From positions 1-42,668 of the forward strand of contig JACOYL010000013.1 in the NCBI GenBank assembly GCA_016181895.1: 42,668 bases of DNA, in the 5' to 3' direction. The notes below the pieces were generated by a model, which had not been told where the DNA came from, did no database searches, and saw only the letters and a program-made list of their open reading frames with translations. This stretch comes from Candidatus Pacearchaeota archaeon (GTDB taxonomy: Archaea; Nanobdellota; Nanobdellia; Pacearchaeales; GW2011-AR1). Positions 1-42,668 of this stretch are shown here, piece after piece (within the stretch, counting starts at the first letter, position 1; each line of letters opens with the position of its first letter). The position numbers and the translations under genes are program-made.

Positions 1-51
1 GAAAATCTTAAATCTATGGTAGATGAGGCTTTGAAAGAAAAAGGCAATTAA
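1..51 (+). CDS. 3' end of an unidentified gene
   Basis: An open frame enters from the left edge and stops with TAA at 49-51. Only 16 residues are visible (ENLKSMVDEALKEKGN), a charged helical tail. It cannot be identified from this. The following 135 bases before tyrS hold no clear gene, although another frame (about 27-149) encodes a Ser/Thr-rich tail that could be the end of a frameshifted gene. Confidence 0.5.
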   Translation, partial: ENLKSMVDEALKEKGN

Positions 52-186
52 CAATTTTTTCAATTACAAGTTCTGATACAACCACAACAACCTCAAATTC
101 CGGAACAACAGGAGCGGTTATAAATGATTTTTACAGATATTATTTCGGATAAAAACATTTAATAATTATTTTTGTTCTCTATTAAT

Positions 187-1137
187 ATGGATTTAAATGA
201 AAGACTTGAGCTGATAAAGAGAAACACTGCAGAAATAATAGGAGAAGACAAGATAAAGAGTTTTCTTGGAAAAGGAGTTGTCTATTGTGGGTATGAGGTT
301 TCTGGAGAAATTCATCTTGGGCATCTTGTTACGATTCTAAAACTTCTTGATTTACAGAAAGCAGGAATTAAAGTCAAAATTCTTTTGGCAGACTGGCATA
401 CTTGGTTAAATCAGAAAGGAAACTGGAAATTTGTTAACGAGCAGACGAAACAATGGGAACGCGGGTTCAAATCTGTAGGATTAAAAGCAGAGATTGTGAA
501 AGGAACAAGTTATCAAATGAAGCAAGATTATTTTGAAGATATTCTGAAACTTGCACTGAAGATTACTGTTAATCGCGGAGTTAGAGCTATGCAGCAGGTT
601 GCGAGAGATATTGAAAATGCAAAAATAAGCCAAATAATTTATCCTCTAATGCAGGTGGCTGATGTTAAACATCTTAAAACAAATTTTGTTGTTGCAGGTC
701 TTGACCAAAGGAAAATTTATATGCTTGGTGTTGATGAAGGAAAGGAAATTGGACTGCAGGACGCTGTCTATCTTTATACGCCGATAATTCCGAGCTTAAG
801 GGGCGCCGAAGGAAAAATGTCAAGTTCTGTGAAAGATAGTTTTATTTCAATAAGAGACAGCAAGGAGAGCATTAAAGAAAAAGTTAATAGATCTTACTGC
901 CCATTACATGATATTAGCAATAATCCTATTTTAGCTATAATAAAACTTATTATACTCCCAATGTTTGGGGAGATTTATGTTAAAGGAGTTAAAAAAGAAG
1001 AGGATAAAACTTTCAAAAATTATGAGGAATTAGAAAATACTTTTGAAAACGGATATGTTTGGCCCTCTGATTTGAAAAATGCGGTTGCAAAATATCTCAA
1101 TGAAATCATTGAGCCTATAAGGAAGAAATGGAAGTAA
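187..1137 (+). CDS. tyrS: tyrosyl-tRNA synthetase, archaeal type
   Basis: Class I aminoacyl-tRNA synthetase that charges tRNA-Tyr in the cytoplasm. The HIGH-like motif is HLGH at residues 43-46 and the signature loop is KMSSS at 210-214. Between them YPLMQVADV and the GLDQRKIYML segment are typical of archaeal/eukaryotic TyrRS and contact the substrate tyrosine. At 316 residues the length fits archaeal TyrRS. The start is the ATG at 187; a TTG 15 bases upstream is less likely. The stop at 1135-1137 directly abuts the stop of the opposite-strand gene (1138-1140), so the two genes converge with zero spacing. Confidence 0.95.
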   Translation: MDLNERLELIKRNTAEIIGEDKIKSFLGKGVVYCGYEVSGEIHLGHLVTILKLLDLQKAGIKVKILLADWHTWLNQKGNWKFVNEQTKQWERGFKSVGLKAEIVKGTSYQMKQDYFEDILKLALKITVNRGVRAMQQVARDIENAKISQIIYPLMQVADVKHLKTNFVVAGLDQRKIYMLGVDEGKEIGLQDAVYLYTPIIPSLRGAEGKMSSSVKDSFISIRDSKESIKEKVNRSYCPLHDISNNPILAIIKLIILPMFGEIYVKGVKKEEDKTFKNYEELENTFENGYVWPSDLKNAVAKYLNEIIEPIRKKWK

Positions 1138-2058
1138 TCATCTCATCTTAAATTCCACGAGGTCCAAATCTTTCAAAACATGAGTCAAGCCGACTTTTTG
1201 TCCTGCAAATTTTGAAGAAGGACCCCAGATTTTTGTTTCCTTAATTTTTTCAGAGAAACCATGGAGAATTTTTTCCGCAACGTCTTTTACAGATGAATTC
1301 TCATTAAGGATTACCGGCTTTTCTGATTTTTCTTTTCCAGGTTGTTTTGTAAACACGCGGATTTTTCCGGAATTTTGGAGGATTTTTGATTTAAGTTCCC
1401 CAAAACCAAATCCTGTTTTTGGATTAATAACAACAAAATTATACTTCATGCTTTGCAGTCTTGCCTCGACTTTTCTCAAATTATTTTCCGATTCACTGAA
1501 CGAATTGAAGACGTACAATTTTTTTCCGTTTATTTTTGAAGTATTTTTATCAATAAAATCCAAGTCCGAGAAATTGTTAAATAAAATCAATAAAATATCC
1601 GCGGAATTTGACAATCCTTTATCATAATATTCGGATTCAATCGAAGGGTTTTCAATTATTTGTATAGAAATACCGGAATAGTTCATAATTCCTATAATCG
1701 GCTTTTTTGTCGTGAATTTTTCAAATTCGCTTTCTGATATTTTTGGAGTTGCATTTGTCAGGGCTTTGAGAAGTTCTGATTTTCCGCTTCTTGTTTTTCC
1801 GACAATGACTATTTGAATGTCCTCCTTTTTTATTCCCTGTTTTGAAGAACCTCTTGAAACCTTTTTAACGGCTTCTATTTTTTCCTTTAACTTTATGTAT
1901 CTTGTTTTCAGATTTGCAAGCATTTTTTCCGAGGATTTATGCTTCGGACATTCACGAATCATTTCTTCCAAGAAAACCAACTTTTCCCCGTTGGTTTTCG
2001 CGTTCAGGAATTTCAATTCCGCTTCCTTGTATTTCGGGGATTGATTTGTCGAAGCCAT
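1138..2058 (-). CDS. DRG/OBG-like GTPase-fold protein with C-terminal TGS domain, degenerate G motifs
   Basis: 306 residues. The N-terminal 65 residues (ECPKHKSSEKMLANLKTRY) resemble the lysine-rich helical region of DRG-type translation GTPases (consensus like TPKNKATEHHLGLLK). A P-loop GKTRSGKS lies at 87-94. The DxxG motif is replaced by ENPS (about 136-139), and NKxD is not seen (VFNSF at 183-187). The last 60 residues (from VILNENSSVKDVAEKI) look like a TGS domain, ending in the family-like DLVEFKMR. It may bind nucleotide weakly or act as a ribosome-associated scaffold. A TATA-like TTTTTAAG lies about 29 nt before the ATG, inside the divergent gene, whose start codon at 2059 abuts this one. 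Confidence 0.75.
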   Translation of the reverse strand: MASTNQSPKYKEAELKFLNAKTNGEKLVFLEEMIRECPKHKSSEKMLANLKTRYIKLKEKIEAVKKVSRGSSKQGIKKEDIQIVIVGKTRSGKSELLKALTNATPKISESEFEKFTTKKPIIGIMNYSGISIQIIENPSIESEYYDKGLSNSADILLILFNNFSDLDFIDKNTSKINGKKLYVFNSFSESENNLRKVEARLQSMKYNFVVINPKTGFGFGELKSKILQNSGKIRVFTKQPGKEKSEKPVILNENSSVKDVAEKILHGFSEKIKETKIWGPSSKFAGQKVGLTHVLKDLDLVEFKMR

Positions 2059-2385
2059 ATGGTTTTAAAAGATGAGAGACTTAAAAAATTGATGGCCAGA
2101 AGACCCCCTTGGATGAGAAGACATTTTTCTGAAAAAGAACAAATAGATAAAATAAGAGAAGTTTTGAATGTTTTAGAAAGAGTTGGGAAAAAAGGTACAG
2201 GTTTATCAAAACTAATGGAAGAAGTTGATGGGCAATATATTCCCGGATTATTTGTTTTAGCACTTGGTGAATTGGAAAAGAAAGGATATGTTTTCTTTGT
2301 AGAAAGTCAAGAGGATGAGTATGGAAGAGCATATTATTTAACTAAAAAATATTACGAAGCTAATTCTAATTCTCGTCGAAATTAA
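2059..2385 (+). CDS. small winged-helix-like protein
   Basis: 108 residues. The middle (DKIREVLNVLERVGKKGTGL, then a helix and YVFFVESQEDEYGRAYYLT) has the helix-helix-beta-hairpin pattern of a winged-helix DNA-binding domain, so a transcription factor is likely but the family is not recognised. The ATG at 2059 is preferred because the longer frame to 1939 would be antisense to the GTPase gene. Its start touches the start of that divergent gene, so each promoter must lie in the other's coding sequence. Only a weak TTGTATTT is seen at -32. One base separates its stop from the next gene. Confidence 0.65.
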   Translation: MVLKDERLKKLMARRPPWMRRHFSEKEQIDKIREVLNVLERVGKKGTGLSKLMEEVDGQYIPGLFVLALGELEKKGYVFFVESQEDEYGRAYYLTKKYYEANSNSRRN

Positions 2386-2386
2386 A

Positions 2387-3271
2387 ATGAACCCCTCTCT
2401 ATACAAAAAAATCATCGCAAAAAAGGAATTTTCGCAGTTGCCGAAAAAAGACGTTCTTATGGCTTTGGAAAAATTTGAAAAGAAAAACTTGAACGATTGG
2501 CAAAAAATAAAAATGACTCGCGGATTTCTGAGGAAAATTTATTCAAGTTTTTCAAGCAGAAAAGTTTTTTCCACAAAAGGAAAAAATGTCGAATGGTATT
2601 TGATGAAGCACAAGTCAAGCAAAGAAAGATTTCCATATTACAATGAAATTTATGAAAGAATTTTTCCAAAGCGCGGAAAATTTAGCATTGTTGATTTGGG
2701 CGCTGGAATAAACGGGCTGAGATTTTTAATTAATCTTTCCCGCCTTCCAACCCCCGACCACCTCGCGACCCCGCTTACTTATGGATTATCCCGCGAAATC
2801 GCTCGCCCACCCCAAGGAAAAAATGTTAATGAATATACCTTTTCTAAAAAAATGACGTCCCGCATAATTAATTATATTGGGGTTGAAGCAATAGGGCAAT
2901 TTGTCGAGTTGATGAACGGGTTTTTCAAGAAAAACAAGAAAAATTGGAATGCAATCCACGCCAGCCTGTTTGAATTAGAGAAAGTCGGGGAATTGATAAA
3001 AAAACAGAAAAAGCCGAGAATTATTTTGCTTTTGAAAGTGATTGACTCGCTTGAAGTTATGAAAAGAGATTATTCAAAAATCCTGATAAAAGAAATCGCG
3101 CCTCTTTCAGACAGGATAGTTGTGAGTTTTGCGACGCGTTCTCTTGGAATGAGGAAAAAATTTTCCGCGCAAAGGGCCTGGATTTTGAAATTCATCGCGG
3201 AAAATTTTGAAATCCTCGATGATTTTGAAATCGGGGGAGAGAGATATGTTGTGTTTGAGAAGAAAGATTAA
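2387..3271 (+). CDS. 16S rRNA (guanine-1405-N7)-methyltransferase-like protein (FmrO/Arm family), interrupted by an in-frame repeat
   Basis: SAM-dependent methyltransferase resembling the FmrO/ArmA/Rmt family that modifies the ribosomal A site. Visible features are KHKSSKERFPYYNEIYERIF (74-93), SAM motif I VDLGAGING (102-110), a post-I strand YIGVEAIGQFVELMN (163-177), ILLLKVIDSLE (213-223) and the family-like VVSFATRSLGMRKKF (245-259). Residues 117-162 do not belong to the fold: they are encoded by a 138-bp copy of the window's intergenic repeat, placed between motif I and the next strand. The reading frame stays open throughout, so the protein could still be made with a surface loop of 46 residues. 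Alternatively the gene is decaying. In archaea the physiological role of this family is not settled. Confidence 0.75.
   Translation: MNPSLYKKIIAKKEFSQLPKKDVLMALEKFEKKNLNDWQKIKMTRGFLRKIYSSFSSRKVFSTKGKNVEWYLMKHKSSKERFPYYNEIYERIFPKRGKFSIVDLGAGINGLRFLINLSRLPTPDHLATPLTYGLSREIARPPQGKNVNEYTFSKKMTSRIINYIGVEAIGQFVELMNGFFKKNKKNWNAIHASLFELEKVGELIKKQKKPRIILLLKVIDSLEVMKRDYSKILIKEIAPLSDRIVVSFATRSLGMRKKFSAQRAWILKFIAENFEILDDFEIGGERYVVFEKKD
2735..2872 (+). repeat. intergenic repeat inserted in frame in the methyltransferase gene
   Basis: 138 bp (46 codons) flanked by a perfect 8-bp direct repeat TAATTAAT (2727-2734 and 2865-2872). The interior matches intergenic copies: CCAACCCCCGACC, CTCGCGACCCCGCT, then CGCGAAATCGCTCGCCCACC and AATGTTAATGA in the same order as at 32821-32920. 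Removing one direct repeat plus the element rejoins RFLIN to YIGVEAIG, as expected for the methyltransferase fold. No stop codon is present in the host frame. Confidence 0.8.
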
Positions 3272-3655
3272 ATTTATTTAATCCCTCATACCAATTCTCC
3301 CGACCAACTTGCAACCCCACGTTCCTACCCTCAACAATCCATTTTAACTATCAAACAAATTTTATCATAATAATTTCACGCTGGATTTCACATTATCATT
3401 CACATCAAAAATTTTCTATAATTTTCCTACCCCTCAGGAAACCAATGTTAACTACAATAAAATTCCATCCACTTAAAATTTTTACATTAATCTTTTTATA
3501 TCAAAATGCGAGTTGCGAAGCAACGAGCCAATTTAAGCGAGGCGAAACCGAGTGCTTTGACTTTGGCAAATTTATTTTATTAATATAAAGTCGCGGCACG
3601 AGTAGAAGGCGAGCGCGGAATCTATGATTAAGCGAGACATTCGGGACAAGAAATC
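3272..3655 (+). repeat. intergenic repeat region (two degenerate units plus hairpin elements)
   Basis: No gene seen. C-rich boxes near 3334 and 3426 are each followed by an A-rich stretch and TTTTAACTAT or GTTAAC. TTTACATTAATCTTTTTATA begins at 3481. A hairpin element (3505-3552) contains GTTGC-GAA-GCAAC and an imperfect GGC-GAA-ACC. A second hairpin (3552-3599) pairs GTGC and GACTTT with AAAGTC and GCAC; a relative lies at 42140-42186. Confidence 0.75.
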
Positions 3656-3663
3656 TTTATAAT
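3656..3663 (+). promoter_or_regulatory. TATA box of the M16 peptidase gene
   Basis: TTTATAAT begins exactly 29 nt before the ATG at 3685. The same spacing recurs at many genes here and points to a leaderless transcript. Confidence 0.65.
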
Positions 3664-3684
3664 CTCGGCATTTCTTCCAGCCGC

Positions 3685-4890
3685 ATGAAAAAAGGCTTTC
3701 AGAAAAAGGTTTTGAAAAACGGCATGACGATTTTGTTTGAAAAACGGGATTTGCCGATTGTCTCTGTTGCCTTTGCGATAAAGACGGGAGGGATTCATGA
3801 GCCTTTGGAAAAAAAGGGAATTTCGCATTTCATAGAGCACATGCTTTACAAGGGAACCCCGACAAGAGATGCAAAGAAAATCGCGGAGGAAATCGAGAAA
3901 AACGGTGGGGTTTTGAACGGATTTACCGACGAGATAATAACTGCATATTGGTGCAAGATTCCGAGCAAGCATTTGAACATTGCATTAGAGGTTTTAAGCG
4001 ACATGGTGAAAAATCCCGTTTTTGATTCAAAGGAATTTGAAAAAGAGAGAAAGGTTATTTTTGAGGAGATAAAAATGAGAAAGGACAATCCCGGAATTTA
4101 CGTTCTTGACGAAATTCAGAGAATGCTTTATGAAAAGCCGTTTGGAAATCCTCTTATCGGAACTTACGAGACAATGAATTCAATAACGAGAAATGAGATG
4201 CTTAAGAGATTTCAGGAAATTTATCAGCCGAACAACATGATTCTTTGCGTTGTCGGCGACGCAGATTTTTCCGAAATCATGGATTTTGCCGAAAGGAATT
4301 TTGGAAACATCAAGGGAAAAGTTCCCCAATTTAAAATAGTTGAAAAGAACGAATCAAAGACGGAAAAAAGAAAGGGAATAGACCAGGTTAATCTTATTTT
4401 TGCATATCACAGTCCGAAGTATAGCGACAAAAAATCCTATGCTTCCGATGTTCTTACTACATTGATGGCGGGAGGGATGTCTTCCCGTTTGTTCAGCGAG
4501 ATAAGGGAAAAAAGAAACCTTGCATATGCCGTTAAGGGGGACAACGCCATCAATCGAGATTACTCGTTCAGCTTCATAAAAGTCGGGACGACAAAGGAAA
4601 AAATGAACGAGGTTAAGAAATTGATTTTGGAAGAGTTTGAAAAGGTTGCAAAAGAATTGGGGGAAAAGGAACTGAAGGAAACAAAGGAACAGATAATCGG
4701 AAATTATCAGATTGAAATGGAAGATTCGCAGGAGCAAATGGTTGCCTTGCTGGCATGCGAGATTAACGGAAGGGCGGAAGATTTTTACGAATATGAGAAA
4801 AACATAATGAACGTGAAACTCAACGATGTGAAGGAACTCGCAAAAAAGGCGCTGGAAAAAAACAGCTTTTTTGCATTGGTGCCGGAATAA
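3685..4890 (+). CDS. M16 family zinc metallopeptidase (pitrilysin/processing-peptidase type)
   Basis: 401 residues. The inverted zinc motif is H48-x-x-E51-H52 (HFIEH) and the third ligand is in FEEIKMRKDNP (E127/E128), at the usual spacing of about 76 residues. The C-terminal half carries the inactive M16 domain with LMAGGMSSRLFSEIREKRNLAYAV, whose Arg/Tyr pair normally holds substrate. The length matches the single-chain ring-forming M16B type. It probably degrades peptides in the cytoplasm; no signal peptide is seen. It stands alone behind a repeat-filled spacer with its own promoter. Confidence 0.9.
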   Translation: MKKGFQKKVLKNGMTILFEKRDLPIVSVAFAIKTGGIHEPLEKKGISHFIEHMLYKGTPTRDAKKIAEEIEKNGGVLNGFTDEIITAYWCKIPSKHLNIALEVLSDMVKNPVFDSKEFEKERKVIFEEIKMRKDNPGIYVLDEIQRMLYEKPFGNPLIGTYETMNSITRNEMLKRFQEIYQPNNMILCVVGDADFSEIMDFAERNFGNIKGKVPQFKIVEKNESKTEKRKGIDQVNLIFAYHSPKYSDKKSYASDVLTTLMAGGMSSRLFSEIREKRNLAYAVKGDNAINRDYSFSFIKVGTTKEKMNEVKKLILEEFEKVAKELGEKELKETKEQIIGNYQIEMEDSQEQMVALLACEINGRAEDFYEYEKNIMNVKLNDVKELAKKALEKNSFFALVPE

Positions 4891-4904
4891 CTTATTTCTT
4901 TTTG

Positions 4905-5036
4905 TTATATTTTTGTTTTATATAATTCCGTTTCTGCATCCAGTTTTTGCTGATATGGAAATCTTTCAGGATGTTCTCCGTATTTGGCAATGCCTTCGAA
5001 ATTATGCAAAGGACAAATTATGTATTCTCCGCCCAT
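4905..5036 (-). CDS. 43-residue microprotein, unknown function
   Basis: ATG at 5036, TAA at 4905-4907. The protein starts MGGEYIICPLHNFEGIAKYG and ends in a charged tail (LDAETELYKTKI). The composition is protein-like, with a CPLH motif and aromatic residues, and there is no in-frame extension upstream (TAA). It lies tail-to-tail with the M16 gene, 14 bases away. A CxxH pair could bind metal, but that is speculation. No family recognised. Confidence 0.5.
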   Translation of the reverse strand: MGGEYIICPLHNFEGIAKYGEHPERFPYQQKLDAETELYKTKI

Positions 5037-5131
5037 GAAATTCCATAAATATTCTTATTGAAATATTTTGTTGTGATTGAGATTGAACAAACTTTAAAAA
5101 TCCCCTTCCTTATTTGTTTTCATGAGATTCT

Positions 5132-5515
5132 TTAATTTACCAGTTTTAATTCAAACTGTTTTAATCTCTCAAAATGCTTTTTATTATAAGTAAGTAATTC
5201 CATATTATTTTGGATGCATATTGATGCTATAAAAATATCCCTTATTTCTATTAATTCCCCTCTGCCTTTTAATTTTTTCCTTATGTCTCCTGCTCTTAAG
5301 GCAGATTTCCTATCAAAATCCAATATATTCAACTCAGATATTAATTCTATAATGGTTTTTGATTCCTTTTCCATTCTTCCCGTCCATATTTCAAAGATAT
5401 TTACAACTGTTGCATAAAATTCCGCATCTAAAGAATTAATTGTTTTAATAACTTCCAGATTATTTTTCAACAGCTCAATTATTATGTCAGAATCTAAGCA
5501 TATTTTTCTGACCAT
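5132..5515 (-). CDS. vapC: VapC-like PIN-domain ribonuclease toxin
   Basis: About 127 residues from the ATG at 5515; an alternative ATG at 5524 adds MEK. PIN acidic residues are D8 (ICLDSD), E42 (NIFEIW) and D93 (IRDIFIAS), with the family-like HFERL tail near the end. PIN toxins cut RNA, often tRNA or rRNA, using Mg2+. It lies downstream of and overlaps the antitoxin gene by about 20 bases, the usual toxin-antitoxin arrangement. The fourth acidic position (normally TxD) is TYN here. Confidence 0.85.
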   Translation of the reverse strand: MVRKICLDSDIIIELLKNNLEVIKTINSLDAEFYATVVNIFEIWTGRMEKESKTIIELISELNILDFDRKSALRAGDIRKKLKGRGELIEIRDIFIASICIQNNMELLTYNKKHFERLKQFELKLVN

Positions 5516-5706
5516 TTTTTCCATTCTTTTTTTAATGTGCCCGCTTCTTTTTCATCTAATCCGCCTTTTCCAGCAAATTTTAATATTTCTTCCTTATTTG
5601 TTCTTTTTTTTAAAAGGTCTTTTATTAATACCGTATAGCTTTCTTCTTTTTTAAGCATTTTTAATTTATTATAAACTTCGTCGGATACACTTATTATTTT
5701 AGACAT
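5494..5706 (-). CDS. vapB: VapB-like antitoxin
   Basis: 70 residues starting MSKIISVSDEVYNKLKMLKK, a short N-terminal DNA-binding segment as in archaeal VapB antitoxins, followed by a basic/acidic tail (GLDEKEAGTLKKEWKKWSEK) that would bind the PIN toxin. A longer frame upstream is excluded because the TATA box TTTATATA (5728-5735) lies inside it, 29 nt before this ATG. The gene overlaps the following vapC start. Confidence 0.8.
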   Translation of the reverse strand: MSKIISVSDEVYNKLKMLKKEESYTVLIKDLLKKRTNKEEILKFAGKGGLDEKEAGTLKKEWKKWSEKYA

Positions 5707-5727
5707 ATTTATATTTATATTTATGTA

Positions 5728-5735
5728 TATATAAA
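5728..5735 (-). promoter_or_regulatory. TATA box of the vapBC pair
   Basis: On the minus strand TTTATATA begins 29 nt before the vapB ATG at 5706. The whole 73-bp divergent spacer to thpR is made of TATA-like repeats, which may also serve autoregulation. Confidence 0.6.
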
Positions 5736-5779
5736 CTTTTCTACCATAAATTTTTAATCTTAGTATTTTTTTATTAATA

Positions 5780-6319
5780 ATGAGATGCTTCATTGCCATA
5801 GAACTTCCTGAAAACATCAAAGCAAAGATTTTTCACGAATTTGAAACACTGAAAGAGAAAAATCTTTTCGGCGGGAAATTTGTCGGAAAGGAAAATCTGC
5901 ATCTTACATTGAGATTTCTTGGAGATTTGAGCAAGGAAAAAATAGAGGAAGTAAAAGAAAGATTAAGGGGGATAAGCCTTTCCGGATTCAAATGCATGAT
6001 TGGAAGAAGCGGTTTTTTCAAGGACGAAAAAAGAATAAGAGTTATTTGGATTGAAGTCATTTTGAAATCATTGGAAAAATTTGAAAAAAAGATTTCTGAT
6101 GTCCTTCCCGAATTTCCAAACGAGCATGAAAAATTTTCTCCGCACATAACAGTTGCAAGAGTCGAGTACATAAGGGACAGGAAAGGGCTTATTGAAAACA
6201 TAAAAAATATTCATCTTAAAAATCTGAATTTTGACGTTGATGAATTTGTTCTTATGAAATCAGAGTTGATGGGAAAGAGCCAGGAATACCGGGTTTTGGA
6301 AAGATTTGAATTGGATTAA
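5780..6319 (+). CDS. thpR: RNA 2',3'-cyclic phosphodiesterase (2'-5' RNA ligase family)
   Basis: 179 residues, the usual length. The two catalytic HxTx motifs are H41-L-T-L and H122-I-T-V, the hallmark of the 2H phosphoesterase superfamily. The N-terminus MRCFIAIELP is typical of the ThpR/LigT group. It opens 2',3'-cyclic phosphates on RNA ends and probably acts in RNA processing. The gene is divergent from vapBC with a 73-bp spacer. Confidence 0.93.
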   Translation: MRCFIAIELPENIKAKIFHEFETLKEKNLFGGKFVGKENLHLTLRFLGDLSKEKIEEVKERLRGISLSGFKCMIGRSGFFKDEKRIRVIWIEVILKSLEKFEKKISDVLPEFPNEHEKFSPHITVARVEYIRDRKGLIENIKNIHLKNLNFDVDEFVLMKSELMGKSQEYRVLERFELD

Positions 6320-6365
6320 ATTTTACCAATATTCTTAAAAACCCAAAACGGTTTTTGTTATTTTA

Positions 6366-6752
6366 ATGGATGAAAGAATTGACTTAGAATTATTTGTCAA
6401 TACATATATCGGCTGTGCATTAATGCTTGCAGGGAACAATGGCGGAATTTCTTCAGATGATTTTGATAATGAGCTAAGAAGATATGTTGCTAAAGAAATG
6501 AATATTTCCCAGGATTTTGTCAAATTTTTACACCATCCATTTCATTGGACTTTCTTTACCGATGGGAGATATGGTTTTAAATCTCCTTTTGAATACAATC
6601 CTCCTGCATATAAAGGAGAAACCGCAAAAATCAAATTAAAAAGAGACGTTTCAGAAGAAGATAAATCCAAATTAGTTGAACATGTTTTATCAAATTACAG
6701 GGCTCTTTTGAATGAAAGAATTCGAATCAGTACTTCTCATCGACAATTTTGA
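6366..6752 (+). CDS. conserved-looking hypothetical protein
   Basis: 128 residues, no signal peptide or membrane segment. There is an aromatic/His-rich middle (FLHHPFHWTFFTDGRYGFKS) between helical parts. Family not recognised. A promoter-like ATTCTTAAAAACCC sits just upstream, the same sequence found before the RPA-like gene (36247). The 3' end overlaps the end of the opposite-strand nuclease gene by 26 bases. Confidence 0.6.
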   Translation: MDERIDLELFVNTYIGCALMLAGNNGGISSDDFDNELRRYVAKEMNISQDFVKFLHHPFHWTFFTDGRYGFKSPFEYNPPAYKGETAKIKLKRDVSEEDKSKLVEHVLSNYRALLNERIRISTSHRQF

Positions 6753-7419
6753 AAACCAAGGCTTTTTTTCCGATTTCTTTTTCCAAATCTTCCATTGAGG
6801 CGTTCAGGATGTTTTTTATCGTTTTGAATTTTTTCAAAAGTTTTTTCGCGGTTTTCGGACCGATGCCGTGAAAACTTTCCAAGATGAATTGCATTCTTTC
6901 TTTTTTATTTAGATTTCTTTTTGTTACGTTAAGAGATGATTCTTTCTCTGTCTTTTTTGCGAGAACAGAAAGGAATTTTGCAGTGTCCTCATGATTTTTT
7001 GTGTAAATTATCGGAACATCATACTTCAACAAAATTGAAAGCAAAAAACCGCGGATTGCATTCGGATGAATTCCCGCTTTTTCATCAAACTCGGAATTGT
7101 AAAGTTCCTGCTCGTCAATTCCCTCAATCATAAGAAGCCGTTTTTTATATTGCTGCAATTCTTCCAATTGATGGGAAAGGCGCTTGTTAATCATCGAGGA
7201 AATGAAATCAGAAACTGTTTTTCTTTCAACAGCGACATCATTCACTAGGTAATCGCCGACTTTCAGCATTTTGAATTCTGTTTCAATTCCGAGATTAATC
7301 AAAACAGAAACGACAAGAGAATTTTTCTCTCTTATATCAATTATTATTTTCGGTTTCGATTTTTCTTTCGGTTTCCTTGAATTCGACGAAGAAAAAATGT
7401 TGAAAAATTTTGGAGGCAT
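6727..7419 (-). CDS. XPF/Hef-type structure-specific endonuclease (ERCC4 nuclease + HhH)
   Basis: 230 residues. The ERCC4 nuclease domain has IIIDIREKNS (D29), V-G55-D56 and the catalytic V-E65-R66-K67-x3-D71 motif; a C-terminal helix-hairpin-helix region (FHGIGPKTAKKLLKKF) occupies about 180-225. It cleaves branched DNA such as flaps, forks and nicked junctions. In many Euryarchaeota this domain is the C-terminal half of Hef. Here the Hef-type helicase is a separate gene 1.1 kb upstream on the same strand. A TTTAAAAG box lies about 32 nt before the ATG. Confidence 0.9.
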   Translation of the reverse strand: MPPKFFNIFSSSNSRKPKEKSKPKIIIDIREKNSLVVSVLINLGIETEFKMLKVGDYLVNDVAVERKTVSDFISSMINKRLSHQLEELQQYKKRLLMIEGIDEQELYNSEFDEKAGIHPNAIRGFLLSILLKYDVPIIYTKNHEDTAKFLSVLAKKTEKESSLNVTKRNLNKKERMQFILESFHGIGPKTAKKLLKKFKTIKNILNASMEDLEKEIGKKALVFKIVDEKY

Positions 7420-7598
7420 TATGCCGAGGCAAAGATGACCCTACTTTTAAACCTAGTGAGGAATCGTTGTCCTCAAAATTTAATATATTAATATTATCAT
7501 AAAAATTGTTTAGCATTACATTGCCTTTTCTTAATCTCGGATTTCTTTGCGTTAACATTTTATTTATTGATATCCTTCATTTAGTGTGTGATTTCATT

Positions 7599-7862
7599 TT
7601 AATTTATCCACCCCTTAGTATCAGGCATTTGTCCTTCAATGAATTCAACAATTTCTTTCTTGAATTTTGGATTTAATGAAATTCCTGTATAATTTGGTTT
7701 TTTGTGCACTATTAACCATTCTTTTTTCTCAAGACCTTTTATTATTTCCTTTAAGTTTTGAAATCTTTTGAAATGTTCCAGTCTGTCATATTTTGCTCCC
7801 CAGTTCTTCTTTGAATAAGCAAGTTTAAACATAATTTTAGCTTTATCCAAATCTAATGACAT
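7599..7862 (-). CDS. small wHTH-like hypothetical protein
   Basis: 87 residues: N-terminal helices, then LKEIIKGLEKKEWLIVHKK and a short strand, resembling a degenerate winged helix. No family recognised. ATTTAAAA lies about 30 nt before the ATG. It is divergent from the regulator at 7962 across a 99-bp spacer, so the two may share control. Confidence 0.55.
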   Translation of the reverse strand: MSLDLDKAKIMFKLAYSKKNWGAKYDRLEHFKRFQNLKEIIKGLEKKEWLIVHKKPNYTGISLNPKFKKEIVEFIEGQMPDTKGWIN

Positions 7863-7932
7863 AAGAATTATAAGAATAAAGTGGTTTTAAATGTTTCTCT
7901 ATTTGATAGTTAAAACATATTATTTAGAAAGA

Positions 7933-7940
7933 TTTATAAA
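7933..7940 (+). promoter_or_regulatory. TATA box of the wHTH gene at 7962
   Basis: TTTATAAA begins 29 nt before the ATG, preceded by AAAGA as a possible BRE. This suggests a leaderless mRNA. Confidence 0.6.
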
Positions 7941-7961
7941 AGAGTATGAGGATATGAAAGT

Positions 7962-8309
7962 ATGAAAACTGAGACAAATAAATCGGCATTTTTGGAATAT
8001 TTTGGGGATACTCCTAAACTTCGGTTTCTTGATTTCTTAATTGGAAATCATTTTTTTGATTTCAATATGACTGACATGGCAAAAGAAGCAAGAATAAGCT
8101 ACAATTCTCTTAAGAGTTTTTTTGATGAATTTCTCGAAAAAGGCATAATTATCAAGACAAGGAAAGTTGGAAAGTCAGACATGTACAAATTTAACATGGA
8201 CAATGAGACTGCAAAAAATTTCTTAAGGTTTGCATGGTTTTTGACAAAGAAGGATCTTGGAATAGAAGATAAAAAATCCGTTTTAAATTCTCAAAAGATT
8301 GCTTCTTGA
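7962..8309 (+). CDS. winged helix-turn-helix transcriptional regulator
   Basis: 115 residues. The helix-turn-helix is LRFLDFLIGNHFFDF then MTDMAKEARISYNSLKSFFD and FLEKGIIIKTRKVGKSDMYK, a normal wHTH with a basic wing at about 65-75. It is probably a DNA-binding repressor acting on the divergent gene or on itself. Family not resolved; a small unique C-terminus follows. Confidence 0.7.
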   Translation: MKTETNKSAFLEYFGDTPKLRFLDFLIGNHFFDFNMTDMAKEARISYNSLKSFFDEFLEKGIIIKTRKVGKSDMYKFNMDNETAKNFLRFAWFLTKKDLGIEDKKSVLNSQKIAS

Positions 8310-8316
8310 AATTTGC

Positions 8317-8515
8317 ATGGGGGGAGAAGGTTATCTATTGAAGTTTATAACAACATTAAAGACACCTAACACTGCTGAAGAATTTAAACAATCTACAATA
8401 GGAATGGCAACATCTTCTAACCAAAAAAACTAAACTTGTTATCAACGATAAAACTAAAAAGATAATTGCTTGTCCTAAAAGATTTTGTCAATTTTTATTC
8501 ATTTATTTTAACTAA
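8317..8515 (+). pseudogene. short frameshifted ORF pair (possible decayed gene)
   Basis: The ATG at 8317 opens 38 codons ending at 8433 (starts MGGEGYLLKFITTLKTPN). Just before the stop is a run of seven A. Dropping one A would continue in another frame as KTKLVINDKTKKIIACPKRF to 8515, giving about 65 residues of protein-like sequence. This could be a pseudogene, a sequencing indel in a homopolymer, or a slippery site. The spacer to the helicase gene holds nothing else. Confidence 0.4.
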
Positions 8516-8550
8516 AATAAACAAATGTTTTTAAATTTGAGTTCATAATT

Positions 8551-10137
8551 TTAAAACCACTTTCCCATGCTTTCCTGTTTGTGATTTTTCTTTGACTTTT
8601 TCTCCAAATCCTCCCTGATGTCGTGTATCGCAGAATGCATCTTTTTTTCCCTGCTTCTTGAAACATAATAGAAATTTTCATCCCTTGTCTTTTTTGTGAC
8701 TAGGACGATTATTTTTCCCTTCATCAATCTTGCAGTTCTTCCTGCTCGCTGAATTTTTCTTATCGCGGAAGCAACAGGCTCGTAGAAAATCACGGCATTG
8801 ACTTCCGGAATGTCTAAACCCTCTTCTCCTATCGAAGTTGCGCAAAGAACATTCAAATCTCCGTTGGAAAAATCAGAGATTATTTTTTTCTGCTCTTTTT
8901 GATTTAATCCCGTATTTTCCTTGGAATTTATGCCCGAGATTTTTTTCGTCTGCCCCACGAAAATTTTTGATTTGATTTCCGGAATTTCGTTGAGGATTTT
9001 TGAAATAAGGGAAGCTGTATCCCTGAATTGCATGAAAACAATTATTTTTGTCATTGGATTTTTTTCAATTTCGCTTTTAATCAATTCGGAAAGTTTTTGC
9101 ACTTTCGGATGCTCGAATTTTTTTGCCATGAGTTCGCTTGTTTTGTTTGAAATGAAATTAAATTCTGAACTGGAAACCAATGCAACAACTCCCTTGCTTT
9201 TTTCCTTTCTTGCCTCCTCTGACAATTTTTTTATATACTGATGAAATCCGTTTAATGTTTGAGTTTCCAAAAGTTCAAGTGCGTGCTGCAATTTAATAGC
9301 CTGCGCGCAGGCGCTTGCGGCAAGATAATAACCCCAATTTTTATTTCCCCTTCCTATTGTTCCGGAAATTCTTTTTTGCAAATTTATCAGTTCAATCTTG
9401 TTTGCATTTCCGAAAAGAACATGTCTTGATCTCAATTCCTCCACATATCTGTTGAAAAGAATTTTCAATGCGTTTCTTATTTCCTCTAATTCCTTTGGGA
9501 AATCAATCATTATCTTTTCAAATTCCAGTTCCTGAAGATATCCTTTTACATCCAGGCTTTCTCGAGTGCGAAGTTCAACTTCTTCTATCGAAAGATTTTT
9601 GCATATGTCTTTTATCCTTGAGATTTCACTTCCCGGGCTTGCGGTCAGCCCCAAAATCCGAGGATTTCTTGCCTGTTCTTTGTATTCTTTAGCTATGAAA
9701 TTGTAATCGTAATTCTTCAAACAGCGATGGGCTTCGTCTTCTATCAATAGGCAGACCTCTGACAAATTATACAGGTTGTTTTTCAAGTCATTTGCAATGC
9801 ATTGCGGCGTCGAGAAAATCATGTTTGAATTATGCCAGATTTTTTTCCTTTCCTTTGCAAAAACCGAGCCGGTAAACAACTGCATGTCCGCGAACAATTC
9901 TGGAAGATGCTTTTCAAAATATCTTAAATGTTGCTCCGCCAAAGGGCGGGTAGGAGCAAGAAACAGAATTTTTTCATCCGGAAACTTTTCAAGCCTTTCA
10001 ATCGAGAGCATAAGTGCAACAAGTGTTTTTCCCAAACCCGTTGGAAGGACAACAAGGCAATTTTTCTTTCTGCATGTTTCAAAAATTCTTTTCTGATATT
10101 CTCTTGGAGAAACGCCCTTTAAAAATTCTGTTTCCAT
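8551..10137 (-). CDS. Hef-type SF2 DNA helicase (helicase part only)
   Basis: 528 residues from the ATG at 10137; a longer frame to 10179 would start within a promoter-like AATATATAAA stretch. Walker A is PTGLGKT (about 32-38), the DEAH box is in LLIEDEAHRC, motif III is GLTASPGS, and motif VI is QRAGRTAR. The helical insertion between the two RecA lobes and the REYQKRIFE Q-motif are typical of the Hef/FANCM/MPH1 group. It remodels stalled forks and branched DNA. It stops after the helicase; the ERCC4 nuclease half is the separate gene at 6727-7419. Confidence 0.9.
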   Translation of the reverse strand: METEFLKGVSPREYQKRIFETCRKKNCLVVLPTGLGKTLVALMLSIERLEKFPDEKILFLAPTRPLAEQHLRYFEKHLPELFADMQLFTGSVFAKERKKIWHNSNMIFSTPQCIANDLKNNLYNLSEVCLLIEDEAHRCLKNYDYNFIAKEYKEQARNPRILGLTASPGSEISRIKDICKNLSIEEVELRTRESLDVKGYLQELEFEKIMIDFPKELEEIRNALKILFNRYVEELRSRHVLFGNANKIELINLQKRISGTIGRGNKNWGYYLAASACAQAIKLQHALELLETQTLNGFHQYIKKLSEEARKEKSKGVVALVSSSEFNFISNKTSELMAKKFEHPKVQKLSELIKSEIEKNPMTKIIVFMQFRDTASLISKILNEIPEIKSKIFVGQTKKISGINSKENTGLNQKEQKKIISDFSNGDLNVLCATSIGEEGLDIPEVNAVIFYEPVASAIRKIQRAGRTARLMKGKIIVLVTKKTRDENFYYVSRSREKKMHSAIHDIREDLEKKSKKNHKQESMGKWF

Positions 10138-10179
10138 TTTTATTGTTTTTATATATTTTTCCCCTCCTTCTCCAATCAA

Positions 10180-10538
10180 CTCGCGACTATTCTCGATATC
10201 ACTTCATTTAATTTGTTCCCACCCAACTTGCAACCCCGCTCGTTTTTGATTCTCCTCGAACGCCGATGGCACGTCGTGAAGCTGCCCGCCCGCGGAAACA
10301 AGTATTAATAAAAACCGAGTTCATTGACTATTAATCTTTTTCCATTGGCGAAAATCTCTTATCGAATTCAATAAAGCCGAGTTTGAGCATATTAATTTCT
10401 CTCGCAAAATCGTTCACCAACCCCAAAAATATTAACCCATAATCATAATTTTATCAACATCACGATATAGTTTGCATATTAACAATTCATATATCAGCAA
10501 TAAATTTTTTACATTAATCTTTTTTATTTTTCCTCATT
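10180..10538 (+). repeat. intergenic repeat region
   Basis: No gene seen. It contains GTTCCCACCCAACTTGCAAC (from 10216), a GC-richer stretch with GCCCGCCCGCGG (about 10280), then GTATTAATAAAAACCGAG and CTATTAATCTTTTTCC. A second unit starts TCTCGCAAAATCG (about 10404) and ends TTTTTTACATTAATC. The flanking genes are both on the minus strand, yet the repeats keep the same + orientation as elsewhere. Confidence 0.7.
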
Positions 10539-11195
10539 TTAAACAATCAAAAACACATAACCCATTCCGATTAAAATAAGCGCGGCAAGGAAACTCCACA
10601 AAACAATGTTTCCGAAAAAAATCTTGTTGCCGTCCAAATCAGACAATGGAAGAATATTGAAAAACGCGTAGTAAATGTTAAGTTTTGCGAACAATTCGAA
10701 TCCTATAAAATATCCAATAATCGCGAAAAGAAGATTTGCCAAGATGCCGAAAGCCGCGATGTAACCTATGTGCTCTTCTGTCATTTCCGAAAAAGAATAC
10801 AAGCCGTGCCTTTTTGCGGCACGATAAGACTTGGGTTTCACGTCGAAAACCAAGGCGGAGAACCACGTGAAGTATCCAAGAGAAACGAGAGAGGTTATTA
10901 TCGGAAGAAACGCTCCTATCGGAACGGGCTTTTTGAATTTTCTCGAGGGGTGCACGCTGAAATAACTTTTGGACAGGACTCCGAGCAATCCGTATCTGTA
11001 AATTTCCCAAATTTTGCTTTCGATTTCGGCTTCAAAATAATAAGCGGAAATGTTTTTGGCGACAATATTCGCGAAGACGATGAAAAAAACAGAAGCCAAT
11101 GCATAGAAAAGGATTTCAAAATTCCAGATGCTTATTGCAAGGGATAGAACAAGAATTGCAACGACAATATGGGCAACTTCCTTTTTTGCGAACAT
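10539..11195 (-). CDS. M50/site-2-protease-like multi-pass membrane protein, HEXXH not seen
   Basis: 218 residues with about six hydrophobic segments. The FFNILPLSDLDGNKIFFGN segment near the C-terminus matches the second metal-binding motif (NxxPxxxxDG) of intramembrane M50 proteases. The first motif, HExxH, is absent; only KEVAHIVVA occurs near the N-terminus. It is therefore probably a non-proteolytic relative, or a divergent enzyme. TTTATAAT lies exactly 29 nt before the ATG. It is divergent from the AbrB-nucleotidyltransferase gene. Confidence 0.65.
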   Translation of the reverse strand: MFAKKEVAHIVVAILVLSLAISIWNFEILFYALASVFFIVFANIVAKNISAYYFEAEIESKIWEIYRYGLLGVLSKSYFSVHPSRKFKKPVPIGAFLPIITSLVSLGYFTWFSALVFDVKPKSYRAAKRHGLYSFSEMTEEHIGYIAAFGILANLLFAIIGYFIGFELFAKLNIYYAFFNILPLSDLDGNKIFFGNIVLWSFLAALILIGMGYVFLIV

Positions 11196-11256
11196 GCTTT
11201 TTTGAAAGCCAAGGGAATTATAAAGTTTGTTGTGAAGGAAAAATTTTTGGAAAAGA

Positions 11257-11264
11257 TTTATAAA
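11257..11264 (+). promoter_or_regulatory. TATA box of the AbrB-nucleotidyltransferase operon
   Basis: TTTATAAA begins 29 nt before the ATG at 11286. It immediately precedes the two palindromes at 11265-11283. Confidence 0.65.
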
Positions 11265-11283
11265 GTTATAACTAAGTTATAAC
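11265..11283 (+). promoter_or_regulatory. probable autoregulatory operator: two GTTATAAC palindromes
   Basis: Two perfect 8-bp palindromes GTTATAAC at 11265-11272 and 11276-11283, 11 bp apart (one helical turn), between the TATA box and the start codon. The placement would block transcription when bound. The product of the gene begins with an AbrB-like DNA-binding domain, the natural candidate to bind here. Confidence 0.65.
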
Positions 11284-11285
11284 AT

Positions 11286-12035
11286 ATGGAGAAATTGATT
11301 AAACCAATCGTCAGGGTTGGCAATTCCGCGGGAGTTTTGCTGCCAAAAGGATGGCTCAACGGGAAAGCCAAAGTTGAATTAGTAAGCCGTCCAACAGATA
11401 TAAAAAAAGAAATCCTTGAAATTTTAAGTCCTTATTTAAACGACATAAAAGGCGTTTATCTTGTTGGCAGTTATGCAAGGGGGGAAGAGACAGATGAAAG
11501 CGATATAGATGTTCTGGTGATTACAGATGAAATCAATAAAAAGGCATCTTATGGGAAATACAACCTAATTTTTATTCCGGAAAAAAATGTAAGAACCACG
11601 CTTGAAAAAAACATTTTGCCTTTGCTTCCAATGCTTAGAGAAGCAAAACCGATAATTAACAAAGAATTGGTCAATGAATACAAGAAAATAAAACCAAACA
11701 AAAAAAATACAAAATGGATTCTGGAATTGACAAAATCAGCAAGAAAGATATGCAAGGAAGGGATAAAATTGTCAAAAGAGTTGAATGAAAATGTTTCAGA
11801 CGGGGTGATTTATTCAATAATTCTTGGGTTAAGAACCACGTACATAATTGATTGCTTGAAAAATGGTAAAATACCCACAATAAAGGGGCTAAAAGGATTG
11901 ATAATTGATTTGGCAAATTCCGAAGAGCCGTATAATGCTTATTTAAGACTAAAAAATGATGAACCGGACAAAGAATCAATTTCTCCGGAGATTGCCGAGA
12001 AATTAAATGAATACATCCTTTTCAAATTAAAATGA
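11286..12035 (+). CDS. AbrB-like DNA-binding domain fused to MNT-type nucleotidyltransferase
   Basis: 249 residues. Residues 5-33 (KPIVRVGNSAGVLLPKGWLN) form a SpoVT/AbrB swapped-hairpin DNA-binding domain as in MazE/VapB antitoxins. Residues 55-80 carry the minimal nucleotidyltransferase motif G61-S-x5-G and D73-x-D75 (GSYARGEETDESDID). A helical C-terminal part (about 140-249) follows. MNT proteins usually pair with HEPN toxins and add nucleotides to them. Here the antitoxin-like DNA-binding domain is fused to the enzyme and the next gene overlaps by ATGA, which suggests a toxin-antitoxin-like unit. That role is inference. Confidence 0.8.
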   Translation: MEKLIKPIVRVGNSAGVLLPKGWLNGKAKVELVSRPTDIKKEILEILSPYLNDIKGVYLVGSYARGEETDESDIDVLVITDEINKKASYGKYNLIFIPEKNVRTTLEKNILPLLPMLREAKPIINKELVNEYKKIKPNKKNTKWILELTKSARKICKEGIKLSKELNENVSDGVIYSIILGLRTTYIIDCLKNGKIPTIKGLKGLIIDLANSEEPYNAYLRLKNDEPDKESISPEIAEKLNEYILFKLK

Positions 12036-12211
12036 ACAAAAAATCAATAAAAGCGGGATTGTCAAGCTATGACAAGCAGATAAAAATACATGAATCAAAA
12101 ATAAAAAAAGAGAAAGAAAAAGAAGACCCTAATTTGAATCTTTTGGATTATTGGAAAAAAGAGATTGAAACTCTTAAAGAAAACAGAAAAAAGCTGTCAA
12201 AAAGGCTTTAG
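12032..12211 (+). CDS. 59-residue coiled-coil microprotein, partner of the AbrB-nucleotidyltransferase
   Basis: ATG at 12032 overlaps the upstream stop (ATGA), stop TAG at 12209-12211. It is highly charged and helical: it starts MNKKSIKAGLSSYDKQIK, followed by a Lys/Glu-rich stretch, LNLLDYWKKEI and ETLKENRKKLSKRL. No HEPN RxxxxH motif is present. Translational coupling indicates joint function with the fusion protein. Family not recognised. Confidence 0.65.
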   Translation: MNKKSIKAGLSSYDKQIKIHESKIKKEKEKEDPNLNLLDYWKKEIETLKENRKKLSKRL

Positions 12212-12253
12212 AATTCTATTGAAATAATTTAATGAATTTTTTCATAAGGAAAA

Positions 12254-12261
12254 ATTATAAA
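12254..12261 (+). promoter_or_regulatory. TATA box deciding the start of the surface-protein gene
   Basis: ATTATAAA begins exactly 29 nt before the ATG at 12283, which supports that ATG over the one at 12232. Confidence 0.6.
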
Positions 12262-12282
12262 CTCTCGAAACCTAAAGGAAAG

Positions 12283-15159
12283 ATGGGGAAGAAGGGGGTT
12301 GAATTTTTATTTGGAATATTGATTTTATTTTTTTTGGCGGGAAGTGTTGAGGCGGCTGTTGCATTTCCTGGGACATCTACCGAACTAAGAGCTCAAGCAT
12401 GCTCTAAAATGGAAGAAAGTTCTTCCGGTAGTTATATTGGCATATGTGATGGAAGTTATCCTGCCTCTTGTGGTGGAGGGAGTAACGATCGCATAAGTTG
12501 TAATGATAATTTTAACGAAACTCAAAACGGGAAACTAATCTTTCTTGGAATAAATGTAAGTTATTACAACAGTTCAATTACAAATTGCAATTCAATAAAT
12601 GATGTTTTCCTTTGTTATGAATGGTGGATTAATGATACCGGACAGTCAAACTGTTTTATTGCAGTAGATGCAAACGGCGGAACAAGTCCAACTAACATTA
12701 CTACAACATGTCCAGGTACAACCCAAAATCCTGGGGTAACTTGTACAAATGTTACTTCATCTGAATCATGGACTTGTAATAATTTTTTTAGTGCTTCTGG
12801 AACAAGGGCAATCGCAAGAAACCAAGATTTTACAGGCGGCGGTGCTGCAGGACTTAAGACAGATGTTTTATTCTTTAACGTTAGCTACACCATCCCGGGA
12901 CCGAATATCACTTCCTTAATGCAAAACAATTCCAATTTTTCAAACATTAATTTAAATATAAATTATACTTATTCAATTTTTCCACAGCAAATATCTTCTT
13001 GCTTTTACAGCAATGATACTTATTCCGTTGCAAATAAAAGTTTGGGTAGCGGAGGAACTTTTTTTAACATAACAAATATTACTTGGGGACAAGGAAAACA
13101 CAATGTAACTGTTTATTGCAATGATACTTCAAATTATTTAAATTGGAGCACAATATCTTTCACGATCGATTCTATTGCGCCTAATTTAAATATAAGTTTC
13201 CCATCACAGAATAATTCAAACAGTTCAAATAATAATTTAGATATTAATTTCACTTTTTCTGATGTTACGACAAATATTGATTCTGCCTGGTACTCCAACG
13301 ACACTTACTCTGTTAATTTATCTCTTGGAAGCGGAGGAACTTATTTTAACATAACAAATCTAACTTGGAGCGAGGGAAAACACAATGTAACTATTTACGT
13401 GAATGATTCAGCTGGAAATTTAAATCAGAGCACGATAAGTTTCACAGTTGATACAACTGCTCCGAGCATAAGCATAACAAATCCAAGCCAAAATAATACC
13501 ATGACTGCAAAAATCGGAATTGATATAAATTACACATTTTCAGATTCTGGTGTGGGAATTAATTCTTGTTGGTATTCAAACGATACTTATTCTGTGAATA
13601 CAACTTTAGAAAATTGCGGAAATATCACAAATGTAATCTGGAGCGATGCATATCATAATGTTACAATATATGCAAATGACAGCGTTGGAAATTTGAATTC
13701 AGCGTCTGTGAGTTTTACAGTAAAAAGTTCCGCACCTGATACGAATTACGTTTCTCCGACTGAAAACTCAGGAGTTTATAAAAGCAGAAATTATCTCATA
13801 GTAAATGTTACTGCTGTTGATACAAATCTTGATTCTATATTAATAAGGCTTTACGATTCCACACAAACACAAATAAATTTTTCTCTTGTAGAAACTTCTC
13901 CCAACTACATTAATTTTTCAGGGCTTTCAGATGGCTTGTATTATTATAATGCGACTGCAAACGATACCGTGAACAATTTTATAGATTTGACGACGAGAAA
14001 CATAACTCTTGACACTACAAATCCGAGCGTGACTTCTTTTTCCTGCACTCCTTCAAGTGTTACAGCAGGAAATACTGTCACATGTTCATGTTCAGGCACT
14101 GATGCATTGTCAGGAGTGCAAACAACTTCCTTTACCGAAAATCCTTCAACAACAAACACGGGAACATTTTCAGAAACATGCACTGTAACTGATTTTGCAG
14201 GAAATCAAGGAAGCGCTACAACAAGTTATATTGTTGAGGGTGGCGGCACTGCTGGAACAACAGGTGGAGGCGGAGGAACAATATCTGGAGAACCGATAAC
14301 AGAAACAACACATTTAATCACATCAATAAGCCCTGAAGCAGGAATAACTATTACGGGTTCAATTTTGGATTCGCAGGAAACCCTAATTAAGGAAATTCAG
14401 ATTAATGTCAACGAGCAAGTTGTGAATGTCAAGATAAATATTGCGGCATATGATGAAAAGCCTACTGGAGTTTCTTTTGAAAAAGAAGGGATTGTCTACA
14501 AATACTTGAGGATAGATGTTGAAAATCTTGACAGCAATCTGCAGGAAGCGAAAATAACTTTGCAGATAGGGAAGTCAAAAATTGCTAACGGAACATCAAA
14601 AGAAAACATCGCGCTTTTCAAACTTGATGAACAGAACAATGTCTGGAATGAATTGCCGACAAATTACACAAGCGAGGACGAGAATTATTATTACTATGAA
14701 ACAGTTTTGAGTTCGTTCAGTTTTTTTGCAATCGGGGAAAAAACATTTGTCCAAAAAATAGTTTCGGAAATCACTGAAAGTTATGAAAGAGCAAGCCAGA
14801 ATTTTCTTACATTGGTTGCATTCTGGATTGTATTTGCGATAATTGTCACCGCAATTGTTCTTGTGTTGGTTTTGATTTTAGGATTTTTCATTAGCGGAAG
14901 AACTGTTTTCTGGTTTATTGCAATTTTAGCCGCAATCACGGCGGTTTTCTTCGCCGCCTTCTTTTTTTCTACTTTTTTTCTCAGCCAAAAAACAAGCCAG
15001 AACATCTTAAGCCTGATTGTTTGGGAACTGATGATAGCCATAATCACAACATTGATTATCATTGTCGTTGCTTTGCTGTCAAATTTGCGGAAGAAACCAA
15101 TTAAAAGCAAAAATAAATATCATTTGAAAAACAACATCGCAGCACGGAAAAGTATATAA
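12283..15159 (+). CDS. large secreted/cell-surface protein with Ig-like repeats and PGF-pre-PGF domain
   Basis: 958 residues from the ATG at 12283. An N-terminal signal peptide (MGKKGVEFLFGILILFFLAG, then SVEAA) is followed by a Cys-containing region, about five Ig-like beta repeats rich in N-x-S/T sequons (many possible N-glycans), and a Gly/Thr linker (GGGTAGTTGGGGGTISG). A PGF-pre-PGF-like domain (ending SSFSFFAIGEK) and two C-terminal membrane helices complete it. It is probably anchored in the membrane and displayed on the cell, for adhesion or as an envelope component. The repeats share WYSNDTYSVN and GKHNVTIYVNDSAGN. Confidence 0.8.
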   Translation: MGKKGVEFLFGILILFFLAGSVEAAVAFPGTSTELRAQACSKMEESSSGSYIGICDGSYPASCGGGSNDRISCNDNFNETQNGKLIFLGINVSYYNSSITNCNSINDVFLCYEWWINDTGQSNCFIAVDANGGTSPTNITTTCPGTTQNPGVTCTNVTSSESWTCNNFFSASGTRAIARNQDFTGGGAAGLKTDVLFFNVSYTIPGPNITSLMQNNSNFSNINLNINYTYSIFPQQISSCFYSNDTYSVANKSLGSGGTFFNITNITWGQGKHNVTVYCNDTSNYLNWSTISFTIDSIAPNLNISFPSQNNSNSSNNNLDINFTFSDVTTNIDSAWYSNDTYSVNLSLGSGGTYFNITNLTWSEGKHNVTIYVNDSAGNLNQSTISFTVDTTAPSISITNPSQNNTMTAKIGIDINYTFSDSGVGINSCWYSNDTYSVNTTLENCGNITNVIWSDAYHNVTIYANDSVGNLNSASVSFTVKSSAPDTNYVSPTENSGVYKSRNYLIVNVTAVDTNLDSILIRLYDSTQTQINFSLVETSPNYINFSGLSDGLYYYNATANDTVNNFIDLTTRNITLDTTNPSVTSFSCTPSSVTAGNTVTCSCSGTDALSGVQTTSFTENPSTTNTGTFSETCTVTDFAGNQGSATTSYIVEGGGTAGTTGGGGGTISGEPITETTHLITSISPEAGITITGSILDSQETLIKEIQINVNEQVVNVKINIAAYDEKPTGVSFEKEGIVYKYLRIDVENLDSNLQEAKITLQIGKSKIANGTSKENIALFKLDEQNNVWNELPTNYTSEDENYYYYETVLSSFSFFAIGEKTFVQKIVSEITESYERASQNFLTLVAFWIVFAIIVTAIVLVLVLILGFFISGRTVFWFIAILAAITAVFFAAFFFSTFFLSQKTSQNILSLIVWELMIAIITTLIIIVVALLSNLRKKPIKSKNKYHLKNNIAARKSI
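12901..13730 (+). repeat. tandem Ig-like domain repeats within the surface protein gene
   Basis: Three units of about 270-290 bp, each ending in ISFT(V/I)D or VSFTV. They share YSNDTYSV, GSGGT-FNITN and GKHNVT-Y-ND at protein level, and long DNA identity between the first two, which suggests recent duplication. Confidence 0.7.
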
Positions 15160-15225
15160 ACAAGTTTGATTAATTTTTTTGAATTCATATTCGGAGTTTG
15201 GACAAAAATTCGAAGAGATTTTACA

Positions 15226-15273
15226 ATGAGGATAAAATTCAATCATAAAAATTCAGGGAAATTTTTACAATGA
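15226..15273 (+). CDS. possible upstream ORF coupled to the PRC-barrel gene
   Basis: ATG at 15226 gives 15 residues beginning MRIK, and its TGA overlaps the ATG of the PRC gene (ATGA). The leader TTTTACAATGAG is repeated before both starts, so this looks like a duplicated gene start turned into an upstream ORF. Expression is unproven. Confidence 0.3.
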   Translation: MRIKFNHKNSGKFLQ

Positions 15274-15542
15274 GAATCAAAAAGATTTCAGAGGTCATAG
15301 GAGCAAGGGTTTACACGGATTCTGGGGAGTATTTCGGAGAGGTGGAAGAGGCGAATTTAAACGAGAGCAAGATTGACGGCTGGAGGATAAGGGTTGCGGG
15401 AAACATGATGTCCCTTATCTCGGGAGCAAGAGGGGTGATAATTCCGCATCAATTTGTGAAGGCAATCAGCGACATTTTTGTAATCAGCAAGAACGCGTTG
15501 CCTAGCAGCGAAGGGCTTGAAGAAGTTCCTGGGGAATATTGA
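15270..15542 (+). CDS. PRC-barrel domain protein
   Basis: 90 residues, the size of archaeal stand-alone PRC-barrel proteins. The start MRIKKISEVIGARVYTDSGE, the EVEEANLNESKIDGWRIRV segment and the closing VIIPHQFVKAISDIFVIS follow the beta-barrel pattern. These proteins bind RNA or protein partners; in archaea some act in ribosome assembly or cell division. Which applies here cannot be told. Confidence 0.8.
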   Translation: MRIKKISEVIGARVYTDSGEYFGEVEEANLNESKIDGWRIRVAGNMMSLISGARGVIIPHQFVKAISDIFVISKNALPSSEGLEEVPGEY

Positions 15543-15955
15543 TTATTTGTTGAGTTTAAAAATAGGGATTTTAACTTTTGAATTTATTTTGTTTATATTT
15601 TAATATTCTTTTTTCTTATTTTTCATTTTTTTGTCCATTGTAATTCCACTTTCTTACTCTGCTCGCAATCCCGTTCGATATAACTTCATCTAATTTGTTC
15701 CCACCCACCCGCCCAAAACCCAGATTAATGATAAATCCTATTTTGAGAAACTTATAAACCGATAATAAAGAACTTTCATACGTTAATCTAATTTCAAATA
15801 AACTTCGCTCGCATATTTAATAATAAGGTTAATCAAAAACCATTCTTTAACTAATATTAACATTTAAAATTTTTTACATTATCCTTTACAAATATTAGAA
15901 TGCGAAGCATGAGACAATTTGAGCGAGCGCATTGCGCTGGCGAGCGAATTCGACA
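15543..15955 (+). repeat. intergenic repeat region with G4 box and hairpin element
   Basis: No gene seen. The C-rich box at 15700-15714 is followed by GATTAATGATAAATCC and a degenerate second unit with CGCTCGCATATTTAATAATAAGG shortened, then TTTTTTACATTATCC. A hairpin element at 15899-15950 contains ATGC-GAA-GCAT and the palindrome AGCGCATTGCGCT. Confidence 0.7.
15700..15714 (-). other. G-quadruplex motif in repeat unit
   Basis: The + strand reads CCCACCCACCCGCCC, so the minus strand is GGGCGGGTGGGTGGG: four G-triplets with 1-nt loops, the most stable G4 class. Confidence 0.75.
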
Positions 15956-15978
15956 ACAGAAATGTATTTAAATTAAAT
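15956..15978 (+). promoter_or_regulatory. promoter box shared with the gene at 16906
   Basis: A 23-bp sequence containing GTATTTAAATTAAAT, identical to 16868-16890. It lies 40 nt before the ATG at 15996, with the TATA-like TATTTAAA about 31 nt before that ATG. The identity suggests common control of the two membrane-protein genes. Confidence 0.6.
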
Positions 15979-15995
15979 CCTGCATTTATTAAATC

Positions 15996-16499
15996 ATGGC
16001 AGAAGTGACATTCTTGAGCAATTGGATTGTTGCAAAATTCATACTCCCTTTTTTGCTGGTTTTTTTCATTTTGTTTGCAATTCTCGAGAAGACAAAAGTT
16101 TTGGGGGAAAGGCATCAGCTTAACGCCTTTGTCTCATTTATCGTGGGGTTGATTTTCGTCGGCGCGATTTTCCCGAAGGAAGTCGTTGGAAATTTGATTC
16201 TATTTTTGACTGTGGCGATGATTGTCGTTTTCGTGACTTTGCTTCTTTGGGGTTTTATTTCGGGAGGAGATGCAAAACTCGAAGGATGGGTTAAAAAACT
16301 TTCCGGAATCGTTCTCATTGCAGCAGTGATAATAGCGATTTTCTGGGCTGTCGGATTGAGGGTTGAATTCCTAAATAATTTAGTTGACTTTTTGTTTTAC
16401 TCCTCGTGGAGCGGAACATTCTGGACAAATGTTCTTTTCATTGGAGCGATTGCAATTGCAATCGCCGTTGTTTTGAAGACGAAAGGAAGCAGCGGTTAA
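15996..16499 (+). CDS. multi-pass membrane protein, pilus-locus associated
   Basis: 167 residues with about five hydrophobic helices: N-terminal WIVAKFILPFLLVFFILFAI, then two in the middle and LFIGAIAIAIAVVLKTKGSSG at the end. A short polar loop (SGGDAKLEGWVKK) separates them. No enzyme motif is seen. Family not recognised. It shares an identical promoter box with the next membrane-protein gene and lies at the left edge of the pilus-like locus, so it may be a membrane component of that apparatus. Confidence 0.6.
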   Translation: MAEVTFLSNWIVAKFILPFLLVFFILFAILEKTKVLGERHQLNAFVSFIVGLIFVGAIFPKEVVGNLILFLTVAMIVVFVTLLLWGFISGGDAKLEGWVKKLSGIVLIAAVIIAIFWAVGLRVEFLNNLVDFLFYSSWSGTFWTNVLFIGAIAIAIAVVLKTKGSSG

Positions 16500-16867
16500 A
16501 TTAATGGATAAACTTTTTCTTTTAATCAATTTGTTCCCACCCGCCCACCCCAAAAGAATGTTAACTGCAAATCCAACTTTAATTAGATTAATCAACATAC
16601 CACCAACTTTTATAGGTAGGTTTTTACATTAACCTTTTTATATATCCTCGCGAAGTTGCTCTCCCCGCAACCCGACTTTATTATTAATAATTTTAAAATT
16701 GTTAAAGTCAAATTGCTCTCCCGCCCTAAAAATCCAAATTAATTATAAATCAATCACGACTTTCAATTAATCTATTATTCTGTAACATTAACATGCGAAC
16801 GAACGAAGTGAGTGAGCTGTTTTAATAAATCACAGACAGGGATTATCTTTTTTTCAACAAGTCAAAT
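16500..16867 (+). repeat. intergenic repeat region with G4 box
   Basis: No gene seen. The unit starting GTTCCCACCCGCCC (16533) continues through GTTAACTGCAAATCC to TTTTTACATTAACCTTTTT. A second unit starts TTGCTCTCCCGCCC (about 16713) and runs to ACATTAACATGCGAACG. The ends carry GAACGAACGAAGTGAGTGAG. Confidence 0.7.
16536..16550 (-). other. G-quadruplex motif in repeat unit
   Basis: The + strand reads CCCACCCGCCCACCC; the minus strand is GGGTGGGCGGGTGGG with 1-nt loops. Confidence 0.75.
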
Positions 16868-16890
16868 ACAGAAATGTATTTAAATTAAAT
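16868..16890 (+). promoter_or_regulatory. promoter box shared with the gene at 15996
   Basis: The same 23 bp as 15956-15978 (core GTATTTAAATTAAAT), 38 nt before the ATG at 16906. The flanking sequence differs, so the identity is confined to the promoter. Confidence 0.6.
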
Positions 16891-16905
16891 TTGATATTCT
16901 TTTGT

Positions 16906-17472
16906 ATGTTAACGGGAGGGATTTTCTTGCAGACTTACGGTTTCTTCGGGGGAACAATTGGAAATGTCCTTGCCCAATGGGAGCAACTCGGGGTTTTCAG
17001 CTATGCTCTTCCGTTTTTGATAATTTTTGCAATAATTTTCGGAGTTCTTTCAAGGATGGACATGTTCAAAAACAAGTCAATTCACATGGTTATTTCCCTC
17101 GCCGTTGCATTGATGGCTTTGCAATTCGGATTTGTCACGACTTTTTTTTCAGAGATTTTTCCAAGACTTGGAATCTGGCTCTCTGTCATTCTAGTAATCT
17201 TGATTGTCTTTGGGATATTTAATCCAGGAAACAAATGGCCAACAGGATTGATGGTTTTAATCGGAGGGATAATTGTTGTGGTAATTTTGGCGCAAAGCTT
17301 TGGAACGAATTGGATTTATCCAAATTATTGGTTTAACCAAAATGCGCCGGCAATAATAATTATAATTGCAATCTTGTCATTGATAGGATGGGTTTGGTCT
17401 TCGCAAACACCGCAGGAACCGTTGATAAAACCATTTGTTGATAAATTGTTTACAACACACGGAAAGCCATAA
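16906..17472 (+). CDS. multi-pass membrane protein, pilus-locus associated
   Basis: 188 residues from the ATG at 16906 (a TTG at 16891 is inside the promoter region). About five hydrophobic helices are seen, including YALPFLIIFAIIFGVLSRMD and LIGGIIVVVILAQSFG, with a short soluble C-terminus (SSQTPQEPLIKPFVDKLF). Not recognised. The layout resembles the neighbour at 15996: first helix, then a short charged loop, then paired helices. The two may be distant paralogues under one promoter type. Confidence 0.6.
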   Translation: MLTGGIFLQTYGFFGGTIGNVLAQWEQLGVFSYALPFLIIFAIIFGVLSRMDMFKNKSIHMVISLAVALMALQFGFVTTFFSEIFPRLGIWLSVILVILIVFGIFNPGNKWPTGLMVLIGGIIVVVILAQSFGTNWIYPNYWFNQNAPAIIIIIAILSLIGWVWSSQTPQEPLIKPFVDKLFTTHGKP

Positions 17473-17478
17473 ATCAAG

Positions 17479-18135
17479 TTATCTTTTATGATGTTTCTTT
17501 TTTCCAGAATGAGTTGCATGTTCTTCGCGTTTTGCATGATGCGGCGTGTGTTTTCCGACCAGAGAAGGAACGACTTTTGAAAACGAATCCTGCATCATCT
17601 CCATTTCCTTTTCCGTCTGCTCGAGTTTTCTGCCATACGAGCCGACTTTTTCAAGAATTTGAATTTGCAAAGTGTCCATCAAATGTTCCAGCCTTTTCAG
17701 CTTTTCTGTCATGGATTCAATTTTTCCTTCTGCAAGAGATTTGAAATCAGAGACTTCCTTCAGTTGCTTCTGCATTTTCTGGATTTTTTCATTGAAAACC
17801 TGCTCTGAAATTTCTATGACAGTGCTTGTATCCAAGCCTCCGGGAACATAAGACTCTTCATATCCTTGCTGCGGCGTGTATTGCTGTTGCTGATAAGGCT
17901 GGTATCCCCCTTCCTGGAATCCAGATTCATCCTGGGCTTTTGGAGTGTACTGCTGTTCTTGAAATCCGGGTTCCGGAGGAGTGTATTCGTCGGAAACAGC
18001 CTGCTTTATCTGCGCCTGTCCAAGAGCATCTGAAATTGCCTTGGGCGCAATTCCTCCCTCTTGAAGAGTTCTTACTATTTCCTCGTCGTCAATTCCCTGA
18101 TTCCTCATTTGCATCACCTGATCCAAGACACCCAT
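17479..18135 (-). CDS. coiled-coil protein with N-terminal UBA-like helix bundle
   Basis: 218 residues, soluble. Residues 1-45 (QGIDDEEIVRTLQEGGIAPK) resemble a small UBA/CUE-like three-helix fold. About 50-100 is a Gln/Tyr/Pro-rich linker with YQPYQQQQYTPQQG, and 105-190 is a long coiled coil. A His/Lys-rich tail ends HSGKKKHHKR. Together with the next coiled-coil gene it recalls the soluble coiled-coil proteins encoded beside archaeal filament machines (ArlC/D/E type). That comparison is by context and shape, not by sequence identity. Confidence 0.6.
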   Translation of the reverse strand: MGVLDQVMQMRNQGIDDEEIVRTLQEGGIAPKAISDALGQAQIKQAVSDEYTPPEPGFQEQQYTPKAQDESGFQEGGYQPYQQQQYTPQQGYEESYVPGGLDTSTVIEISEQVFNEKIQKMQKQLKEVSDFKSLAEGKIESMTEKLKRLEHLMDTLQIQILEKVGSYGRKLEQTEKEMEMMQDSFSKVVPSLVGKHTPHHAKREEHATHSGKKKHHKR

Positions 18136-18303
18136 TTTTTGTTTACTCCTTCATCCCCCTAATTCGCAACCTTGCTCGTTGTGAATTTAGCAAACTTCTC
18201 TCGCAAAATCGCCCTCTCCCAAAGAGAATAGTTAATATTAAACACCCTACTCTTTCTTTTAATTTTATTGTTGATGGTTTCATTAGTTAACATTTTATTT
18301 TTT
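18136..18303 (+). repeat. intergenic repeat unit
   Basis: CTAATTCGCAACCTTGCTCG, then GAATTTAGCAAACTTCTCTC, then a CCCTCTCCC box and GTTAATATTAAAC, ending AGTTAACATTTTATTT. Same + orientation as the other copies although both neighbours are minus-strand genes. Confidence 0.65.
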
Positions 18304-18633
18304 TTAATTTTCCTCCTTGTGTTTTTTTGCAAATTCCAAAGGCTGAAACATCCTCGCCTGTTTTTTCAATATTTCCAAATCGTCTTTTCGCGCAAATTTT
18401 CCCATCTCGCTTGAAACCAAGTCGAGAAAAGTTTTTATTTTTTCAACATCGTCCTTCATTTTCTCGACGTCTTTTTTAAGCTCCAAAATCCTGAGAGAAG
18501 TTTCTTCTTTAAAATCCACGAGATTTTGCCCGATTAAAAGAAGCCTGTCTTTCAAAATATTTTGTTTTTCTTCAACGTCTTTCAAGCGGAAATTTCCCTG
18601 GAAATTTGCCTGAGGCTGATAATCACCGTCCAT
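18304..18633 (-). CDS. small coiled-coil protein
   Basis: 109 residues. The N-terminus is polar (MDGDYQPQANFQGNF); residues 18-80 form heptad-rich helices (DVEEKQNILKDRLLLIG, DVEKMKDDVEKIKTFLD) and the end is FARKDDLEILKKQARMFQPL. It is soluble and likely pairs with the UBA-like coiled-coil protein next to it. Shape and context suggest a cytoplasmic accessory of the pilus-like apparatus. Family not firmly recognised. Confidence 0.6.
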   Translation of the reverse strand: MDGDYQPQANFQGNFRLKDVEEKQNILKDRLLLIGQNLVDFKEETSLRILELKKDVEKMKDDVEKIKTFLDLVSSEMGKFARKDDLEILKKQARMFQPLEFAKKHKEEN

Positions 18634-18655
18634 AAAAAATCAAGGAGAAAATAGT

Positions 18656-20605
18656 TTAAATTTGTTGCGCTCTCTCATCCGAGGGATAAACTATTCCTGC
18701 ACCATCTGGCAATTCCATATATGGGTCAGGTATTTGTGGATTAAGTCCTTTCAGTTCTTTTAAACCGTGTCCATTATAAAACGCAAAATCTGCCAGAGTT
18801 GTTGATCTTGGAATATTTAAAACCCGTCCGATTCCCACTTCATCAACAATTCCATTAATCAACTTAATATTTCTTGTAAGTTCTTTATATCCCCCTCTTG
18901 CATACTTTTCTGCTATTTTCCATGGAAAGTCTCCTTTTTGCACAGTGTATTCCATTGGTTTTTTCGAAACAACATGAACGCCAAATCCGTTTGAAGGCTT
19001 TATGGAATAAAATTCAGGATATTGCGTCTTCAATACATGCATCATTGCCTTGTGTTTTGCTATATATTCAACATTCTCCAAAATCGATTCAGGCGTTTTA
19101 GCCCCAAACCTTTCTGCAAACTCAAAGGGAATATACAAGACTTGCCCAACTTTAAGTTCTTTTGGGTTTTTCATTCCGTTAAGATTCATTATCTCGGAAC
19201 GGTTTTTCCAAGGGATTCCTCTTAATCCCATTATTTTACTTAGCGTGTAACCCTTTTTTATTTTAACATTAGTATACCACTCTACAATTTTTTCCCCCCT
19301 GAATGCGAAAAAATCCATCAAAGAAATATTCTTGCAATTGTTTTCATCAACAAACGGCTTGAATTTTCCGGAACCTCCGTTGAATGCTTTAATCGCCAAA
19401 TCTGTGTTGCATAATGTTTTTTCCAAATCGCTTAAATATTTGGCTGCAGCCTTTGTTGATAAAATAGGATTTAATCTTTCATCATACACTATTTCTTCTA
19501 TTTTCTTCCCGCTTGTGTCGTAACCTAAAATCTCCCTTACTATTTTCAGTCCGTATCTCTGCGCGGTTTCCTCCATGAATTGCCAAAGACCCAAAGCCTC
19601 TTTTTCAGATACCGCATCTTTTTTCCATCCAGATTCTATAATAGGCAGAACTGCCATTTCTTCTTCAACATTATATTGGTCCAAGATGTGTTTTACTTCG
19701 GGGATTTCTCTCTCTGCTTTTCTCATTGTTCTTTCAAGAGAAATTATTCTTCCCCTGTTTTCTCTTATACTTGGGTCAAATTTTTTGATTTCTTCCGCAA
19801 TCAAAGTCCCATAAACCCCCTCAGGATTTTCCTGCATGGCTTTTGCCAGCGAAAAAACTTTTGTCTTGTCAAATTTGTACGGTTTTTCCATATATCTTGA
19901 ATAATCCATCTCTTTTGATTCTTGAACAAAAACTTTTTTGCCCTCGCTTATAAATTCTTCAAGTATGCTTTCATCTTCTTCTTGTTCTTCTTCAACAATT
20001 TCCCCATTTTCTCCGACGGCAGCATCATAAAGATTCGATTTTTGTTCGTTGAGAACAACCCCTTCAAGATTTCCAAATCTGTAAAAGAAATCAGCAACAG
20101 AATTTTTTAATCTGTTTGCGTAATTTGCCGTCGCATTTCTAGCTTTTTCAAAGGCATTTTTGAGATCCTGTTTTAATTCACGATGTTTTTCCATTGGAAT
20201 TTCCGGAATCATTGCAGGAATTTGAAAATCAGGATGAGATGCCCGATAAATTATTTCATTATTAGAATTTTCAGACAATTGCGCATTTTCAAAATAATTT
20301 TCAACATTTGAAACAAGATTTCTGTATCCTGAAATTTCAGGCATGTCATAATTCTGCGGGCTTAACAACAATGCGGTTAACCCCGCGGCGGCAATTCTTG
20401 TTGCATTGAAAATTTTTTTAACAGGATGCTTTTGGACGGTTTTTTTCTTTTTGTACATCCCATATGCTTTATTATCTTTTTCTATTTCCTTGATTCTACT
20501 TTGTTTTCTTTTTTCCATGTCCATTTTCATTGCCATTTGCGAATGATTCAATTTATTTATATTATGAGAAGGCACGTTCAACAAAACCCCCCACGAGTAT
20601 TCCAT
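18656..20605 (-). CDS. membrane-anchored lytic transglycosylase (SLT/MltD-like) with LysM repeats
   Basis: 649 residues. A basic N-terminal part and one membrane helix (about 68-82, TRIAAAGLTALLL) are followed by a long linker with an acidic stretch (VEEEQEEDES). The lysozyme-like SLT domain spans about 300-415, with catalytic Glu E324 in PIIESGW, then GLWQFMEETAQRYGL (339-353) and AFNGGSGKF. Two LysM-like modules follow (about 445-495 and 560-610, MEYTVQKGDFPWKIAEKY). This architecture cuts or binds peptidoglycan in bacteria. Archaea have none, so the target is probably bacterial, or the enzyme acts on a glycan of its own envelope. It is divergent from the pilus ATPase gene. Confidence 0.85.
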   Translation of the reverse strand: MEYSWGVLLNVPSHNINKLNHSQMAMKMDMEKRKQSRIKEIEKDNKAYGMYKKKKTVQKHPVKKIFNATRIAAAGLTALLLSPQNYDMPEISGYRNLVSNVENYFENAQLSENSNNEIIYRASHPDFQIPAMIPEIPMEKHRELKQDLKNAFEKARNATANYANRLKNSVADFFYRFGNLEGVVLNEQKSNLYDAAVGENGEIVEEEQEEDESILEEFISEGKKVFVQESKEMDYSRYMEKPYKFDKTKVFSLAKAMQENPEGVYGTLIAEEIKKFDPSIRENRGRIISLERTMRKAEREIPEVKHILDQYNVEEEMAVLPIIESGWKKDAVSEKEALGLWQFMEETAQRYGLKIVREILGYDTSGKKIEEIVYDERLNPILSTKAAAKYLSDLEKTLCNTDLAIKAFNGGSGKFKPFVDENNCKNISLMDFFAFRGEKIVEWYTNVKIKKGYTLSKIMGLRGIPWKNRSEIMNLNGMKNPKELKVGQVLYIPFEFAERFGAKTPESILENVEYIAKHKAMMHVLKTQYPEFYSIKPSNGFGVHVVSKKPMEYTVQKGDFPWKIAEKYARGGYKELTRNIKLINGIVDEVGIGRVLNIPRSTTLADFAFYNGHGLKELKGLNPQIPDPYMELPDGAGIVYPSDERAQQI

Positions 20606-20731
20606 TTTATTTTGAAATGTTTATAAATCTTGCCTTTTGTAACTATTATATAATTGTAACAATACATTCCCTAATTTATATATAAGATATTTAAAGTTCT
20701 TTATATGTTTTTATGTGCTAAGGAGAATAAG

Positions 20732-20829
20732 ATGCAATTTAAATTAAAACCCGCGGTTTTGCATAAAATCGCATTCAGGAAAAATGCAATTTAGATTAAA
20801 ATTAAACTTTTGCATAAAATCGCATTAAA
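20732..20829 (+). repeat. tandem duplication of the pilus ATPase start region
   Basis: Units of 52 bp (20732-20783) and 46 bp (20784-20829) both begin ATGCAATTTA and share TTTTGCATAAAATCGCATT; the true gene start at 20830 begins the same way. The first copy has a Shine-Dalgarno-like AAGGAG and would encode a 20-residue peptide starting MQFK; the second a 14-residue peptide starting MQFR. They may act as upstream ORFs. Confidence 0.7.
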
Positions 20830-23118
20830 ATGCAATTTAGGGAAGGAACGCCGCTTTATTCTTACGAGGTGCAAAGGGACGGGGGGGAAGACGTGGTTTA
20901 TGTGAATTACCTCGGGGCGCCGTTTGTTCCGAGCCTTTCCGATTCCAACGAAGTGATGGAAAAAACAGTCGATGTTCTCATAGAAAATCCGAACATCTCG
21001 AGGATTGTTTTCGTGCAGCAGAAAAATTACAATTACGATTTCAGGGAAACTTCGATGTTGCTGGAAATCGCGCAGCTTTACGTTTATCTCATCAAGCAGG
21101 AAAAAATCCTGAGCCAGGAAAAACTCGTGACTTCGCATCAGAGATTTTTTTCGCAGAGATACAATCAGGTTTTCACTTTCCTTTTCCTGCTGAAGAGGGA
21201 TCCGATTTCAGCCCACTCCGAGATAAAAAAACTTCTTGTCGAGGCAAACATTTTTTTCGATAAAATCTCAACAGAATTTAAGATAGACCAGAAAAATTAT
21301 CTTGTCTTGCTGGAGAAAATTCTCGGGCTCTTGGAAAAGACGAGATTGATTCAAACAGCGCTTCCATACATGGAAAATTATCAGAAGGGGAACAGGGAAA
21401 TTTACAACAAGATTTTTCGCCCCGATGTCATCCCGAATTTCACATTTACAAGATTGGTTTTTGATTTACCCGAGGATTCCGAAATCATAAATCAGTACAA
21501 AATTGCAGAAGGAGGCCATGACGAGTCTTTTGTCACGATTTTGAAAAAGAAAGACGAATCGAAACTTGTCTATCATTTGATTCCGCCGGAAAATTCATTG
21601 AACGAAGAGCATAACATTCTTCTCAATTTGGCGAGAAATGTTTTGATTGAGCATCAGCCTCGAGCAGAGGAATTCACGGACACGGAAAAAACTCGGCAGG
21701 TTTTCCTGAATATTTCAAAGGACTTGCTTCAGGATTTGGCTTCCACGAAGGGAATTTCACTTAGTTATACAAATCTGAATAAACTCGCGAGAATTTTGAT
21801 AAGGCATACAATCGGTTTCGGATTGATTGAAATTCTCCTGCAGGACAAAAATCTCCAGGATATTTTCATAAACGCGCCGATTCCGATGACAAATATTTTC
21901 ATTCGACATCAGGAATACGACGAATGCACGACAAACATTTTGCCGAGCCAGGAAGACGCGGATTCATGGGCTGCGAAATTCCGTTTAATCTCCGGAAGAC
22001 CTTTGGACGAGGCGAATCCGATTCTTGACACGCAACTTGAAATAGGGGAAATCAGGGCCAGAATCGCGGTGATTCAGAAACCTTTATCTCCTGATGGGCT
22101 GGCTTACGCAATCAGAAGACACAGAGAGGAACCTTGGACTCTTCCATTGTTCATAAAAAACAGAATGATATCTCCTCTTGCCGCGGGCTTGCTTAGTTTT
22201 TTGATTGACGGCTCGAGGACTTTGCTTGTCGCGGGAACAAGAAGCTCCGGAAAAACTTCGTTGCTTGGAAGCCTTATGCTGGAGATAATTCCAAAATACA
22301 GAATAATAGTTATCGAGGATTCTCTTGAACTGCCGATGGAATCATTAAGAAAATTGAATTACGACATCGTGAGAATGAAAGTCCGTTCCGCTTTGCTGAG
22401 AACAACGACAGAAGTTTCCGCCGACGACGGAATCAGAACCAGTTTGAGATTGGGAGATTCCTGCCTGATTATCGGAGAAGTAAGAAGCGTTGAAGCCAAA
22501 GCATTGTATGAAGCGATGAGAATTGGAGCATTGGCAAATGTTGTCGCAGGAACGATTCATGGTGCGAGCCCTTACGGGGTTTTTGACAGGGTTGTAAACG
22601 ACTTGGAAGTTCCGACGACAAGTTTCAAAGCCACGGACATAATCGCGGTTGCAAATCCTATAAAATCTCCTGATGGATTGCACTCGTGGAAAAGGCTTGT
22701 GCAACTCGCGGAAGTAAGGAAACACTGGAAAAAAGATCCCTTGGAAGAAAAAGGTTTTGTCGATTTGCTTAGATACAATGTCGAGAAAGACGTTCTTGAA
22801 CCGAGCGACGATTTAATCAACGGGGATTCCGAAGTGATAAAGGACATTGCCTCGAATGTAAAAGGCTGGTCTGGAAACTGGGACGCTGTTTATGACAACA
22901 TTCTTTTGAGAGCGAGGATAAAAGAGGAAATCGTCAAAGTCGCGGAAAAGACCGGAAATTTTAATTTGCTCGAAGCCGGTTTCAATGTTTTGTCAAACGA
23001 CGCTTTTCACAAGATTTCCGACAATGTAAGAGAGGAAATCGGACTTCCCTTAAGCGAAAGAGTTTTTCCTCTCTGGCAGAAGTGGCTGAATGCGGAAATA
23101 AGAAAGAAAAGAATATAA
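20830..23118 (+). CDS. type II/IV secretion-type ATPase of a pilus-like system (GspE/ArlI/PilB family)
   Basis: 762 residues. The N-terminal half (to about 290) is specific to this family. The RecA-like motor has Walker A GTRSSGKT (469-476), an acidic box IVIEDSLELP, a Walker B-like LIIGEVRS with E550, and the His box GTIHGASPYGVFDRVV. It hydrolyses ATP on the cytoplasmic side to drive pilin assembly through the membrane platform protein. It is followed by a 2-TM protein and the platform protein, the usual order of archaeal pilus operons. No ArlH or other archaellum-specific gene is visible, so an adhesion-type pilus is more likely. Confidence 0.93.
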   Translation: MQFREGTPLYSYEVQRDGGEDVVYVNYLGAPFVPSLSDSNEVMEKTVDVLIENPNISRIVFVQQKNYNYDFRETSMLLEIAQLYVYLIKQEKILSQEKLVTSHQRFFSQRYNQVFTFLFLLKRDPISAHSEIKKLLVEANIFFDKISTEFKIDQKNYLVLLEKILGLLEKTRLIQTALPYMENYQKGNREIYNKIFRPDVIPNFTFTRLVFDLPEDSEIINQYKIAEGGHDESFVTILKKKDESKLVYHLIPPENSLNEEHNILLNLARNVLIEHQPRAEEFTDTEKTRQVFLNISKDLLQDLASTKGISLSYTNLNKLARILIRHTIGFGLIEILLQDKNLQDIFINAPIPMTNIFIRHQEYDECTTNILPSQEDADSWAAKFRLISGRPLDEANPILDTQLEIGEIRARIAVIQKPLSPDGLAYAIRRHREEPWTLPLFIKNRMISPLAAGLLSFLIDGSRTLLVAGTRSSGKTSLLGSLMLEIIPKYRIIVIEDSLELPMESLRKLNYDIVRMKVRSALLRTTTEVSADDGIRTSLRLGDSCLIIGEVRSVEAKALYEAMRIGALANVVAGTIHGASPYGVFDRVVNDLEVPTTSFKATDIIAVANPIKSPDGLHSWKRLVQLAEVRKHWKKDPLEEKGFVDLLRYNVEKDVLEPSDDLINGDSEVIKDIASNVKGWSGNWDAVYDNILLRARIKEEIVKVAEKTGNFNLLEAGFNVLSNDAFHKISDNVREEIGLPLSERVFPLWQKWLNAEIRKKRI

Positions 23119-23153
23119 ATTTATAAAATAAAATTACTTTGAGTAGAGAGGTT

Positions 23154-23561
23154 ATGGATTATCAAAGAGTTGACAAAGGGAGAATTACTTCTTACAGGAC
23201 GAAAGAAGGATCTATACGAAGAATTTTCAAGACATTATATGGAAAACTTGATCCAAACCAATCAACACCAAGATTCATAACGATATATCCAATTTATCCA
23301 GATTCCTTAAAAGAATTGAGGGGAGAAGCAAGAAGAATGAAAAGATTAAGAAATACAATGAAGTCTCCAAATTTGGAAAGAAACCTCGGCGTTGTTATCT
23401 TCACGACAAGCCTGCTTGCAAGCTTGATGTTTTTCTCGACAAACTTAACAGGACTTGCAATTTCAAATTTGAATCAAACCGATATAAATATTGTCGGAAT
23501 CATTTTCTTTGTCTTCGGTGTCTTGGGAATTTTGATGAGTTTGAGAAAAAAAGAATATTAA
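23154..23561 (+). CDS. two-TM membrane protein in the pilus operon
   Basis: 135 residues from the ATG at 23154. The basic soluble N-terminal half (YRTKEGSIRRIFKTLYGKL, KELRGEARRMKRLRNTMK) is followed by two membrane helices (NLGVVIFTTSLLASLMFFS and IVGIIFFVFGVLGILMSL). It sits between the ATPase and the platform protein with its own TTTATAAA 34 nt upstream. It is probably a membrane adaptor of the apparatus. Family not recognised. Confidence 0.6.
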   Translation: MDYQRVDKGRITSYRTKEGSIRRIFKTLYGKLDPNQSTPRFITIYPIYPDSLKELRGEARRMKRLRNTMKSPNLERNLGVVIFTTSLLASLMFFSTNLTGLAISNLNQTDINIVGIIFFVFGVLGILMSLRKKEY

Positions 23562-23744
23562 TTTATTCCCACCCCAAGCAAACCATGTTAACTCCGAAAA
23601 TAGATTTTGTCCCATTATCAATTTAGAATTAAAATAATACATAATAAATTATCTTTTACATTAACACTTTTTCAGCCAAACAACATTCACAAAAATTTAT
23701 TAATTAATTTTAACTTGTTTTCAGATAAACAAAAGAGTGTGAAA
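23562..23744 (+). repeat. intergenic repeat unit
   Basis: TTCCCACCCCAAGCAAACCA, GTTAACTCCG and TTTTACATTAACACTTTTT, one complete unit. The open frame of the platform gene runs back through it, but the ATG at 23745 is the better start. Confidence 0.65.
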
Positions 23745-25910
23745 ATGCCAAACGAAAGAGCCAATGTCGATGATATTTTGAGAAAATATGGAAGCAAAAT
23801 TGAAAGCCAAGTGAAGACAGACGTTCCAAAAGGCAACGGGTTCAGCAGGGAATACATCACATTCAAGCAGGAAATGGTTCCTGAAATCACGAGATATGAG
23901 AAACTCTGCAAAAGCCTGGGAAACATTTTGAAACTGAACGTTTCGAAAAAAGACGAGGCGAAAATAAGGAGAAGCATTGAAACCGCGCATCTCGACATAG
24001 AACCGAGCCAGGCGTTGACGCTCAGTGTCATGGCTTTCCTCGGAATTTTTTTTCTCGGACTTTTGATTTCGTTCGCGGTTGTTCTAATCAATGGGACGAT
24101 CCAAGCCTTTCCGTTTTTGTTTTTCTTTCTCACTTTGATTCTTTCCTTGTTTTTGTTTTATTTTTTCAACGGATATCCTCAAAGGCTTGCAAATCAATGG
24201 AGACTTAAAGCTTCGAGCCAGATGGTTCCGGCAATCCTTTACATTGTCGTTTACATGAGGCACACGCCGAATCTGGAGAAAGCGATTGCATTTGCGTCGC
24301 AGCATTTGCAATATCCCTTGGCTTTGGATTTCAAGAAAGTTTTTTACGACGTTGAAATCGGCAGGTTTTCTACGATAAAGGAAAGCCTTGACAATTATCT
24401 CGAGAACTGGAGAACAGAGAACACGGAATTCATAGAGTCTTTTCACTTGATTGAATCCAGCTTGTTTGAGCCTGATAATAACAGGAGGATTCTGCTTTTG
24501 GAGAAATCGCTTCAGGTAATCCTCGACGGAGTTTACGACAAAATGCTTCGTTTCACGCACGACGTGAGAAGCCCCTTGACAAACGTTTACATGCTCGGCG
24601 TTGTTCTTCCAACATTGGGCTTGGCTTTGCTTCCATTGGCTTCCGCGATGGTAGGAGATTTCCTGAAATGGTATCACGTAATAATTTTGTTCAACATGAT
24701 AATTCCGTTTTTTGTTTTTTATCTCACTGACAAGATTCTTTATCAACGTCCGGGAGGATACGGGGAATCAGAACTGCTTGAACGGAACCCGCTTTATCCA
24801 AAATACAGGAGCAACGAGCCGTTTTTCACTTCCTTCCTGATTATATTGCCTTTTTTATTAATCGGAATTCTGCCCCTGATTTTTCTGTATACCTCCATTC
24901 CCGAACTTTTTGGATTGGAAAAAGATTATACTTTTGCACAACTGGGGCTTGGCTTTTTTGGAAAAGAAGGATTTTTCGGATTTCTTGATTCCAACGGAAG
25001 AATAACAGGGCCTTTCGGCGTCGGGGCTTTGATTTTAAGCATGTTCATTCCTCTCGGGGTTGCAATGTTTTTTTCGCTTGCATATCAGAAAAAAACAAAA
25101 GATTTGATTTTGGAAAGGGAAAACACAAAACAACTTGAAAAAGAATTCAACAACTCTTTGTTTCAGCTGGGAAACAGAATCGGCAACGGAATCCCTCCTG
25201 AAATTGCATTCGGCAGGGTTGCGGAATCGACAAAAGGATTGAGAACAGAGGATTTTTTCAGGAAAGTAAATTACAACATTCGCCAAGGAGGAATGAGCGT
25301 CGAGAAAGCCATATTTGATTCCAGAAGAGGCGCGTTAAATTATTATCCTTCCGAATTGATATCCACTAGCATGCGCGTTCTTGTGGAAGCGTCGAAAAAA
25401 GGACTGAACATTGCGGCCCTTAGTTTAATCAGCATTTCGGAATACGTGAAGAACATAAACAAGATAACAGAAAGATTGAGAGACATGCTTGCCGAAATAA
25501 TTTCCGACATGAAGAGCAACATGACTTTTTTGGCTCCGTTGCTGTCGGGAATCGTCGTCGGCCTGGCTGCGATGATAACTTCGATTTTAAACCGATTGAA
25601 TGTAGCGAATCTCTCAGAGACAACGGGAGCTGTTGGCATCGGAAATTTCGGAACCATCCTTTCCATTTTCGACATAACAAAAATGATTCCCCCTTACTAT
25701 TTGCAGATTGCAATCGGCATTTACATAATACAAATCACCTTTATTTTGACAAGGGCATTGGTTGTGATTGATTCCGGCGAGGACAAACTGCAAAGAACAA
25801 ATCTTACGGCAAAGAATCTGATGAAGGGGATGACATTGTATTTTGCAACGGCTTTAATTTCAACGCTTTTGCTTTTCGCGCTTTCGGCGATTGTGATTGG
25901 GAATTTTTGA
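23745..25910 (+). CDS. pilus platform membrane protein with two T2SSF domains (ArlJ/TadC-like)
   Basis: 721 residues from the ATG at 23745. The soluble N-terminus (about 85 residues) is followed by two copies of the type II secretion F fold separated by membrane helices. The first soluble domain follows the helix pair near 90-150 and contains SSQMVPAILYIVVYMRHTPN; the second contains FNNSLFQLGNRIGNGIPPEI. The membrane helix at the end is FATALISTLLLFALSAIVIG. It forms the inner-membrane base that the ATPase turns or pushes. The domain order matches archaeal filament platform proteins. Confidence 0.88.
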   Translation: MPNERANVDDILRKYGSKIESQVKTDVPKGNGFSREYITFKQEMVPEITRYEKLCKSLGNILKLNVSKKDEAKIRRSIETAHLDIEPSQALTLSVMAFLGIFFLGLLISFAVVLINGTIQAFPFLFFFLTLILSLFLFYFFNGYPQRLANQWRLKASSQMVPAILYIVVYMRHTPNLEKAIAFASQHLQYPLALDFKKVFYDVEIGRFSTIKESLDNYLENWRTENTEFIESFHLIESSLFEPDNNRRILLLEKSLQVILDGVYDKMLRFTHDVRSPLTNVYMLGVVLPTLGLALLPLASAMVGDFLKWYHVIILFNMIIPFFVFYLTDKILYQRPGGYGESELLERNPLYPKYRSNEPFFTSFLIILPFLLIGILPLIFLYTSIPELFGLEKDYTFAQLGLGFFGKEGFFGFLDSNGRITGPFGVGALILSMFIPLGVAMFFSLAYQKKTKDLILERENTKQLEKEFNNSLFQLGNRIGNGIPPEIAFGRVAESTKGLRTEDFFRKVNYNIRQGGMSVEKAIFDSRRGALNYYPSELISTSMRVLVEASKKGLNIAALSLISISEYVKNINKITERLRDMLAEIISDMKSNMTFLAPLLSGIVVGLAAMITSILNRLNVANLSETTGAVGIGNFGTILSIFDITKMIPPYYLQIAIGIYIIQITFILTRALVVIDSGEDKLQRTNLTAKNLMKGMTLYFATALISTLLLFALSAIVIGNF

Positions 25911-25962
25911 TTGAAAAAGGTTTAAGATGCATTTAATATAGATATTAAAAAATATAATAATT

Positions 25963-25970
25963 CTTATAAA
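25963..25970 (+). promoter_or_regulatory. TATA box deciding the start of the SDH-type protease gene
   Basis: CTTATAAA begins 29 nt before the ATG at 25992, so that ATG is preferred over the one at 25977, which would sit inside the promoter. Confidence 0.6.
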
Positions 25971-25991
25971 CAATCTATGGGACTAAATTTA

Positions 25992-26918
25992 ATGGAACAA
26001 TCAGAAATATCTTTTGATTTAAAGAGTATTCTCAAGAAAAATAAAAATTATTTTCTTATTATGAATTATCCTGAAAATTCTGAAAATGAAGATGAAATAA
26101 GTATAGTAGAAGAGGATATCTTTAGACTTAAAGAAGAATTGAAAAAAATTAAAGAAAAAGACAAAATAAATATAATTTTAATATTAAATTCTAATGGGGG
26201 AAATCCATATACTACTTATAAAATAGTAAATATTCTCCACAAAAAATGTGATTATTTAATCGTTTTAATTCCTCATTTTGCTAAAAGTGCAGCAACTCTA
26301 CTAAGTTTAGGAGCAAATTCTATCATTATGGATGAGCAATCTGAATTAGGTCCATTAGATTTACCATTTAGAGAACATCCAATTAAAGGTGGAATAAAAC
26401 CCTTATCTGCTTTAGATGGGATAAAACCACTCTCTTACTTATTTGATTCAATAACAACTATAGCTATTGATGATTTAGGATTAAAAATAAGACAAGATAC
26501 TGGATTAAGTATTAAGGAATGTATTGAAATTGCCTTAAAATTTTCAAGTGATTACCTTCAACCAATTACATCTCAATTAGACCCTTGGATTTTAAATATG
26601 TGTCAAAGGTCCCTACAAATAGCAAAAATATATGGAACTAATTTATTAAAAAATTATATGTTTTATGATGATCCTCTTAAATCTAAAAAGGCAGATGATA
26701 TTGCACATAATTTAGTTTATGGATTTCCTACACATTCCTTTGCAATTACTATCGACCAAGCACAAAAATTAGGGTTAAATGTTGTAAATTCTATAGAATA
26801 TGATAAATGGGATTTAATTTCTGATTTTTATAACAAAATTTTAAGAAGACAAAAAACAAAATACATAAAGATTATGAATTTAAACGAAATTGAAGATTTG
26901 TGTAAAAAGATTGATTAG
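25992..26918 (+). CDS. SDH/ClpP-fold serine protease-like protein
   Basis: 308 residues from the ATG at 25992. It matches the serine dehydrogenase proteinase group (ClpP/crotonase fold): IILILNSNGGNPYTTYKIVN forms the GG oxyanion region (G69-G70), the nucleophile is S99 in PHFAKSAATLLSLGAN, and IIMDEQSELGPLD follows as in the family. No signal peptide or membrane helix. It interrupts the pilus locus, is much richer in A/T than its neighbours (ATA, AAT and TTA codons dominate) and is probably acquired. An opposite-strand microprotein overlaps its stop. Its substrate is unknown. Confidence 0.8.
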   Translation: MEQSEISFDLKSILKKNKNYFLIMNYPENSENEDEISIVEEDIFRLKEELKKIKEKDKINIILILNSNGGNPYTTYKIVNILHKKCDYLIVLIPHFAKSAATLLSLGANSIIMDEQSELGPLDLPFREHPIKGGIKPLSALDGIKPLSYLFDSITTIAIDDLGLKIRQDTGLSIKECIEIALKFSSDYLQPITSQLDPWILNMCQRSLQIAKIYGTNLLKNYMFYDDPLKSKKADDIAHNLVYGFPTHSFAITIDQAQKLGLNVVNSIEYDKWDLISDFYNKILRRQKTKYIKIMNLNEIEDLCKKID

Positions 26919-27055
26919 AGCATTAGTAATTTCTTCAATCTTCTCTTTTCTCTTTCTTCTATTTCTTTAGCGATTTTACTTATTAATTTTAAGTTTTTAT
27001 CTATTATAATCTCATTTTGATTATTTTTTTTAGAAACATCCCTGTCCTTTTTCAT
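26915..27055 (-). CDS. 46-residue charged microprotein
   Basis: ATG at 27055, TAA at 26915-26917. It is helical and basic (starts MKKDRDVSKKNNQNEIIIDK, ends KRRLKKLLML). TTTATAAA lies exactly 29 nt before the ATG, which supports expression. It converges on the SDH-type protease gene with a 4-bp stop overlap and shares its AT-rich composition, so the two probably arrived together. Confidence 0.6.
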   Translation of the reverse strand: MKKDRDVSKKNNQNEIIIDKNLKLISKIAKEIEEREKRRLKKLLML

Positions 27056-27076
27056 AACTAAAATATTTAATTAAAC

Positions 27077-27084
27077 TTTATAAA
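27077..27084 (-). promoter_or_regulatory. TATA box of the microprotein gene at 27055
   Basis: On the minus strand TTTATAAA begins 29 nt before the ATG. The divergent spacer also drives the pilin operon to the right. Confidence 0.6.
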
Positions 27085-27140
27085 TATATATGAATTTTTC
27101 TACTGAAAACATTTATTAATATATTCTGAGTAAATATTTT

Positions 27141-27296
27141 ATGCAGAACAAAAGAGGCATAATCTCGGATTATCTTCCTTGGTTGATTATCGGAATAGTT
27201 GTTCTTGTGATAATCCTTCTGGCGATTTTCATTTTGAGAGAAAAAGGGATTTCATTGATAGACAAAATTAAAAATCTGTTTAAATTCGGCAACTAA
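27141..27296 (+). CDS. class III prepilin-like microprotein
   Basis: 51 residues: MQNKRG then IISDYLPWLIIGIVVLVIIL. The basic leader ending in RG, followed directly by a hydrophobic helix, is the site cut by archaeal prepilin peptidase (PibD type). A short basic tail follows. It could be the major or a minor subunit. First gene of the pilin operon; the next ATG is one base after its stop. Confidence 0.75.
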   Translation: MQNKRGIISDYLPWLIIGIVVLVIILLAIFILREKGISLIDKIKNLFKFGN

Positions 27297-27297
27297 T

Positions 27298-27426
27298 ATG
27301 GAACTCACGATAGGGCAACTTATAAAAATCGTGCTTGGCGTTATTGTTATAGTGGCTGTGGTTTTCGGGCTTGTGAAATTCGGCGGTTCATTGGTTGATT
27401 TCATAAAAAACGTCGTGCCGGGATGA
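27298..27426 (+). CDS. 42-residue single-TM microprotein in the pilin operon
   Basis: MELTIGQLIKIVLGVIVIVA and a second hydrophobic stretch (VVFGLVKFGGSLVDFIKNVV). There is no basic-Gly leader, so it is not a standard prepilin. It overlaps the next gene by ATGA, so translation is coupled. It may assist pilin insertion or form part of the filament base. Confidence 0.65.
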   Translation: MELTIGQLIKIVLGVIVIVAVVFGLVKFGGSLVDFIKNVVPG

Positions 27427-28130
27427 AGAATAAAATGAGAAAAAAGAATAAAAGGGGATTTTTGCTCGCGGAAGAAACGCTGAAAATCGTGGTCGCGTTG
27501 ATTGCAATAACATTTCTAATTTATTTTTTGACTTCCCTTTATTTTGCGAGAATAAACGAGATTGAATATGAAAAAGCAAAAACAACTTTGATAGATTCCG
27601 ATGAAAGCTTGAAGGCGACGATTGAAAATCTTAACGAAGGGGAAATCAGAGAGTATCTGATAAACGATCCTGATGATTGGAATATTGTTTCATTTACAGT
27701 AAATACAAAGCCGAATTTATGCCCGGGAAATTCGTGTTTGTGCCTATGCAAGGATTCAAGCAAAAAAATCGAACTGCAATCAAAGAAATGCGACAAGGAA
27801 AACGAGGGAATCTGCATATCTGCAAATATTGACAGAGACGTGAAGATAAAAATACAGAAAGACATAACGAAAATTTCAATACAGAAAACAGGCAACGAGA
27901 TTTCAATAAGCGAAATTGGAATTGCTCCAGAAACAAATGTCAAGACTTCTTTTATCGGCAACGAAGACAATGAAGTTTATGTTTCCGAGGAAACAGGAAA
28001 AGTTGAAGAGGAAGGGGTTTTTGTGGCAACATTAAATGCTATTGAACAGGGTTATTATTGGCTCAGAGACAAACTCGACGGCGGAAAGGCAAACGTCGGA
28101 GAAGGAGGAACAGCAGGAATAAAAGGATGA
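27423..28130 (+). CDS. class III prepilin-like protein, Cys-rich
   Basis: 235 residues. The leader MKNKMRKKNKRG precedes FLLAEETLKIVVALIAITFL with Glu at +5 after the predicted cut, the position used in type IV pilins to pair with the next subunit. The exported part has a Cys cluster (LCPGNSCLCLCKDSSKK, SKKCDKENEGICIS) and ends in a Gly-rich tail. Likely a minor pilin or tip subunit. Confidence 0.75.
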   Translation: MKNKMRKKNKRGFLLAEETLKIVVALIAITFLIYFLTSLYFARINEIEYEKAKTTLIDSDESLKATIENLNEGEIREYLINDPDDWNIVSFTVNTKPNLCPGNSCLCLCKDSSKKIELQSKKCDKENEGICISANIDRDVKIKIQKDITKISIQKTGNEISISEIGIAPETNVKTSFIGNEDNEVYVSEETGKVEEEGVFVATLNAIEQGYYWLRDKLDGGKANVGEGGTAGIKG

Positions 28131-28310
28131 AGTTCTATTCATTCACTAATCTGCAAAATTTATTCTTCCCACCCAAGAGAGCCGATATTAATCTATAAAC
28201 GATTTTTATCAATTTCATAGAGTATACGTTAATTTTTTCAAATTTTTAATCCATAAATAAAAGGGGTGATAAAATTTCCACACTTTTATCATGAATTTTT
28301 TATTGAGATA
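28131..28310 (+). repeat. intergenic repeat unit
   Basis: TTCCCACCCAAGAGAGCCGA, then TATTAATC, TTTTTATCAATTTCAT and GTTAATTTTTTC. One degenerate unit in + orientation; nothing else seen. Confidence 0.6.
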
Positions 28311-28341
28311 AATTTATAACTTTTAAAATTCTTGATGAAAA

Positions 28342-28443
28342 ATGACTCACGATGAATTGATTAAATTCCTGATTTGGATTGTGTTTTTTCTGATTGTTTT
28401 ATCCGGTTTGTACTTCATGCTGAGGAAAATAGGTGTTTTATAA
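28342..28443 (+). CDS. 33-residue single-TM microprotein in the pilin operon
   Basis: Starts MTHDELIKFLIWIVFFLIVL and ends FMLRKIGVL. One hydrophobic helix, no basic-Gly leader. It stops five bases before the next pilin ATG, so it is probably cotranscribed. It resembles the microprotein at 27298 in design. Confidence 0.55.
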   Translation: MTHDELIKFLIWIVFFLIVLSGLYFMLRKIGVL

Positions 28444-28448
28444 AAAAG

Positions 28449-29408
28449 ATGAACAAAGAAAATAAAAGAGGTGAATTGACGACGCAGCAGATAGTTGCAA
28501 TCACGATTTTGATAGTGAGCTTCATCGTGATTTTGTTTTTGCTTTTCCGGTTGAATTTGGGAGAGGAAACAACCAAGGAACTTTGCAGGAATTCTGTTTT
28601 GCTGAAAAGCAAATCCATCTTTCCGGAAGAAGCAATCCAATTGAAATGCTACAGGAATTATAAATGCGTAACCTTTGACGGAAGTTGCGAGGGCTTGAAC
28701 AATCCAGAGGTTGCAAAAGTTGAAAACCAAGAGGAGATTTACAATGAAATCGCGGAAGAAATGACAGACTGTTGGTATGTGTTCGGCGAGGGAAAAGTCG
28801 ATTACATTGGAAACTCGATTACGGAATTGACGAGAAACAACTATTGCTCTATTTGTTCCCAAATTTCATTTGATAACAGCTTGACGGAAATTGAAGGAAT
28901 TGACGGTTCAATCAGTAAGGACGGGCTTTATCAATATCTTCAGAATAATAAAATTCAAGGACAGGATTTCACTTATTTGGAATACCTTCTTGGAACAAAT
29001 GATTTGGAAAAAATAAAAGCAGATTATGCATCGCAAGCAAAAACAAGCAGCATTTCTTTCGGAGAAATTCCGATAGGAAAGCAGTCATTTGTCGTCATGG
29101 GAATAACAAGCAATTTGGAGGCTTACAAATGGATAGGGGCCGGTGCAGTAGCAGGTACAGTAGCGGGTGCTATTATTGGAACATTTACTCCTGTTGGATG
29201 GATTGCTGGAGCAGTTATTCTTGGTGTTGCAACCGCTACAGCCGCCGGAGGAGCGACAGAAATAGACGCATTGACAGGAATTGAAATCGGCGGAATAACT
29301 GTCAAGGGGATCGGAATTGACAATCAATTTCTCTCGCCGACTTTGATTGAAGCCGAATCTGAAAAATTCAAGGCGTTGAACTGCGAGGAAATCCTGACGT
29401 TTAGTTAG
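28449..29408 (+). CDS. class III prepilin-like protein with a second hydrophobic domain
   Basis: 319 residues from the ATG at 28449. The leader MNKENKRG precedes ELTTQQIVAITILIVSFIVI. The exported part has Cys pairs (LKCYRNYKCVTFDGSCEG, NNYCSICSQ) and, at about 230-275, a Gly/Ala-rich hydrophobic hairpin (GAGAVAGTVAGAIIGTF, WIAGAVILGVATATAAGGA) like those in membrane-active or glycine-zipper proteins. It may be a pilin that also inserts into a membrane. Confidence 0.7.
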   Translation: MNKENKRGELTTQQIVAITILIVSFIVILFLLFRLNLGEETTKELCRNSVLLKSKSIFPEEAIQLKCYRNYKCVTFDGSCEGLNNPEVAKVENQEEIYNEIAEEMTDCWYVFGEGKVDYIGNSITELTRNNYCSICSQISFDNSLTEIEGIDGSISKDGLYQYLQNNKIQGQDFTYLEYLLGTNDLEKIKADYASQAKTSSISFGEIPIGKQSFVVMGITSNLEAYKWIGAGAVAGTVAGAIIGTFTPVGWIAGAVILGVATATAAGGATEIDALTGIEIGGITVKGIGIDNQFLSPTLIEAESEKFKALNCEEILTFS

Positions 29409-29442
29409 ATAATTTTATTAACATCTTCTTCTATTTTCAATT

Positions 29443-29832
29443 ATGAAAAAAAGAGGAAATATTTTAACAGAAAACATTGTTTTTATCTTATTGACTTTGA
29501 TATTTTTCGCAATAATAATAACTTTTATTTTTTCCCGTTCAGGAGGTTCTGCAATCTTGGAAGAGGAACTCGCGAAGCAAACGGCATTGCTAATTGATTC
29601 CGCAAAGCCGGGAATGATAATAAAAATAAATGTCGAGGATGCTTTGGAAAAAGCCAAGGCGGAAAAGTACAGCCAAAATATAATCACAATTCAGGGAAAT
29701 ACAGTGACTGCAAAATTACGGGAGAAAGGAGGATATTCGTATTCTTTTTTCAATGAATTTCAAACCCCTCCCTCCATCTTTCCAGACACCTCTTCGGATG
29801 AAATTAAAGATTACGTGATTTTTGTAGATTAA
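29443..29832 (+). CDS. class III prepilin-like protein
   Basis: 129 residues: leader MKKRG, then NILTENIVFILLTLIFFAII with Glu at +5. The soluble part is short (about 95 residues). The next gene starts one base after its stop. Minor pilin likely. Confidence 0.75.
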   Translation: MKKRGNILTENIVFILLTLIFFAIIITFIFSRSGGSAILEEELAKQTALLIDSAKPGMIIKINVEDALEKAKAEKYSQNIITIQGNTVTAKLREKGGYSYSFFNEFQTPPSIFPDTSSDEIKDYVIFVD

Positions 29833-29833
29833 A

Positions 29834-30940
29834 ATGCCCTTGCTAAAAGATAAAATCGGCGCCGATAAAATTTTGTCAATTTACTGGTTTGCCATTTTGT
29901 TCATAATTTCAATCGGAATTTTCTCAATGGTTTATGTTTTTTACAAGACTCCTTTTGACGTTCGGGGAATGGAATCCGGGATTTTAACATCGAAGATTGC
30001 AGAATGCGTTTCGCAGCAGGGAAAATTGGATTCAAAATGGCTGCAGGATTTGGAGGATAAAAATTCAAATTCTTTGTCAGATATTATCAATTATGCCAAC
30101 CAAAACCAAGTCAACGGAAAAACCTGTTATTGCGGAGATGATTGCAACGATTATGCAAAATACATTTCAAGTTCTGCATCAAACAATGAAATTAAGGACC
30201 CGCTTTTTTTATTTTCTTTAATCATGCAGGAAAGCCAGTGCAGGAAAATAGAATGCTCCGACAGTTCGTGCGGTTTAACACAAATAAATTTGAAAAAACA
30301 TTGCGGAACAAAAGGGCTGCCCTCTGATTTGGAAGAATGTAAAGATGTTTTGATAAATGATATTGAGAAGAGCATTGAAGTCGGCTCCGAAATTTTGAAA
30401 GAAAGTTATGACACTTACAATGATGGAAAAACATTTTCCGATGCATGCACCAGTGAATACAAAACAAAAACTTATTTTGGGTGGGATGCCGCTTTAAGGG
30501 GATACAATGGATGGGGTTGCGATCAAAAATATCCACAACAAGACAAATATGTAGATGATGTTAACGGGGTTTACAATTCATTAAAGAATCTTTTTGGCGC
30601 CGAAACAAGCGAGAAATCTGAAATTGTTGAAGAATGCAACCTGAACTTCAACTCTGAATTTGAAGACGAGCAATTTTACATTCAGGTTGATTTCTACAAT
30701 CTTGCGGCATTTGAAACCCAAAACATTGAGGGAAGGAGCGTTATTTTATCGGAACCAAGCGCAACAATTTTCGACGGAAATCAGAATTTGAAGGCGGATT
30801 GCGAAATCCAGAAAGAAAAAGATTTTGAAAAACAATCAAAATGCTCGGAGGGAAGGTTTTATTCTGTTGATGAAAATAATCTTCCCTATGTTGTAAGAAT
30901 ATTAACTGCCGTGAGAAAAACCGAAAAAAATGTCATATAA
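29834..30940 (+). CDS. membrane-anchored lysozyme-like (SLT) protein within the pilin operon
   Basis: 368 residues. An N-terminal membrane helix (about 15-37, SIYWFAILFIISIGIFSMVY) is followed by a lysozyme-like transglycosylase domain at about 118-255: catalytic-type E133 in FSLIMQESQCRK, CGLTQINLKKHCG (146-158), GSEILKES and the closing DAALRGYNGWGC. Several Cys could form disulfides outside the cell. A C-terminal domain of about 110 residues (FYIQVDFYNLAAFETQ) is unknown. It is tightly packed between pilin genes (1-bp gap, 11-bp overlap), so it must work with the filament. Confidence 0.8.
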   Translation: MPLLKDKIGADKILSIYWFAILFIISIGIFSMVYVFYKTPFDVRGMESGILTSKIAECVSQQGKLDSKWLQDLEDKNSNSLSDIINYANQNQVNGKTCYCGDDCNDYAKYISSSASNNEIKDPLFLFSLIMQESQCRKIECSDSSCGLTQINLKKHCGTKGLPSDLEECKDVLINDIEKSIEVGSEILKESYDTYNDGKTFSDACTSEYKTKTYFGWDAALRGYNGWGCDQKYPQQDKYVDDVNGVYNSLKNLFGAETSEKSEIVEECNLNFNSEFEDEQFYIQVDFYNLAAFETQNIEGRSVILSEPSATIFDGNQNLKADCEIQKEKDFEKQSKCSEGRFYSVDENNLPYVVRILTAVRKTEKNVI

Positions 30941-31412
30941 AAACAGCAAAAAAGGACAAGTCGCGGAGACAACGACATGGATAGTCGCGACAGTGATAAT
31001 CATCGTGATTCTTACGATTTCCGTCTATGCCGCTTCAATTTTATCAGAGGTTGTGAAAACAATCGACACGGCGGATTCTGTTTCTTTTTTGAAAGAGCAA
31101 CGGACAAATATTTTCCTGAAGGAATCGCTTTTTGCATTCGCATTGACGAAAAGCAAAGACGGAAAAAACATTTACAGCCAGGTTGAAAATGAAAACAAGC
31201 TGAATGATTTTGCATCCGGCTTTGCAATAGAGATTTTTAAGAGGGTCCACAATTCTCCAGATGTAATTTCTATTTTTCTGAGATACAATGAGCAAAATTA
31301 CAATGTTGTTTCATACGGGTTTTTTGAAGAAAAATTCAAGGTTGTGGAAAAAATTAAAATCAACAAGGATTCGGCACTGGAACTTGTGTTGCATTTAGAA
31401 ACAGGCAAATAA
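30930..31412 (+). CDS. class III prepilin-like protein
   Basis: 160 residues: leader MSYKNSKKG, then QVAETTTWIVATVIIIVILT with Glu at +4. The soluble part has no Cys. It overlaps the SLT gene by 11 bases; the next pilin follows after one base. Confidence 0.72.
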   Translation: MSYKNSKKGQVAETTTWIVATVIIIVILTISVYAASILSEVVKTIDTADSVSFLKEQRTNIFLKESLFAFALTKSKDGKNIYSQVENENKLNDFASGFAIEIFKRVHNSPDVISIFLRYNEQNYNVVSYGFFEEKFKVVEKIKINKDSALELVLHLETGK

Positions 31413-31413
31413 A

Positions 31414-31815
31414 ATGAAAAATAAAAATATAATGAAAGACAAGAAAGGAGACATTTCAATCACACTGCTTGTATTGGGTGTTTTTGCAGTCTGCAGCCTG
31501 GCTTTGTTCAGCTTTTATATTTCCGGAATAAACGGGAAAGAAACCGCAATAAGAGTCGGAATTGTTGAAAAAATAAAATCGCTTGAGGGAGAAATAAGAT
31601 TTTATCAAAGTCCGGAGATAAACAAAAACCCGATGGAAATAATGGAATTGTTTGACAAGGGAATCACAGAGGGAAATTTGATTTTCATCGGAGTAAAAGA
31701 CGGCGACAAGTATATAATTACAGGAACCTATTTTGAATATGACCTTGAATTGTTCGGCTTTGGAATCGGCGAAAAGAAAACAATATTCTCGGTTGAGTAC
31801 AGTTTTGTTCCGTAA
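31414..31815 (+). CDS. class III prepilin-like protein
   Basis: 133 residues: leader MKNKNIMKDKKG, then DISITLLVLGVFAVCSLALF. The soluble domain is small and beta-rich (IRFYQSPEINKNPMEI, YIITGTYFEYDLELFGFG). Last gene of the tightly packed pilin run; a triple repeat array follows. Confidence 0.7.
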   Translation: MKNKNIMKDKKGDISITLLVLGVFAVCSLALFSFYISGINGKETAIRVGIVEKIKSLEGEIRFYQSPEINKNPMEIMELFDKGITEGNLIFIGVKDGDKYIITGTYFEYDLELFGFGIGEKKTIFSVEYSFVP

Positions 31816-32240
31816 CAATTCGTAAATCGCGTTCCCACCCGCCCACCCAAGGGAACAGATTTTAATGATGAATCTAATGATGAATCAAATTTTTATAAAC
31901 TTTAAAAGTAGGATTGTATGTTAACATAATTCAAATAAATTTCTCTCGCAAAGTCGCCCGCCCTCCCTAAGAACAAAGGTTAATAATTAAGAAAATCTCA
32001 TCAACTATTTTAAATTCAGGGTTGGACATTAATCTTTTTTAAATTTGTCTCGCAATCTTATCAACCCACCCAAGGAAACCACTGTTAATAGTAAAACCGA
32101 CTTTAATCAAATTAATCAACACGCCGTCACCAACTTTTATGAGTAAGTTTTTACATTAATCTTTTTCATCTAAAACTGCTGCATTATGAAAATACTTTAA
32201 CTGATTTTTCCAACAAGGAATTATAAGAAACATTTTTAAA
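31816..32240 (+). repeat. array of three repeat units with about 110-bp period
   Basis: The C-rich boxes start at about 31834, 31948 and 32060, followed by TTTTAATGATGAATC, GGTTAATAATTAAG and TGTTAATAGTAAAACCG respectively, and end in ACATTAATCTTTTTTAAATT and TTTTTACATTAATCTTTTTC. The junction TCTCGCAAAGTCGCCCGCCC shows how one unit leads into the next. This is the clearest view of the unit. No gene seen. Confidence 0.8.
31834..31848 (-). other. G-quadruplex motif in repeat unit
   Basis: The + strand reads CCCACCCGCCCACCC, bracketed by the inverted repeat GTTCCC/GGGAAC (31831-31836 and 31851-31856). The minus strand is GGGTGGGCGGGTGGG. Confidence 0.75.
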
Positions 32241-32261
32241 CAAAAATGCATTTAAGAAAAG

Positions 32262-32705
32262 ATGAATAACAAAAAGGGGCAGGGATTGAGTGTCAATGCG
32301 ATAATCCTCATAGTTTTGGGAATTGTCGTGCTTGTGCTTTTGGTTCTGGGCTTCACGATAGGATGGAGCAGAATTCTTCCCTTTATTTCAACAGACAATG
32401 CGGACACGATTGCCACCGCCTGCAGCATCGCGTGTTCCACAAACAGCCAGTTTGATTTTTGCAGCGTCGAGAGGGAATTGAAGGCGGGAGACAATGATTT
32501 GAAAGACGTGACATGCAACTATCTTGCGGAGAAAAGGCCGGAATTCGGAACAGATTCATGTTCAACTGTTTCATGCGACAATGTTGTCATCGTCGACGTT
32601 GTTGCTCAGGAATTGCTCCAAAATCAGTGCACGGGAAACGAGAACAAGATTATTCAGGCTCTTATAGGAGACACATTAGTTTCACTTGATTGTTCTTCAA
32701 GTTAA
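32262..32705 (+). CDS. class III prepilin-like protein, Cys-rich
   Basis: 147 residues: leader MNNKKG, then QGLSVNAIILIVLGIVVLVL. The soluble part has about ten Cys (ATACSIACSTNSQFDFCSV, DVTCNYLAEK, SCSTVSCDN), suggesting disulfide bracing outside the cell. It has its own promoter (TTTTTAAA at -29), so it may be a major or separately tuned pilin. A basic microprotein gene follows after one base. Confidence 0.78.
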   Translation: MNNKKGQGLSVNAIILIVLGIVVLVLLVLGFTIGWSRILPFISTDNADTIATACSIACSTNSQFDFCSVERELKAGDNDLKDVTCNYLAEKRPEFGTDSCSTVSCDNVVIVDVVAQELLQNQCTGNENKIIQALIGDTLVSLDCSSS

Positions 32706-32706
32706 A

Positions 32707-32808
32707 ATGGATTACGTTTTTTCTGAAAAACGAAAGAAGAAAAAAGACAAGAAACGCGAAAGAAAAAAACATCCTTACAAGAAAGGGGGGAGAAACAGAA
32801 TTAAATAA
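32707..32808 (+). CDS. 33-residue very basic microprotein
   Basis: Starts MDYVFSEKRKKKKDKKRERK and ends HPYKKGGRNRIK; nearly all Lys/Arg after residue 7. It starts one base after the pilin stop. It could bind nucleic acid or an acidic surface, or be a chance frame in A-rich DNA. The tight placement favours a gene. Confidence 0.45.
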   Translation: MDYVFSEKRKKKKDKKRERKKHPYKKGGRNRIK

Positions 32809-33214
32809 TCCGACCGAGCCAACTCCCGAATTCGCAACCCTGCTCGTTGTGAATTTAGCAAACTTGTCTCGCAAAATTGCTCACCACCCACTCCTAAAAA
32901 CCATGCTAATGACAAATCCGACTTTGAGAAACTGATAAATTAATGATAAAGAACTTTTACATGTTAACCTAATTCCAAATAAATTTCACTCGTGGAGTTG
33001 CTCACCAACCAAGATTAAATAACAAAACAGTTTTCATCAATTGTAACTTCACATTAACCTTCTTAAAATAACCCTCAAGAATTTCCCATATTCTCCCGAG
33101 AAATCATTTTAACTGAAAAAAGATTTTTATCATTGTTGCCAATTTAGCAATATAAATAACTATGGTAAATTTTTGATTAACCTTTTGTTTTTTCGGATTC
33201 AACATTCGGCTAAT
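32809..33214 (+). repeat. intergenic repeat region (three degenerate units)
   Basis: It begins with the 5' part seen also in the methyltransferase insertion: CCAACTCCCGAATTCGCAAC, CCTGCTCGTTGTGAATTTAG, then CTCGCAAAATTGCTCACC and GCTAATGACAAATCCGAC. Two further units follow near 32990 and 33080, ending CACATTAACCTTC and GATTAACCTTTTG. No gene seen. Confidence 0.7.
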
Positions 33215-33222
33215 TTTATAAA
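33215..33222 (+). promoter_or_regulatory. TATA box of the prepilin peptidase gene
   Basis: TTTATAAA begins 29 nt before the ATG at 33244. Confidence 0.6.
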
Positions 33223-33243
33223 CATCCATTTGTTTTCATAAAA

Positions 33244-34089
33244 ATGATTGAAATAATTTTCCTTATGGTTCTTGCCTTGAGCTTTATGACTTTCGCCGTC
33301 TTTGCGGATTTCAGGTACAGGATTGTTCCAAACTGGTTGAACTTTTCATTGATTGCCTTTGTTCTTGCATTCAGATTTTTTTATTCGCTTTTCAACTCTG
33401 ATTTTAATTTTTTATATCAGGGGCTTATCGGCTTGGGAATTTTTTTCCTTATCGGAAACGGGCTTTATTACGGGAGAATGTTCGCGGGCGGCGATGCAAA
33501 ACTGATGATTGCACTCGGAGCAATTTTGCCTTTTTCAGAAAGCCTTCCTGTTAACTTGCAGAATTTTCTTTTGTTTTTCATTTTGTTTTTGTTTTCAGGC
33601 GCGTTTTATGGAATCACGGCAAGCATTTTTTTGTTTGCAGGAAACCATGACGAATGCATCAGGGAAATAAAAAGGCAATTTTGGAAAAACAGGAAATTAT
33701 TTTATTTGGCGATTGTTTTCGCGGCAATAACGTTGATTTTCGGCTTTAATTTCGGCAACAGCATATTATTTTATCCCGGAATTTTGATTTTAATCCTCCC
33801 GTTTTTTTACATTTTTGCAAAAACCGTCGATGAAAAATGCCTTGTTAGGAAAATGAAGACAAAAAACTTGACAGAGGGGGAATGGCTTTACAATGACTTG
33901 AAAATCGGAAAGAAAACAATAAAGGCAAGATGGGAAGGAATCAACAAAGAGGAATTGAAATCGATAAGGAAAAAATTCAAAGAAATAAAAATCAGGCAGG
34001 GAATACCTTTCACTCCCGCTTTTTTGATAAGCTTTGTTTTGCTTGTATGGTTTTATTTCAAGGGGATAAGTATTTTGGGGTTGTTTTGA
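33244..34089 (+). CDS. prepilin peptidase, A24 family (PibD/TadV type)
   Basis: 281 residues. An aspartic membrane protease that removes the basic leader from prepilins. D22 (FADFRYRIVPNWLN) and D84 (MFAGGDAKLMIALGA, the GxGD-type motif) are the catalytic pair. Membrane helices surround both. A charged soluble segment at about 195-260 (WEGINKEELKSIRKKFKEIK) precedes the last helix, as in longer archaeal members. It closes the pilus-like locus and has its own promoter behind a repeat array. Confidence 0.92.
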   Translation: MIEIIFLMVLALSFMTFAVFADFRYRIVPNWLNFSLIAFVLAFRFFYSLFNSDFNFLYQGLIGLGIFFLIGNGLYYGRMFAGGDAKLMIALGAILPFSESLPVNLQNFLLFFILFLFSGAFYGITASIFLFAGNHDECIREIKRQFWKNRKLFYLAIVFAAITLIFGFNFGNSILFYPGILILILPFFYIFAKTVDEKCLVRKMKTKNLTEGEWLYNDLKIGKKTIKARWEGINKEELKSIRKKFKEIKIRQGIPFTPAFLISFVLLVWFYFKGISILGLF

Positions 34090-34107
34090 GATTTAAAATT
34101 TTAAAGA

Positions 34108-34160
34108 AACATTTATATATAACTAAATGTTATATTTTGTATAATTAAATGTATAACTTA
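34108..34160 (+). promoter_or_regulatory. promoter/operator of the second vapBC pair
   Basis: A perfect inverted repeat AACATTT (34108-34114) and AAATGTT (34125-34131) flanks a TATA-like TATATA. Further copies AAATGTTATA and AAATGTATAA follow before the ATG at 34166. This fits autoregulation by the AbrB-type antitoxin. Confidence 0.6.
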
Positions 34161-34165
34161 ATAAA

Positions 34166-34363
34166 ATGAAAACGATAACAAGAACGAGGGCAATTGGAGG
34201 TTCATTAGTTGTTACAATACCGAAGGAAATTGTTAAAGAAGAATTCCTAAAGGAAGGGGAACTTGTGGAGATAGAAGTCAAAAAAACAAAAAAAGATTTT
34301 TTCGGGGCATTAAGGGGCATTGGGGAATTTAAAAGAAAAGACAGGATGGAAGACCGTTTATGA
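34166..34363 (+). CDS. vapB: AbrB/MazE-type antitoxin
   Basis: 65 residues. The N-terminal swapped-hairpin domain is TITRTRAIGGSLVVTIPKEI, followed by an acidic-basic tail for toxin binding. It overlaps the PIN gene by 4 bases. This antitoxin type differs from the vapB at 5494, so the two pairs in this window are independent. Confidence 0.85.
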   Translation: MKTITRTRAIGGSLVVTIPKEIVKEEFLKEGELVEIEVKKTKKDFFGALRGIGEFKRKDRMEDRL

Positions 34364-34740
34364 AATATATGATTGATTCCTCTTGCTGGATAGATTATTT
34401 AGAGGGAAGCAAAAGCGGGGAGAAAATTAATGAGATAATAAAACATGAAGAAGTTTATGCCCTTTCAATTAACATCGCCGAGATAGTAAGCAAAATTAAA
34501 AGAAAAAGAGGCAACTTTGAGCTGGCATACAATTCAATTATCTCCAATGCGGCAATAATAAATATAACTTCAAAAATAGCCAAAGATGCCGGCATTTTAC
34601 ATGCAGAGATAAAACCGAAGATATCTAATTTCAGCCTTGCCGACGCCTTTATGATAATTGCCGCAAAATCAATATCTGCAAAAATTTTAACAAAAGACGA
34701 GCATTTTAGAGATTTTAAGGAAGCTGTAATGATAAAATAA
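34360..34740 (+). CDS. vapC: VapC-like PIN-domain ribonuclease toxin
   Basis: 126 residues. Acidic residues are D6 (MIDSSCWIDYLEG), the Glu of NIAEIVSKI, the Asp of SLADAFMIIAA and the Asp of LTKDEHF, all four PIN positions. It acts as an RNA-cutting toxin held by the upstream antitoxin. Stop two bases from the convergent HIT gene. Confidence 0.88.
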   Translation: MKYMIDSSCWIDYLEGSKSGEKINEIIKHEEVYALSINIAEIVSKIKRKRGNFELAYNSIISNAAIINITSKIAKDAGILHAEIKPKISNFSLADAFMIIAAKSISAKILTKDEHFRDFKEAVMIK

Positions 34741-34742
34741 TT

Positions 34743-35369
34743 CTAAGGAATCCTTCTCGGCAACCACAGATTTTTTTCCTTGATGATTTTTGTTCTTGGC
34801 TTCCTCGATTTCACCGAATTCGACGGGGTTTTTGTTGAGAGGACTTTTTGCAATTCTTCAAGTTCTTCTTTTTCCGCTTTTTTTCTTTTGGAATTCATTG
34901 TTTCGTTTTCATAAACAGGAAGAAGGTTTATTATCGAATGCCCGAACATTTGCGAATAGGAAACTTTTACTTCTTTCGGCGAGAATTTTTTTTCAATTTG
35001 CTTTTTCACGCTTTTTATAAGCGATGCAATGTTTTTTTCCGATTTTTTTATTTCAGAAGAATGTTCCTTTGGAATTATCAAAACATGGGCTTTTGAGATT
35101 GGATTTATTTCAAGAACGGCGATTGCTTCGGAATTTTCGGAAATTTTATACGAGGGGATTTCATTGAAAACAATAGAGCAAAAAATGCATTTTTCATTTT
35201 CAATCCTGTCTTGATTCAGGTTGTTTTTCTCGAGAAAGTCTTCAACTTCTTCCGGATTCATTTCTTGAATTTGTTCTAAAGCAAGAGATTTTTTGTCCTC
35301 TGGAAAATTTTCTTCTACCTGTCGAATTAACTGCTGTTTTATGTGTTCAATCTGTTCTTCGGATAACAT
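34743..35369 (-). CDS. HIT-superfamily-like protein with lost catalytic histidines
   Basis: 208 residues. An N-terminal helical part (about 60 residues, IEHIKQQLIRQVEENFPEDK) precedes a HIT fold: CIFCSIVFNEIPSYKI, then AVLEINPISKAHVLIIPKEH. The active-site HxHxHxx is reduced to HSIINLL in MFGHSIINLLPVY, so nucleotide hydrolysis is unlikely; nucleotide binding could remain. A basic C-terminal tail (SVKSRKPRTKIIKEK) may bind RNA. Function unknown. Confidence 0.75.
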   Translation of the reverse strand: MLSEEQIEHIKQQLIRQVEENFPEDKKSLALEQIQEMNPEEVEDFLEKNNLNQDRIENEKCIFCSIVFNEIPSYKISENSEAIAVLEINPISKAHVLIIPKEHSSEIKKSEKNIASLIKSVKKQIEKKFSPKEVKVSYSQMFGHSIINLLPVYENETMNSKRKKAEKEELEELQKVLSTKTPSNSVKSRKPRTKIIKEKNLWLPRRIP

Positions 35370-35888
35370 TATTAGGAAAAAAATTAGGGGTTTTTAAATT
35401 AATATCCCATCTTCCTTCTCCCTAATTCGCAAACCCCCAAATTTTTCAATGACCTTATTTTGTTCCCACCCACCCGCCCCAAGAAAAAGATATTAATGAT
35501 AAAACCAGGTTCATCAAATATTAACCAATTCGATAAAATTTTTTGCGTTAATTTTCTTTCAAGTAATCCTCGTGAATTTGCTCGCCCTATACAAAGAAAA
35601 ACGAGGTTAATGATAAAAATTTTATTAGAGGTTATTAGTTGAGCAAATTTGTGAAATTATCCTCCTACAGAAAATATTAATCCAAAATCATAATCTTTTA
35701 TCAAATATAATCAGACGTGGTTTTGTACATTAACTTTATATTATTAATATTGCGAGCGAATTTGCCGTTCATCTTATAAAAAATGTTAATTCACAATCAA
35801 ATTTTATCAACCTAAAATTATTTCCATCAATCTTTTTATGTCAAATGCGAATTGCGGAGCAAGAGCCAATTTAAGCGAGGCGAAGCCG
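35370..35888 (+). repeat. intergenic repeat region (four units) ending in a hairpin element
   Basis: Units begin near 35461 (G4 box), 35570 (GCTCGCCCTATAC), 35660 and 35758. Typical cores are TATTAATGATAAAACC, GGTTAATGATAAAAATT and GTACATTAACTTTATAT. The hairpin element at 35845-35890 has TTGC-GGA-GCAA and GGC-GAA-GCC and runs into the truncated EF-1beta gene. No other gene seen. Confidence 0.75.
35465..35479 (-). other. G-quadruplex motif in repeat unit
   Basis: The + strand reads CCCACCCACCCGCCC, followed by a further C; the minus strand is GGGCGGGTGGGTGGG. Flanking genes are both on the minus strand. Confidence 0.75.
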
Positions 35889-36053
35889 AGTTACAATAAC
35901 TGCTTTCAAGCCGAAGGCAATCGGTTCTTCTGAAAACATTGAACCCTTTCCGCCTTCTTTTTCTATGGTTTTCCTCGCATTTTCCTTTATTTTTTCCAGA
36001 TTTGTCGAAGGAGAAGAAGGCATTATCTTCATCCTTATGTTTACGCTACCCAT
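35871..36053 (-). pseudogene. translation elongation factor 1-beta (aEF-1beta), 3'-truncated by a repeat element
   Basis: 60 residues. MGSVNIRMKIMPSSPSTNLE through EEPIAFGLKAVIVT (to residue 55) is a clear match to archaeal EF-1beta, the exchange factor that reloads EF-1alpha with GTP. Normal proteins are about 88-90 residues; the last 30 or so, with the final strand and helix, are missing. The last five codons (RLRLA) come from the intergenic hairpin element. The promoter is intact (TTTATAAA at -29). Either another full copy exists elsewhere, or the tail was displaced or lost. Confidence 0.8.
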
Positions 36054-36074
36054 TTAAAATTTTGACTAAAGAGG

Positions 36075-36082
36075 TTTATAAA
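36075..36082 (-). promoter_or_regulatory. TATA box of the truncated EF-1beta gene
   Basis: On the minus strand TTTATAAA begins exactly 29 nt before the ATG at 36053. Confidence 0.55.
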
Positions 36083-36246
36083 ATTTTATATGTTCTTAAA
36101 GTTTTAATTATTGTGCTGGGAATCTTGCTATCTTATCTCGCTTATTTCCTGACTAAAAAGAAGTGATTATGCAGATTAAATATTTCTTTTTTCAGATTAA
36201 ACTTTTGAATGAAAATTCTTAAAAACCCGAATCTTTTTGTTAGTTG

Positions 36247-37188
36247 ATGAACGGAAACTATGAAAAGCTTCTAAGCATCATTTCAAAGTCCTCGGGATTG
36301 AGCAAGGGCGAGATTGAACTGAAAGTCAACACAAAGAGGGAAAAAATTTCGGGAATGATTTCCCATGAAGGCGCGGCGCAGATTATAGCGGCGGAGTTGG
36401 GAATTGCCTTTGAAAACGAGAAGCTGAAAATTTCGGATTTGCTTCCGGGAATGAGAAAAGTAAACATCGTCGGAAAAATCTTGAGCGTTTCCCCAATAAG
36501 GACTTTCACGACTAAAAACGGGCAGGAAGGAAAGGTTGTCAATCTTGTTGTTGCGGATGAAACAGGAAACATCAAGGTTGTTTTGTGGGATTTGCATCAC
36601 ATAGAACTCATAGAGAAAAATCAAATTGCAAATCAGAGCATCGTGGAAATTTCAAACGGTACGATGCGGGAAGAGGAATTGCATTTAGGAAGCTTTTCAG
36701 AATTCAAGCCGAGCAATGATTTAATCAACGATGTGAAAACAGAAAGAGTCGTGAAAGAGAAAAAAATTTCAGAACTGAAGACAGGAGACAATGCCGCAAT
36801 CAGGGGTTTTATAGTTCAGACTTTCGAGCCGAGAAGTTTCAACGTTTGCCCACAATGCAAGAAAAAAGTAAATCCAGATGGAGAAGGTTTTGTTTGCTTG
36901 GAACACGGCAAGATTTTGGAAGAAAAAAGATTCCTCATGAATTTTGTCCTTGACGACGGAAGTGAAACAACAAGGGCTGTCGCATTTCATGAAACGCTTT
37001 TGGGATTGGGATTCAAGGAAATGGGGCAGGAAGCAATCGGGAAGCATAGGGAAAATCTTCTTGGCAAGGAAATGTCCTTCTCTGGAGTGGTGAGACTGAA
37101 CAAATTTTTCAACAATCAGGAATTCATTGTAAGCAATGCAAAAGAGGTAAATCCGGACGAGTTGATAATCAGTCTTGAAAAAAATTAA
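36247..37188 (+). CDS. RPA-like single-stranded DNA-binding protein (OB folds, zinc finger)
   Basis: 313 residues from the ATG at 36247. After a helical start, OB folds follow at about 65-165 (VNIVGKILSVSPIRTFTTKN, VVNLVVADETGNIKVVLWD) and about 180-300. A zinc finger is embedded near 200-220 (CPQCKKKVNPDGEGFVCLEH, CxxC...CxxH). This is the arrangement of euryarchaeal-type RPA subunits, which coat ssDNA in replication and repair. CTTAAAAA begins 29 nt upstream. The next gene starts one base after the stop. Confidence 0.85.
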   Translation: MNGNYEKLLSIISKSSGLSKGEIELKVNTKREKISGMISHEGAAQIIAAELGIAFENEKLKISDLLPGMRKVNIVGKILSVSPIRTFTTKNGQEGKVVNLVVADETGNIKVVLWDLHHIELIEKNQIANQSIVEISNGTMREEELHLGSFSEFKPSNDLINDVKTERVVKEKKISELKTGDNAAIRGFIVQTFEPRSFNVCPQCKKKVNPDGEGFVCLEHGKILEEKRFLMNFVLDDGSETTRAVAFHETLLGLGFKEMGQEAIGKHRENLLGKEMSFSGVVRLNKFFNNQEFIVSNAKEVNPDELIISLEKN

Positions 37189-37189
37189 A

Positions 37190-37591
37190 ATGCTCAGGCT
37201 TGACAAAATCCTTGGTTATTTTTTGATTCCGGCATTTTTTTTCATGTTTCACATGTTTCTGGATTTGGTTTTGAACATTTACGAAAAATTTCCATGGTTT
37301 TCTAGCGTGATGCATTTTCTTGGGGGTTTGATGCTCGGCGTCACATTTTTTCTCCTGCTGAATTATTTGAACAAGGAAAAATACTTCTTTTCAGACAAGT
37401 TCACGAGGTTCATTTTCACGATTTCCCTCGTGGCTTTGTTCGCGATTTTCTGGGAATTTTACGAATACATCATGGTAAATGTTTTCAATCTTGATTGGGT
37501 TTTGACATACAATGACACAATATGGGACTTGTTTGTCGATTTGGTTGGGGGAATCATAGCCAGCGTTTGGTTTTTGGCGAGGAAGAAATAA
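37190..37591 (+). CDS. four-TM membrane protein, DUF2238/YjdF-like
   Basis: 133 residues from the ATG at 37190. About four membrane helices. MHFLGGLMLG, FWEFYEYIMV and TIWDLFVDLVGGIIAS place acidic and aromatic residues in helices as in the YjdF group of small membrane proteins. Function unknown. Probably cotranscribed with the RPA-like gene. Confidence 0.65.
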   Translation: MLRLDKILGYFLIPAFFFMFHMFLDLVLNIYEKFPWFSSVMHFLGGLMLGVTFFLLLNYLNKEKYFFSDKFTRFIFTISLVALFAIFWEFYEYIMVNVFNLDWVLTYNDTIWDLFVDLVGGIIASVWFLARKK

Positions 37592-37921
37592 AGGCTTTTT
37601 TTAAAAGCGATTGACATACGCATCGTCAAATGTGAAATTGCCTTTACTTATTAATCAAGAGCGATTACGCATACGCATTGCGAGGCACTGAAAGGGAAAA
37701 TTGGTTCACTCGCAATGCTCGTTCGCATTGAGGGGCACCAAGGTTTCCCCTTACACTAACCCCTCATTTTTTAAGGTTAACACAAAACCGCGGATTTATA
37801 TTCCTTATTATTATTATTATTATTATTAATAGCGAGCAGAATGCGAGCCAAATTAATTGGAATCATGAATTTAAACATGTGCTACTTATTAAACAAAGTC
37901 AGAAATAAAATAAAATTTATC
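37592..37921. repeat. spacer with GC-rich hairpins and a TTA microsatellite
   Basis: A perfect 10-bp inverted repeat GCATTGCGAG (37675-37684) and CTCGCAATGC (37709-37718) with a 24-nt loop. GCGATTACGCATACGCATTG (from 37661) is related to 38396-38416. (TTA)8 lies at 37805-37828. A partial unit of the main repeat family (GGTTAACACAAAACCGCGG) lies near 37778. No gene seen. Confidence 0.6.
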
Positions 37922-38302
37922 TTATCTTACACATGCTCCATTTGAACATCCTTTAGAACATGCTCTTACTGTTATAGCAAGATTTCTTGATCCATCAATA
38001 GTACAATACCCTTCTCTCACAGCTGGAACCAATCTAAGTGATCTAAATACATAAGTACATGAGTCTATCGTCTGTGCTATTGCTCTTGCATAACCCTCAT
38101 TACGTTCAAATAATGTTGTAGCTGTCTGAGTAAAAAGACTTTCTGCATTAAAATTACCTCCAATGTAAGTGTGATCAGTATCTGAACATTCTCTGTTGCC
38201 ACTTACTACATTACCCGTTCTATATGTCAAAACAGAAGCAATTGCAACAATCCCTAAAATCAAAATAAATACCGCTATGATTTTTTTATGTTCTGATTTC
38301 AT
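37922..38302 (-). CDS. secreted or membrane-anchored Cys-containing small protein
   Basis: 126 residues. The N-terminal hydrophobic helix (IIAVFILILGIVAIASVL) serves as signal or anchor; the outside part has six Cys, ending in CSKGCSNGACVR, a short Cys motif common at the ends of DPANN surface proteins. No enzyme motif. It stands alone between two repeat-filled spacers. Confidence 0.6.
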   Translation of the reverse strand: MKSEHKKIIAVFILILGIVAIASVLTYRTGNVVSGNRECSDTDHTYIGGNFNAESLFTQTATTLFERNEGYARAIAQTIDSCTYVFRSLRLVPAVREGYCTIDGSRNLAITVRACSKGCSNGACVR

Positions 38303-38707
38303 TTTTCACACTCTTTGATTTTTATTCCAATGAGACAATCTTTATAAATTTTTCTTGTACATGTTCTTTGTTTAGAAAGTAATCGCGGTTTAAAAGTGAT
38401 TACGCATAGCGATGCGATTGCATACGCGTCGTAACGAAAGGCGTCGGCAAACACTGAATAAAAAACGTTGCGGGGTATGGAGTAATAAAAACGAATTGTC
38501 TCGCATTCGATGGACACAAGAAAAATTGCTCGCGATTAATAAAAAAATTAAATGGTCTTTGCATTAACACCATTATTAATATGCGAACGAATGAAGTGAG
38601 CCAATTTTGTCTTGTTTAATAAATAAAGGCGATTCAGGGTTTTTTAAACAAAGTCTGTTTCCATCATAAATTCAAAAAACAGAAAAATAAAATAAAAATA
38701 AATAAAA
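38303..38707. repeat. spacer with hairpins and repeat remnants
   Basis: TTTATAAA for the minus-strand gene lies near 38340. CGCAT/ATGCG (38403-38407 and 38412-38416) forms a 5-bp hairpin in a copy of the GTGATTACGCATA repeat. ATGCGAACGAATGAAGTGAG (38581) matches 16794. No gene seen. Confidence 0.5.
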
Positions 38708-39049
38708 TTAATTTCTAGCCAAAATAAAGACATTCTTTACGGCAACTATGATTGTGGCCGGCACGAATATTGCAAGCAGCGCGTCGAGAACTGACCCAGC
38801 ATAAGGCAATCCAGACATCACGTTTCCTCCAAGAGCACTTGCAATTATCAAAACTGCGCCGGACATCAGGAAATGCATCACTTCTGTGTCGGCAACATTA
38901 AGCAATCCAACGACAATTCCTATTATGACAAGAATCATCGCCCATGTTCCCACTACAGGACCAAGCACCCCAAGAATCACTGCAAGAACCACTCCTGCAA
39001 GAAATGCCCACTCTCCCACAACATCCATGTTATTTTTTCTCTTTGCCAT
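38708..39049 (-). CDS. four-TM small membrane protein with strong Shine-Dalgarno
   Basis: 113 residues with four hydrophobic helices (AFLAGVVLAVILGVLGPVVG, WAMILVIIGIVVGLLNVA, FLMSGAVLIIASALGG, ALLAIFVPATIIVAVKNVF). No family recognised. AAAAGGAGGTATTAA before the ATG is a full ribosome binding site, unusual in this mostly leaderless window, and suggests high translation. It is divergent from the operon that includes radA. Confidence 0.65.
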   Translation of the reverse strand: MAKRKNNMDVVGEWAFLAGVVLAVILGVLGPVVGTWAMILVIIGIVVGLLNVADTEVMHFLMSGAVLIIASALGGNVMSGLPYAGSVLDALLAIFVPATIIVAVKNVFILARN

Positions 39050-39129
39050 TTAATACCTCCTTTTAAATTTTTCTTTTAATGATTATTGAATTCAAACAAT
39101 ATTTATAAATCTTTATTTATACATTCAAG

Positions 39130-39153
39130 CCGAACAATCTTTATAAAGTTCGG
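39130..39153 (+). promoter_or_regulatory. TATA box bracketed by an inverted repeat (operator) of the radA operon
   Basis: CCGAAC (39130-39135) and GTTCGG (39148-39153) form a perfect inverted repeat around TTTATAAA (39140-39147), which begins 29 nt before the ATG at 39169. A repressor bound here would cover the TATA box. Confidence 0.6.
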
Positions 39154-39168
39154 ACTTTGAATTGATTT

Positions 39169-39450
39169 ATGGCGATGCCAAAATATGTTGGTTATACTTT
39201 TGGAAACGTTGTTGTTATGAGGGATGAACTTGAGAGTGTTTTAAGTTATATGGATGAGGTTGCAAATCTTCCTCCAAGAGAAGGTATGGATTTGGATAAG
39301 ATGCTTAGGAAAATAATATTTCGAATTAATCCTCCGAGATATTTAGTTACAGATATTCAAAACGGAAATCCTAATGGAAAAGGACAGGTTGATTACACTT
39401 GCCGTTTTGTCGATAGAAAATTAGAAATTATGGATGGGATTCAATATTAA
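39169..39450 (+). CDS. small hypothetical protein upstream of radA
   Basis: 93 residues: [20 protein letters not shown], then helices and [18 protein letters not shown]. No family recognised. It is separated from radA by a single base and probably cotranscribed with it under the operator at 39130, so a link to recombination or stress is possible. Confidence 0.6.
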
Positions 39451-39451
39451 A

Positions 39452-40483
39452 ATGCCGAAAAAAAGCGCTGATTCCGAAGAGGAAGAAGAAGTTGAAGAGG
39501 TTGAACAAGATTCAAAAACCAAGAAAACGGGCGGTGAAAACAAATTGTCAGATTTGCCGGGCATCGGGCCTGCGGCGCTTGCAAAATTAGAAAGCGCGGG
39601 AATTTATGATTTGATGTCTCTTGCGGTGATGTCTCCCACGGTTTTGGCAGACATTGCCGGCTTTGGTCCTGCCGTCGCGAGAAAGGCAATTCAGGCGGCG
39701 AGAAACATGCTTGACTTGGGATTCCAAGACGGAATGGAATACGCGAAAAAAAGGGAAAACATTATTTACATAACAACAGGAAGCAAAAATCTTGATTCTT
39801 TATTGGGAGGAAAAGGCGTGGAAGGCAGGGCAATCACGGAAGCGTTTGGTGCTTATGGCTCGGGAAAAACACAAGTCGGCTTGTCTTTGGCTGTGAATGT
39901 TCAACTTCCTGTTGAACAGGGAGGGGCGAACGGAAAAGCTGTTTTCATCGACACGGAGGGAACTTTTCGTCCTGCGAGAATAAAACAAATCTCAGAGAAA
40001 ATCGGCGCAAACTATGAAAAGGTTTTGAAAAATATTTTCGTTGCCCGCGCTTTTAATTCAGACCATCAGATTTTGCTTTTGGAAAAAATCGGCGAGATGA
40101 TAAAAATCGGCGAGCCGATAAAACTCTTGATAATTGATTCCCTGACAGCGCATTTTAGAGCGGAATATTCCGGAAGAGGGCAGTTGGCAGACAGGCAGCA
40201 GAAACTGAATAAGTATCTTCACGATTTGATGAAACTCGCGGAGACTTACAATCTAGCTGTGTATGTGACAAATCAAGTCATGACAAATCCCGCGCAGATG
40301 TTCGGCGATCCAACTGTTGCAATCGGAGGAAACATTGTCGGACACGCATCGACATACAGGATTTATTTGCGAAGAGGAAAGGCAGGAAGCAGGGTTGCAA
40401 AAATGATTGACGCGCCGAACCTGCCGGAGAATGAAGTCATTTTTTATCTTACAGAAGGCGGGATAAAGGATGAGGAGAAGTGA
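39452..40483 (+). CDS. radA: DNA repair and recombination protein RadA
   Basis: 343 residues from the ATG at 39452. The N-terminal helix-hairpin-helix domain ([20 protein letters not shown]) follows a highly acidic start ([14 protein letters not shown]). The ATPase core has Walker A GAYGSGKT (133-140; the usual GEFGSGKT with A-Y), Walker [15 protein letters not shown] and the L2-like [16 protein letters not shown]. It pairs homologous DNA strands as a filament on ssDNA. No intein. It sits in an operon with two small unknown genes. Confidence 0.96.
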
Positions 40484-40492
40484 GGATTTTTT

Positions 40493-40861
40493 ATGAGAGT
40501 CATAGATAGACAAGGAAAGGATTTTGACGAATATTTTAAGATGAGGATATTGAAGGACTTTAAGGGGATTTTTGAACTCGTTGAAATTTATAACGCCGCT
40601 CAAGGAAACGTTTTTTCAAGATGTGAGAAAGTTTTAGAAGAAAGAATTTTCAGACATATTAATTTTGTAAAAACAATTGAAAATCTTGGTTACAACCTTT
40701 CTGAAGATTATATCGGAATTTATCAGAAACTTTATTCAAAATTTCTTTCCAGCGACGGCTTGGAGATGAGGCAAGGAGATTTCTTTTTTTCGTCGCCTTT
40801 TTTTATTTTGTCGGAACAATATCTTCAAAGAAATTCCAGACAATTGGAATTTGGGATTTAA
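40493..40861 (+). CDS. hypothetical protein downstream of radA
   Basis: 122 residues, mostly helical (RILKDFKGIFELVEIYNAAQ, KVLEERIFRHINFVKTIENL). No membrane helix and no recognised family. It starts 9 bases after the radA stop and is probably the last gene of that operon. Confidence 0.6.
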   Translation: MRVIDRQGKDFDEYFKMRILKDFKGIFELVEIYNAAQGNVFSRCEKVLEERIFRHINFVKTIENLGYNLSEDYIGIYQKLYSKFLSSDGLEMRQGDFFFSSPFFILSEQYLQRNSRQLEFGI

Positions 40862-40873
40862 TAAAATAATAAA

Positions 40874-41006
40874 CGCCCTCACGAGGAATTGAACCTCGAA
40901 CACAACCTGTTTGCATTTCCTTCCCAGAAGGGAGGGGTTGATAAGGGCGAACCGCAGGTTCCCTTTATTCCGCAAGGTTGTATTATATCCGTTTAACTAT
41001 GAGGGC
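40874..41006 (-). tRNA. tRNA-Arg(GCG) with a 61-nt intron
   Basis: Exon 1 spans 41006 to 40970 and exon 2 spans 40908 to 40874 with discriminator G; CCA is not encoded. The acceptor GCCCTCA/TGAGGGC, anticodon stem CAACC/GGTTG and T stem CGAGG/CCTCG all pair. Linear numbering gives anticodon GCG (34-36) after T33. The intron (40909-40969) lies between 37 and 38. TTGC of the loop pairs with GCAA in the intron and leaves 3-nt bulges GGA and ACA, the bulge-helix-bulge cut by archaeal splicing endonuclease. Two hairpins fill the intron. Confidence 0.9.
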
Positions 41007-41270
41007 TGTTAAAAGACTAGAATTAACTATTATAAATTTATTTCCCTTCCAGTCCCCCGACAATCCACCCCTAAAAATCAATGTTAATTAATGATAGAAA
41101 TTTTTCGACAAGTTATTAGTTGAACAAATTTATGAATTTTTTGCACGTTAATCTTTTTCTTTTTTCATTAACCTTTTATATCAAAATGCGAAGCACAAAT
41201 TTAGCGAGGCGAAGCCGAGCGTATAAAACTAAAAACCAAATTTTCTTATGTAAATGTTTATTTCACAATG
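41007..41270 (+). repeat. intergenic repeat unit with hairpin element
   Basis: A C-rich start (CCCTTCCAGTCCCCCGAC), then ATGTTAATTAATGATAG, TTTTTTGCACGTTAATC and CATTAACCTTTTATATC. The hairpin element at 41185-41219 has TGC-GAA-GCA and GGC-GAA-GCC. No gene seen. Confidence 0.65.
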
Positions 41271-41299
41271 AATTTATACTGTTCTTTGCAATTTTGAAA

Positions 41300-42034
41300 A
41301 TGAAAGCAGTAATTCTTTGCGCGGGATTTGCAACAAGGCTTTATCCCCTGACTTTGGATAAGCCGAAATCCCTGCTGGAAATCTCTGGAAAACCACTTTT
41401 GAATTATATCGTTGAAAAAATAGAAAAGATAAATGAAATCAATGAAATTTCAATTGTCACAAACGAGAAATTCCTCAGCCAATTTGAAAAATGGCTTCAG
41501 GAAAACACAAAAAAATTTGAAAAGAAAATCAAAATAATAAACGACGGAACGAAGACAAATGAAACTCGCCTTGGAGGAATAGGGGATTTGGATTTTGCAA
41601 TTAAAAAAGAGAAAATCAATGAGGATTTGCTCGTTGTTCTCGGCGACAATCTGTTTGATTTTGACTTAATTTCTTTTTTGGAATTCTTCAAAAAAAAGAA
41701 CGAAGTTTGCATCGGAGTTTACGATTTGAAAAACAAGGAAAAAGTTAGACAATTAGGCGTTTTGGAAATTAAAAATCAAAAGTTGATTTCATTTGAGGAA
41801 AAACCGCAAAATCCCAAATCAACAATTATTTCAACGGGAATTTATTTTTTTCCGGGAAAAAACTTGAAGAAAATTTCGGATTACATGAAAACAGACAAAC
41901 CGAAAGACGGGCCCGGATATTTGATTTTGAATTTATTAAATTCACAGGACATTCATGTTTTTGAATTCAGGGGAAAATGGTTTGACATAGGAACAAAGGA
42001 AATTTATGAAAAAGTAAAAGACATGATTTTCTGA
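41300..42034 (+). CDS. NDP-sugar nucleotidyltransferase (RmlA-like)
   Basis: 244 residues from the ATG at 41300. Starts MKAVILCAGFATRLYPLTLD, with the LCAGxxTRLxPLT phosphate loop and KPKSLLEISGKPLL. Then LLVVLGDNLFDFD (metal-binding Asp), GVLEIKNQKLISFEEKP and TGIYFFPG are all typical of glucose-1-phosphate nucleotidylyltransferases. It makes an activated sugar for glycans, possibly those on the N-glycosylated surface proteins. TTTATACT lies 27 nt upstream. Substrate not determined. Confidence 0.88.
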   Translation: MKAVILCAGFATRLYPLTLDKPKSLLEISGKPLLNYIVEKIEKINEINEISIVTNEKFLSQFEKWLQENTKKFEKKIKIINDGTKTNETRLGGIGDLDFAIKKEKINEDLLVVLGDNLFDFDLISFLEFFKKKNEVCIGVYDLKNKEKVRQLGVLEIKNQKLISFEEKPQNPKSTIISTGIYFFPGKNLKKISDYMKTDKPKDGPGYLILNLLNSQDIHVFEFRGKWFDIGTKEIYEKVKDMIF

Positions 42035-42230
42035 TTTTGTTTCCCACCCATCCTAAGAACAAAGGTTAATGATAAAACAACTTAACGTTGATAAGTAGAG
42101 GATAAAGAATTTTTATATTAATACCATATTAATATGAGGGTGCTTTGACTTTGACAAATTTTATATTAATAACAAAGACAGAGCACGAGTTAGAAGCAAC
42201 GAGCCAATTTAACAAATTTGCAACAGAAAT
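42035..42230 (+). repeat. intergenic repeat unit with 60-bp hairpin element
   Basis: TTTCCCACCCATCC, then AAGGTTAATGATAAAAC, and a hairpin (42140-42186: GTGCTTTGACTTTG with CAAAGACAGAGCAC) related to 3552-3599. Confidence 0.65.
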
Positions 42231-42668
42231 TTATTCCTTATCCAAAATTCTTTGCATCGCGGTTTTGTAATTCGAATGCAGTTCCTCGGGAGAAAACCAA
42301 AGATTGATTTCCCTTCTTGCATTTTCAACAGAGTCTGAAGCATGAACAAGATTTTTTGCAACCCTTTTTTTCTCGTCTGCCACTTGATAGGATTCAATGG
42401 AAGCAAAATCTCCGCGGATAGTTCCCGGTGCTGAAGAACGAGGTTCTGTGGAGCCAACGATTTTTCTTATCAATTCAATTGCATGCGGGCCTTCCAAAAC
42501 CATCGCGATGACAGGACCTTCCATGAGAAAATCCATGTTCCATCCTTGAAGCATTTTTCCGAATTCCAAATGATTTTTGTGCCTGAATTTTTTCCCTTCT
42601 TTTTCATACGCCACTTTGTTTTTTTCAAAAGCTTTTTTCGCCCAAACCTCGTCGAGAAAATAATGATT
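42231..42668 (-). CDS. ndk: nucleoside diphosphate kinase, 5' part beyond the window
   Basis: The frame enters from the right edge (starts NHYFLDEVWAKKAFEKN) and stops at 42231; 145 residues are visible. GPVIAMVLEGPHAIELIRKI, STEPRSSAPGTIRGDFA and the active-site His in LVHASDSVENARREI are diagnostic. It moves the terminal phosphate between nucleotides through phospho-His. The N-terminal strand with the KPD motif lies outside the window. A charged insertion (ESYQVADEKKRVAKN) precedes the active site, as in long archaeal forms. Confidence 0.93.
   Translation of the reverse strand, partial: NHYFLDEVWAKKAFEKNKVAYEKEGKKFRHKNHLEFGKMLQGWNMDFLMEGPVIAMVLEGPHAIELIRKIVGSTEPRSSAPGTIRGDFASIESYQVADEKKRVAKNLVHASDSVENARREINLWFSPEELHSNYKTAMQRILDKE

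Follow-up and report, generated by a model that had tools for sequence, protein, structure and literature searches.

The stretch of DNA analysed here (the window, 42,668 nt) belongs to the genome of a Candidatus Pacearchaeota archaeon (G000, an 89.8% complete MAG). At positions 2387-3271 (+) it carries a gene for a predicted FmrO-like (Arm/Rmt-type) 16S rRNA methyltransferase of 294 aa. The encoded protein scores 25.7 bits against the FmrO Pfam family, slightly below the cut-off of 27, and its predicted fold (an AlphaFold model with 28 archaeal sequences as alignment input) is nearest in structure comparison to RmtF, RmtB and ArmA (E 2.7e-13), all of which are 16S rRNA methyltransferases. A sequence-only reading had proposed that this gene is interrupted in frame by a copy of a repeat family found between genes, and that the element has no stop in the frame. 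Both points were confirmed: the ORF runs uninterrupted for 294 codons with the repeat copy contained in frame, a profile of the family matches the segment, and orthologues are without it.

Matches to the FmrO-like protein were identified in 39 of 92 related genomes. Pairwise matches to family-level orthologues stop at about residue 113 and restart at about residue 158, and the alignment places the extra segment in the window protein only (0 of 28 measured orthologues). Since 53 residues separate motif I (GAGIN) from the invariant Tyr163 in this protein, compared to 11-15 in the 28 orthologues, it has gained a net 38-41 residues (114-123 bp). The insert had first been read as residues 117-162 (46 residues, 138 bp), with a clean excision that would restore RFLIN-YIGVEAIG. 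The expectation that close orthologues lack the segment was borne out, but its size was not, as a 138-bp excision would shorten the interval to 7 residues, below the range of the orthologues. The last residues of that first-proposed insert, EYTFSKKMTSRIIN, resemble the native helix (orthologues possess, for example, SYPFFKKIGLNIN), a similarity with a shuffle P of 0.009 that was reached by none of 175 control translations from downstream of other copies; residues 149-162 look native from this comparison and from the model. The insert is best placed at 2726-2839 (+), a span of 114 bp coding for residues 114-151, with ± ~3-12 nt at either end. This estimate is based on the orthologue length comparison, the low pLDDT of residues 118-147 and DNA similarity to other family copies, which is strong up to ~2836 only. 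TYGLSREIA, a family-encoded peptide from within the inserted segment, is fairly similar to the orthologues by score as well, and the exact ends are therefore uncertain by a few residues.

A sequence-only profile of the repeat (R1) was used to search the genome contigs, giving 119 matches at E<=1 and 86 at E<=0.01 in this genome, and 81 at E<=1 in its congener (G001). Of 50 other genomes searched, only three other genera showed matches, with one or two weak ones each; many copies are found only in G000 and G001. The family core consists of a C-rich box followed by AAGAAAA, AATG and TTAATGATAAA. Two modules of the repeat were recognised in the FmrO insert: module A (CCAACCCCCGACCACCTCGCGACCCCGC, 2742-2785, +), which aligns with a copy in an RsmB/F gene described below, and module B, the core (CCCGCGAAATCGCTCGCCCACCCCAAGGAAAAAATGTTAAT, 2786-2836, +), which R1 matches at 50 bits. 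This copy was part of the R1 training set; an independent profile, trained on 60 other copies and not on the in-gene one, matches 2786-2853 with E=3.4e-13 (351-nt target). At E<=1, BLASTN with the FmrO gene segment hits this genome at 17 further positions. Five occurrences of the motif CCAAYCCCCCGACC were counted in the ~310 kb examined of this genome, each adjoining a core copy and co-oriented with it.

Elsewhere in the window, R1 identified intergenic copies, all on the + strand, at 10396-10457, 15689-15750, 28158-28213 and 42027-42083, with two copies each in 16532-16756 and 32863-33040. Three further copies form a head-to-tail array with a period of ~105 bp at 31826-32111 (matches 31826-31883, 31940-32005 and 32044-32111), and another four an array at 35456-35811 (matches at 35456, 35567, 35649 and 35778). 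A weak copy (3310-3369, +, 17.7 bits) lies directly 3' of the FmrO-like gene. Such head-to-tail arrays, with a period of ~100-115 bp, are common in the family. No known motif was found for the repeat; Rfam gave no gathering-threshold match in the window, and near the FmrO-like gene its matches were at chance level only. The copies are irregularly spaced and divergent, and because of this divergence the family looks old. Of the claim that it is or was mobile, the past part (mobility or copying) is strongly implied by several in-gene sites and more than 80 dispersed copies, while the copies, all of them divergent, give no sign of current activity.

The 8-bp sequence TAATTAAT is present at 2727-2734 and again at 2865-2872 (both +), and four times in total in the 42.7 kb. 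The sequence-only reading had pointed to this exact direct repeat, which, taken as a target-site duplication, would make the element a MITE-like transposon with a transposase as its mover; the dispersal of its copies, some of them inside genes, agrees with such an origin. Although both copies of TAATTAAT are in place, their reading as a duplication is not supported, because the left one resembles the end of the repeat and the right one encodes native residues. The left copy is contained in TTTTTAATTAATCTTT, which falls short of the family end motif TTTTTACATTAATCTTT by one base (here TTTTTA-ATTAATCTTT), while the right copy provides the codons of a conserved I-N-Y (Y163 is invariant in 28 sequences) that several orthologues share as KINY, NINY or GINY. 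An exact 8-mer is shared by chance in 8% of AT-rich segment pairs 110-138 bp apart. Nor did the 8-bp repeat recur when looked for at other insertion sites: the ends of the RsmB/F insertion share no 7-8 bp repeat and no 7-mer, those of the MnmA insertion show A-rich short matches only, and element ends are alike only by a loose CATTAA-like motif. The 7-residue remainder after 138-bp excision and the lack of inverted repeats (none of >=6 bp in the FmrO insert) also argue against a MITE-like transposon, which is considered unlikely.

The repeat element is non-palindromic. No subterminal hairpin was seen in the FmrO insert and no stable fold beyond that of shuffles (z 0.1-0.8). It had been described as a G4-type element, a label that does not suit this copy, as a strict G4 motif (four runs of >=3 G, loops of 1-7) is absent from both of its strands and present in 15 of 123 family copies. 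The segment could instead be an intron, or a stretch skipped before the protein is complete (a bulge-helix-bulge intron or translational bypass), as its position within a conserved helix adjoining the SAM site and the short repeat on both flanks might suggest. However, the segment is a stop-free multiple of three, as translation would demand, its folding is no more stable than that of shuffles, there is no inverted repeat from which a bulge-helix-bulge could form, and in-gene copies of the family occur in both orientations; removal or skipping is very improbable.

Coding sequence makes up ~77% of the stretches examined, which amount to ~40% of the genome, yet only 3 of 123 matches lie credibly inside genes. 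Besides the FmrO copy, one is located in an RsmB/F gene (L099, contig C19) and one in an MnmA gene (L083, contig C23), both antisense to the gene. When the FmrO copy is compared by BLASTN with the rest of the family, the RsmB/F copy ranks first (E 7e-7; alignment score 101, shuffle maximum 54); its loop sits between VIEGK and EPGELG. The MnmA copy (R1 E 1.5e-4) lies ahead of RIRQVGEL. Each of the two occupies a stretch that is absent or different in most relatives. At the RsmB/F site most relatives are without the loop and several, including G001, G008, G009 and G015, carry other inserts; at the MnmA site G-rich inserts are found in G001 and G017, that of G001 with CCAATCCCCCGACC on the antisense strand. 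FmrO, RsmB/F and MnmA are all RNA-modifying enzymes, which may be a coincidence. Several other matches that seemed to lie inside ORFs were rejected because the ORF was short, its N-terminus had been over-extended (L085) or the match was weak and of A/T type. A second match in RsmB (E 0.32) was judged to be native.

The AlphaFold model of the FmrO-like protein has an overall pLDDT of 86. Residues 118-147 are mostly below 50, with a helix at residues 148-158 immediately after this disordered stretch, and the rest of the fold is confident. In the model of RsmB, insert residues 85-149 are likewise disordered on an intact fold; both inserts are thus modelled as disordered loops tolerated with an intact core. 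Such a loop next to the SAM motif might instead be a neutral scar in a decaying gene, or an assembly artefact. The FmrO gene of the congener G001 is indeed broken at the same helix, being split across two contig ends (the end of C9, L031, and the start of C17, L032), and its C-rich tail, which is unique, contains a stop in frame. Decay or artefact is nevertheless very unlikely for the window gene, given its open frame, its retention of 11 invariant positions, a C-terminal half ~59% identical to relatives, a core modelled with high confidence and the recurrence of the same pattern in three genes of the genome.

Other inserts were identified in the same genes of relatives. The FmrO inserts of G023, G034 and G045, which belong to other genera, are unrelated to the C-rich repeat. 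FmrO of G023 (L017) possesses two in-frame inserts of ~28 residues each, both with arms ACAAAATCT/AGATTTTGT, and FmrO of G034 and of G045 one in-frame insert each, sharing GGCGTACACCAAGGAGGTGYGAGAACCTCTACGAGGCCCCGAA at differing positions. A short piece of the G034/G045 element, ATACCCTAAAGGGCACRAG, was found in five genera of the family (G004, G017, G031, G045 and G053), with a longer form also in G034; a reversed-pattern control gave 0 matches. Thirty sites of this piece (among L185-L230) were examined: 25 lie in frames of >=100 codons, and 17 share one sense frame, translated as (D/N/Y)TLKGT(R/S). By eye, candidate host genes resemble those of cysteinyl-tRNA synthetase, the DNA polymerase large subunit and aIF2-gamma. 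In the RsmB/F gene of G009 (L127), an insert of ~30 residues stands between copies of a 20-bp host repeat, CCTGAAGTAATGATTGTTGA (PEVMIVE), which looks from its sequence like a long target duplication. MnmA of G025 (L151) has at least two in-frame inserts, with G-rich-coded stretches such as VGGEGGR and VGGGGGG.

Orientation of the C-rich copies is strongly biased. In this genome 82 of 86 copies lie on the shared strand of their contig, against a mean of 55.7 and a maximum of 67 in 2000 shuffles; for G001 the count is 46 of 47 (shuffles: mean 34.8, maximum 42). Flanking genes point the same way as the element in only 41 of 71 cases; orientation is therefore a property of the chromosome strand, independent of gene direction. 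All in-gene copies obey the polarity of their contig (FmrO, + on C22; RsmB, + on C19; MnmA, - on C23; G001 MnmA, - on C3). The mix of tandem, divergent and convergent neighbours around element-bearing gaps is the same as for other gaps, and a terminator or promoter role was rejected on that ground. The polarity is probably linked to replication, judging from the strand bias, with GC skew (inconsistent between contigs) and an orientation switch inside contig C1 (between ~2.7 and 15.4 kb) pinpointing no origin. A replication origin at this switch was considered and rejected, as no Orc1/Cdc6 gene was recognisable in the C1 stretch examined around it.

Elements of the IS200/IS605 type and REP elements are moved by Y1 transposases, insert with strand bias and are not expected to duplicate their target. 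The window repeat shares their strand bias and differs from them in lacking a subterminal hairpin in its insert and a Y1 transposase in its genome. Y1, the sole transposase type sought, would fit the bias as the mover, yet none was found in G000; two are present in G001, with no repeat copies nearby at E<0.1.

Strong contig-wide, gene-independent polarity kept in two species, together with head-to-tail arrays and a conserved core, is also what would be seen if the C-rich units were functional polar sites, serving chromosome organisation, replication or repair and spread by duplication and conversion, with in-gene copies as rare by-products. The divergence and irregular spacing of the copies and the lack of a known motif or Rfam family weigh against this, and it does not by itself explain the entry of copies into genes. 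Such a role is a real possibility, though short of probable; it is compatible with the preferred explanation and differs from it only in why the family exists.

That preferred explanation, to which a probability of roughly 0.8 is given, is that a ~110-bp copy of a genus-specific, C-rich and non-palindromic repeat, from a family tied to one strand, inserted into the FmrO-like gene and yields a disordered and approximately neutral loop. The copy would have landed where the Arm/Rmt-type methyltransferase gene encodes the first helix beyond SAM motif I. Its survival there would be owed to a length divisible by three, to the absence of stops in the frame, and to a product, a disordered surface loop, that spares the fold. 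The loop is presumed to be translated within the enzyme and to be neutral or nearly so. Insertion or retention appears tied to the DNA strand, probably through replication, because copies keep one chromosomal orientation whatever the direction of the gene; candidate routes are insertion into single-stranded DNA at the fork and selection against one of the orientations.

In-frame repeats of this kind have been described for the palindromic elements of Rickettsia (Ogata et al. 2000, as cited in PMC2229807 and PMC2996958), where one had a mild measured effect on guanylate kinase, and also for Wolbachia (PMC2229807, PMC2996958). The sequence-only reading had likened the window element to those of Rickettsia. 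In effect the likeness stands: both are ~100-150 bp and are found between genes and in frame within conserved genes, at sites tolerated by the fold. In structure it fails, the window element being non-palindromic, without a long stem-loop, strongly strand-polar and found in genes in only ~3 of 123 copies. The archaeal setting, offered as a novelty, is not one, as coding palindromes were already known from Methanocaldococcus jannaschii (Suyama et al. 2005, according to the accounts in PMC2229807 and PMC2996958). By these accounts those too are archaeal repeats that have coding potential and have become part of protein genes; they are described as palindromic and come from another lineage. MITEs of bacteria and archaea (reviewed in PMC10969869) resemble the window repeat in being short, non-coding, dispersed, mostly intergenic and sometimes fused in frame. 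The window repeat differs in having neither terminal inverted repeats nor a proven target-site duplication, and no partner transposon was found (only Y1 was sought). What appears to be new, within the literature searched, is the in-frame insertion of a non-palindromic, polar repeat, along with the breadth of such insertion across one archaeal family.

A wider, speculative and on balance rather unlikely proposition is that small coding insertion elements of several classes, each specific to a lineage, exist in this archaeal family, and that its C-rich class is placed by a replication-strand-coupled process without a known transposase and repeatedly equips RNA-modification enzymes with disordered loops, whichever direction it is read in. 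The lengthening of proteins by in-frame repeat insertion has been known from a few intracellular bacteria and a single archaeon. The present case adds small archaea belonging to a Nanoarchaeota-type lineage, where RNA-modifying enzymes are affected and the same genes have received differing elements in different genera. This archaeal group offers a natural experiment in how non-coding DNA turns into protein, and the strict strand polarity, an unusual feature, gives a testable lead on the spread or retention of such repeats.

Follow-up and report, generated by a model that had tools for sequence, protein, structure and literature searches.

Modular type IV pilins, in which a class III pilin bears a grafted functional domain, are known from bacteria, as in PilB and PilC of S. 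sanguinis (Raynaud et al. 2021, PMC8179133). Most of the modules described for them are adhesive (vWA, lectin), and two are predicted to be peptidases. In archaea, the archaellum, the bindosome and the Tad/Epd-type pili share an ATPase, a platform protein, a prepilin peptidase and class III pilins. Enzymes that cut peptidoglycan are known from archaea that have no murein themselves: those reported by Strock et al. 2025 (PMC12352652) kill bacteria and come from Halogranum culture supernatant, and the SLT/GH23 murein transglycosylase genes of Woesearchaeota, ‘vampiristic’ DPANN archaea, have been read as a sign of attack on bacteria (Vigneron et al. 2022, PMC9723730). Here we describe a DPANN archaeon whose operon for a type IV filament includes a pilin that almost certainly contains a domain of this enzyme family.

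The filament locus

The window, that is, the whole stretch of DNA that was analysed, comprises 42,668 nucleotides and carries the type IV filament operon, conserved among relatives, of a Pacearchaeota-type DPANN archaeon. The comparison set consists of about 100 related loci, the counts of ATPase and SLT proteins were taken from 138 family genomes, and all genomes compared are MAGs. The filament assembly ATPase (20830..23118, + strand; T2SSE, 4.8e-13) also matches archaeal TadA/FlaI-type models, occurs in 136 of the 138 family genomes and is 84% identical to its same-genus counterpart. At a fixed place after it follows a TadC/FlaJ-like platform membrane protein (23745..25910, + strand; start set by homology), which we identify by synteny and by its 58-75% identity to the proteins of relatives, because its match to T2SSF is weak (E 0.067). 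The prepilin peptidase (33244..34089, + strand) matches Peptidase_A24 at 6e-15. With all three components in one place, the locus encodes a type IV filament system, the filament itself being predicted from the genes. Every match to the NCBIfam models of the archaellum, bindosome and Tad ATPases fell far below the cut-off, and for this reason we give the system no named archaeal subtype.

Several smaller proteins accompany this machine. Two coiled-coil proteins are encoded on the minus strand, divergently from the ATPase: cc2 (17479..18135), with syntenic homologs in most loci, and cc1 (18304..18633), with 45-68% identity in relatives. Two small multi-TM membrane proteins are encoded on the plus strand, t1 (15996..16499), with syntenic homologs of 39-59% identity in most family loci, and the conserved t2 (16891..17472), also with syntenic homologs; t1 lies upstream in the locus and its position is conserved.

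The earlier note on this DNA had recognised the ATPase, the platform protein, the peptidase, the coiled-coil accessories and at least six class III prepilins, all of which are borne out; at least seven ORFs, conserved in relatives, begin with a basic-Gly/Ala motif followed by a TM helix. All are on the plus strand. Class III-like N-termini are found in slots A (27423..28130) and A2 (28449..29408), both with syntenic homologs, and in slots B (29443..29832), E (30930..31412), F (31414..31815) and G (32262..32705), while slot D (29834..30940) has a K-I-G variant. Slot A is preceded by two short ORFs read from the sequence, namely a class III mini-pilin of 51 aa (MQNKRGIISDYLPWL...; 27141..27296), for which one relative (G119) has a similar ORF of 52 aa, and a hydrophobic mini-pilin-like ORF of 42 aa (27298..27426).

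A lytic transglycosylase domain within pilin D

Two proteins of the locus carry SLT-type domains, as the earlier note had stated, although only one of them is inside the pilin operon, as a domain within a conserved pilin. SLT1 (18656..20605, - strand) is an MltD-like lytic transglycosylase (PF01464, 4.1e-19) with two LysM domains (8e-12). It is transcribed divergently between cc1 and the ATPase, hence beside the operon, and has a weak N-terminal hydrophobic stretch; its Glu324 lies within an IIES...GLWQF motif. SLT1 is optional among relatives: the same-genus genome (G078) has a counterpart of 29% identity at the same position, where another (G104) also has an SLT protein.

SLT2, the product of slot D, lies among the pilin genes with a spacing of 1 bp before it and an overlap of 11 bp after it, as had been noted. 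The proposal that it is a second, separate membrane-anchored enzyme has to be given up, since pilin D is present on both flanks of the enzyme domain: residues 1-72 and about 262-368 align with a pilin of about 175 aa that is present in most family genomes, and the SLT core occupies residues 96-254 (30119-30595). The orthologs of the same-genus genome (176 aa) and of about 75 others are plain pilins that have no insert, and the extra domain of SLT2 is not one specific to pilus biology. The ORF is intact through both junctions. Preceding the pilin helix, the window’s D reads K-I-G, whereas most orthologs have K-K/R-G.

The match of SLT2 to PF01464 is exactly at the Pfam cut-off (2e-4; 1.3e-5 in the search of the whole genome), and the assignment is supported by profile, structure and motif evidence. 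The GH23 motifs are present as E133-S134, G147-L148-T149-Q150 and Y224-N225-G226; the catalytic Glu133 is invariant in 15 relatives and aligns with the catalytic Glu of MltC. The AF2 model of the core has a pLDDT of 85-98 and the SLT fold, its best PDB matches being MltE, MltF and Slt at a probability near 1, though with E-values above 0.001; EtgA is also among the matches. Long N-terminal helices are modelled in D and B, and beta strands in B; the pilin head is poorly modelled, and a Foldseek search with the model of the SLT-bearing slot B protein gave no pilin match. On its anatomy alone, SLT2 is almost certainly a pilin with a GH23 domain inserted between the N-terminal helix and the rest of the head.

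Hydrolase domains on the pilins of relatives

The earlier note had proposed to look for conservation of the SLT gene in the pilin operons of relatives, and this conservation is not found: most relatives, including the same-genus genome in the case of SLT2, have the operon without it, an outcome that, taken strictly, the note itself had named as a refutation. A single conserved SLT gene is thus rejected, as most loci lack one and separate grafts sit on different pilins. The recurrent element is the attachment of such domains to pilins. SLT domains are found in related loci on slots B, D, F and G and on one first-slot pilin; they are C-terminal on slot B in two genomes (G064, G106) and on slot F in G137 and Pacearchaeota RBG_19FT_COMBO_34_9, the D-SLT fusion is repeated in G009 and G087, and in contig L218 the domain is borne by a duplicate copy of pilin G. 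Amidase_2 occurs on slots D and E (3e-25 to 1.9e-18), at the C-terminus of E in G043, and in G064 an SLT-bearing pilin lies next to one with Amidase_2. One first slot holds a lysozyme2 protein, and outside the family a class III-type, pilin-like protein with M23 plus SLT (L242) lies amid pilin-like ORFs. The enlarged first-slot pilins of four further loci (L137, L151, L129, L177) have no clear Pfam match, and small SLT proteins of Aenigmatarchaeota (L245, L248), for which no pilus context was seen, were left out of the count.

The locus makes up about 2-3% of a genome and holds 11 of the 83 SLT proteins of the 138 genomes, which makes an association by chance unlikely; it is enriched for SLT, Amidase_2 and lysozyme2, each taken separately. 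Roughly 90% of the surveyed loci carry no peptidoglycan-hydrolase domain at all, implying that such a domain is dispensable for the filament. Because the insertion points differ, the domains have probably been grafted onto pilins several times. The SLT tree has 9 label changes (182 of 500 shuffles were equally low) and 0% of the bootstrap trees place the pilin-borne domains in one group, and an AU test of a single SLT origin gives p 0.03 with ten rows and 0.11 without the three divergent rows. A single origin of the pilin-borne SLT domains is thus not supported, though the evidence against it falls short of being decisive.

What the filament may do

The genome of the window (736 kb, 89.8% complete, 24 contigs) contains only two PF01464 matches, SLT1 and SLT2. 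Neither a Mur ligase (Mur_ligase_M) nor a PBP transpeptidase (Transpeptidase) was matched in it, while the controls were, an absence that is not absolute in a MAG that is 90% complete. This group of tiny archaea shows no sign of building a bacterial-type wall of its own. The earlier note had named bacterial walls or a pseudomurein-like or other glycan as the target; the comparison of loci favours the former, and the missing wall genes weaken the pseudomurein reading along with any role in the archaeon’s own wall. Its combination of a pilus with enzymes aimed at bacterial walls gains strong backing from relatives, in which several unrelated hydrolase families are fused to the pilins of this operon, but it stands in part only, as most relatives have no SLT2.

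We consider it probable that the locus makes a filament of modular pilins that displays peptidoglycan hydrolases against bacterial walls, where we infer the activity, the incorporation, the target and the benefit. The prepilin peptidase would process D-SLT, and the ATPase and platform protein would build it, as one of the minor subunits, into the filament. There the SLT domain would point away from the filament and, when it touches a bacterial partner or prey, cut the MurNAc-GlcNAc bonds of that cell's wall, while the LysM-SLT protein SLT1, secreted or anchored, would assist. The local opening of the wall may then serve for attachment, for taking up nutrients or DNA, or for killing. The absence of such domains from most relatives, the K-I-G variant in the window's D, the poorly modelled pilin head and the missing pilin match of the slot B model count against this reading.

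The pilin N-terminus might instead be no more than a sorting signal and anchor, such that the SLT domain remains at the surface of the archaeon and digests peptidoglycan fragments or attacking bacteria. Bulky inserts in the pilin head could indeed hamper packing, and the first-slot carriers of two relatives (G011, G002) are scarcely more than a TM helix and an enzyme. We nevertheless regard this as unlikely, since the proteins that bear the domains are core pilins, syntenic and with N-termini of class III type, and not unrelated anchors, and since in bacteria even modular pilins that carry a large graft are assembled into pili (PMC8179133, PMC10191384). That the insertion in D is an assembly artefact or the non-functional relic of a chance event is suggested by its absence from the same-genus genome and by the assembly in 24 contigs, yet the unbroken reading frame, the D-SLT fusions of two other genomes, the similar fusions on other pilins and the conserved active-site motifs make this very hard to believe.

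Type II secretion is built from the same parts, and a pseudopilus that pushes out or releases wall-degrading enzymes, to act as toxins or in digestion, in place of a display filament, would suit the position of SLT1 next to the operon and its weak N-terminal hydrophobic stretch. It seems improbable, as each hydrolase domain is covalently joined to a pilin, and pilins are normally not released, and as most relatives have the machine and no adjacent enzyme. Wall hydrolases also commonly accompany bacterial envelope machines, such as EtgA in type III secretion and LytF in the competence of S. sanguinis, where LytF is reported to contribute to pilus extrusion (PMC13192262). By analogy, the enzymes could let the filament cross or anchor in the archaeon’s own wall, and the match of SLT2 to EtgA would agree with this. 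With no Mur_ligase_M or Transpeptidase match in the genome and most relatives making the machine without the enzyme, we give this explanation next to no credence.

Extending the favoured reading, in which the filament displays the hydrolases, we speculate that DPANN type IV filaments act as enzymatic drills, whose interchangeable SLT, Amidase_2, M23 and lysozyme2 pilins open bacterial walls on contact and whose turnover of domains and slots marks an adaptation to differing hosts or prey among bacteria; this is a tentative idea that may well prove wrong. For most DPANN archaea no partner has, to our knowledge, been identified. All cultivated members are stated to require archaeal hosts (PMC11291902). 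The hydrolase-fused pilins suggest that a large group of uncultured archaea has bacteria as its contact partners or prey, and they indicate a concrete machine for that contact. The question can be tested directly, as the domains are small, defined and easily expressed.

Comparison with known systems

A search of open-licence PMC papers returned no description of pilin-fused peptidoglycan hydrolases. The text of Strock et al. 2025 shares with our proposal murein-less archaea that target bacteria and makes no mention of pili or pilins; Vigneron et al. 2022 report gene presence only, with zero mentions of pili and no pilin fusion. The filament has the parts common to the named archaeal systems, to none of which it is assigned. 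MltC, MltE, MltF and Slt share with SLT2 the SLT fold, the catalytic Glu and the GL-x-Q motif; these enzymes are bacterial and act on their own wall, whereas the SLT2 domain lies inside an archaeal pilin. In design the system resembles the modular pilins of bacteria, from which it differs in that its modules are peptidoglycan hydrolases, in that it is archaeal, and in that the modules lie partly inside the head and in several slots of one operon. If our reading is true, it extends the modular pilin from adhesion to enzymatic attack.

The filament locus and its SLT-bearing pilin

The window corresponds to contig C22 in a genome of 736 kb (completeness 89.8%, contamination 0.7%). Its filament locus holds all that the earlier note had listed, namely an ATPase, a platform protein, a prepilin peptidase, several class III-type pilins and two coiled-coil proteins, together with two small membrane proteins. 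A whole-genome search with PF01464 matched the LysM/SLT protein at 18656-20605 on the reverse strand (SLT1) and the protein at 29834-30940 on the forward strand (SLT2), and no other; the 1-bp and 11-bp junctions around SLT2 are also as claimed.

SLT2 has a composite sequence. When the 368-aa protein was searched against 138 genomes of the same family, residues 1-77 and 255-368 matched a ~175-aa protein in most of them, and residues ~72-258 matched SLT domains in other proteins. The same-genus genome G078 has an operon of identical layout, in which the counterpart of SLT2 is 176 aa long and lacks the SLT domain, and in the ortholog alignment pilin D sequence flanks this domain on both sides. 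Taken together, these comparisons identify 29834-30940 as a predicted pilin carrying a lytic transglycosylase inserted after the first helix. Both SLT proteins named earlier are thus present, but the pilin D flanks and the SLT-free ortholog rule out SLT2 as a free-standing enzyme of the operon. Most D orthologs keep the class III-like N-terminus, with K-I-G in the window versus K-K-G or K-R-G.

In the enzyme domain, E133, S134, G147 and L148 as well as the stretch Y224-N225-G226-W227 do not vary among 15 relatives. In a profile search of PDB sequences SLT2 matched MltC best (9.5e-9), with MltE and EtgA, an enzyme of type III secretion, next, and the catalytic E133 aligns with an MltC position occupied by Glu in the wild type and by Gln in another MltC entry. 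AlphaFold modelled the SLT core at pLDDT 85-98 and the rest of the pilin head poorly; a fold search returned MltE, MltF and Slt with probability near 1, all E-values being at least 0.001.

Other features accompany the locus. Between platform and pilins lies a ClpP-like SDH-type serine protease gene (25977-26918; PF01972, 2.3e-18), which is probably a recent insertion, as the surrounding kilobase has 25% GC against 33-45% on either side and the gene was not seen in the corresponding place among relatives. At 34167-34740, with the prepilin peptidase gene on one side and the HIT-like gene on the other, lies a VapBC-like pair made up of a small ORF similar to AbrB-type antitoxins and, after it, a 126-aa PIN-like protein. 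Three or four diverged copies of a C-rich intergenic repeat (CCCACCCAAGG...TTAAT) surround the pilin genes (28168-28192, 31831-31872, 32054-32095 and 35462-35503). Upstream of the locus, a 975-aa protein with a bacterial Ig-like domain (12232-15159; Big_13, 4e-12) has partial relatives that several genomes carry close to their pilus locus. A distant second filament-type ATPase (33% identity; G000:C10:50374-51279) in the same genome may belong to a second type IV filament system.

Hydrolase-bearing pilins in related genomes

The filament ATPase is found in 136 of the 138 family genomes, and a named-genome scan identified relatives as Ca. Pacearchaeota, Nanoarchaeota and Woesearchaeota MAGs. In four genomes (G047:C11, G038:C8, G019:C59 and G055:C172) an intein-like insert of roughly 430-510 codons interrupts the ATPase near the position of residue 475-515 in the window protein; it keeps the frame, and the gene reads through as one ORF of about 1,170-1,320 aa. 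The gene order, strongly kept by close relatives and reshuffled in more remote ones, is small membrane proteins t1 and t2, coiled-coil proteins cc2(-) and cc1(-), an optional SLT1(-), ATPase, platform, pilins A, A2, B, D, E, F and G, peptidase, HIT(-) and OB. G078 and G104 also carry a divergent SLT-type protein between cc1 and the ATPase, matching the position of SLT1. Conservation of the SLT gene within the pilin operon, to which the earlier note had looked, does not hold: the majority of the about 100 loci laid out for comparison are free of any hydrolase.

In the family sample, ten genomes, the window's included, nevertheless carry a hydrolase on a pilin or in a pilin slot. SLT domains sit in slot D (the window, G009 and also G087, where the protein lies at a contig edge and has a D-type tail), on slot B (G064, G106), on slot F (G137, and Pacearchaeota RBG_19FT_COMBO_34_9 from the named-genome scan) and on a first-slot pilin-like protein (G002). 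In the model of the slot B protein the SLT domain comes after a long N-terminal helix and a number of beta strands; a fold search with this model gave no pilin match. Amidase_2 occurs in slot D (G064, G025) and on slot E (G043). The first-slot, membrane-anchored lysozyme2 protein of G011 has an N-terminus without a clear class III motif. It is 684 aa long (L178:9697-11751), combining Phage_lysozyme2 with a C-terminal region that Pfam does not assign and whose Cys/His pattern may indicate a cysteine peptidase, and adjoins a second lysozyme2 ORF (L178:8757-9353).

An SLT domain is also found on a duplicate pilin G in JAHYJW010000004.1, labelled Patescibacteria KA32; this contig bears a fully syntenic archaeal pilus operon and is probably an archaeal contig that was misbinned or mislabelled. 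Outside the family, a class III-type protein of archaeon DeMMO2_30, at least 606 aa long as it runs off the contig end, combines Peptidase_M23 (1.3e-17) with SLT (1.8e-11) within a run of pilin-like ORFs. In Aenigmatarchaeota DRTY-6_1_bin_65, whose filament ATPase is related (46% identity), a 724-aa membrane SLT protein (L249:8168-10342) lies divergently beside the platform gene, so the link between pilus and SLT may reach beyond the family.

The filament locus, roughly 2-3% of the genome, holds 11 of the 83 SLT proteins in the 138 genomes (binomial p about 1e-6 to 4e-5, or 2e-4 to 3e-3 minus the window and one duplicate) and three of 15 Amidase_2 matches, each on a pilin (p about 0.003 to 0.009), these values being indicative only, as matches were taken as independent and locus size is approximate. 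Both lysozyme2 matches fall within one genome's locus. In pilin D the graft point follows helix 1 in the window and the first strands in G009, and precedes the last hairpin of the pilin for both amidases. A tree of 36 SLT domains intermixes pilin-borne with giant-protein domains; with its weak support and a borderline one-clade test, the differing slots and insertion points are the stronger argument for what would be repeated grafting.

Such giant proteins (about 2,000-3,200 aa), which carry SLT at the C-terminus, are a common feature of the family; they include those on L214 and L215 and many open frames of 1,900-2,700 aa. Several pilin-borne SLT domains have their closest relatives among them. 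In G056 one of these proteins (L096:5627-12277) comes after a class III prepilin-like protein of 629 aa; they are absent from the window's genome.

Function and rival explanations

Gene architecture, homology, motif conservation and recurrence are matters of observation; for the SLT-bearing pilin we infer processing, display, activity, target and benefit. The likeliest reading is a modular-pilin filament into which the D pilin would be processed and built, and which would display a peptidoglycan hydrolase against bacterial peptidoglycan. Rival readings are an enzyme anchored at the surface without filament display, a secretion-type pseudopilus, or an artefact.

As for the target, the archaeon might instead remodel its own wall. 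This is unlikely, since searches for Mur ligase and PBP transpeptidase gave no match in the window's 90%-complete genome and were positive in control genomes. Several hydrolase families in one carrier role point to peptidoglycan, and hence to bacteria. Of the targets that the earlier note had named, bacterial walls thereby gain support and a pseudomurein-like glycan loses it, although no single SLT gene is common to most loci.

Comparison with known systems

A pilin-borne hydrolase would give uncultured DPANN archaea both a machine and a bacterial target. The suggestion that such a system is apparently undescribed agrees with the open-licence PMC papers searched, where we found no report uniting modular pilins with archaeal peptidoglycan hydrolases. 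Each half has precedents. Bacteria-killing hydrolases are known from archaea (PMC12352652) and GH23 genes from Woesearchaeota (PMC9723730), in both cases without pili, whereas here hydrolase domains are found on or within pilins. The modular pilins of bacteria carry adhesive domains and two predicted peptidases (PMC8179133, PMC10191384), whereas the modules on these archaeal pilins are peptidoglycan hydrolases.
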